Shown one piece after another: positions 1 to 38,006 of a DNA stretch of 38,006 bases. Within the stretch, counting starts at the first letter, position 1; each line of letters starts with the position of its first letter. The DNA comes from Bacteroidota bacterium. Its GTDB lineage: Bacteria; Bacteroidota; Bacteroidia; Chitinophagales; BACL12. The DNA lies in assembly GCA_029571985.1 (NCBI GenBank), contig JAKQVC010000201.1:1-38006 (forward strand). Reading direction: 5' to 3'. The notes below the pieces were generated by a model. That model was not told where the DNA came from and searched no databases. It worked only from the letters and a program-made list of their open reading frames with translations. Made by a program: the position numbers and the translations under genes.

Positions 1-258
1 TTCCCCTAAATAGAAGTTGCCACATAACCGTAATGGGATAGCTGCGACTATTGTTACATTCCCTCCTAAATTGCATATCGGTTTACCACATGATTCTTTA
101 GAAGTAGGTGTATTGCCCGATAATATTAATCTTTCAATAAACACTTTCTCATGGCAGTCTTTGAACCCAATCGCCGATAATAGTACAGCTTCCCCTTGCG
201 TCACTTGGAATGTAGCGGAGTGCTGATTAGGTTCATCTTTAGATATTAATTTAAACAC
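1..258 (-). CDS. Partial small structural-operon protein (3' end outside window)
   Basis: An open minus-strand frame runs from a GTG at 258-256 to the window edge with no stop, so the C-terminus is missing. It starts V/M-F-K-L-I-S-K-D-E-P. The GTG lies just after the double TAA that ends the upstream gene, with GGAAG about 8 nt before it as ribosome site. A segment with CGK..C..GGNVTIVAAIPLR resembles a segment of the next upstream gene (CGN..I..CNITI...PLR), so the two look like paralogous small virion proteins. No family recognised. The position downstream of portal and terminase fits a structural or head-tail role, which is inference only. Confidence 0.6.
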   Translation of the reverse strand, partial: MFKLISKDEPNQHSATFQVTQGEAVLLSAIGFKDCHEKVFIERLILSGNTPTSKESCGKPICNLGGNVTIVAAIPLRLCGNFYLGE

Positions 259-261
259 TTA

Positions 262-711
262 TTATACTTCCATTATTGAATATGCAATTTGAGGTTCATT
301 AGAGGTAGTATATCTAAACCGATACGCTTTACCTCCGGGTAATGTAACATCCGTATTTGAGCTAGATAATGTAACTAATTTATTATTCTTGCGTAACGGT
401 GTCACGGCAAATGTTGGAATAGTTATATTGCAAGGGATAATGCAATTACCACATGTGTCATGTACTGTTGGAGTGTTTAATAATTTAAAAATTACAATAT
501 CAATATATACTTCATCTACTACATCAATAGGTGTCAGTCTCAACACTTTATCATCCGGTACAATAATGGTATTTGATATTTTATTAATACTATTATCAAA
601 TAGTAATGGAGGATTAACGGCCTGCCAATTACATCCTGCGCTACCCGCCCCTGTAGTAGATGAGCGAGTAAACGGGGATGTAACTTCAGGACATTTTGCA
701 CGGCATCCCAT
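262..711 (-). CDS. Hypothetical structural-operon protein
   Basis: 149 residues, minus strand. The ATG overlaps the stop of the upstream gene (TAATG), which implies translational coupling. It is rich in Thr, Ser, Ile and Val with several cysteines (CRAKC near the N-terminus, a CGNC motif mid-protein) and no membrane segment, consistent with a beta-rich virion protein. The CGN..I...NITI...PLR stretch resembles the partial gene downstream at the window edge. The opposite-strand open frame at 389-733 is a shadow. Function not recognised. Confidence 0.65.
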   Translation of the reverse strand: MGCRAKCPEVTSPFTRSSTTGAGSAGCNWQAVNPPLLFDNSINKISNTIIVPDDKVLRLTPIDVVDEVYIDIVIFKLLNTPTVHDTCGNCIIPCNITIPTFAVTPLRKNNKLVTLSSSNTDVTLPGGKAYRFRYTTSNEPQIAYSIMEV

Positions 712-992
712 TAGTCTGCCCCTAATAATATAGCTGCTATTTTTTGTAGCTTTGAAAAAATTGCACCTGATTTCGGAGGTACAATTACAATAGGGTTGTG
801 CCAGTATAATGCTTTATTAATACATCTATTTGACCCATCACTATTAAAATACCGTATTGCGTTATTTGGTAATTTCAATATGATTTCTTCTTGGGGTGTA
901 AATCCTTGAACTACACCTGTATGTCCTGAAGTTATATCAAATAATCTATCACCTACCACTACCACTGCGCCATCCAATACTATTTGTGCCAT
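711..992 (-). CDS. Hypothetical structural-operon protein
   Basis: 93 residues, starting MAQIVLDGAVVVVGD with an ATG at 992 and ending in a TAATG overlap with the next gene. It is beta-strand-like with repeated hydrophobic/Gly patterns. It sits just after the portal-like gene, where phages often carry small head-completion or connector proteins, but I see no motif that identifies it. Confidence 0.65.
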   Translation of the reverse strand: MAQIVLDGAVVVVGDRLFDITSGHTGVVQGFTPQEEIILKLPNNAIRYFNSDGSNRCINKALYWHNPIVIVPPKSGAIFSKLQKIAAILLGAD

Positions 993-1008
993 TATTCGTA
1001 TCCTTAAA

Positions 1009-2772
1009 TTAATCTGTAATACTAGTGGGTATTCCCGCTACCCCTAACGCTTCACCCACTGCCCATTCCAATGTGCCTGCGGGTACTGCATTTGGTGCGG
1101 CTGAAATCATTTGACCTACCAATTGTAAATTTTCCATTGCTTTCATATTTTTAATTTCTTCTTTCAATAATCCTGAAAAGCCTAATGATTGAATTTGCGA
1201 ATCCCCGGTAATCCATCCTTCGTACAGTGCAATGTTATATATGTTCCTACCGATAGGCCCTAATATATCCATGTCGACATTGGACATAGCTGACTGAAAT
1301 CCTTTGATGGCGTTAGCATATAGCTGCATCACGCCCCGGAATGTCCGGTTAATGCCAGAGCCTACCGACTGGCCCGATAAGGTGGCAGGTACGCCTGTCA
1401 TTAAGTCACCCAGATGAATACACCAGTCCATCCACTGCATGTAGGATGTAACATTACTTGGCACGTTATGGTAATAATGCGCGGGTTTGCCTCCACCAAT
1501 CGTATCCGGGTCTACGGGTACAGTCATACCCACAAATAATTGACCAATTTGATCGGGGGATATATACCGTGCAATACGTTGATAATCTACCTCACCAATA
1601 GGTAATGCTGAGATCGCGCCGTTATTAACAAGATTTCGTAATCCGGCCATAAATAATCGTTCGATGGGTGCTAGAATAGTAGCTATGCTATCCCCTGCAA
1701 TTGATTCCTCGCCTAGATTATTCATATACGAAGTAGTATATATACCTCTAGGATTAGGATTATCTATTTTATTTATTTCAATTTTGATGGTTCTTCGGCC
1801 ACATATGATTATTTTAGTCTCATAAAATTCATTACGTGACACAGGTATATCATAACCTTTCAACATCTCGCCTTTTATTAAACCGTAAAATTTAATAATG
1901 TTGATAGTGGTACGTTCCGCTTCATGATTTAATATTTCACTACTACCTAACCAATCATAATTGATAGATTGAAAATTCTTTAAGCAGTATTTAATATTAG
2001 TATGCTGCCATCCTTCCGCTTTCTGCTGACGTGCTAACGTAATATAGTCAATAGTGTCAATAATAATATCAAACTGACCCGTACCATTACCTTTATTATC
2101 GGAACTATAGAAATGGTTTCTAGGGTTGATTGCTTTAAATTGCCATGATTTTTCAAGATTATATCTGGCTTTATTACCCTTCCATTTCATCTTTGGTGTC
2201 AAGAGTTGAATAGGGCCTTCAAATACGGTATAGGGGTATAGCACTAAATAACCTAACCCTTTAATTAATTCTTTAGTGATACCAGATTCAACCAATCTAT
2301 CTTTTAATACTAATGATGCGTTTTTAGCATCTTCCTTTGCCAGTTTTATTTTACTTTCGTTATACTGATTTTTTAATTGCCGGGCCAACACCGCTATACT
2401 ATCTGGAGTGTCAGGCATCCCTTGGTTATCCACCATACGTTGGCGAAGGGTTTGCCGCATTTGTGATGCTACAATGCCCAACTCCATGTCGTTTAAATCA
2501 GGTAGAGGTGTCGGTTCGAGCGTAAATGGGAAGGTATCCGCGTTCTGTAACATATCTCTAATAAACGCCATTACAGTATTAGTCTTGTGTTTAGTCAACG
2601 ATATGTACAGATCAACACCTGAGTCTTCTATTACCTGTTGATCACATGGCCGATGTTCTCCATTATATTGGCGAGCGCACGCTTCTATTTTTTCAGTAAC
2701 ACACCCTTTATGGGAACGCGCACTTTCTAATTGGCTGATTATATATTCAGCCAACACGTCATGGTCTGTCAT
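1009..2772 (-). CDS. Portal protein (putative)
   Basis: 587 residues. The portal is the dodecameric ring through which DNA is packaged and ejected; the call rests on size, position and fold-like sequence rather than one motif. The N-terminal third is charged and helical, followed by a segment on incoming substrate-like residues (PFTLEPTPLPDL, LGYLVLYPYTVFEGPI) typical of the clip/wing of portals. A C-terminal half follows with APIERLFMAGLRNLVNNG and LSGQSVGSGINRTFRGVMQL, like portal proteins of podophages. It lies two genes downstream of terminase large subunit, the usual order. Start ATG at 2772 has a GAGG ribosome site in the short leader. Alternative: another large head protein. Confidence 0.7.
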   Translation of the reverse strand: MTDHDVLAEYIISQLESARSHKGCVTEKIEACARQYNGEHRPCDQQVIEDSGVDLYISLTKHKTNTVMAFIRDMLQNADTFPFTLEPTPLPDLNDMELGIVASQMRQTLRQRMVDNQGMPDTPDSIAVLARQLKNQYNESKIKLAKEDAKNASLVLKDRLVESGITKELIKGLGYLVLYPYTVFEGPIQLLTPKMKWKGNKARYNLEKSWQFKAINPRNHFYSSDNKGNGTGQFDIIIDTIDYITLARQQKAEGWQHTNIKYCLKNFQSINYDWLGSSEILNHEAERTTINIIKFYGLIKGEMLKGYDIPVSRNEFYETKIIICGRRTIKIEINKIDNPNPRGIYTTSYMNNLGEESIAGDSIATILAPIERLFMAGLRNLVNNGAISALPIGEVDYQRIARYISPDQIGQLFVGMTVPVDPDTIGGGKPAHYYHNVPSNVTSYMQWMDWCIHLGDLMTGVPATLSGQSVGSGINRTFRGVMQLYANAIKGFQSAMSNVDMDILGPIGRNIYNIALYEGWITGDSQIQSLGFSGLLKEEIKNMKAMENLQLVGQMISAAPNAVPAGTLEWAVGEALGVAGIPTSITD

Positions 2773-2826
2773 TATTAATCCTCGGTATATCGGTATAGGT
2801 TACTAATCTAGTCTTGGACTAGCAAG

Positions 2827-3066
2827 TTATCCTGCGCTTAATGGTTTGTTGACAGTAGTCGCTAATCTCAACAGCGCCCCTGCCATCAATGTAGGATTAT
2901 CACCTGACCATCGGTAAGTGACAGTATCGACACAATCTACTAATACTACTGCTACGCCTCTAATATTGCGATCTTTCCTAATATCCTCAAGCCACTGTAT
3001 TAAATCATCATCTAAATGTTGTACGGTATATGTGTTACCGCTTATAGTTACAATATTGTCGCTCAT
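2827..3066 (-). CDS. Hypothetical protein between terminase and portal
   Basis: 79 residues. The ATG at 3066 overlaps the terminase large subunit stop (ATGA), so it is translationally coupled. The sequence is small, mixed alpha/beta and acidic in the middle (LDDDLIQWLEDIRKDR), with no cysteine motif or membrane segment. No family recognised; probably a small packaging or head accessory protein by position. Confidence 0.6.
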   Translation of the reverse strand: MSDNIVTISGNTYTVQHLDDDLIQWLEDIRKDRNIRGVAVVLVDCVDTVTYRWSGDNPTLMAGALLRLATTVNKPLSAG

Positions 3067-4586
3067 ATATTTTTTCTCTTTGTTAATTTCTGTATATCTA
3101 CATCGTTTTTATTTTGGTTATTTCTTGGCGACACAATAAATAAACATCCATATTGTAACCCGCAGCATACGTGCGTCCATTTATTCTCTTGATGCTTGGG
3201 AAGATAAATAACATTTGATTCATCAACATTTAATTCGTCACCTCCCCGTAACCGGGCATGGACATATTTCTCCAACAACCCTTCTTTCAATAATGGGCAA
3301 TTTTTTGCGTCAATAATTAGCCCATCATGATATGACGCCTGTTTAGCTACTGCGTTTTTGCGGACAGTGAACCCATTACTTGGCGCAGTAATAGCGGCAA
3401 TCCCATATTCTTTTAATAAATCAGTTGGGGTAACGGCGGTACGTTGATCACGAGCGTTTGCCGGGTCACAAATAGCGAGTGCGTTGGATTGGGGGTAACG
3501 TGTTACCAGTATAGGTTTAAGATAATCCTTAATAAATTCTTCAGTACCTACGGCGTCAGCGTATACTTCCATCAATACTCGCATTTGATTACGTAGTAGC
3601 TGAAACAATACCGCGCCGGGGTGAATCCCGGATGTATCAAAACCGATAAATATTGTTTCACCCGGTACATATTCTAGGGGGGTATCAGAAAAATGGTGCT
3701 CTCGTATTTCGGGATGGCATCGTTTGCCCCGTGTTGATGTACGCCATAGTAGGGCCAAACGTGAACACACGGTATCCCATGTACTGAATGTTAATTGTCG
3801 TAGATAATAATCGGGTTCAACATTCTCCAAGTTTTCAGCATTGGGGTTAAGTCGGTATTGGGGGGGTTCTTCCCCCGAATTGGCAGCTTCATAATTATCA
3901 ATAAATACGGCGGGAGGTTGCACGAAGAATTCCATCTTCATGGGTTTCACATCAAGCCCTGCGGTATCAATATCCCCCTCGGTTGCCAATTTCCCTTCTT
4001 TAATGGCTGTATATAACCAGTGACGTTTATCGGGATAGTTGAAATCCATGAGTAATACCGCCTCCGTACATTTCGCCCCGGTAATGCGAGAAGGGTAACG
4101 ATCTATACGTTCAATGGCGCGCATGACTACACTAATATCTATTTCATTGGCCTCATTAATGTAGATCAATGTGAACTCATTGGATGACAGATTTTCCAAG
4201 TCTTCTTTAGTATCTAACGCCATGAACTGCCAGTCTATTTCGCACCGTGTCCCATCAGACATTCCAAACTGTGTAAACCCCGTCATAGGTGCAGAATGTG
4301 TAAATGTGGATGTTCCCGGAATCATCCATGATTTAATGGTGACTAATGTTGTTGATCGCAGTCGTCGGAATGTTTTACGAATTACCCCCACCCGGATTCG
4401 ACGCACATTGTCGTACCCCGGCTCTTGGCGCATAGCCATGAATACAATATCCATAATAATACCTACTGATTTCCCCCCACCCGGCGGGCCAGCAACCGCT
4501 TTAATCGTAGCTATGGAATTATGAAATTTTGAAAGGGTCGGCTGAGGTGTATAACTGAATGTATAGGCCCGTACCATATCACTCAT
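3063..4586 (-). CDS. terL: Terminase large subunit
   Basis: 507 residues from the ATG at 4586, which has AGGAGG about 8 nt upstream and overlaps the small-subunit stop; an upstream TTG at 4613 lacks such a site. The motor powers DNA packaging and its C-terminal nuclease cuts concatemers. Visible motifs: Walker A GPPGGGKS (about 33-40); Walker B-like TLIYINEANE (about 139-148), with Asn where Asp is usual but the catalytic Glu present; an RNase H-like nuclease with IFIGFDTSG and ALAICDPAN acidic residues; and HDGLIID near the end. Length is usual for the family. Neighbours: putative small subunit upstream, portal downstream. Confidence 0.92.
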   Translation of the reverse strand: MSDMVRAYTFSYTPQPTLSKFHNSIATIKAVAGPPGGGKSVGIIMDIVFMAMRQEPGYDNVRRIRVGVIRKTFRRLRSTTLVTIKSWMIPGTSTFTHSAPMTGFTQFGMSDGTRCEIDWQFMALDTKEDLENLSSNEFTLIYINEANEIDISVVMRAIERIDRYPSRITGAKCTEAVLLMDFNYPDKRHWLYTAIKEGKLATEGDIDTAGLDVKPMKMEFFVQPPAVFIDNYEAANSGEEPPQYRLNPNAENLENVEPDYYLRQLTFSTWDTVCSRLALLWRTSTRGKRCHPEIREHHFSDTPLEYVPGETIFIGFDTSGIHPGAVLFQLLRNQMRVLMEVYADAVGTEEFIKDYLKPILVTRYPQSNALAICDPANARDQRTAVTPTDLLKEYGIAAITAPSNGFTVRKNAVAKQASYHDGLIIDAKNCPLLKEGLLEKYVHARLRGGDELNVDESNVIYLPKHQENKWTHVCCGLQYGCLFIVSPRNNQNKNDVDIQKLTKRKNI

Positions 4587-5181
4587 TAACGACCCCTCCT
4601 GTGCCGTGGTCAATTACTACCATGTTATTGGGTTCAATGCCCCTAACCCCCATCCCAATATTAACTTGCACAACTTGTTGTGAGGTGACACCCACCTGTT
4701 GCTGTTTCATAGCGGCGGTGGCAGCGGAGGAAATGGCTTTAAATATAGTAATCCTATCCCCGGTATCCACGTTGGGGTCATGGGCTAACGCAAACATAGA
4801 TGGCAGTAATGCTTCAGTAATGACAGTGGCTTTCCGGGCCAGTCCCGTGTGATCGCCAAACCCTTTTTGTTCAATCAGTGATTGGGCATCTTTTATATAA
4901 GTGGCAAATAAAGGCGATGATCTGATCATCTCGTTTACTTGATCTTCAGTGTACCCGTATTTGGCAGCAATGTTAGCGTGGGGTTCAATCCCGGCCACCC
5001 ACTCCATTGCTAATACGGATAGTTCAGCCGAGACGCCTTTATGATGTGATGGGTCGTTAGGGACTTTAGACGGGGGGGTAAATACTACATTGGGTAACGG
5101 TTCTGAATAACTACGTTTTACCTCCGCCGCATATTGTATCGGTGGTGGAGGGGGAATATGTTGCGCCATGATATTTTCCAT
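4579..5181 (-). CDS. terS: Terminase small subunit (putative)
   Basis: About 200 residues from ATG 5181 (MENIMAQ); other possible starts are TTG 5217 and ATG 5169, none with a strong ribosome site. After a Pro-rich N-terminus (HIPPPPPIQ) comes a helical part with an HTH-like stretch (IAAKYGYTEDQVNEMI) and a region rich in Ala and Gln, a layout common in small terminases that recognise the packaging site. It directly precedes and overlaps terminase large subunit. It also overlaps the end of the small membrane protein upstream by about 60 nt. Identification is by context and fold-like pattern. Confidence 0.6.
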   Translation of the reverse strand: MENIMAQHIPPPPPIQYAAEVKRSYSEPLPNVVFTPPSKVPNDPSHHKGVSAELSVLAMEWVAGIEPHANIAAKYGYTEDQVNEMIRSSPLFATYIKDAQSLIEQKGFGDHTGLARKATVITEALLPSMFALAHDPNVDTGDRITIFKAISSAATAAMKQQQVGVTSQQVVQVNIGMGVRGIEPNNMVVIDHGTGGVVNE

Positions 5182-5336
5182 ACTAGTGAGCCAGTCACTA
5201 GTATACCCAATACCCAACGACCTGTTACCACCAGTGATAGAATTAATCCTATCATCGTTAAAATTATCACTATAGACCGATAAGGTGTTGGTACTACCCC
5301 GGTTATCCAGCGTCTATAATAGGTTCGTAGTTTCAT
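5118..5336 (-). CDS. Small membrane protein
   Basis: 72 residues, Arg/Lys-rich at both ends, with a hydrophobic core of two probable membrane segments (about 20-52: SIVIILTMIGLILSLVV and WVLGILVTGSLVW). Its ATG overlaps the stop of the upstream membrane gene (ATGA), which supports a real gene despite the long overlap with the terminase small subunit frame. It probably acts with the larger membrane protein just upstream. Function unknown; a holin-like role is possible but lies far from the lysis genes. Confidence 0.55.
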   Translation of the reverse strand: MKLRTYYRRWITGVVPTPYRSIVIILTMIGLILSLVVTGRWVLGILVTGSLVWKISWRNIFPLHHRYNMRRR

Positions 5337-6451
5337 GCATTCGCCTCCAATGCTCTAGTGTACCGATAATTACGGACACCTGTTTTGCGAATCAATCCAA
5401 CTTCTGTACATAACGCAATGGCCTGTGTCCGGGCGTCAGCGTAAGGTTCAACTCCCGGTGTCAATCGTTTTGCCCCTGCGGTAATCAATTGACCTACGGC
5501 TACAATATCCATGTCAGGGGTATACCCATCAATGATGGCCCATATAGATGCACGCACCGCAGGGTTGTACGTATGTATATCGGGGAATAATTTTGCACCT
5601 AACTCACGGTAATCTAACTTTCTAACCACACGCGGCGTAGCTGAAATGATTACGGTATTACCGTACCGATACATGGCTGCCCGTAGCCCACGTAACGTAA
5701 TAATTAAAAATAAGGATAAGCTGATTGCTAGTGCAATAATGACCCGTATGTCATTATAAATGTATACCTCCACCCATGTCGTTTCAGGCTTTACCATGAA
5801 AGGTTTGACAGGTTCGCCACCTATTGTACTTACCACATCCCCTTCTAATAATTCACGTTGTTCAATCGTGTTAATTTCTTTCTTAATATCGCTTATGTTA
5901 ATGCACTGGATTACCCGTTTATAGTTCTTAGTGCAGTTAACTGTTACCCACCCGATAGTATCACCCTTCTCATTCTTGACATTAAGTAAATTTTGAATGT
6001 CACTCTCCAATTTAGCAATCTTAGTTGCCTTATCGTTATAATATTGAGCGATGAATTTACTTTTACTTTCTTCATACTGTTTGATAGCTACCGCGTAGTC
6101 ATACATTATTTTACTATCACGTTCATTACTCGATTCAATCATATATTTTGATTCATTGATTAAACCAAAAAACCCTATCTCGGTTAATAATAACGATAAT
6201 GCAATAGGTAATACACGGCTGTACCAAGGCTGATGCACCATCACAGGTAATGCATGATTTACTGCACCTACGGCTGCAATCCCAGCGGATAGTATCCATA
6301 TAAATGCCGGGGCGGTGAACACACTTCCCTTGTTAAAAAGAGTAACTACGCCCAATGTGTCCATTACGATCACAAACAGGGTTGTTAAGAGTAGTACTGT
6401 GTATGTGAGGCCCTGAGATTTCCCGGATTCTTTTTTTGAACTTTCTGACAT
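5333..6451 (-). CDS. Membrane protein with periplasmic-type coiled coil, first gene of the left minus operon
   Basis: 372 residues. Four hydrophobic segments can be seen: about 15-35, 45-63, 80-98 (each close together near the N-terminus) and 235-253. Between the third and fourth lies a charged helical region (about 105-165), likely coiled coil, then a small domain with two cysteines. The last 110 residues are soluble and include a repeated-helix part that resembles winged-helix folds. I do not recognise the family. It leads the operon that continues into terminase and portal, so it is transcribed from the gap at 6452-6791. The architecture suggests an envelope-embedded protein rather than a virion shell part. 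Confidence 0.65.
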   Translation of the reverse strand: MSESSKKESGKSQGLTYTVLLLTTLFVIVMDTLGVVTLFNKGSVFTAPAFIWILSAGIAAVGAVNHALPVMVHQPWYSRVLPIALSLLLTEIGFFGLINESKYMIESSNERDSKIMYDYAVAIKQYEESKSKFIAQYYNDKATKIAKLESDIQNLLNVKNEKGDTIGWVTVNCTKNYKRVIQCINISDIKKEINTIEQRELLEGDVVSTIGGEPVKPFMVKPETTWVEVYIYNDIRVIIALAISLSLFLIITLRGLRAAMYRYGNTVIISATPRVVRKLDYRELGAKLFPDIHTYNPAVRASIWAIIDGYTPDMDIVAVGQLITAGAKRLTPGVEPYADARTQAIALCTEVGLIRKTGVRNYRYTRALEANA

Positions 6452-6791
6452 TTTCGTTTTCCCTACTATTTGATCATGTGTTGTTGATTTGTAGCATCAT
6501 ACCGCAGGTTGATACCCGTTGGAAATGTAATTTTATTCAAATGCATTACATTTATCAACTTCATGTAACTCATTGATTCTTGAGCATACCTGTTGTCAAA
6601 TGTAATATATTTTATTTTTATTATATTTCTATTGACATGTCCTCACCGCGCCCTATAGCCATGTCATGAATGTCAATTCAATTTTGCAATTATTCAGTAT
6701 TGACATTATCATCTGTTTATGTATACCCATATATTAGTGTTATATTATATAGTATACTTTTTAATCAAGTTGTTACAAAGTATAACTAATC
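6452..6791. promoter_or_regulatory. Regulatory gap with inverted ATTGACAT words
   Basis: No gene seen in these 340 bases. ATTGACAT occurs at 6631-6638 and 6699-6706 and in inverted form at 6670-6677; a further TGTCAA is at 6594-6599. An AAATGTAAT/ATTACATTT inverted pair lies nearer the minus operon. TTGACA is the consensus -35 element, so these words could be promoters facing both ways or an operator for a repressor. The gap precedes the minus operon starting at 6451 and follows the end of the HNH gene. Confidence 0.4.
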
Positions 6792-7202
6792 TTACCCTAA
6801 TACTTGATGAAGAAAATACATCATTCCCCACGCACTGATGATCATACTAATAAAAAAGCGCTTGAGATGATACCGCAATATAAGGTTTACCATTCGGGCC
6901 TGACGACGATTAGGGTAGTGCTTTTTTACCCATTTATTCCAATCATGAGCCGTACAAGGGATATGTGTGCCCCCCATATCAGCATGAAACCGCTGATGAA
7001 TGTCAGTTGATAAAATAATACCGTTTAACGGGTGAAATCTTAAATGCGGATAGGCTTTAGCAGAATACGCATGATGGTAATCCACCTGATCAACTCGCCC
7101 GGTTACTGCACATTTTCCATCCCATTGGGTCGACACTTTAGATTTCCATTGGAAATACGCAGATGATTCCCGCCATTGTGCATTATTATTAAACCATTTC
7201 AT
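6792..7202 (-). CDS. HNH endonuclease with a hydrophobic C-terminal tail
   Basis: 136 residues. The beta-beta-alpha metal motif is visible: CAVTG (31-35), DYHH (41-44), a middle Asn at 60 (HPLNGIIL), then H69 and H73 (DIHQRFH). Such nucleases nick or cut DNA; phage copies serve in packaging, homing or host DNA attack. Unusually, the last 22 residues (FFISMIISAWGMMYFLHQVL) are hydrophobic and could anchor the enzyme in the membrane. It is transcribed alone, divergent from the 7283 gene, across a short shared promoter region. Start ATG 7202. Confidence 0.8.
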   Translation of the reverse strand: MKWFNNNAQWRESSAYFQWKSKVSTQWDGKCAVTGRVDQVDYHHAYSAKAYPHLRFHPLNGIILSTDIHQRFHADMGGTHIPCTAHDWNKWVKKHYPNRRQARMVNLILRYHLKRFFISMIISAWGMMYFLHQVLG

Positions 7203-7212
7203 AAATCACCTA

Positions 7213-7241
7213 TTGATTATTTATTATTTACAGTATATAAC
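7213..7241 (+). promoter_or_regulatory. Candidate sigma70-type promoter for the AT-hook gene
   Basis: TTGATT at 7213-7218 and TATAAC at 7236-7241 are separated by 17 nt, upstream of the ATG at 7283; AGGAG at 7271-7275 is the ribosome site. Confidence 0.5.
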
Positions 7242-7282
7242 GTATTTGTAACTAATTAACATCCCATTATAGGAGATAACAC

Positions 7283-7756
7283 ATGTACAAAGCACACCCT
7301 ACCCCTCCCAATATGCCATCTACTACGTTGGCAGATGTACCGTTCTCTGATGAAAAACAGCGCTTGTTTGAACATAAAGCACTGAATGAACATTTGGCGC
7401 ATTTACGGTCGACCCTATTGTTTATTCCACAAGTGCTCGAATTTAATAGAGGAGTGGCAAGTCAAGGTTTAGTAAACTTCAGTATCATTGAAAACCTTAA
7501 CGATGAACTAAAAGCTGCGGCGTATGACATTAGTATTGAAATTCCTCAAGTAGAGCGTCGCCTTGCAGAATTAGAACAACCAGAAGTCCCGGTTAAAGTG
7601 GATGCCCCGGTAAAATCTGCGGGCCGTAAACCTAATGTGGTAGCTACTACTGCACCTGTTGCTGCGGTAAATGGGAGCGCACCAGTTAAGCGTCGTGGTC
7701 GCCCTGCGGGTTCACCTAATAAATCCGTGCCATTACCTTTGCCCCCATCCGTGTAA
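7283..7756 (+). CDS. Small basic-tailed protein with AT-hook-like motif
   Basis: 157 residues. The N-terminal 100 residues are helical and acidic; the C-terminal 50 are rich in Pro, Ala, Val and Lys, and end with KRRGRPAGSPNKS, an AT-hook-like DNA-minor-groove motif. A second SAGRKPN motif precedes it. This suggests a DNA-binding accessory protein, possibly a regulator or nucleoid-like protein. It has its own promoter and a strong terminator right after the stop, so it is monocistronic. The first residues (MYKAHPTPP) resemble the start of the M23 peptidase at 15546 (MYYKAKPTPP), which is unexplained. Confidence 0.7.
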   Translation: MYKAHPTPPNMPSTTLADVPFSDEKQRLFEHKALNEHLAHLRSTLLFIPQVLEFNRGVASQGLVNFSIIENLNDELKAAAYDISIEIPQVERRLAELEQPEVPVKVDAPVKSAGRKPNVVATTAPVAAVNGSAPVKRRGRPAGSPNKSVPLPLPPSV

Positions 7757-7770
7757 TCTTACTTTTTACG

Positions 7771-7794
7771 AACCCGGCTTGTCCGGGTTTTTTA
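7771..7794 (+). terminator. Rho-independent terminator
   Basis: Perfect 7-bp stem AACCCGG/CCGGGTT with a 5-nt loop followed by a T run, 14 nt after the stop of the preceding gene. Confidence 0.9.
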
Positions 7795-7816
7795 TTGACT
7801 ATAGAGGTAGTAGTAA

Positions 7817-8114
7817 ATGAATGATGAACAAAATGTAGCGATTGATTTGTATAATTTGGTACGTATTGAGTGGCACGACAGTTCTCTCATAGTAGATCAA
7901 CCGTTCACTTTTTTTTTTAAATAAGCCCCCCCTTATTGCATTAACGCACCGTGTCAACGTGGGGTATGTGGTATATGAAAATGACACATTACTATCTATT
8001 GTACCTAGCTATTCACTGTATCCAGATGGTAAATCAATGCCTAAAGTCGATCATATTACGGTAATTCCTAAATCCGCTATTACATTACGTCAAGTGCTTA
8101 CTACGCATAAATAG
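7817..8114 (+). CDS. Small phage protein, reading frame broken at a T10 run
   Basis: ATG 7817 has AGAGG about 9 nt upstream and opens a 35-codon frame ending at TAA 7922. The next frame continues without a stop from the same T10 run (7909-7918) to TAG 8112-8114 and reads as normal protein (THRVNVGYVVYEND, DHITVIPKSAI). Taking out one T joins them into about 98 residues. This could be transcriptional slippage on the T10 run, a sequencing error, or a real frameshift mutation. The joined product is not recognised. Opposite-strand open frame 7799-7987 is a shadow. Confidence 0.6.
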
Positions 8115-8129
8115 GTTTATTACGCGCAT

Positions 8130-8164
8130 AAAAAACCCGGTAATATAGGGGATACATTACCGGG
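8130..8164 (-). terminator. Rho-independent terminator for the 8205-8627 gene
   Basis: Perfect 9-bp stem CCCGGTAAT/ATTACCGGG at 8136-8144 and 8156-8164; on the minus strand it is followed by a U run (A6 at 8130-8135 on the plus strand). It could also stop the converging plus-strand gene that ends at 8114. Confidence 0.85.
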
Positions 8165-8204
8165 CCAATATGATCAAAATATAGTAGATTCTAATACTAT
8201 TACA

Positions 8205-8627
8205 TCAATTATCATTGTCAATATATTTTTTCAATTTTGGTAAATGCCATATCCATTTTAACCATGACCCTTTTGTCATGGATTGCAATTGAGATTTATA
8301 CATCAGTAACGCAGCGTACTTATCCTCTATAGCGTAAAGATATTGGACTTCATGTTGAAGCCTAGATATTAAATTACTGTGTTTAGTGACCATAATGATA
8401 GATAACACATCGTATATTTCATCAGGCACAATTACATCTAGTAGCTGACCCTTATATTCAATTCTAGTAGCTGAGGGTAATGGTTTTACGGTGGAATCAT
8501 TAGGTCTAAATAAGGGTACGTAATAAATGGAGTCGATTCCCGGTATTCCACTACTTACCAATTGGTAGCCTTTAAATGAGGTGGGATGGCTGGTGTACAT
8601 CAATCCTTGCGCGTAAATAGTATTCAT
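8205..8627 (-). CDS. Hypothetical protein
   Basis: 140 residues, transcribed toward the terminator at 8130-8164. The N-terminal half is beta-like (MYTSHPTSFKGYQLVSSG) and the C-terminal 60 residues are helical and basic (LISRLQHEVQYLYAIEDKY, LPKLKKYIDNDN). No recognised domain. It is the only minus-strand gene between the HNH gene and the late operon, bordering the repeat region, so a regulatory role is possible but not shown. Confidence 0.6.
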   Translation of the reverse strand: MNTIYAQGLMYTSHPTSFKGYQLVSSGIPGIDSIYYVPLFRPNDSTVKPLPSATRIEYKGQLLDVIVPDEIYDVLSIIMVTKHSNLISRLQHEVQYLYAIEDKYAALLMYKSQLQSMTKGSWLKWIWHLPKLKKYIDNDN

Positions 8628-8780
8628 TTAGTGTACCTATGTAATTAATTTCAATTATGTTACAGTAAAAAATAAAAAAAGTAAAAAATTTTTACTAGGC
8701 TCATTATTGTAATGATCTATAAACGCGCGCGCGTTGCGTCCAATACCTACCCACTTAAACCGATTAAACGCAGGAAAACA

Positions 8781-8810
8781 CGACACGACACGACACGACA
8801 CGACACGACA
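8781..8810. repeat. Tandem (CGACA)6
   Basis: Six perfect 5-bp units. Phase-variable-type short tandem, lying just before the iteron block. Confidence 0.9.
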
Positions 8811-8820
8811 GTTAACCAGT

Positions 8821-9030
8821 GTTGATCGTCGATTGGTGGTGGTGATCAGTGTTGATCGTTGATCAGTTGAACCCGTTGATCAGTTGAACCCGTTGATCAG
8901 TTGAACCCGTTGATCAGTTGAACCCGTTGATCGTTGATCGTTGATCGTTGATCAGTGCACCAGTTGAACCCGTTGATCAGTGCACCAGTTGAACCCGTTG
9001 ATCAGTGTTAATCGTTGATCAGTGCAACCA
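8821..9030. repeat. GTTGATC-based iteron block
   Basis: Four perfect 17-bp tandem copies of GTTGATCAGTTGAACCC at 8858-8874, 8875-8891, 8892-8908 and 8909-8925. They are followed by four GTTGATC heptamers at 8926-8953 and mixed units built from GTTGATC, AGTGCACC and AGTTGAACCC to about 9030. Each full unit holds the palindrome TGATCA (a GATC/Dam-type site). Likely protein-binding iterons. Confidence 0.85.
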
Positions 9031-9034
9031 GTGC

Positions 9035-9068
9035 GCATCTGTTGTTTTTTGCAAATTTTCACAGATGC
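9035..9068. repeat. Inverted repeat GCATCTGT/ACAGATGC
   Basis: 8-bp arms at 9035-9042 and 9061-9068 around an AT-rich 18-nt spacer; could be a hairpin or a dimeric protein site at the edge of the iterons. Confidence 0.6.
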
Positions 9069-9082
9069 ACCATTGCTGCAAT

Positions 9083-9490
9083 CTGGATTCGATTAACTAA
9101 AAACTGGATTCGATTAACTAAAAACTGGATTTTGTTTGTAAAAAATGGACGCAATTCAGCATGATGATGATAGATAAAGTATTGATTTATAAAAGATTAA
9201 TATTGTTAAATTGTATATAGAATCCAGTTTTTCAAAACTTCGTAAGCCGTTTTTTCCGTTTCAAGCGTATCCGTTTAAATTTTTATTAACGTCGCCACCT
9301 AATTTTAAGCCTTGCAGAGTGCTTACTACAGTTCAGGCTTTCTGGATTCTGATCATTGTTTAACGATATTATTTTGTTAAAAATCAACACTTTAGACCGT
9401 CACACCGCGTCGTTTTGCGTCCATTTTCAACAAATGAAATCCACATTTTCCTTAACAAAATCCACATTTTTCATAGTGAAATCCAGTTTA
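9083..9490. repeat. TGGATT boxes on both strands
   Basis: A 21-bp direct repeat beginning CTGGATTCGATTAAC occurs at 9083-9103 and 9104-9124, followed by a third CTGGATTT at 9125. The reverse AATCCAG appears at 9221 and near 9482, TCTGGATTC near 9350, and AATCCAC twice around 9437-9465. The first and fourth boxes with their A/T tails form an inverted pair. Possible binding sites of a regulator or initiator. Confidence 0.65.
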
Positions 9491-9632
9491 TTGTAAGCTG
9501 TTGATTCATAACGATTTATTAAAATAGTGTAATTATTTTGAAAATAGTTATATACATGGGTTACTGCGCAAGCTATACTCTACACATCAAACAACGACAG
9601 ATGAATCCGATATTATCAAATACGGACATTAA

Positions 9633-9704
9633 GATTTAACAGACTGCATTCATAGAGTGCAGTCGATTAAATCAACCAGTAACCGCCCATAACAAGGGCA
9701 AGGA
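9633..9704 (+). ncRNA. Structured 5' leader, copy A
   Basis: Outer helix GATTTAA/TTAAATC (9633-9639 with 9667-9673), CA/GA internal loop, inner helix GACTGCA/TGCAGTC (9642-9648 with 9658-9664) and a 9-nt loop. A second small hairpin GCCC/GGGC (9685-9688 with 9696-9699) ends just before the AAGGA ribosome site of the gene starting at 9711. The same architecture recurs before the next gene. Confidence 0.65.
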
Positions 9705-9710
9705 AATATC

Positions 9711-10154
9711 ATGAACGAAGATAAATTTATCAAAGCATTCCCAATCCCTTCGCTCGCTGAAGCGGTAATTGAAAATATGGGCGGTTGGGAAGCGTTTGAA
9801 CAAAGCGCTTGTGATGTTGCTCGATACGGAATACAAAACGGGTATGGAGGTTTCGTGTATTACAATGAAACCGTCAAGTTTTTTAAAGAAAATCGTCCTG
9901 ATATTAAAACACTATGTCGAAATCAAGCGGACGACTTTGATCAAGATGTTGGCCATATGATCGCAGGATTCAAATGTTTGGGTAATGAATATAGTCCCAA
10001 TGATTGCATCGACGCACTATATGAGAGTGATGCGACAGAGGATTTTATCAGTATACACAATGCATTAGCATGTTTTGCTGGGGAAGAAGTTTGCCGCGCA
10101 TATGCGGACATGGCGGCCGACGACGATCAGGACGATCAGGACGATCAGGACTAA
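9711..10154 (+). CDS. Acidic early protein (DUF7222-like, tentative)
   Basis: 147 residues, first gene of the rightward early region, with the structured leader and an AAGG(A) ribosome site upstream. A middle segment GGFVYYNETVKFFKENRPDIK resembles a family of small phage proteins often found early. Overall strongly acidic; the C-terminus is DDDQ-DDQ-DDQ-D, encoded by a tandem 9-bp GACGATCAG repeat. Acidic early phage proteins are sometimes DNA mimics against restriction or nucleoid proteins; that is only a possibility here. Confidence 0.75.
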   Translation: MNEDKFIKAFPIPSLAEAVIENMGGWEAFEQSACDVARYGIQNGYGGFVYYNETVKFFKENRPDIKTLCRNQADDFDQDVGHMIAGFKCLGNEYSPNDCIDALYESDATEDFISIHNALACFAGEEVCRAYADMAADDDQDDQDDQD

Positions 10155-10159
10155 TTAAC

Positions 10160-10227
10160 GATTTAACAGGGAACATTTGTTAAGTGTTCCCGATTAAATC
10201 AATCAAACGCCCATAAATGGGCAAGGA
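10160..10227 (+). ncRNA. Structured 5' leader, copy B
   Basis: Outer helix GATTTAA/TTAAATC (10160-10166 with 10194-10200), CA/GA internal loop, inner helix GGGAACA/TGTTCCC (10169-10175 with 10185-10191), 9-nt loop. A second hairpin GCCCAT/ATGGGC (10209-10214 with 10217-10222) abuts the AAGGA ribosome site. Same geometry as copy A, but the inner helix has a different, still fully paired sequence. Confidence 0.7.
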
Positions 10228-10234
10228 TACGAAT

Positions 10235-10441
10235 ATGGACAGATTATTTTTGTTGGGCGTAGTGGAAGCTAATTCCACAAACATGCTGTTTAACGGTTTT
10301 TATCCAGTATTGGGCGTTAAAAATTTGAACGCCAAAATAGACTGGATTTCGGTTAACCGCCCAAAGTGGGAAAAATGGGAATGGCAAGAGTACACGGAAG
10401 CTGGTGATTATTTAGGGGAAGGGGAGGGAAAAATAGAATAG
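10235..10441 (+). CDS. Small early protein
   Basis: 68 residues from ATG 10235, which has AAGGA at 10223-10227; the earlier in-frame ATG at 10217 lies inside the leader hairpin. Sequence MDRLFLLGVVEANSTNMLFNG, then Trp-rich and acidic (WEKWEWQEYTEAGDYLGEGEG). Not recognised. Its leader is a duplicate of that of the gene before, suggesting shared control. Confidence 0.65.
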   Translation: MDRLFLLGVVEANSTNMLFNGFYPVLGVKNLNAKIDWISVNRPKWEKWEWQEYTEAGDYLGEGEGKIE

Positions 10442-10475
10442 AATTAGTTTTAACATTATCATTATCATTATCATA

Positions 10476-10691
10476 TTGTTGGAGGAAGGCGGTTATGAGC
10501 CTGACATTATATTAATTGTCACATCGTCCGCTGATCGTGTTATTTCCACAATGTCAACTGTACCTGATAAATTCGATGTGAAATTATCGGTGTGGCAGCA
10601 TGATAAACACATACTCGATATTACCAATCGTAAAGAAATAACAGCTTATTTAATGGAGGATACATGTACACAATCTATTCACCAGCCTTAG
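10476..10691 (+). CDS. Small hypothetical protein, start unclear
   Basis: An open frame of up to 71 residues with protein-like content (DIILIVTSSADRVIST, VWQHDKHILDITNR) but no ATG in frame; it would have to begin at TTG 10476 or 10479. The good ribosome site GGAGGA at 10481-10486 points to ATG 10495, which lies in another frame and runs only six codons. A one-base indel near 10503 would join the two. It overlaps the start of the next gene by 28 nt. Confidence 0.4.
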   Translation: MLEEGGYEPDIILIVTSSADRVISTMSTVPDKFDVKLSVWQHDKHILDITNRKEITAYLMEDTCTQSIHQP

Positions 10692-10861
10692 TCAAGCGAT
10701 GGTTTGTAGGCAGTGCCGATATTCCGCACATGGTTAAGCGTACCTTGTGGGATAACGACATTATAGTTAACCATACCGCGCGCACTATTGCGCGGTTTAA
10801 TTCCGATCTGCCAATTTCGGACGACGATATGGCAGTGTTAAAAGCTAGACATAGGATGTAA
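10664..10861 (+). CDS. Small hypothetical protein, possibly truncated by frameshift
   Basis: 65 residues from ATG 10664 with GGAGG about 6 nt upstream. Sequence is basic with a C-terminal helix (MAVLKARHRM). The next reading frame, starting directly after it with no start codon, reads as the natural continuation (see next entry), so this may be the N-terminal half of a gene of about 120 residues. Function unknown. Confidence 0.5.
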   Translation: MYTIYSPALVKRWFVGSADIPHMVKRTLWDNDIIVNHTARTIARFNSDLPISDDDMAVLKARHRM

Positions 10862-11022
10862 TAGTAGAGGCGGCGCACGCCATAGACAACGATAATTGGG
10901 AACATTTTAAACGATGCATATACTTCTGTACATCATTCGACGCTACGCTACATGGCAATAAAATATATTCCCGTAAACTTTTAGGGGAACATATTGATTG
11001 GGTGATGGAGTTTCAAAGATGA
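10855..11022 (+). pseudogene. Open frame without start codon, likely 3' part of the preceding gene
   Basis: From codon 10855 to TGA 11020-11022 an uninterrupted frame of 55 codons reads DVIVEAAHAIDNDNWEHF, then CTSFDATLHGNKIYSRKLL and ends HIDWVMEFQR. It has no ATG, GTG or TTG near its beginning and is preceded by TAG at 10852. Its protein-like quality and the ATGA overlap with the next gene argue that it is translated or was recently. A one-base insertion at the codon before 10855 would fuse it to the 10664 frame. Confidence 0.45.
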
Positions 11023-11135
11023 AATGTGAAAACGAGTTATGGGTATTATTTTGGGCACTATTATTTGGTTATTTGGCAGTGGCAGCTATATGCAAAGCTG
11101 TCATCATAGCCCTAACGTGGGTGAGAAAGGGATGA
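11019..11135 (+). CDS. 38-residue membrane micro-protein
   Basis: ATG 11019 overlaps the preceding TGA (ATGA), and its own TGA overlaps the next ATG (11132). The product starts MKCENELWVLFWALLFGYLA and holds one strong membrane segment, then a basic tail (LTWVRKG). Coupled overlaps on both sides support expression. Role unknown; possibly a holin-, inhibitor- or exclusion-type micro-protein. Confidence 0.5.
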   Translation: MKCENELWVLFWALLFGYLAVAAICKAVIIALTWVRKG

Positions 11136-11548
11136 GGGCGTTAGTTAAATATTTGGAAGAACAACAGGACTATGCACTGTGGGATGACGAGGGGTTATTG
11201 GATGAAGATAATCCTGTGTGGCGCGAACCTTGGGTGCGACGATTACATGAGCAATTTATTGATACTATTATTCACTGTATGCCGAAAGATCATTTTTTGG
11301 CAGTTAACCCGCAAGGGGACTATATTGTGTCACCAGTAAAACATATATCTATACCTATGCCCCATTGGAATACATTAAATAATGGTGCTAGTCAATCAGG
11401 CGCTAGAGCTATCCGTATTTACCGCGCGGATGGTAAGTACGAGGGGCAAGGGGAACTGGTGAGCGCGGGCGTGATCGCCATCCCAGAACACGCGTCGTTG
11501 TCAGTCAATGAAACAATCATTGGTAATAGCGAATGGGATAGCGTATGA
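11132..11548 (+). CDS. Hypothetical early protein
   Basis: 138 residues from ATG 11132, chosen because it overlaps the micro-protein stop and follows GAGAAAGG; the longer frame from 11039 would cover the micro-protein. N-terminal half acidic and Trp-rich (YALWDDEGLLDEDNPVWREPW), C-terminal half beta-like with IRIYRADGKYEGQGELVSAG. No known domain recognised. Confidence 0.6.
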   Translation: MRALVKYLEEQQDYALWDDEGLLDEDNPVWREPWVRRLHEQFIDTIIHCMPKDHFLAVNPQGDYIVSPVKHISIPMPHWNTLNNGASQSGARAIRIYRADGKYEGQGELVSAGVIAIPEHASLSVNETIIGNSEWDSV

Positions 11549-11619
11549 AACTGCTAGGGTGGTTGTTGTTTTTTGGGTGGTTGCTATTGTCAGTGGCAGC
11601 TAAAGCCTGTAGTATGTAA
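11545..11619 (+). CDS. 24-residue membrane micro-protein
   Basis: ATG 11545 overlaps the preceding stop (ATGA); the product is MKLLGWLLFFGWLLLSVAAK plus ACSM, essentially one membrane segment or signal-like peptide. Its VAAKAC end echoes the AVAAICKA of the 38-residue micro-protein, so the two may be related. Too short to be certain. Confidence 0.4.
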   Translation: MKLLGWLLFFGWLLLSVAAKACSM

Positions 11620-11647
11620 TTATCTCATTAATAATTACGGTGGTAAA

Positions 11648-12046
11648 ATGCTAAAGCGTAAACAGTTTCTAGTTCACCATCACATTAACGGTAACACGTT
11701 AAACCAGTGGTGTAAGCGGGGACAGGCTATTCGCTTGTCACGGGGTAAAAGTCGTTACATTGTGACGACCAATGATCTGGTCGCAGCCTTTTCGAGCGAC
11801 AAAAGTATTGCTATAGAGGGGTTATTATTCACCATCGGGATTGATAACAATTTATTAATCCTATCTCGTGGGGGTGGGGAATCATCCCCACTCTACCCTG
11901 AACTGATGGCGCGAGCCATTGCCAATGCCACCGTGGGTGACGACACGGCAAAGCGACAACATTTAACATCCGGTGATGACGTGGAAATCATCACATCATT
12001 ATTGAGCGAAGACCAAATGATTAAATTAGGAGCAAAAAACGTATGA
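11648..12046 (+). CDS. HTH-like DNA-binding protein (putative)
   Basis: 132 residues from ATG 11648 with GGTGG upstream; the earlier in-frame start at 11573 lies inside the micro-protein. The N-terminus is basic, with a possible HTH (VHHHINGNTLNQWCKRGQAI followed by RLSRGKSRYIVTTNDL), like the helix-turn-helix plus 'wing' of excisionase or MerR-type proteins. The C-terminal half is acidic. It ends in an ATGA overlap with the next gene. Could regulate the early region. Confidence 0.5.
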   Translation: MLKRKQFLVHHHINGNTLNQWCKRGQAIRLSRGKSRYIVTTNDLVAAFSSDKSIAIEGLLFTIGIDNNLLILSRGGGESSPLYPELMARAIANATVGDDTAKRQHLTSGDDVEIITSLLSEDQMIKLGAKNV

Positions 12047-13014
12047 CACACATTGAGTACCGTTTGAAAGCAGGTGAAACCTCACAGGTAATTATCGGCG
12101 GTAATACATTAACCCTGACCGGATGGGGTACAACCTCACCATTGGGGACAATAATCACACCTGAACAGGTGGATGGTTACATTGCAAAAGGGTACACCGA
12201 CACACCTGTATTTGTCATCCAACCAGTCAATGCCAAAGTCGAATTATTAAAATTACTACCCGCTGACTGGCATCCCTACGTGGATGCAAATGGGGTTGAG
12301 GGATTTACGGCCTTGCGCGATAACCCAGCTTACACCGTAATGGTGGATACCTACATGGCGCAGATACCCACTTTATACACGCAAATTGCTTGGGATTATC
12401 CTCCCGCAGAACCGGAGGTGGAAACAACTATTAAAAATAGTTTACCGCCTATGACGGATGAATTGAAATTCGTTATCCAAACGTATAATGCAGCGGTGCA
12501 AATGATCGCCATGAATAATCAGGCACGGTTAGCGGAATTAAAAGATAATTCTAAACACAGCCCGCTAGCGCTTGCGTATATTGACGCATTGGAATGGCAC
12601 GCTAAGGGCGACGGTCAAGAACCTATTGCCCCTAAAGATTTATCAGGGGTAGCGTATGCCCCTGTGAAAACAAGTGCACGCAAAGGCGCAGGACGACCTG
12701 TTAAAGTGGGTACATCACTGAGCGACCAAATTGACGCATGGGCGCGAAATAATGGTGGGTGGTTTAAACCCGCTATCGTCGTAATTGAGGGTGTAAAACC
12801 TGCCAGTACAGTACAGAAAATACGTGAGCTAGCAACAGAGCGTACGTTGCTATCGCGCCCAACAGAAGGTGGTGTGGAATATATTCATAAATTCAACATT
12901 CCTCAATATACCACTGAAAAATTAATTGAGCTGATGGCAGATCGCCGAGTGACCGAAAATGAGTATTTTCTGGTTGACGGTCATGTTATCAAGATGGTGA
13001 GCACACCATGTTGA
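12043..13014 (+). CDS. Hypothetical early protein
   Basis: 323 residues, ATG overlapping the previous stop. N-terminal 90 residues are beta-like and Gly/Thr-rich (QVIIGGNTLTLTGWGTT); the middle is helical; a basic linker ARKGAGRPVKVG (about 222-233), similar to an AT-hook, precedes a possible winged-helix-like region (PASTVQKIRELATERTLL). This suggests DNA binding, but I recognise no family. Confidence 0.6.
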   Translation: MTHIEYRLKAGETSQVIIGGNTLTLTGWGTTSPLGTIITPEQVDGYIAKGYTDTPVFVIQPVNAKVELLKLLPADWHPYVDANGVEGFTALRDNPAYTVMVDTYMAQIPTLYTQIAWDYPPAEPEVETTIKNSLPPMTDELKFVIQTYNAAVQMIAMNNQARLAELKDNSKHSPLALAYIDALEWHAKGDGQEPIAPKDLSGVAYAPVKTSARKGAGRPVKVGTSLSDQIDAWARNNGGWFKPAIVVIEGVKPASTVQKIRELATERTLLSRPTEGGVEYIHKFNIPQYTTEKLIELMADRRVTENEYFLVDGHVIKMVSTPC

Positions 13015-13166
13015 GCAAATACAACCCATGCTATAGGCCGGACAAAAGCCGCATCATTAAATTATTAATAATGATCATGCGTACAGACTGCTCATGCTGC
13101 ATCAGTATGCGATTATTATCAATCGCGCTAATCGAATTAATCATTATAGGAGTATTATTATGGTAA
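13008..13166 (+). CDS. 52-residue Cys-containing membrane micro-protein
   Basis: ATG 13008 overlaps the preceding stop by 7 nt, and its TAA lies 7 nt past the next start. The product has a basic N-terminus, a CSCC cluster, and ends in a membrane segment (RLLSIALIELIIIGVLLW). Overlaps on both sides suggest coupling. Opposite-strand open frame 13031-13294 is not convincing. Confidence 0.45.
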   Translation: MLSKYNPCYRPDKSRIIKLLIMIMRTDCSCCISMRLLSIALIELIIIGVLLW

Positions 13167-13315
13167 TTGTTTACTATCATGCAAATTGTAAAGATGGTAT
13201 AGCGGCGGCGGCTGTCGCGGCTAATTATTTTCATTATGATGGGATAGATGTATCCCGTATCGCTAAAGAGTTTGGTGGTGGCGGACATATTCACGCAGCG
13301 GGGTTTAAAATCTAA
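13160..13315 (+). CDS. Miniature DHH/DHHA1-type phosphoesterase remnant
   Basis: 51 residues from ATG 13160 with TAGGAGT upstream. The first 20 residues (MVIVYYHANCKDGIAAAAVA) match the start of DHH phosphoesterases ('YH.NC.DG..AA'). The last 17 (IAKEFGGGGHIHAAGFKI) match the DHHA1 nucleotide-binding signature GGGHxxAAGF. The roughly 250 residues normally between them, including the DHH motif itself, are absent, so activity is unlikely. The in-frame join looks like an internal deletion of a full gene, kept with a good ribosome site and a TAATG overlap with the next gene. Confidence 0.65.
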   Translation: MVIVYYHANCKDGIAAAAVAANYFHYDGIDVSRIAKEFGGGGHIHAAGFKI

Positions 13316-14742
13316 TGAGGATTGAGAGGTACATGGAGACTACGGAATGGCGCAAGCTTGGTGGTTTATCTCGACCACTGGAGCTAGGGCACATTACCGC
13401 CGAGGATATAATGGACATGGTAGTGATGCCTGCTATTGCCGCTGTAGGAGTACCTGTACCTCTCGCCATTGCCACATCCATGTTGACCCATAGCGACACC
13501 ATAGGGTTCGGCGTGGCATTTACCAGTGCAGTGGTAATGGGATTACTACATGCAACGCGCCCATTGCGAGATGGGTTTTTATTCCAACGCCCTATCGCTC
13601 GTGGCGGTGATACCGTAGTAAAAGAATTACCCCCCGAACCTACCCCTGAACCTGCCCCGGCACGCCAAAATTACGCTATTGAGCGGATAGAATTACTGCA
13701 ACGCGCACTGGATGCACGGGGAATTTTATTCACCGTTGACGGGTGTGACCCTGATTCGTCTACCTCTGTTGATCTATTTAATTTGAAACCTAATAAGGCG
13801 GGATTGAAACTAAATGATACCGATTTTGGGGATGATTTTGCGCGCGATACCGCACTACCCCGTAATGCTAGTCGGATAGGTGTTATCAATAATGCGGGTA
13901 ATGGGATGGCACGTTTAATATTACCTAAACCCGTGCGTGAATATATTAATTACGATATTTCAGTTATTACGGATGAGGGGAAAATATTACCTGTCCATAT
14001 CGGGGCAACGCTCGACGGGGTACAGCAATTAGATTTAACTGAATTACCGCACGTCGCCATTGGTGGTACAACTCGTAGTGGTAAAACTATATTTGCATTA
14101 ACGGTATTACTGACAATGGGGCATTTGCGATCACCGAAACACGTTAATTACTGGTTAGCGGATGGTAAGATGGTGACATTCCCACTTATTAAAACGTTAC
14201 CACATGTCACGCGCCCAATCGCCGTGGATTATGATCAATTTATTGAGTTATTAAACGACGCGGAAGATGAATTGAATCGTAGAAATACATTATTTGCGGC
14301 GAGTGGCAGCCAAAACATAATGGACTACCACGACGCAGGCAATACATTACCGTACATCGTGATCGGATGCGATGAATTATCCCTATTACTCGATAACGGG
14401 GATAAAAAAGATTGGGTAAATGCATTAAACAAACTGACTAAATTGGCAAAAGCGGGGCGGTCAGTGGGGATTCATTTGATGTTGATTGATCAAACCTTTG
14501 AGCGAAAAACATACCCATCTCGATTAATGGAGAATGTACCTACCGGGGTATGTTTCGCGGTAGGAAGTAAGCACGCCTCTAAGCAAGTGATCAAAGTGGA
14601 TGGTGCTGAAACATTATTGGGTAAAGGGGATGGGCTAGCCTTTACAGTGGGTGATTATGAGGCAACCCGTTTCCAATCATTATTTATATCTACTGAGGGG
14701 GTCAAGGAGGAGGTTAAAAAAATAGCAAAAAAGTGGTTGTAA
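13315..14742 (+). CDS. FtsK/SpoIIIE-like DNA translocase, membrane-anchored
   Basis: 475 residues. About 28-77 contain two hydrophobic stretches (VVMPAIAAVGVPVPLAIA and TIGFGVAFTSAVVMGLL), likely membrane hairpin. A Pro-rich linker follows, then the motor: Walker A GGTTRSGKT (250-258), Walker B VIGCDELSLL with D353 and E354, and an FtsK-like region ending EATRFQSLFIS. Known members pump double-stranded DNA through membranes (FtsK, SpoIIIE, TcpA) or move DNA in conjugation. In a phage that has its own terminase, a second DNA pump next to wall hydrolases is unusual. The gamma DNA-sequence-reading domain of FtsK is not evident. Confidence 0.85.
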   Translation: MRIERYMETTEWRKLGGLSRPLELGHITAEDIMDMVVMPAIAAVGVPVPLAIATSMLTHSDTIGFGVAFTSAVVMGLLHATRPLRDGFLFQRPIARGGDTVVKELPPEPTPEPAPARQNYAIERIELLQRALDARGILFTVDGCDPDSSTSVDLFNLKPNKAGLKLNDTDFGDDFARDTALPRNASRIGVINNAGNGMARLILPKPVREYINYDISVITDEGKILPVHIGATLDGVQQLDLTELPHVAIGGTTRSGKTIFALTVLLTMGHLRSPKHVNYWLADGKMVTFPLIKTLPHVTRPIAVDYDQFIELLNDAEDELNRRNTLFAASGSQNIMDYHDAGNTLPYIVIGCDELSLLLDNGDKKDWVNALNKLTKLAKAGRSVGIHLMLIDQTFERKTYPSRLMENVPTGVCFAVGSKHASKQVIKVDGAETLLGKGDGLAFTVGDYEATRFQSLFISTEGVKEEVKKIAKKWL

Positions 14743-14793
14743 TTAAACTACAAATAATTATAATATAACTTTACATCTAATTAGGCGAGAATT

Positions 14794-15546
14794 ATGGCGA
14801 ATATTCCAAGCAGAAGTGGTCAAAATTGGCTGATCTCAGCATTGCGTGATGATGGGTCAGGCAGCGACTATACATTCATGGGGCTGAACATTGGAGCAAC
14901 AATGTTAACCTTGTTAGCCATCACCGATATGGTGATTTTATTCTCATGGGGTAAGGAAATATGGGAAGGTGGGAAGGCGTCAGGAAATATTACCATCACC
15001 CTGTCAGTGGCAATATCATTTCTAGTATTACTATTCGGTATCGTGGACGCGGGCGCGGTACTTAGCGGGCGTCGTAATGTATTTTACTCGGCGATTGCAT
15101 TAATGTTGGTGCAAGCGTTAGTGTTTAATTTACGGTCAAGTGACGTGGTAGACCCATTCTTTAATAGCATTGATGGGTTAAAACGTACCATCCAAGCAAC
15201 TCAATTTGATTTCGATAAAAACCTGAGTACGTACACCCCGGAACAAGTACGGCAGATCAGAACCAAGGCTAATTATGAGCCTGATTCCCTGACCGGGTTT
15301 AATCCTAATTATTTATTTGATGACGGTAGACGTGGCCCAAATATGTTAAGTCAAGCGGAGCGGGCGTGGTGCATTGATACTGCATCGCGTGGTGCATTAA
15401 CGATGGCGACCGCCGCCGCGTGCGGGTATGTACCACCATCAAAGGCATGGTGCGCAAAACATCAAGCCATATTAGAAAGTGATTTTCCTGAAGGCGCAAA
15501 GGCGTGCGGGTACTTGATCGTTATCCCCGCAAATAAGGTGCGGTAA
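14794..15546 (+). CDS. Multi-pass membrane protein with Cys-containing C-terminal domain
   Basis: 250 residues. ATG 14794 has AGGCGAG upstream. Three or four membrane segments (about 32-52, 65-85, 95-111), then a soluble domain with four to five cysteines (AWCID, ATAAACGYV, AWCAKHQ, KACGYL) that may form disulfides outside the inner membrane. It lies between the FtsK-like motor and the M23 peptidase with a TAATG overlap to the latter, and is probably a channel or scaffold of that module. Family not recognised. Confidence 0.65.
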   Translation: MANIPSRSGQNWLISALRDDGSGSDYTFMGLNIGATMLTLLAITDMVILFSWGKEIWEGGKASGNITITLSVAISFLVLLFGIVDAGAVLSGRRNVFYSAIALMLVQALVFNLRSSDVVDPFFNSIDGLKRTIQATQFDFDKNLSTYTPEQVRQIRTKANYEPDSLTGFNPNYLFDDGRRGPNMLSQAERAWCIDTASRGALTMATAAACGYVPPSKAWCAKHQAILESDFPEGAKACGYLIVIPANKVR

Positions 15547-16199
15547 TGTATTACAAGGCCAAACCTACCCCCCCTGATACTGCACACATACCTGCTATTG
15601 GTAGTGTGGTAACAGACACAGGTCAACCTATCTATATTCATGTGCACAATCATGGTACATCCAAGGGGGGTGGGTGGAAGTGGGTACTCATCGCGGCAAT
15701 CGCCGCTGGGTATTATTACCGGGATACTATTAAACCCTATATACCGGCGGAGGTGCTGATGTATTTACCTAACAGTAGTCCGTCAACTACTACCCCTACA
15801 GGTTACCCGGTGATGGTGACTACACAACTGTCATCATCATTTGGGATACGTAAACACCCCACATTAGGGGTAACACGATTACATGCGGGGGTAGATTTAC
15901 CTGTACCTATAGGTACACCTGTACATGCGACCGCTGATGGGCAAGTGACATACGCCGGGTGGAGTGGGGACTACGGAAATATCGTGATAATTAATCATGG
16001 CGCATATCAAACTAGATACGCGCATTTACACGCCTTGAAAACTACTAAAGATACCGTAGTTCGCAAAGGTGATTTAATTGCTGAAACCGGGAACACAGGT
16101 GGTATTAACACCGGGGCACATCTACATTATGAGGTACGTAAAGGTGATGAACCTGTTGACCCATTGTCATATATGGAAGGTAAAAAATGGAACTATTAG
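15546..16199 (+). CDS. M23 (LytM/lysostaphin-type) metallopeptidase, membrane-anchored
   Basis: 217 residues. Residues about 44-58 (WKWVLIAAIAAGYYY) form one membrane anchor. The catalytic domain has the zinc ligands H113-x3-D117 (LHAGVDL), H160 (TRYAHL) and H192-x-H194 (HLHYEV), all complete, so an active peptidoglycan endopeptidase is expected, acting in the periplasm. It overlaps the genes on both sides. In conjugation and injection systems such enzymes open the wall for a channel; in phages they also serve as endolysins, but here it is in the early-side operon. N-terminus resembles that of the 7283 gene. Confidence 0.92.
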   Translation: MYYKAKPTPPDTAHIPAIGSVVTDTGQPIYIHVHNHGTSKGGGWKWVLIAAIAAGYYYRDTIKPYIPAEVLMYLPNSSPSTTTPTGYPVMVTTQLSSSFGIRKHPTLGVTRLHAGVDLPVPIGTPVHATADGQVTYAGWSGDYGNIVIINHGAYQTRYAHLHALKTTKDTVVRKGDLIAETGNTGGINTGAHLHYEVRKGDEPVDPLSYMEGKKWNY

Positions 16200-16405
16200 T
16201 AAAAGGCGATCACCATGTACCCTTAGTATTTAAGGGGCGGTGTTGTGTATGTAATTCATTCCCCCAAGCACTCCGGGCTGAAGTGGTAGATCAATTGAAA
16301 TATTGCCCCCACGAATCTGACTTGGTGGCGCTAATGGATTGTCCCGAATGCAAAGGTAAGGGGTGTGTCCCATTTGTACGTAGCAGGGGATACTATCACT
16401 CATGA
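16187..16405 (+). CDS. Small zinc-ribbon protein
   Basis: 72 residues. Cys pairs CCVC (about 19-22) and CPECKGKGC (about 52-60) with a CPH between suggest zinc binding. ATG overlaps the M23 stop region by 13 nt. It resembles the next gene in its order of a strand, CxxC, a helix and CPxC; the two look like a tandem duplication. Possible role: nucleic-acid or protein-binding adaptor. Confidence 0.6.
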   Translation: MELLVKGDHHVPLVFKGRCCVCNSFPQALRAEVVDQLKYCPHESDLVALMDCPECKGKGCVPFVRSRGYYHS

Positions 16406-16602
16406 AAATCATTACACCGGGTAACTTACCCATTGTTAAATTTACTAGTAAATGCTCAACGTGTGGCGCAGTAGTCGAAGCGGAGCGTCATGAATTAGAC
16501 GCGCAGTATGATCACCGTGACCACGTTGAATTCGCGGTGAGCGATTGCCCGTATTGCTACCAATATAGATCAATTACATTTATTATTAAATTGAAATCAT
16601 GA
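16402..16602 (+). CDS. Small zinc-ribbon protein, paralog of the preceding gene
   Basis: 66 residues, ATG overlapping the upstream stop. Cys pairs CSTC (about 18-21) and CPYC (about 49-52) fit a zinc ribbon of the phage type in which the central part is helical and acidic. It ends with an ATGA overlap to the lysozyme-like gene. Alternatives: any small zinc knuckle. Confidence 0.6.
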   Translation: MKIITPGNLPIVKFTSKCSTCGAVVEAERHELDAQYDHRDHVEFAVSDCPYCYQYRSITFIIKLKS

Positions 16603-17288
16603 TTTATGAATTCCACATCGGTAGACCCTCTACCTTTTCACCCGCACCCTACATTATATTAATAGTGATAGTGTGTGTATGGGCAGGATGGGAGATTGAA
16701 CCGTATGTGGATGATGCGATAGTTAATCGCAGTATTAAAGGTTTAATTCATAAAGCTGAATCCCCTCAATGGGGATACAATGATTATAACCGGGGTACAT
16801 TACAGTGTAATAAACGGTATAAACGTACCCCTCAATTAGTTAGTCAATTGACCATTCGGGAAATTATGGTTCGCCAATCAATCATTTGCGGCGAACGAAA
16901 ATTCTTAGCGGTGGGGCTATACCAAATAGTACCCGACACGCTCAACGAGGCGGTCAATGCGTTACATATTAGTAGGGATGCAACATTTACACCACAATTG
17001 CAGGATAAAATATTTGCGTATTATCTGGTGCACATAAAGCGACCATCAGTGCGGGAATATATTATAGGTAATTCATCCATTGGTACGGCGCTGGATGATA
17101 TGTCGAGTGAGTGGGCGAGTATTGCCAACCGTAACGGTAATACAAATTATGCGCATAATCGGGTAATTGTATCGCGTGACCGAACCCGGCGCACATTAGA
17201 GGATGCAAGATCGCATTATCAGAATGCTATTCGTAATAATGTACCCCACGAAATAGCATGGTTAACCAGCATAGGAGTATCACCGTGA
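16599..17288 (+). CDS. Membrane-anchored lysozyme/transglycosylase-like enzyme
   Basis: 229 residues. Residues 17-31 (APYIILIVIVCVWAGW) are a membrane anchor, so the domain faces the periplasm. The lysozyme-like fold is suggested by IHKAES (catalytic Glu about 54), NDYNRGTLQC, TIREIMVRQ, FLAVGLYQIVPDTLNEAV and TPQLQDKIFAYYLV, a pattern seen in phage and secretion-system muramidases. It would cut glycan strands, complementary to the M23 peptidase. Starts at ATG 16599, coupled to the zinc ribbon gene; ends with an overlap to the next gene. Confidence 0.8.
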   Translation: MIYEFHIGRPSTFSPAPYIILIVIVCVWAGWEIEPYVDDAIVNRSIKGLIHKAESPQWGYNDYNRGTLQCNKRYKRTPQLVSQLTIREIMVRQSIICGERKFLAVGLYQIVPDTLNEAVNALHISRDATFTPQLQDKIFAYYLVHIKRPSVREYIIGNSSIGTALDDMSSEWASIANRNGNTNYAHNRVIVSRDRTRRTLEDARSHYQNAIRNNVPHEIAWLTSIGVSP

Positions 17289-17617
17289 TTATCGTAGTGG
17301 CAAGTGTCATTTTCCAATTTGGAATAGGTTTTGTGTTAGGGTGGTGGGTTAAACCCGCTATTAAATTAGTATTATTGGTAGGAGGATGCGTACTGTTAAT
17401 TGCAGCACTCATACTATCAACGGGGTTAATGAAACCCAATTATTTCATACTAGATATGCAATGGGAAACTTTTAAAGTGGTACTGTTGGATAGTATCGAA
17501 GCTGTAATTATTTGGTCATTTAACAACGTGATCAATTTATTAGCTTATTTAGCTGGTATTTATGCTGGCAAAAAGTACGCAGCATCCGGTAAAACATTAC
17601 GGGTAACACTGAAATGA
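17285..17617 (+). CDS. Small membrane protein, FUN14-like (tentative)
   Basis: 110 residues from GTG 17285, which has TAGGAGT upstream and a GTGA overlap with the previous stop; the longer start at 17258 lies within the lysozyme-like gene. Pattern: FGIGFVLGWWVKPAIKLVLL, a second segment, an amphipathic stretch, and LAYLAGIYAGKKYA. The Gly-spaced segments with Lys after them resemble FUN14-domain proteins, but length is short. Probable part of the membrane module. Confidence 0.5.
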   Translation: MIIVVASVIFQFGIGFVLGWWVKPAIKLVLLVGGCVLLIAALILSTGLMKPNYFILDMQWETFKVVLLDSIEAVIIWSFNNVINLLAYLAGIYAGKKYAASGKTLRVTLK

Positions 17618-19581
17618 CTCGATGGGTATATGATATTGAAACCTACCCTAACGTGTTCATTGGTAATTTTATTAATGTTAATACTCGTGAGCGCGTAGGG
17701 TTCAAAACGTGCAGTAATAATATGAGCGACGACGAGATCATCGCTATAATTGACAAGATGATTAATTGGTACATGGCGCAAGAATTATTTATAGGTTTTA
17801 ATAATATAGGCTTCGACGCCATTGTAATTAGTCAGATGCGCACATGGCGGGCGACACCATTGTCCGGGTCACAATTGATTTCATCAGCTTCATCCTTCGG
17901 CCAAACTATCATTCGAGGTATGACCGATGAAGAACGCCGCACATTGATGTATCGCACGGATAGTCTGGTGCAGCAATGTGATCTGATGCGGGTACAACAT
18001 TATGATAACCCAAGTCGTAGGTGCTCGTTGAAGCAAATTAAATTCGCAATGCGCCGCACGAATTTACAGGATTTACCTATCCCACCTAACACGCATGTAC
18101 CCGTTAATATGCTAGATAAGTTAGATGATTATTGTTGGGATGACGTAGAGACTACGTTAGCATTATATGAAGCCATACAGAGCAATATACAGTTTCGTGA
18201 GACAATGACTAAAGAGTTAGGTGTCGATTTATGGTCGGCATCTAATACCAAAATAGGTGTTACCATTATCCGCAAGGAGGTTGAATCCGCGTTGGGGAAA
18301 GGCGCAATCCGTAAAGCAGATGGTCAACCTGTGCAAACCCCTGATCGTCCAATTAAATTAGGTGACATTATATTTCCGTATCTGTCTATGGAAACCGCAC
18401 CATTTCATGCGGTACAGGATTGGATGCGGGAACAGGTGATTACTACCCCTAAAAATGCATTTACGCTTATTAACCCGGAGCGAATGGTTAGCCACCCTAT
18501 TACTGAATTTACTGATGCTAAAAAAACAAAGGGATTATTGAAGAATTTAAACGTTAATAATTATGGGTTGAATTGGGTATTTGGGTCAGGTGGAATACAT
18601 GCATCTCGCAACAACATAACATACCGATCATCCGATACTATGACGATATTGGACATTGATGTTAGTTCGTTCTACCCCAATTTAGCAATCAATAATAATT
18701 TCTACCCTTCGCATTTATCATCATCATTTAATGACATTTATAAATCACTATATGAAAAGCGTAAACTGCACGCATCGGGAACTAATTTAAATTTAGCACT
18801 CAAAGAGGCATTGAATGCGGTATTCGGTAACTCAAATAATGCATTCTCATTTTTAAAAGATTCAAGTTATTTTTTTAAGACCACTATTAACGGGCAGTTT
18901 TCGTTAGCTAAATTGACAGAAATGGTAATGCAGAGTGTGGACTGTGAGATCATTCAGGGTAATACAGATGGTGTAACATTTTATATTAATCGAAAAAATG
19001 AAGACATTATTAGGGACGTAGCCAGCGAATGGGAGCGAATGACTAAATTGAAATTGGAATTTGCTGAATACGATTTAATGGCTATATCCGATGTTAATAA
19101 TTATATCGCTCGCACTGTGTCGGGCAAGGTGAAAGCTAAGGGTCGATACCAGACAAGCTATAATTCGTCGGAATATCATAAAAACCAAAGCGAATTAATT
19201 GTCGCAAAAGCTGCCTTAGCGTATATGGTTGACGATATACCCATCGAATATACGGTATACACGGCAGATAACATTTATGATTTTATGCGGTTTGTTAGAT
19301 TAAATAAAGATCAACGCTTGTTGACTGGTGACGGTATCGAGTTAGCCAAGCACCAACGCATTATTATTAGCACTGAGGGAGTGACCCTTAAAAAAGAGAT
19401 GCAACCTTTAAATAATAATGATTTAAGATATACATCAATCCCCGCCGGGTATACAATTATACCCTGTAACGATATGACCCAATGGGATGAAGGCGAATTA
19501 TTATTACGGGTCAATCGTCAGTATTATGCGCAAGCCGCGTCCAGCATTATTAATAAATTAGGTGTCGATCTATGCAAATAA
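17614..19581 (+). CDS. Family-B DNA polymerase with 3'-5' exonuclease
   Basis: 655 residues, ATGA-coupled. Exonuclease motifs: YDIET (D7, E9), GFNNIGFD (61-68), YCWDDVETT (173-181). Polymerase: GGIHA (about 326-330), motif A DVSSFYP (349-355), motif B LKEALNAVFGN with K397 and G405, motif C GNTDG (about 449-453). The usual DTD of motif C is NTD, but D452 (the metal ligand position) is retained, so activity is plausible. The protein is compact; a terminal-protein priming domain (TPR1/TPR2) is not identified. It is the replicative polymerase of this phage. Confidence 0.9.
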   Translation: MTRWVYDIETYPNVFIGNFINVNTRERVGFKTCSNNMSDDEIIAIIDKMINWYMAQELFIGFNNIGFDAIVISQMRTWRATPLSGSQLISSASSFGQTIIRGMTDEERRTLMYRTDSLVQQCDLMRVQHYDNPSRRCSLKQIKFAMRRTNLQDLPIPPNTHVPVNMLDKLDDYCWDDVETTLALYEAIQSNIQFRETMTKELGVDLWSASNTKIGVTIIRKEVESALGKGAIRKADGQPVQTPDRPIKLGDIIFPYLSMETAPFHAVQDWMREQVITTPKNAFTLINPERMVSHPITEFTDAKKTKGLLKNLNVNNYGLNWVFGSGGIHASRNNITYRSSDTMTILDIDVSSFYPNLAINNNFYPSHLSSSFNDIYKSLYEKRKLHASGTNLNLALKEALNAVFGNSNNAFSFLKDSSYFFKTTINGQFSLAKLTEMVMQSVDCEIIQGNTDGVTFYINRKNEDIIRDVASEWERMTKLKLEFAEYDLMAISDVNNYIARTVSGKVKAKGRYQTSYNSSEYHKNQSELIVAKAALAYMVDDIPIEYTVYTADNIYDFMRFVRLNKDQRLLTGDGIELAKHQRIIISTEGVTLKKEMQPLNNNDLRYTSIPAGYTIIPCNDMTQWDEGELLLRVNRQYYAQAASSIINKLGVDLCK

Positions 19582-19763
19582 CAATTCCGCATACATTAGT
19601 GATAGGTATGTGTGTCAAATTAAGCAATGGGGATTATCGTATTGCATACCCTAGCGAGAGCACACATAAATGTAGTGCGTGCGACCTTACACCGGAAAGT
19701 GACGATTGCGAGTTGATTAAATGTAATCAACCTGATTTTCAATGTGTATTAATTAAGGAGTGA
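19572..19763 (+). CDS. Small Cys-rich protein
   Basis: 63 residues; ATG overlaps the polymerase end. The motif CSACDL...CELIKCN...FQCVLIKE is a four- to five-Cys pattern typical of small zinc-binding phage proteins located beside polymerases. Role unknown. Confidence 0.55.
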   Translation: MQITIPHTLVIGMCVKLSNGDYRIAYPSESTHKCSACDLTPESDDCELIKCNQPDFQCVLIKE

Positions 19764-19768
19764 ATGAA

Positions 19769-20536
19769 ATGTGGGGAATAACTTTACCATCTACTTTAGA
19801 CATGTTGGGGCATAAAATGATACCTGCATCAGCATCCAGTATGAATAAAATGGGAATTTGCCCATCTCAGTTCGATGCGCAATATGTCGGTAGACATGTA
19901 CCTAAAATACCATTTGCGCCCAATGAGGCGACTGCCAAAGGGGAAAAATTCCATGCGATTATCGAAACGGCGGCTAAAAATAGAACCCATGTTACGGATA
20001 ATGATTTAACTTGTGAGATTATAAATTCTCATCTTGATCTATGTTACGCCATGCCTATGGTAATGATTGAAAAAGACTTTGGGTGGAATGACGAAACACA
20101 GTCCCGCGAATGGCGGGGTCGTAAACTAGGCGTGCGCGCCGATCTATTTGCCAAGAATGGTGAATTGGGTGTGTATATTGATTGGAAAACCGGGAAGGTT
20201 AAAACCCAAACATTGCAGGCAGAATTAACAGCTTATATTTTATTTCAAAACTACCCCGACCTTACTCAGATCACAAGTCGATTTATTTACGTCGAGCACT
20301 CTCAAATGGTGGATTACGTGTTCACTAGAGATACGCAATATGTTGAAAGCTTATTTGCGTTAGTGAATCAGGAATGGATGCAATACCCATCGGAAACGTT
20401 AACAATAAAATTAGATTTATTACTAGCAGAATATTGGGATCACCAAAAGGTAAAAGAATTTCCCGCAGTTAAGAATGGGTTATGCAAACAATGGTGTCAG
20501 GTGACAACCTGTAAACATCATGGGGGGCGTGAATAA
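19769..20536 (+). CDS. PD-(D/E)XK nuclease, Cas4/RecB-like
   Basis: 255 residues from ATG 19769, which has AAGGAG 8 nt upstream; the in-frame GTG at 19760 lies within the ribosome site. Motifs: CPSQF (C31), KGEKFHAIIE (H62), GVRADL (D125), IDWKTGK (D138, K140), QAELTAY (Q150, Y156), and C-terminal CKQWCQVTTC. One early plus three late cysteines match the iron-sulfur layout of Cas4/AddB-type enzymes. Such nucleases prepare ends for recombination or process replication intermediates. It sits between polymerase and helicase. Confidence 0.85.
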   Translation: MWGITLPSTLDMLGHKMIPASASSMNKMGICPSQFDAQYVGRHVPKIPFAPNEATAKGEKFHAIIETAAKNRTHVTDNDLTCEIINSHLDLCYAMPMVMIEKDFGWNDETQSREWRGRKLGVRADLFAKNGELGVYIDWKTGKVKTQTLQAELTAYILFQNYPDLTQITSRFIYVEHSQMVDYVFTRDTQYVESLFALVNQEWMQYPSETLTIKLDLLLAEYWDHQKVKEFPAVKNGLCKQWCQVTTCKHHGGRE

Positions 20537-20991
20537 TGGCGACACGCTACCCTAATTTATCATCGGAAACCAAGAAGCACTTAATAGCGCATAGGTGTGA
20601 TGTTAAAGATGAAAATGCAGTTAAAGCTAAAATTAGAAAACTGATGGCATCAGTACACGCTGCTAATTTAGGCGCAGGTGGACAGACGGGGGCGGCTGAC
20701 CAGAAATATATGATAGGGGGATGTTGCTTGGTGATAGAAGTGAAATGGGATTTATTCATCCGGGGCGGACTTAAGCAATCGCAAATGCAATATTTGGCAG
20801 CCGCCGCGCGGGAAGGTGCATTTAGTATGGTTATAGATCGCAATAATTATAATAAGTTTGAGGCATTCATAACGGCCATGCGCGATAATATGGTAAACGC
20901 TATAGATATATATTACGCATATCTCGATAGTAAATTATATTCTCGACCTCCCATCACCATTAGGAGTAGTGACTATGCCATTGCTGAGTGA
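20536..20991 (+). CDS. VRR-NUC-like nuclease (putative)
   Basis: 151 residues, TAATG-coupled to the Cas4-like gene. A segment with D55, E68-V-K70, GGLKQSQMQYL (Q83) and REGAFSMVIDR resembles the PD-(D/E)XK core of the phage VRR-NUC family, which may act in junction cutting or DNA repair. The N-terminal 40 residues are basic. It extends 17 nt into the next gene. Confidence 0.6.
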   Translation: MATRYPNLSSETKKHLIAHRCDVKDENAVKAKIRKLMASVHAANLGAGGQTGAADQKYMIGGCCLVIEVKWDLFIRGGLKQSQMQYLAAAAREGAFSMVIDRNNYNKFEAFITAMRDNMVNAIDIYYAYLDSKLYSRPPITIRSSDYAIAE

Positions 20992-22681
20992 CGACAAAAA
21001 ATTAATATCGTTTATAATTAAAGATCAAAATGTAGTTGCAGAATTGACTCGATTATTCCCATCTAATTATTATCATACCCAATTTAATGATGATAAATAT
21101 ACATTGACATTTCCATTTACTAACACTGTCACCCAAACTCTAACACGAGCCGGGGTTCACTTAACGGGATATGAGCCAATTCGCCATCGGTTTGATTGGC
21201 CTAAGTTGGATATGAAACACGAGATGTTCCCGCACCAACGGGACATGGCTGCATTTATGATTGACAATATGCGGTGTTTTAATTTATCCGAACCCCGCAC
21301 GGGTAAAACATTAGCTACTATTGCAGCGGGTGAATATTTACTCCAGACTCGTGAGACAGGAGGGGTATTAATATTTACCCCATTATCGTGTGTAAGATCG
21401 GTATGGTTAAATGCGCTACGCGGAACACTTCCTCACCGGGTAACAAATGTGGTATTCGGTACAAAACAATCAAGGTTGAAAGCATTAAATCATAAATCTT
21501 CATGGGTGATTATGAACCATGATTCAATTGCGCGCAGCCCGGATATATTGGAGGAAACAAAACGTTTAATTATAGATCGTAAAATCAATGTACTTGTGAT
21601 CGACGAGTCAACAGAATTAGGGAATACCGAAACCCAAAGATGGCAAGCCATTTATGAATTATCAAAAATGGTAAAATATTTATGGCTATTGACAGGTACG
21701 CCGGGTGGCCCTATGACGGTACATGGGCAAGCATTATTGAAGGATGACGCGGGGTATGTACCCGTGAGTCGTGACGCATGGCGATTAATGACCATGTACG
21801 TTAGTCATACGTATAGCGCAAAAGTCGGTACAAGCGCGGCGGGGAATGACCGTAAATTTACGGTTAAAAAATATGAGCCACTACCGGATGCCTCTGAAAA
21901 AATAGAGATAGCATTAACACCTAGCATTAGGGTACGTAAACGTGACGTGTTCAAAAGCCTTCCCGATGAGGTTATTATCCCACGGCAATTAGATTTAGAT
22001 AAATCCCAGATTGACATGCTTCACGCATTGGACGCTGAAAAAGTAATGGTATTTGATGGCGATTTAGTTAACCCGGAAAGTGCCGCTGCCTTGCGCATGA
22101 AGGTATTACAGATTGCCGCCGGGGTAGTGTACGGTGAAAATGGTAGGCATCGTTTAGCTATTAATCATCATTTAGAAAGTTTGAAATTATTATTAAGGGA
22201 GTCACCTAATAATAAAGTAATCATTTATGCTTGTCATGTGGAGTTGGTCGAATACATTGCTGACAGTATTAATAAGATGCGTAATGATGATAAAGAATTT
22301 TACACAGCTAAATATATTCATGGTGGGGTAGGTGACAAAACACGCGCGGCAATATTTGACCAATTTATGACTGACCCAGATTTAAATGTGATAGTGGCAC
22401 ATCCTCGTACTGTCAGTTACGGGGTCGAACTAGGTGTAGCTAGTTTTATTATATTTTGGGGCGCGCCCACAGTGGGTACAGTAGTGTGGCGACAAGCCAT
22501 TGAGCGCCTGTATTCATCCCATCAAACGTATGATAAACCTGCTATTTACCAGTTCTATACCACCAAGTTAGAACGGAAAATTTTTGAAACCATTACGTCA
22601 AAGGATGCTGACGAAATGGATATTGCTAATCAATTTATTAAATTTTTAAAATCAGGTGATTCTTTCGCAGAAGTAGATTGA
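20975..22681 (+). CDS. SNF2-type DNA helicase
   Basis: 568 residues from ATG 20975 (TAGGAGT upstream), rather than GTG 20969. Motifs: PHQRDMAAFM (Q-motif-like), SEPRTGKT Walker A (105-112), LVIDESTELGN motif II with D210-E211-S-T, LLTGTPGG (motif III), YACHVELVEY (IV), VIVAHPRTVSYGVEL (V) and WRQAIERLY (VI). All helicase motifs are complete, so it is likely a DNA-unwinding or remodelling enzyme for replication or recombination. Overlaps the preceding gene. Confidence 0.88.
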   Translation: MPLLSDDKKLISFIIKDQNVVAELTRLFPSNYYHTQFNDDKYTLTFPFTNTVTQTLTRAGVHLTGYEPIRHRFDWPKLDMKHEMFPHQRDMAAFMIDNMRCFNLSEPRTGKTLATIAAGEYLLQTRETGGVLIFTPLSCVRSVWLNALRGTLPHRVTNVVFGTKQSRLKALNHKSSWVIMNHDSIARSPDILEETKRLIIDRKINVLVIDESTELGNTETQRWQAIYELSKMVKYLWLLTGTPGGPMTVHGQALLKDDAGYVPVSRDAWRLMTMYVSHTYSAKVGTSAAGNDRKFTVKKYEPLPDASEKIEIALTPSIRVRKRDVFKSLPDEVIIPRQLDLDKSQIDMLHALDAEKVMVFDGDLVNPESAAALRMKVLQIAAGVVYGENGRHRLAINHHLESLKLLLRESPNNKVIIYACHVELVEYIADSINKMRNDDKEFYTAKYIHGGVGDKTRAAIFDQFMTDPDLNVIVAHPRTVSYGVELGVASFIIFWGAPTVGTVVWRQAIERLYSSHQTYDKPAIYQFYTTKLERKIFETITSKDADEMDIANQFIKFLKSGDSFAEVD

Positions 22682-22737
22682 CATTTGTTAAGTGGCAGTT
22701 TACAATCATCACAACAAATAGATCAGAGTATAGTAAT

Positions 22738-23163
22738 ATGAATATTCCACCTCCACCTCCACCAATGGTAAGTGCCCCATCACTTGAAAAAATTAGTGAA
22801 CGGTTAAAAGTGGTGCAGGCTAATATTAAAGCTGCAAAGGCTATTCAAACGAAGTTTGAAGATGAGCAAGAATTATTACTTCTTACTGCTCGAATGCTAA
22901 TTCCATCTGATACCAAGATAACTAGATACCCATCAGGCTCATTTCAGCGTAGTGTTAAAGAATACTACGGCTGTAAAGATTGGGGAAAATACTTTACACA
23001 TTTAGGTGACAAGATAAAAAACGGAGAATCACCCATTACGGTGTTATCCGTGCTTGGCAAGAAATTACTTAACGAACCATTTAATAAATTAAATGATTCG
23101 GAATTACCCGACGGCGTATACCGCGCCACCATTAACACCGTTACATTTAAAGGAAGTAAATAA
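22738..23163 (+). CDS. Hypothetical replication-operon protein
   Basis: 141 residues from ATG 22738 (MNIPPPPPPMVSAPSLEK); a TTG at 22678 overlaps the helicase stop but no ribosome site favours it. Helical, charged N-terminal half (coiled-coil-like about 15-60), then a domain with RYPSGSFQRSVKEYYGCKDW. The final TAATG couples it to the Pro-rich gene. Could be a small recombination or single-strand-binding partner by position; not recognised. Confidence 0.6.
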   Translation: MNIPPPPPPMVSAPSLEKISERLKVVQANIKAAKAIQTKFEDEQELLLLTARMLIPSDTKITRYPSGSFQRSVKEYYGCKDWGKYFTHLGDKIKNGESPITVLSVLGKKLLNEPFNKLNDSELPDGVYRATINTVTFKGSK

Positions 23164-24533
23164 TGCAACCGTTCAATCCCCTTACCGTATTTAATAATAT
23201 TCCTACCGTATCGCCAGAATTGGCGCAAATGGTGGTTGCCCCAATTATTGGAAAAGCAATGCCGCGTACCCTGAAAATGGGTACAAACCAAGCGGGTCGA
23301 ACATTTGTCCTTGCCGATGGTGGCAACGCTAAACAGTTAGGGCGGTCTATCATAGACCTCGTTATCCTAAAGGTGTTAGCGGATGATACCGGGGAAATGC
23401 GAGTTTCCCGCAACTGGTGGGTAAAAGGGTATTCACCAGAAAACCCAACCGCCCCTGACTGTTTCAGCGCCGATGGTAAACATCCCCATAGTACAGCGCA
23501 AAATACCCCGGTGCTGGTCGACCGCGCGAACCCGGCCATCAGTCGCAAAGTGGCAGTCTGTTCAGAATGTCCGAACAATAATCCGGCGCAAGGTTCAGGT
23601 ATGTCTAAATGCGCAAAACGCCCCACAGTGATTGCAGTAACACCTGATCTATCACCCAATGGATTGGTGATGATCTCAGTATCCCCACAGTCCGCTTTTG
23701 GTGGTAAAAATGAACAACCCGTAAGCTTAGATAGCCCCATGTTGGCAATTGGGGCAGCATGGTCATTAGCGGGATACCTGCGGTTCATTTCCGGTAGTGG
23801 TCACAACCTTGCCATGTTTAATTCACGGTTATTTTTACTGAGCGATCAGACAACAGGTACACCGATGATTCGATTCGGATTTGGGTTTGAACCTCCCGCT
23901 GCTACTAATCAAGAAGCTGTAGTAAGATTACTGCAAAGCGATGAATATAAAGCGTTCGATGCGCAGGTGTTGGAATTTGTAAATGGTGCGATGATCGACG
24001 ATGAAACACCACCTACTGTTGCCACACCTGTTGCCACACCTATTGCCCCGGTAACGACCGCAGCGCCTCCGCCTGTTGCCCCGGTAACGACCGCAGCGCC
24101 TCCACCTGTTGCCCCGGTAACGACCGCAGCACCTCCACCTGTTGCCCCGGTAACGACCGCAGCACCTCCACCTGTGACACCTGCACCACCTGTTGCCCCG
24201 GTAACGACCGCAGCACCTCCACCTGTGACACCTGCACCACCTGTTACCCCGGTAACGACCGCAGCACCTCCACCTGTGACACCTGCACCACCTGTTACTC
24301 CGGTAACGACCGCAGTCCATGTTAAGGCTATTGACGCGATGATTAATAGTGCTCAATTTGGCGCAGATATTAATAACTGGCTAATTCAATTGAAGACATA
24401 TGATGCTAACGATGTTATTAATTTATTTGACGAATTGGATGGAAGTCACCAAATATTGAAAAATGCATTTAAAAATTATATGCAATCAGGTGACGACGAC
24501 ACTATGTTAAACAATCTCCGCAACTTGGCGTAA
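23163..24533 (+). CDS. Zinc-binding replication-type protein with Pro-rich repeat
   Basis: 456 residues. The N-terminal 280 residues carry features of a phage family with WWVKGYSPENPTAPDCFS, CSECPNNNPAQGSGMSKCAKRP (four to five Cys, zinc-like) and conserved C-F-S-x-D-G; this family lies next to primases and polymerases and is often suspected of binding DNA. Residues about 284-388 are low-complexity Pro/Ala/Thr/Val with repeated PVTTAAPPPV. The last 75 residues are helical and acidic. A tether plus acidic tail is a layout seen in single-strand DNA-binding proteins, which supports, but does not prove, that role. Confidence 0.6.
   Translation: MQPFNPLTVFNNIPTVSPELAQMVVAPIIGKAMPRTLKMGTNQAGRTFVLADGGNAKQLGRSIIDLVILKVLADDTGEMRVSRNWWVKGYSPENPTAPDCFSADGKHPHSTAQNTPVLVDRANPAISRKVAVCSECPNNNPAQGSGMSKCAKRPTVIAVTPDLSPNGLVMISVSPQSAFGGKNEQPVSLDSPMLAIGAAWSLAGYLRFISGSGHNLAMFNSRLFLLSDQTTGTPMIRFGFGFEPPAATNQEAVVRLLQSDEYKAFDAQVLEFVNGAMIDDETPPTVATPVATPIAPVTTAAPPPVAPVTTAAPPPVAPVTTAAPPPVAPVTTAAPPPVTPAPPVAPVTTAAPPPVTPAPPVTPVTTAAPPPVTPAPPVTPVTTAVHVKAIDAMINSAQFGADINNWLIQLKTYDANDVINLFDELDGSHQILKNAFKNYMQSGDDDTMLNNLRNLA
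24041..24315 (+). repeat. In-frame tandem repeat coding for VTTAAPPPV
   Basis: A 33-bp unit (CCCCGGTAACGACCGCAGC plus CTCC(A/G)CCTGTTG) is repeated about four times, then a longer unit with an inserted CCTGTGACACCTGCACC-type segment about three times. Copy number changes would keep the frame because units are multiples of three. Confidence 0.85.
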
Positions 24534-24543
24534 CTTAAAGGAG

Positions 24544-24567
24544 GGAGGGGGTAATGCCCCTCCTTTT
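24544..24567 (+). terminator. Terminator-like hairpin covering a start codon
   Basis: Perfect stem GGAGGGG/CCCCTCC (24544-24550 with 24557-24563), 6-nt loop GTAATG holding the ATG of the next gene, then TTTT. The ribosome site AAGGAGG (24538-24544) overlaps the stem. It may terminate or attenuate transcription, or hide the start codon. Confidence 0.7.
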
Positions 24568-24841
24568 AACAATGTGCAAATTACGACGAGACATGCGGAA
24601 ATCGGTAAGGCAGGCATTAGAATTACGATTAGAAGATGACAGTTGGGCTGTCACCCCATTGGGGATGTTGGCTCGATATATGATTGATCGAAATCTATCA
24701 TCAGGTCAAATAGCAGATGAACTACGTATCGACCATACAGCGTTATGCAGATGGTTACGAGTGAATCGGCGTCCGGGTAGAGCATTGGAAAATATAGTAA
24801 ATAATGAGCGTATCATTATTAATTTAATAAAGGGGCAATAA
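24554..24841 (+). CDS. HTH regulator (putative)
   Basis: 95 residues from ATG 24554, with AAGGAGG ending 9 nt upstream; ATG 24572 and ATG 24593 are other possible starts beyond the hairpin. A helix-turn-helix of Cro/C1 type is visible: LSSGQIADELRIDHTALCRW followed by LRVNRRPGRALENI. No dimerisation domain is obvious. It precedes the primase-helicase gene and may control it or the operon; its own start sits in a hairpin loop. Confidence 0.65.
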   Translation: MPLLLTMCKLRRDMRKSVRQALELRLEDDSWAVTPLGMLARYMIDRNLSSGQIADELRIDHTALCRWLRVNRRPGRALENIVNNERIIINLIKGQ

Positions 24842-27800
24842 ATGCATGATCTATTTTCTCAAATATTACCACCTACTGGTAATATTATATTGGTGCATGA
24901 GTCTGATTTCAAAAAAGCAGACGGCACTACAGCTCTGAATAATATTATATTTGAGAGTAGAGATGCATTACTAACCAATCCTCCTTTAGATAAAATGGGT
25001 TCATCATTATGGTATGATACAAGCTCATATATTAAAAATACAGTTAATAAATATACTGGTCGAACTACTATTAATGTGTCGGAAGTTAAAGCACTATGGT
25101 TAGATTTAGATATTAAAGATACAGGATTTACCACTCGACAATCTGCAATTGCAGCCATTGTTGAATTATGCAATAAGTTGTCCTTACCAAGACCGTGGGT
25201 AGTAAATTCCGGGTACGGGTATCATGTCTACTGGCCCTTACAGGTTGCAGTAAATAAAGAAGACTGGAAACAGGTAGCTAGTAAATTTGCAACCATTATA
25301 GGTCATTTACAAATACCTGTTGATTTTAAAGTCATTTATAAAGTTGCACAGTTAATGCGTGTACCCGGCTCATTTAATACAAAACGAGGACTCAGTGTCC
25401 CCGTCACTATTGACGTTGAGGGTTCTAGTGATTTATTAACATTAGATGATTACCGATTGAAATTCGACAATTTCATTAACGTCAATAATATAACAGCGGT
25501 CACTAACGTACCGCCTATAAAATCCACACCTTCACCGTTAGGATTTTTAGACCATATCCCTATTAATTCAGGCATTGATTTACCCGCAATGCCTGTATCA
25601 GTATCCGAACCTAAATCGGCTACGTCCATTATTGATCAATGCGCACAGATACGTAATGCACCATTCGCAAGTGAACCCACATGGCGAGCAATGTTGACCG
25701 TTATACGCTTATGTGAAAATGGGGATGGGGAATGTCATGCATTATCCAAAGCAGATGCCGCGCGATATGATCATACGGCGACTCAACAGAAATTAGATTA
25801 CATGCGGCATACACACCCGGCTGATGGGATGCCTTCAACATGTTATGAATTCGACAAGTTGAACCCTAATATCTGTCAGAATTGCCAACACTTCAACCGG
25901 ATTAAGTCACCTATTATATTGGGTAAAAAAAAATTAAATGAGCTAGTTTTACCTACCGTACCTGACCCCGCACCCCCTGAATCTATTACGATTAATGATT
26001 GGGTTGTACCTAATGGGGTACATGAGTTGGGTATTGGTGAATATCATTTTGCAAACCATCAGTATTTTGTGAGTAACGAGGGTACATTTGTTGTGACCAC
26101 GAAAGATGGTGACAATGGTATACCTGTACGCATTAATACATTATTGACCCAGCTATGCATATTTCCAATTGTCACTATTGACGGTAGAGATGAGGGGGGT
26201 CAACCGCAGATCAGCCATGTATGGCGATGTATTTTACCTGACAAGACATTTAAAGATGCCATTATTCCGGCCAGTAAAATGATGTCAGATTCGGGCTTAT
26301 TGGCGTTATTTGGTAATTATTTCGGATTAGTAATCCCCAATAGAGGTCTATGGGAAGCAATGAGTGGTTATCTACGATCAGTATTGGCTGCGGCCATCAC
26401 TAATAAATCATTACCTGTACATAGCGTGCAAACCCATATGGGGTGGAACGACACAGATTATTTTGTATTAGGTAATGAGATGTATGAACCGGGTACGGGT
26501 AATATTATTGCCCCTCAACTATCTAACGGATTAAAGAAATTCGCACAGGATATGTTTAACACGGTAGGTACAATTGAAGGTTGGCGCGAGTGTGCGAATG
26601 CGTTTAATCGGGACGATATGATGTGGGCGCAACTCATCATAGGCGCAGGATTTGGCGCACCTTTAGCTAAATATACGGAGGCGCGCGGATTTATTTACTC
26701 AGTGTTTGGTGAATCCGGCGCGGGTAAAACAACCGTGCAGAAAGTCGCAAATGCGATATGGGGTCATCCCTCTAAGCTGATTATTAAATCACCCGGTACA
26801 TCACATGGCGATACATCGAGAGCGGCGGATTATTTACTTGGTCAATTACATAGCTTACCTGTAAATTTAGATGAGTTAACATTGGTTGAACCTTCCAAAT
26901 TAGTAGCATGGGTTTATTCATGCTCACAGGGTAGAGATAAAACGAGATTGGGACAAGGTGTAGACTCACGCGAATTTACCGCGTCTACCCCGCATGAGTG
27001 GCATACCATTTTCTGTTCATCCTCTAATGCGTCGTTAAAGGATAAAATCGCTGAAGGTACAAGTAGCACAGATGTACTACAGGCATTGAACCAGCGGGTA
27101 TTCGAGATCGGGCCTGTATCATCACCTAATGATTTTAATGTATCCATTAATTTGGATGACGGTATGCGCCGCAATTACGGTGTAGTGGGGAAGGAATATA
27201 TCCGAACATTGCAAGCAAACCCTGCATTAGTGAAAAATGTATTTGACATGATCAGTGATAGATTGCGTACCAAATTGCGACCCATTCAAGCTGAGCGCTT
27301 TATCATATCTGGCCTAACTAGTATATTTACGGGGCTATATATAGCCCAACAATTAGGTTACATTGATTACGATTTAACTAAAATTGAAGATTACATTACC
27401 GCCCAATTTGCAGATCAGCGGGATATAATCATTGAATCTAAAGAATTACATAGCGCAATATTTAATGACATGCTGTCCCACCTTGTCCCACAAACTATTA
27501 TTATCAACACTCGGCGGTTTGATGGTGGTGGCGAGTCCATTAGCGTGGCTAAGTCCCCCCGGTTTGACCAATTATTGGCGCGGGTAAATACGACTGATGG
27601 CACAATATTAATCTCTAGTTCAGCGGTTAAGGATTATGCTAAATTGCGAGGTGTGAGCTATAGGGATATATTGCGGATTGCAGCATCGGAAAACTACTGT
27701 GATCGTAATCCACAATCCGTTAGACGACTTATTGGTGCAAGTATCCCTGAGTTCCAGCACGTTGGTAGGGTGAGTACATACGAATTTAAACTACCAGAAG

Positions 27801-27847
27801 TAGTCATTAAACAACTAATATCAAAGGTGGAAAAAACAGATGCGTAG
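24842..27847 (+). CDS. AEP primase fused to DUF927-type helicase
   Basis: 1001 residues. N-terminal archaeo-eukaryotic primase: motif I WLDLD (D88, D90), motif II NSGYGYHVYW (S123 to H128), motif III DFKVIYKVAQLMRVPGS. A Cys cluster CQNCQHF (about 330-350) follows. The C-terminal half is a DUF927/superfamily-3-like helicase: Walker A FGESGAGKT (623-630), LPVNLDEL (D677, E678) and a sensor-like IFCSSSNASLKDK. The fusion combines primer synthesis and unwinding, as in phage and plasmid replicons. It overlaps the methyltransferase gene by 8 nt. Confidence 0.88.
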   Translation: MHDLFSQILPPTGNIILVHESDFKKADGTTALNNIIFESRDALLTNPPLDKMGSSLWYDTSSYIKNTVNKYTGRTTINVSEVKALWLDLDIKDTGFTTRQSAIAAIVELCNKLSLPRPWVVNSGYGYHVYWPLQVAVNKEDWKQVASKFATIIGHLQIPVDFKVIYKVAQLMRVPGSFNTKRGLSVPVTIDVEGSSDLLTLDDYRLKFDNFINVNNITAVTNVPPIKSTPSPLGFLDHIPINSGIDLPAMPVSVSEPKSATSIIDQCAQIRNAPFASEPTWRAMLTVIRLCENGDGECHALSKADAARYDHTATQQKLDYMRHTHPADGMPSTCYEFDKLNPNICQNCQHFNRIKSPIILGKKKLNELVLPTVPDPAPPESITINDWVVPNGVHELGIGEYHFANHQYFVSNEGTFVVTTKDGDNGIPVRINTLLTQLCIFPIVTIDGRDEGGQPQISHVWRCILPDKTFKDAIIPASKMMSDSGLLALFGNYFGLVIPNRGLWEAMSGYLRSVLAAAITNKSLPVHSVQTHMGWNDTDYFVLGNEMYEPGTGNIIAPQLSNGLKKFAQDMFNTVGTIEGWRECANAFNRDDMMWAQLIIGAGFGAPLAKYTEARGFIYSVFGESGAGKTTVQKVANAIWGHPSKLIIKSPGTSHGDTSRAADYLLGQLHSLPVNLDELTLVEPSKLVAWVYSCSQGRDKTRLGQGVDSREFTASTPHEWHTIFCSSSNASLKDKIAEGTSSTDVLQALNQRVFEIGPVSSPNDFNVSINLDDGMRRNYGVVGKEYIRTLQANPALVKNVFDMISDRLRTKLRPIQAERFIISGLTSIFTGLYIAQQLGYIDYDLTKIEDYITAQFADQRDIIIESKELHSAIFNDMLSHLVPQTIIINTRRFDGGGESISVAKSPRFDQLLARVNTTDGTILISSSAVKDYAKLRGVSYRDILRIAASENYCDRNPQSVRRLIGASIPEFQHVGRVSTYEFKLPEVVIKQLISKVEKTDA

Positions 27848-29021
27848 ATTAATTATAGTTTTAGAAAGTGGGGAACATAAGCCAACTGCTGCTAAGTTTG
27901 CCAAGATTGAAGCACTTAAAGATGAAACTCCATTCAAGCTGCCACCTAATGCTATTAGCCAATTCAAATTCATTGATTTGTTTGCAGGTATAGGTGGTAT
28001 CCGACTACCTTTTCAAGAGTTGCAAGGGAAGTGTGTTTTTACCTCCGAATGGAATAAGTTTTCTAAAATTACCTATGCAGCTAACTTTGGTGAGTTACCT
28101 CATGGCGATATTACTAAAATTCCAGCTACTGAGATTCCAGACCATGATGTTCTGCTAGCAGGTTTTCCTTGCCAAGCCTTTTCTCAAGCGGGTCTAAAAC
28201 AAGGTTTCAATGATACTCGTGGAACCATGTTCTTCGAGATTCAACGCATTTTAGCGGAGAAGCGTCCCAAAGCTTTTTTATTAGAAAATGTGAAGCATCT
28301 GCAAGGTGATAATAAAGGCAAAACCTTAAAAACTATTTTAGGGATTCTTAGGGGTGAATTTAAGGAAGACATTCCAGAAGATGTGCCTATGAGTGAAGAA
28401 GCACGTAGGGCGCTAGGGAAGACTTTAAATTATTGGGTAGATTACCGTGTTCTAAGAGCCGCTGATTTTGGTATACCTCAAAATAGAGAGCGCATCTATA
28501 TTGTTGGTTTTGACAAAGATTACTTTAGTAGCCAATGCAATTTTAATGACTTATTTCAGTGGCCTGCACCCTCGAATGTACTAACTAAAGTAGGGAGTAT
28601 TTTAGAAGATTTAAGCTCTTTGCCTCCAAGTGAAGATAAGTTCACAATTTCAGATAAGTTATGGAGTGGACACTTGCGACGTAAAGCAGAGCATCAAACT
28701 AAAGGTAATGGCTTTGGCTACTGCTTATTTAATGAAAATAGCCCTTATACCAATACGCTTAGTGCCCGTTACTATAAAGATGGTTCCGAAATTCTAATTG
28801 ATCAATCTGCGTTAGGACTTAATCCCCGCCTACTTACACCGAGAGAGTGTGCACGTTTGCAAGGTTTTCCAGAGAACTTCGTAGTTGATGCTGTTTCAAA
28901 AGCACGCATTTATGAACAGTTTGGTAATTCAGTTTGTGTGCCTGTTGTAAGGGCTGTTGCACAGTCTTTAGTAAAAGCGATGCAACAGGCTGAACAGTTG
29001 AAGCAGGTTAAAGCTGCTTAA
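27840..29021 (+). CDS. DNA cytosine-5 methyltransferase, Dcm/EcoRII family
   Basis: 393 residues. Motif I IDLFAGIGG (45-53), motif IV GFPCQ with catalytic C111, motif VI ENV (149-151), motif VIII QNRERIY (214-220), motif X QFGNSV near 362. The target-region words KGNGFGY and TLSARYYKDGSEILID match the Dcm/EcoRII/SsoII group (CCWGG, CCNGG or CCGG). About 40 residues extend before motif I. Base and codon use looks different from the flanking genes (more GCT/GGT/CCA-type codons, few CCCC/GGGG runs), suggesting recent transfer. No restriction partner is seen. Confidence 0.92.
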   Translation: MRRLIIVLESGEHKPTAAKFAKIEALKDETPFKLPPNAISQFKFIDLFAGIGGIRLPFQELQGKCVFTSEWNKFSKITYAANFGELPHGDITKIPATEIPDHDVLLAGFPCQAFSQAGLKQGFNDTRGTMFFEIQRILAEKRPKAFLLENVKHLQGDNKGKTLKTILGILRGEFKEDIPEDVPMSEEARRALGKTLNYWVDYRVLRAADFGIPQNRERIYIVGFDKDYFSSQCNFNDLFQWPAPSNVLTKVGSILEDLSSLPPSEDKFTISDKLWSGHLRRKAEHQTKGNGFGYCLFNENSPYTNTLSARYYKDGSEILIDQSALGLNPRLLTPRECARLQGFPENFVVDAVSKARIYEQFGNSVCVPVVRAVAQSLVKAMQQAEQLKQVKAA

Positions 29022-29105
29022 CTTAGTTAAGGGAAAGGTGGATAAGAGCGAGCAACTAACTTATCAAAAGTAACATTGTTTGCTCTCCATTGGGTATTGG
29101 GAGTT

Positions 29106-29366
29106 ATGCAGAATGCGATGGCAGCGGGAATGGAACATTGTAAATTGGAAATCCAAAATGCACCTAACATTACCTACCGCTTAGATACCGTAGTCAATAA
29201 AAAAGCTACTAAGCAGATTAATGAAGGTAGAGGGTCGACCACGATTAAAACACCATGCGGTAATTATTTATTATTTACTATGCAGTGCAATAAATTGACA
29301 TGTGATTTACCTATTAAAACTCGTATCCAGTTAGATCGAGATATGACTATCAAGGTATCCCACTAA
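29106..29366 (+). CDS. Hypothetical protein, last gene of the rightward operon
   Basis: 86 residues from ATG 29106 (start uncertain; TTG 29076 and ATG 29118 are alternatives and no ribosome site is decisive). Beta-like with four cysteines (HCKLE, TPCGNYL, MQCNKLTC). Composition returns to that of the phage after the methyltransferase gene. Stops 5 nt before the terminator. No family recognised. Confidence 0.5.
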   Translation: MQNAMAAGMEHCKLEIQNAPNITYRLDTVVNKKATKQINEGRGSTTIKTPCGNYLLFTMQCNKLTCDLPIKTRIQLDRDMTIKVSH

Positions 29367-29402
29367 AAAAGAATACCCCCAATGGCGAAGTTGGGGGTAT
29401 TT
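29365..29402. terminator. Bidirectional terminator between converging operons
   Basis: Perfect 11-bp stem AATACCCCCAA/TTGGGGGTATT (29372-29382 with 29391-29401), 8-nt loop. An A run on the plus strand at 29365-29370 gives a strong U run for the minus-strand transcript. Confidence 0.9.
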
Positions 29403-29408
29403 ATAGGG

Positions 29409-29772
29409 CTATGAGGACTGTCTAATTTTGATAATGTAGGTGGCATCTACTGGTGAGCAATACCCAAACGGGAGGAGAGGGTTCAGTAGATACCAAGTGC
29501 CATTATTGCATGGTCTAACAACATAGTCAAAATGAATCCCCTGTAGCACGATCACTCCCGGTTCGACATGGGCCACTTCTTCGCCCACGTACCCTACCTG
29601 TTGAAGTGCGGTCAAAATATCCGGTTTGTACCAGAACCTATTTTCATCGTCGATGGTGTACCGCTGTTTTAACCACAGCCTTACCGCACCCTAGTAATGT
29701 GCGTTGTGCGTGGAAGTACGCAGGGGTGGAACAGGCTGACAGTAGTAAACTGAGTAGGACAATACGAATCAT
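29409..29772 (-). CDS. Lipoprotein, apparently frameshifted
   Basis: ATG 29772 overlaps the upstream stop (ATGA). The first frame gives MIRIVLLSLLLSACSTPAYF, a classical lipoprotein signal with lipobox LSAC (Cys 13), and stops at 29644. A second open frame runs to TAA 29409 and contains YTIDDENRFWYKPDILT and LPFGYCSPVDATYIIK. Removing one A from the AAAA run near 29663 joins them into about 119 residues. This may be an indel, sequencing error or slippage. A short lipoprotein by the lysis genes could be a spanin (Rz1-like) or an exclusion lipoprotein. Confidence 0.6.
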
Positions 29773-31265
29773 ACAATGTCCAAGTTGTTGCTTAATTTGC
29801 GGCGACTATAGATGCGCCAACCCAACACCCCAACACCAATCATTACTGCCAAATTGACACACAGTAGTACGTACACCAACCAGTGTATAGGTGCACCCGC
29901 AATGCCTGATGTGACTTGATCGGCGTTGTCGATAGCTACCTTAGTGATGGTTGCCACTGTCCCCGCCGCCCCTGCCGCCCCTGCACCTACCACCACCTTT
30001 GAGCTTTGCGCCTCTTGTGATTTAGCAATGGTTTTGACTTGTTTGGCGATAGGTTCTTCACCCGGCGCGGGGACACCTGCTTCGATGAGTGCGAGGTTAT
30101 ACATCTCATCCGGGTACTGATCTTGCTTTGCACACTCTACACTGACAATGGCCCGTACCATGTTGAACATGACGTACCAGTCAAACACACTGATCTCTGT
30201 ATCGGCGTCAACACCTACCGCTTTGGCGACAGTCTGCACATAGTTTTCAGTAGCTTGATTACTATTGTCCCCCCCGGCCCGGCTAGGTGGTGCATAATCT
30301 TCGATAATTTTACGTACAGTATTTAGCCCACGTCTACGTTTATTGAGTAGGATAATGGCAATAGCTCTAATACCACGTTGCGGGTGCTCAAAACGCTCTA
30401 AATCCTGTCTACGTGATCGCTGATAATCCAGTAATGATTCCGGCGTATAGATCGCGCCTAACCACTTATTAGCACCATATCGTACAATCGCACCGGGGTT
30501 ATTAAATAATATGGCAACAGGTGTATCTTGAATATTTTTGGAATCAATTTTAAATTGATGCACTGGGTCAAATATTTTAGTCATGAAATAATCTCGCTTC
30601 GCATTAGTTATGTTATTAATACTACGGATACCACGTAGTTCACGGAAATTGACATACCCCGGTGCATCTACATTCTGGACGCTGCAAAAACTAGCATCCG
30701 CAAACGTGACAGCATGTATAGGGCTACCGTCAGGGAAAATTAAATTACGTATCGTACAGTATTTAAATTCATCCAAGGGGTCAGTAAACATAATACCCTG
30801 ATAAGATTTACGCGCCCACGGGTGAGATGTGGGTACAACTTCTACCCCATCTATTACAATATTAGAACCCCGCGTGCGCCATTGCCCTACATCGGGGTGG
30901 TATTGAGCGTAAGGTAGTGACTCTAATAGGTTATGAATAGTTCCGTTATAGAGCGCAGCGGTATCTGTATTACCTTGAAATACATCCCCTGTCACATTGG
31001 TAACTGTCCATTTTAATATCTGAACATTATCACCTTGTATATCAATACCGACATGTACATTAGTAATAGTTAGTTCTTCGATAATAATATTGTCACCTAA
31101 TATTCGTAGACCATTAGGTGCATTGTCATTCCAAAATTGTAAATGGGTAGGGTATATCGGGCTACTAATATTTATGGATGGAATAGTAATTCCCGAAATA
31201 GTATCGGGAATTACCGCTAACCATTGCCCCTTTCCAGCTTGTGGAAAAAAGACAACATTATGCAT
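29769..31265 (-). CDS. Beta-helix protein fused to P5-like virion domain and C-terminal membrane anchor
   Basis: 498 residues. About 1-220: right-handed beta-helix pattern (LRILGDNIIIEELTI, NVQILKWTVTNV, SNIVIDGVEVV), as in phage tail spikes and pectate-lyase-like proteins. About 300-405: GIRAIAIILLNKRRRGLNTV, KIIEDYAPPS, TENYVQTVAKAVGV and MVRAIVSVECA, matching the phage 'structural protein P5' domain linked to virion lysin activity. A Gly/Ala linker then one membrane segment (WLVYVLLCVNLAVMIGVGVL) and a basic tail. This fusion is unusual: receptor or glycan binding, wall cutting and membrane anchoring in one chain. ATGA-coupled to the lipoprotein gene. Confidence 0.6.
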   Translation of the reverse strand: MHNVVFFPQAGKGQWLAVIPDTISGITIPSINISSPIYPTHLQFWNDNAPNGLRILGDNIIIEELTITNVHVGIDIQGDNVQILKWTVTNVTGDVFQGNTDTAALYNGTIHNLLESLPYAQYHPDVGQWRTRGSNIVIDGVEVVPTSHPWARKSYQGIMFTDPLDEFKYCTIRNLIFPDGSPIHAVTFADASFCSVQNVDAPGYVNFRELRGIRSINNITNAKRDYFMTKIFDPVHQFKIDSKNIQDTPVAILFNNPGAIVRYGANKWLGAIYTPESLLDYQRSRRQDLERFEHPQRGIRAIAIILLNKRRRGLNTVRKIIEDYAPPSRAGGDNSNQATENYVQTVAKAVGVDADTEISVFDWYVMFNMVRAIVSVECAKQDQYPDEMYNLALIEAGVPAPGEEPIAKQVKTIAKSQEAQSSKVVVGAGAAGAAGTVATITKVAIDNADQVTSGIAGAPIHWLVYVLLCVNLAVMIGVGVLGWRIYSRRKLSNNLDIV

Positions 31266-32713
31266 TAGGGTTGACCAAAAATACGGATGGCTCTAACGTA
31301 TGTTGACGTAGGTGTTACCGCACCAATTGCGGGAACAGACGCTTTAGTTAATGTGACATTAATTACTGACGTTGATTCTTCAGGGGGTGAAGCTAAATAC
31401 GTGTCCATTGTAGCTACCAATGTGAGTTTACCACCATTAGCTTGAATACCAGCATCGTCCGGTAAATAGTCTTTCGTAGCGCCCTTTTGATTATATGCTG
31501 AATATAATAACCCTGTACTGATAGCGGGGTTAGCTAATGTCACCGTCAATCGACGCACATTGACCGCTGTTGCTAACCCATCAGATGATTCTAAATCCAT
31601 TTCAATACGGTTTACATGAACAGGTTTTAATGGGTCGTTAATCTTCGCGGTAAATAAAATAGACGCTGATGTATTAGGGATAGTCCACGCCGTTGCGGGG
31701 TCATTATCAACTGCACCTGTAATTGGGGCGGTGTTACTGGTAGTCCCTGAAGTTAATGTGAAAAGGGATGTAATATCTATAAAGTCTTTATCTATAAATT
31801 TACGACCTTCTATATCTGCGTAAATATAAATGTACGATACTGCGATAACTGACGGCCATGTTTCTGTCCCGGCAATGCTTGAATCAATAAGTTTACCTTC
31901 GGGGGACAATTTTAATTGTGCGACTTTCAGTCCGGGTACTTGACTCGATTTACGATATGTAATTTTAACACGTTTAATTCGTTTCCCGGTTGGGATAACA
32001 TCGTAACCTGCGTAGGTGAGTCCAACCGCTGTTAATTTTTTAGATAATACCGAATCATCTTCTAAGGTAAAATCAATATCGAGGATAGGTCGAGCAAGCT
32101 GGGCTGAAATAGTACATGGGATATATACCCGCTCTAATGGTGTCGGAACAATGAAATCAAATACTGCACTAGCCCCATCTACTAATTGCATGTAGGTAAT
32201 GTCATTTACCCCACTACGCCATGCACTACTGTAAAATTGGTCATCAGGCGCGCCCGTTTTATCAATAAATAAGGGTGTCGAGCCTTGTGTCATTTTAAGA
32301 CATAGCCATGTAAGGGCAGAAGGGCCATCATGTGTTTCTGTTACTAGAAAACCTAACTTACCATCTTGTTGTCTATGTAAATTTGGGCCACCATTTCCTG
32401 CCCACTGTGTTTTAATATTATACACATCTGGGTGTTCAGCAAACGTTGCATTAACGCGTGACTGTAGTAGGTCAAAGTTAGCGTCATATTTTTCTTTATC
32501 AAATATATCAAATGGTTCGGTAAATAGTAATTGCTTTACTTTATATTTATCCTGACCTTCGGTATAGTCTTGCAATTCCCATGATTGTATCCGAGATACA
32601 CCATTATCAAAACTATCAAGCCCTGCGGGAGTCTGAAGGTTGACTTCATATTTACCATTAATGACAGTGCTGGTTTTACCAAGATCAGCATGGTGAACAA
32701 CTTTAATACTCAT
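31265..32713 (-). CDS. Putative virion receptor-binding or tail protein
   Basis: 482 residues, TAATG-coupled to the beta-helix gene. Almost all beta-like, with no membrane segment: a ligand-type middle (WLCLKMTQGSTPLFIDKTGAPD) and a C-terminal half with jelly-roll-like patterns. Position in the tail/lysis part of the late operon and its length fit a tail fibre or baseplate component. I recognise no family. Confidence 0.55.
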   Translation of the reverse strand: MSIKVVHHADLGKTSTVINGKYEVNLQTPAGLDSFDNGVSRIQSWELQDYTEGQDKYKVKQLLFTEPFDIFDKEKYDANFDLLQSRVNATFAEHPDVYNIKTQWAGNGGPNLHRQQDGKLGFLVTETHDGPSALTWLCLKMTQGSTPLFIDKTGAPDDQFYSSAWRSGVNDITYMQLVDGASAVFDFIVPTPLERVYIPCTISAQLARPILDIDFTLEDDSVLSKKLTAVGLTYAGYDVIPTGKRIKRVKITYRKSSQVPGLKVAQLKLSPEGKLIDSSIAGTETWPSVIAVSYIYIYADIEGRKFIDKDFIDITSLFTLTSGTTSNTAPITGAVDNDPATAWTIPNTSASILFTAKINDPLKPVHVNRIEMDLESSDGLATAVNVRRLTVTLANPAISTGLLYSAYNQKGATKDYLPDDAGIQANGGKLTLVATMDTYLASPPEESTSVINVTLTKASVPAIGAVTPTSTYVRAIRIFGQP

Positions 32714-32715
32714 TA

Positions 32716-33399
32716 TTATATTCCTACGGCATAGCCGCTAATGTTATCGGGAAGGTTGACGATGGCACTCAGTAACACGCTATCGGTGCTACTGAGCCAG
32801 TGAGTGATGGTGTCGCTTAAATCATGTACGGGTACATCAATATCGAACGCAGGGATACTAGTAGGCCATGCTCGATAGGATGGCCCGGCTAGATCGTCGA
32901 TAACAACAGTAGCTAAATCTTTGATTGCCAATGGGAATCGTGCAATCAAACATTCGGCTTCAGATACCGTTTCAGTAGTTACTTGTGAAGTAATATCTAC
33001 GCCATTATAAAAATATAATGATGATACCAGTGTCGTACTATTATATTTCCCCACTACCCCAGCATTTACTACTGTGCCACTACTGAGTTTGACACACGTA
33101 TTACCCATTGGGATATAGTGAGTGCCGGGGTTACACGGGTTTTCTGTTTCCGTTACATTATTAATGGGCGTACCCATTAATGTTTCGTACCGGATTAATA
33201 CCGAACCATTTTCCACTACGCTATCTACGCGATAACCTTTAATGATCGTACCATCCGCCAATGTTAGAAATACTGGCTGCCGATCATATGAACATTTGTC
33301 GATTAACGGTGCAGGTGGCGGAATATTGACATTAGGTGAGAATGTCCCTTGCGGGTATCCACCTATACCACATGGGCCACATGGGTCATTCGTGCTCAT
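32716..33399 (-). CDS. Hypothetical structural protein
   Basis: 227 residues, its ATG overlapping the holin-like stop by 14 nt. The N-terminus is Pro/Cys-rich (DPCGPCGIGGYPQGTF), followed by a beta-like domain with FLTLADGTIIKGYRVDSV and a Cys pair. Could be a virion or adsorption protein; no family seen. Confidence 0.55.
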   Translation of the reverse strand: MSTNDPCGPCGIGGYPQGTFSPNVNIPPPAPLIDKCSYDRQPVFLTLADGTIIKGYRVDSVVENGSVLIRYETLMGTPINNVTETENPCNPGTHYIPMGNTCVKLSSGTVVNAGVVGKYNSTTLVSSLYFYNGVDITSQVTTETVSEAECLIARFPLAIKDLATVVIDDLAGPSYRAWPTSIPAFDIDVPVHDLSDTITHWLSSTDSVLLSAIVNLPDNISGYAVGI

Positions 33400-33637
33400 T
33401 ATTGCGTTCCTTTTTGAATTTCAAATAATTAATAATCAAATTACCTATTACACCAACGACCGCAACCCCTGTTGAAATAATAGTGGCGTATATTGGAATT
33501 AATTCCAATGGTATACCTAAAATTGCATTTGTTGTTATGTTGTTCATTGCTGTAATACTACTAATCCATGTTGCCACTACACCCCCAATTGTCAATTTAG
33601 CGGTGATGGAATGATCATACATTGGTCGATTAAACAT
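33386..33637 (-). CDS. Holin-like membrane protein
   Basis: 83 residues from ATG 33637, which has AAGGAGG just upstream; the earlier ATG at 33676 lacks one. Two membrane segments (about 14-34 ITAKLTIGGVVATWISS and 43-67 IPIYATIISTGVAVVGVIGN) and a charged tail KKERNNEHE match small class II holins, which let endolysins cross the inner membrane. It lies upstream of the beta-helix/P5-like gene and lipoprotein. Confidence 0.65.
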   Translation of the reverse strand: MFNRPMYDHSITAKLTIGGVVATWISSITAMNNITTNAILGIPLELIPIYATIISTGVAVVGVIGNLIINYLKFKKERNNEHE

Positions 33638-33938
33638 TGACCCCCTCCTTACATTGACATATATATTCCTTAACACCTAACCATGTAGGTGAGGTATCAA
33701 TGCATGGTGATTCCCATATTCGATCAACCTGCCCTGTTGCACTTGTTAAATAAAATAAATCAACATCAGTTCGTTTTATTTTAACTATATCTGACTCATT
33801 AGATAATGGGTCAGTTAGAGTTACATACAGATGATCACCTACTGCTAATAACTGTTTCATTAGACCTATGTTTTCAAAAGTGACCCCCGCAGCACTGGCA
33901 TAGGTGATTGGGCTAATGGCATCGGCGGGTTTTAGCAT
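33630..33938 (-). CDS. Hypothetical structural-operon protein
   Basis: 102 residues from ATG 33938 with GAGGGA upstream. Beta-like, with a CQCKEG end and a central DHLYVTLTDPLSNESD. It overlaps the preceding gene's end by 26 nt and the holin start by 8 nt. Family unknown. Confidence 0.55.
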   Translation of the reverse strand: MLKPADAISPITYASAAGVTFENIGLMKQLLAVGDHLYVTLTDPLSNESDIVKIKRTDVDLFYLTSATGQVDRIWESPCIDTSPTWLGVKEYICQCKEGVNV

Positions 33939-34320
33939 TTTTACATCCCTCGTATTTAGTCACGCCTAATACTATATCGGAGGATAGTTGGAGAATGAAG
34001 CGTAGTAATGGGCAATCTGCTTTACCAACACGATGAATCATTGCATTGTACATCCCCGGAAAATCAGTCAATTCTGAACCGAACTTAACCATTAAACCCT
34101 TAGTGGTTAAACTAACCTTATACTCCAATGTGTCACTAAGCTTAGCGGGTTCACAGGTTGAGGAGGCACAAGCTGTCGCACACCCAAACGGTACACCTGT
34201 ATCGCACACATAATCCAACATTGGGGATGACGCCGATAGTGTTAACCTGAGATCGTCCGAAAGTTTACATCCCGCAACCAGTGGTAATTCTAATGTATTA
34301 CTGACTCTAATTAGCCGCAT
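33913..34320 (-). CDS. Hypothetical structural-operon protein
   Basis: 135 residues, ATG overlapping the end of the giant gene by 14 nt. It has a CATACASSTC cluster and repeated Leu/Ser beta-like stretches (LSDDLRLTLSASS, LSDTLEYKVSLTT) that look like two half-repeats. Similar in style to the small structural proteins at the left end, but no clear family. Confidence 0.55.
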   Translation of the reverse strand: MRLIRVSNTLELPLVAGCKLSDDLRLTLSASSPMLDYVCDTGVPFGCATACASSTCEPAKLSDTLEYKVSLTTKGLMVKFGSELTDFPGMYNAMIHRVGKADCPLLRFILQLSSDIVLGVTKYEGCKNAKTRRCH

Positions 34321-37300
34321 TGTAATAATCCTTAATAGCTTTGCGCATAATATCTAATTTTACAGTTTCAAATGTCGCAAACTCATTTTTATGCTGCATT
34401 AATATTGATTCATCATCTATGTAGGTTAATGGTATATCACCCTCCACCTCACGCTCCGCATTCTGTGCAGTTAATAACTCATTGTATAATGTTCTACTAG
34501 GTCTACCTGCGCGGTTGCGAATATCCTTTAGGGCCTGCTCGATAATGAGGCGTTGTTGTTTCAAGGTTGCCTCATCATCCGGTACATCATATTCCTTGGT
34601 AGTCGGATTGTATGGGTACTCGATTAATTCTTTATTGAGCACATTTACCGCTCGATAAAATAAACCCGGTTCGGGGCGTGAGTACGTACCCATCATTCGA
34701 GATAGACCTATGGTATCCCATAACCCTAATTCTTCTTTAAACGTTGTATTATCGACTTTACTGCCGCCATCGGTATTAGCAAAATGTGATACTAACCCGC
34801 TAAGTGGGCCAACCGCGTAGCCCATAGTAATAGCTTTCACATACTCAGGGGACATATCTATACCGAATACTTTATGGATATTGGCACTTAATTCCTTCCA
34901 TGACTCATCGGTATTTGTCCATCCCTGTGCATACGCGGGTTTACTACTGTCAGTGGCATAACCAATTTGCGCGCCCAATTGTGTGACATTCATTGCACCT
35001 AAAATAAGAGGTGATGCTAGCGATGGTGCAAATGTTGATACGATGAATTTGGTGGGTTCTTCTGTCCAATCAAAATTGGACTGACCCAATGGCCCTAATT
35101 CCTTACGTGCAACATCTGCAATTAATCCTGATAAACTAAACGAGTCGCCATACAAGGCATTTTGTTTACGTACCGCACCCACTGCTGACGCCCACATTAA
35201 CCGGGGCAATCCATATGACATGGGTAATTTAATATATCCACCTAATGGGGTGGGTATTACAATATTTGACGTAGCGGTTAAGATATTAATATTATCTAAT
35301 TTGTTACCTAATTCCGGGTCATCCTCGTCACCGGATAACATGGATAGCATGGCGTACAGCGCAGACATGGCAGTGATACCGCCCACTAGAAAGGCCGCCC
35401 CTTCTTTCGTACTGAATATTCCGCGTGATGTGCGAAGCATATTGGCCGCGCCATAGGCGGATGACCCCACAAAGGGGTACGCGGTACGCATCCATTTTGT
35501 CCATGTGCCCCGTGCATGGAAATTCATCATATCCTTAGTGACAAATGCGGCCTCACGTTTAGATAATCCCATATCCGTTAATGCTTTATATGTCGCTAAT
35601 GATACCCGGTAATCCCACATGCTATTCCATGCGCCAAACACTTCGCGTACTGTTAACCAATATTCCCGTGCGGTGTCGGTAGCTTCTTGCAGACTTACAC
35701 CGTCCCGGTTGCGAATGAGTGCAATTAATTCCTGCATTGCTTCTTCTGGTGATGATTTACCTAGAAATTGTAATAATATTTTATCGTCATCAGGACGTTT
35801 ACCGAACCGGGACTGTCGACCATCTGACCCCTTCATGGTGTAGTTAGTGGCTAATGAGTCGGCGAACACGTTAACCCCTCCTAGCATTTCCAGTTCTTCA
35901 AAGATTTTAACCCATTTATTATTGCGAATAGTAGGGTCTGGTTTATTTAAAAACCGCTCTTTAACTAGTCCAGCTATATCGACAAACATTTCAATATCTG
36001 TCGTATTTTTCATTATGTTTTTAGCAACTTCCGCTGGGGATAATTTATCATACCCCCCGTTAGGGTTGGCAGCTTTTAACCCTCGAAACGCTACATTTAA
36101 TGGTCGCTCGATACTGTCTCTAAGCCAGTTGATGGGCGCGAATGCCAGTACATAATAGGTCAGCAATGATGAATATTTACGAGTCATTAGTCCCAATAAA
36201 TTAACAGCGGCGGAATCTACTTCTTCTTTTACTCCAAGTATCCCCCGCATGGCGAATGAGTATTTTTCGTCAAACCACAACATGTACGTGTCACCTGTTG
36301 GTGACTTGACCCGCAAAATTAAACTAGGGTCTACATTGGCGGGTATGGAGGCGAACGGCCCTAATCGCAGCACATTCAGTCCCGGTAGCGAATGGGCCAG
36401 CGCTTTCTTAAGTAACGCTAATTTAAATGGTTGCACCCCTTTAGCGGTAGCCATTCGACCCGCTGCTCTAAATAAATTAGTAACCGCATCGCTGGGTTGC
36501 GATAGACGACCTTTCCGAGCATAACCCATATTAATTCTAAAATTTTCAGGGGCAAATGAATCCATTACCGCTTCATCACCCATTTCAGTATCAATATCCT
36601 CCCCCGGCTTACCCGCTAATGACACGTAATCATTTGGTGCGTTCCGATAGAATTTATTCCACTCATCTACTTCATCTTGAGTGTATAACCCTGCGGCAAT
36701 CCCTTCCTCTTTTAATTGTGCATATGCTGCTACAATTACTGATTGGAATTGTTTTAAATCCGCAACATCAAAATCTTTCTCTAATAACCTCATTGCCCGT
36801 TCAGCCATCGGAACAGTTGCGCCCCCTTGCAATCGGTACTTTCTAGCATCACCCCCTTCAATTACCCCTGAGCTTTGTGACGTACTAATATCGGACAGTT
36901 CACGATTAAGCTTAGTAATCATTTCATCTAAAATATCATTGACGGTTTTCTTACCTTGTGAATTTTGCAATGCTTTTTCAATATAATTTCTGTATTCAAA
37001 TTTTAATTTCAAAATACCTTGTGCTTGCTGGGTTGCGTTCATGGCGCGTAGTGCACGTAATGTTAATACATCTACTTGTAAATTAGTAATTACAGCTTTA
37101 GTTGACGTAATAATATGTGCAAAGGTTGGGTAATTACTAAATGCCATTAGTATTTCATCTTGCGAAAACTTACCTTCATATTTTTTATAATAGGTGTATA
37201 GTAATTCCTTAACAGGTTGAACAAGAGTCCGTTTATAGTTTTCAAATTCAGCGTTACTTTTCCCCCCTGCTAACGTCAGCTCATGCCATAGCGGTGATGA

Positions 37301-38006
37301 GTCATACGAGTTATCCAGATCAACGTCACCTACTCTAATTAAATAGTCTAAAAAATCTGTCTTATAATCCACGAACCGTTTACGTAATGCTAGGATAGAT
37401 CGTAGTGAATTAAAACTATTGGCTTTATTCTTAAAGGGTAAACCTGAATCAAATTTTAAACCATGCGTGTACCGCATCCACCATGAATGCCATCTATCCG
37501 TAGCATTGCCGCTAACTACATCGTCTTGTGAGTGAACCACTGGACTAAGCGTGTTAATATCCATGTCCATTAACCTAGCATTTTCTGTAAACATTAGGTT
37601 AATTAAGTCAATTGCGTTATCGGTAGTATATTGTGAGGGGATGTTAAATGCCTTTAGAATAATATCTCTAAATTTATCAAAATTGCTTTTTTCAAATTGC
37701 TGACCCGCTTCATTGAACGCATCTCTAAATATACTATTCGTGTACATTTCGGCGGTAAATTCTGCAAGGTTTGTTAAACCATACCAGTCGTTAGCAGTGA
37801 CAGGTTTAGTCGCCCCATCAATTTTCAATTTTGGAATATTACGCCTTGCAAAATCATATAATCTTATTAATTCCTCACGCGCAGCTCTCGATCTCGGCGT
37901 TTGAGTAGGTCGATATATTAATTGTACAGTGGCAGCGTGTAGGGCCTCATGCACTATAGTATGCGGTGTTAAATGCTTAGGTGATATAACAATTGTATTT
38001 GTTCTA
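34307..38006 (-). CDS. Giant polyvalent internal virion protein, 5' end outside window
   Basis: At least 1232 residues; the frame stays open from GTG 37954 to the window edge (reading ...RTNTIVISPKHLTPHTIV), so the start is missing. A zincin motif VHEALHAAT (HExxH) sits at the visible N-terminus. The C-terminal third holds FHARGTWTKWMRTAYPFVGS and neighbours that match the LPD38 domain of large polyvalent proteins, which are packed in virions and injected with the DNA. Long helical spacers lie between. The usual role is modifying or protecting incoming DNA or the cell envelope. Confidence 0.75.
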   Translation of the reverse strand, partial: RTNTIVISPKHLTPHTIVHEALHAATVQLIYRPTQTPRSRAAREELIRLYDFARRNIPKLKIDGATKPVTANDWYGLTNLAEFTAEMYTNSIFRDAFNEAGQQFEKSNFDKFRDIILKAFNIPSQYTTDNAIDLINLMFTENARLMDMDINTLSPVVHSQDDVVSGNATDRWHSWWMRYTHGLKFDSGLPFKNKANSFNSLRSILALRKRFVDYKTDFLDYLIRVGDVDLDNSYDSSPLWHELTLAGGKSNAEFENYKRTLVQPVKELLYTYYKKYEGKFSQDEILMAFSNYPTFAHIITSTKAVITNLQVDVLTLRALRAMNATQQAQGILKLKFEYRNYIEKALQNSQGKKTVNDILDEMITKLNRELSDISTSQSSGVIEGGDARKYRLQGGATVPMAERAMRLLEKDFDVADLKQFQSVIVAAYAQLKEEGIAAGLYTQDEVDEWNKFYRNAPNDYVSLAGKPGEDIDTEMGDEAVMDSFAPENFRINMGYARKGRLSQPSDAVTNLFRAAGRMATAKGVQPFKLALLKKALAHSLPGLNVLRLGPFASIPANVDPSLILRVKSPTGDTYMLWFDEKYSFAMRGILGVKEEVDSAAVNLLGLMTRKYSSLLTYYVLAFAPINWLRDSIERPLNVAFRGLKAANPNGGYDKLSPAEVAKNIMKNTTDIEMFVDIAGLVKERFLNKPDPTIRNNKWVKIFEELEMLGGVNVFADSLATNYTMKGSDGRQSRFGKRPDDDKILLQFLGKSSPEEAMQELIALIRNRDGVSLQEATDTAREYWLTVREVFGAWNSMWDYRVSLATYKALTDMGLSKREAAFVTKDMMNFHARGTWTKWMRTAYPFVGSSAYGAANMLRTSRGIFSTKEGAAFLVGGITAMSALYAMLSMLSGDEDDPELGNKLDNINILTATSNIVIPTPLGGYIKLPMSYGLPRLMWASAVGAVRKQNALYGDSFSLSGLIADVARKELGPLGQSNFDWTEEPTKFIVSTFAPSLASPLILGAMNVTQLGAQIGYATDSSKPAYAQGWTNTDESWKELSANIHKVFGIDMSPEYVKAITMGYAVGPLSGLVSHFANTDGGSKVDNTTFKEELGLWDTIGLSRMMGTYSRPEPGLFYRAVNVLNKELIEYPYNPTTKEYDVPDDEATLKQQRLIIEQALKDIRNRAGRPSRTLYNELLTAQNAEREVEGDIPLTYIDDESILMQHKNEFATFETVKLDIMRKAIKDYYNAAN

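Follow-up and report, generated by a model that had tools for sequence, protein, structure and literature searches.

Contents of the Contig

The window, by which we mean the whole stretch of DNA analyzed here, is an entire contig of 38,006 bp (C194) from a 4.0-Mb assembly of 282 contigs. Its predicted genes (table 1) suggest a near-complete tailed phage; in addition to those tabulated, they include genes for an SNF2-type helicase and for FtsK-like, endolysin-like, and LPD38 proteins. No exact terminal repeat was found in the window, and no integrase was recognized among the larger phage proteins scanned with PHROG and Pfam profiles, a scan that covered part of the ORFs. Known phages contain only distant relatives of the contig proteins. 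Searches of IMG/VR with the polymerase, primase, terminase, portal, and helicase recovered one distant polymerase (31%) and nothing more, and this relative lies on a 21.8-kb stretch of 30% GC that says little on site loss. A search of 59 related genomes did not turn up the phage terminase.

Two inverted copies of approximately 131 bp (9080–9210 and 9359–9489), which are 71% alike and contain internal CTGGATT-like repeats, lie in a gene-poor region where both gene direction and GC skew switch; it is possibly a replication or control region. The protein encoded at 23163–24533 contains an in-frame run of near-identical PPPVAPVTTAA-type repeats. On the reverse strand, a 42-residue ORF (29644–29772) has a lipoprotein-like start (MIRIVLLSLLLSACS) and, judged by eye, may encode an Rz1-like spanin, in keeping with a Gram-negative host.

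Table 1. Positions of the Genes and Sites Discussed, Numbered from the First Nucleotide of the Window.
Feature	Coordinates	Strand	Evidence
Whole phage contig: CCWGG/GGWCC-free, nearly GGNNCC/GGATC/RCCGGY-free, 92 CCSGG	1..38006		word counts
Portal / head-tail connector protein	1009..2772	-	phrog_332 7.9e-11
Terminase large subunit	3063..4613	-	phrog_2 1.5e-13; distant phage terminases
Phage DNA polymerase	17614..19581	+	phrog_1252 7.6e-142
Single GGATC site	20437..20441	+	sequence scan
Primase/helicase with DUF927	24842..27847	+	PF06048 1.2e-21; phrog_25314, phrog_8841
Orphan C5-cytosine DNA methyltransferase, 393 aa, predicted CCNGG	27840..29021	+	PF00145 6e-93; TIGR00675
GGAACC, 1 of only 2 GGNNCC sites in window, within methyltransferase gene	28221..28226	+	sequence scan
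Target-recognition signature GNGF-x13-TL-x3-YYK, residues 289-313	28704..28778	+	alignment, signature match
GGTTCC, other GGNNCC site, within methyltransferase gene	28782..28787	+	sequence scan

Restriction Sites Missing from the Phage

Neither CCAGG nor CCTGG occurs on either strand of the window, for an exact CCWGG count of 0. Dinucleotide-preserving shuffles of the whole window give an expectation of 46.6 ± 7.0, base composition one of approximately 41, and a maximal-order Markov model one of 30.5, the latter two being two-strand values that were halved. Shuffling synonymous codons 200 times over the 33 kb of coding DNA gives 30.9 ± 4.4 sites, with a minimum of 18. The absence of CCWGG is real and no chance effect. 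The first-pass annotation of this DNA had reported no CCWGG where a few tens of sites were to be expected, and the exact counts (0 vs. about 31–47) bear this out. Its further remark that CCGG and CCCGG-type sequences are common also agrees with our counts: CCGG is present at a normal level (115 sites), and CCSGG occurs 92 times against 55 expected. Within coding sequence, the CCSGG excess amounts to 84 sites versus 33.5 in synonymous shuffles.

Directly before glycine, proline is encoded by CCC or CCG in 22 of 22 cases (P = 1.9e-10), whereas elsewhere 36% of proline codons are CCS and 64% are CCA or CCT. Likewise, none of the serine, proline, threonine, and alanine codons preceding tryptophan ends in CC. 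This codon choice shows selection, with synonymous codons picked so as to avoid sites. Because CCSGG is in excess and Pro–Gly pairs are all encoded with CCC or CCG, these data suggest that escape from CCWGG proceeded at least partly by change to CCSGG.

The loss extends to many other words. We took a Type II site to be eliminated when the observed/expected ratio was <0.1 with at least 15 sites expected, using expectation models that differ from the compositional-bias formula of PMC6286503, and this threshold is passed by CCWGG, GGWCC (0/47), GGNNCC (2/103), GGATC (1/55), and RCCGGY (1/29). The depletion also stands under synonymous shuffles. The window lacks 26 of 64 palindromic hexamers, which together account for 169 expected sites, whereas synonymous-codon shuffles lack a mean of 0.95 and at most 5; GATATC and ATCGAT are among the depleted hexamers. 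When synonymous shuffles served as the null model, a greedy decomposition resolved seven separate strongly significant patterns (GGNNCC, GGATC, CCWGG, RCCGGY, GAYRTC, CWGCWG, and GGWCC); a further three (CYCGRG, ATCGAT, and ACTGGG) were borderline. With the other words masked, GAYRTC (1/25.5) and CWGCWG (3/29.1) remain strongly depleted; we know of no restriction enzyme that matches either.

Palindromic hexamers are low in total (549 vs. 766 expected), but some are kept at or above expectation, including TGATCA (30 vs. 11), GCGCGC (11 vs. 4.5), GTCGAC, and TGCGCA; AATATT is kept too, and GATC is retained fully (114 vs. 109). All four palindromic extensions of CCGG are gone, although CCGG itself is at its normal level. 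The site loss is word-specific, since other palindromes are retained, and the purge exceeds by far what composition and coding constraint produce.

An Orphan Methyltransferase with a Predicted CCNGG Target

The methyltransferase gene begins within the end of the primase gene directly upstream. Its product matches PF00145 with 312 bits and contains both the FPCQ and the ENV motifs. The target-recognition domain (TRD), GNGFGYCLFNENSPYTNTLSARYYK, is an exact fit to G(K/N)GFx13T(I/L)x3YYK, the signature of CCNGG methyltransferases (PMC3346939); the authors of that study predicted the LlaMI family to be CCNGG-specific. The closest relatives are plasmid enzymes (65–67% identity), among them those of the LlaMI/ScrFI-type systems of Psychrobacter pP62BP1 and Acinetobacter pTR3_5. 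M.SpyI of phage phi1207.3, which is reported to methylate CCAGG, CCTGG, CCCGG, and CCGGG (PMC10082018), is 57% identical, so that identity within this set spans 57–67% over the alignment, and the C5 motifs and the TRD signature are common to all of them and the phage enzyme. The three plasmid relatives whose gene neighborhoods we read each have an endonuclease gene as a neighbor, of the LlaMI family in two cases and of the LlaJI family in one. The phage gene differs in having no recognized adjacent endonuclease, with the primase gene upstream and, downstream to 29770, short ORFs of which none looks by eye like a full-length endonuclease. It also lacks the N-terminal HTH_XRE region that its relatives have; the phage protein begins after that region. 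Based on the TRD signature and the LlaMI-family neighbors of the relatives, we predict CCNGG specificity for the phage methyltransferase. A scan of a genome collection with this protein found relatives in Morganella, Clostridia, and Psychrobacter, among other taxa, and did not reveal the phage host.

The enzyme had been labeled Dcm-family at first pass, a label that fits its superfamily but neither its TRD signature nor its subfamily score. It shares the C5 superfamily TIGR00675 with Dcm, the enterobacterial CCWGG methyltransferase, and its closest solved structure is Shigella Dcm. However, the TRD spacing is x13 in the phage enzyme and x15 in Dcm (of the Dcm/EcoRII group, the comparison covered Dcm), and the enzyme scores 255 bits against NF007772, the Dcm subfamily, for which the cut-off is 710. 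The idea that the enzyme forms a second line of defense against a CCWGG enzyme is likewise not supported, as no CCWGG remains to be protected. For the same reason, the 92 CCSGG sites would be the only self-targets of an enzyme with the predicted CCNGG specificity.

Probable Order of Events

The methyltransferase gene, 3.1% of the window, holds both of the GGNNCC sites (chance ~0.001), and each of them could be removed by synonymous change; when all nine residual exceptions to the near-purged words are pooled, P is 0.03. It speaks against a late gain that the gene contains fewer purged sites (two) than the synonymous expectation of 7.2, although its relatives, too, vary between one and nine. 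Seven other large genes contain no purged site, with 9–29 expected in each. Because both GGNNCC exceptions lie inside this gene and the seven large genes have none, the methyltransferase gene was probably gained after the purge, a later arrival that rests on two sites. The first-pass view of a recent methyltransferase is thereby supported by an unexpected route, the confinement of GGNNCC to its gene.

The Bin and the Host

The MAG to which the contig was assigned, in which no 16S gene was recognized, is a member of the Bacteroidota, as judged from its T9SS type A and B sorting domains. We counted words in a sample of 335 kb of the MAG in 18 stretches. CCWGG is not depleted in this sample (491 vs. 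418 expected); ACCGGT, absent from the phage, is at 4.3 times its expectation; and GGWCC and GATC are mildly low. Purged sites number 9.3 per kb in the MAG and 0.08 per kb in the phage. As a separate feature of the MAG stretches (L005–L022), TCCGGA and CCGG are overrepresented 3.5-fold and 2.4-fold.

Profile searches of the MAG beyond the window gave C5 methyltransferase matches on two contigs, PF01555 matches in one region, one PF02384 match, and no match to PF02086, a methyltransferase set that, as judged from these profiles, appears too small to account for the purge. On a 5.5-kb MAG contig (L027, G000:C123), another C5 methyltransferase gene adjoins a radical-SAM-like ORF. Searches for CRISPR spacers in the MAG that match the phage gave no spacer-like match, only matches of ~23–31 bp with E values of 0.1–0.4.

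The use of Shine–Dalgarno sequences also separates the contig from its bin. With a single ORF rule applied to all genomes, and with hand-picked gene starts in agreement, the phage genes show strong Shine–Dalgarno sites (mean −5.3 kcal/mol, 70% at or below −4), resembling T7, CP-T1, and Pmp11. Use is not strong in the MAG genes (mean −1.0 kcal/mol, 13%) or in two Bacteroidota phages (means 0.3 and −1.4, with 14% and 21%). Given that the MAG is not depleted in CCWGG, encodes few DNA methyltransferases, and contrasts with the phage in Shine–Dalgarno use, the simplest reading is that the contig was probably mis-binned and that the MAG is probably not its host. On the same grounds, drawn from the sampled stretches and the profile searches, we reject the reading in which the MAG is the host and carries a large arsenal of restriction systems. 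The true host would be a Shine–Dalgarno-using bacterium. Host assignments of phage contigs in metagenome bins can be checked in two independent ways, by missing words and by Shine–Dalgarno use.

Explanations for the Purge

Taken together, the data make it likely that this is a tailed phage purged of many Type II sites by long selection from the restriction enzymes of its hosts. The purged words would be CCWGG, GGWCC, GGNNCC, GGATC, RCCGGY, and about twenty palindromic hexamers, and DNA free of these sites would escape cutting upon entry. The agents would be restriction enzymes of several hosts or of many systems; the strong depletion of GAYRTC and CWGCWG, for which we know of no enzyme, speaks against this. 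The first-pass annotation had proposed long pressure from a CCWGG enzyme; the restriction pressure stands, given the codon avoidance and the many Type II words involved, but a single enzyme is too narrow, because many other words were lost equally. That narrower history, in which one EcoRII-type host enzyme removed CCWGG and a Dcm-type phage methyltransferase secondarily protects the same site, would account for the complete absence of CCWGG and for the superfamily and nearest structure of the methyltransferase. We consider it unlikely, as the target signature and the subfamily score both point away from Dcm and zero CCWGG sites are left to protect.

An inherited bias, either of composition or as a general dislike of palindromes taken over from the host of the bin, would require no restriction enzyme. 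The low total of palindromic hexamers, which other phages of our panel share, and the mildly low GGWCC and GATC of the MAG are in keeping with it, but the phage has neither the CCWGG nor the ACCGGT level of the MAG, keeps several palindromes fully (TGATCA, GTCGAC, GCGCGC, TGCGCA, and AATATT), and has lost every palindromic extension of a normally abundant CCGG. Synonymous shuffles also fail to reproduce the pattern, and an inherited bias is accordingly quite improbable. Mutational loss is a further alternative: the phage does encode a C5 methyltransferase from a suitable family, and deamination of 5mC would turn CCWGG into CTWGG or CCWAG. We reject this explanation as hardly tenable, because CTAGG (22 vs. 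45.7 expected) and CTTGG (42 vs. 41.3) show no excess of products and CCSGG, likewise a predicted target, is itself in excess. Deamination moreover leaves the loss of GGWCC, GGNNCC, GGATC, and hexamers such as GATATC and ATCGAT unexplained, and the methyltransferase gene appears younger than the purge.

Under selection by host restriction enzymes, CCWGG would have been turned at least partly into CCSGG, and the later-gained CCNGG-type methyltransferase would probably shield CCSGG from CCNGG or CCSGG enzymes. We tentatively raise the possibility of a two-layer strategy, in which the escape from CCWGG to CCSGG exposed the phage to CCNGG or CCSGG enzymes and was followed by capture of a CCNGG methyltransferase that, having shed its endonuclease and autoregulatory domain, might then shield the very words that the escape had multiplied. 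With so complete a purge, an exception can serve as a marker of recently acquired DNA. In this phage it points to a late gain of the methyltransferase, and the acquisition of genes by other purged phages could be dated in the same way.

Comparison with T7 and Other Phages

The anti-restriction strategy itself is already known, and this phage is an extreme new example to which a methyltransferase has been added. Non-temperate phages generally eliminate Type II sites under restriction (Rusinov et al. 2018, PMC6286503). The window resembles T7 in the near-total loss of many such sites. T7 lacks 19 palindromic hexamers with 153 expected sites where the window lacks 26 with 169, and CCWGG stands at 2/70 in T7 and 0/47 in the window. 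In breadth, the purge of the window equals or exceeds that of T7, and the T7-type record is extended to one phage genome from which at least seven separate, strongly significant words are nearly absent. The other phages of our small panel have lost fewer expected sites. T7 keeps GGWCC (54/66) and GGNNCC (99/112), unlike the window, which is without both or nearly so; the window, for its part, differs from T7 in fully retaining GATC and in adding a methyltransferase.
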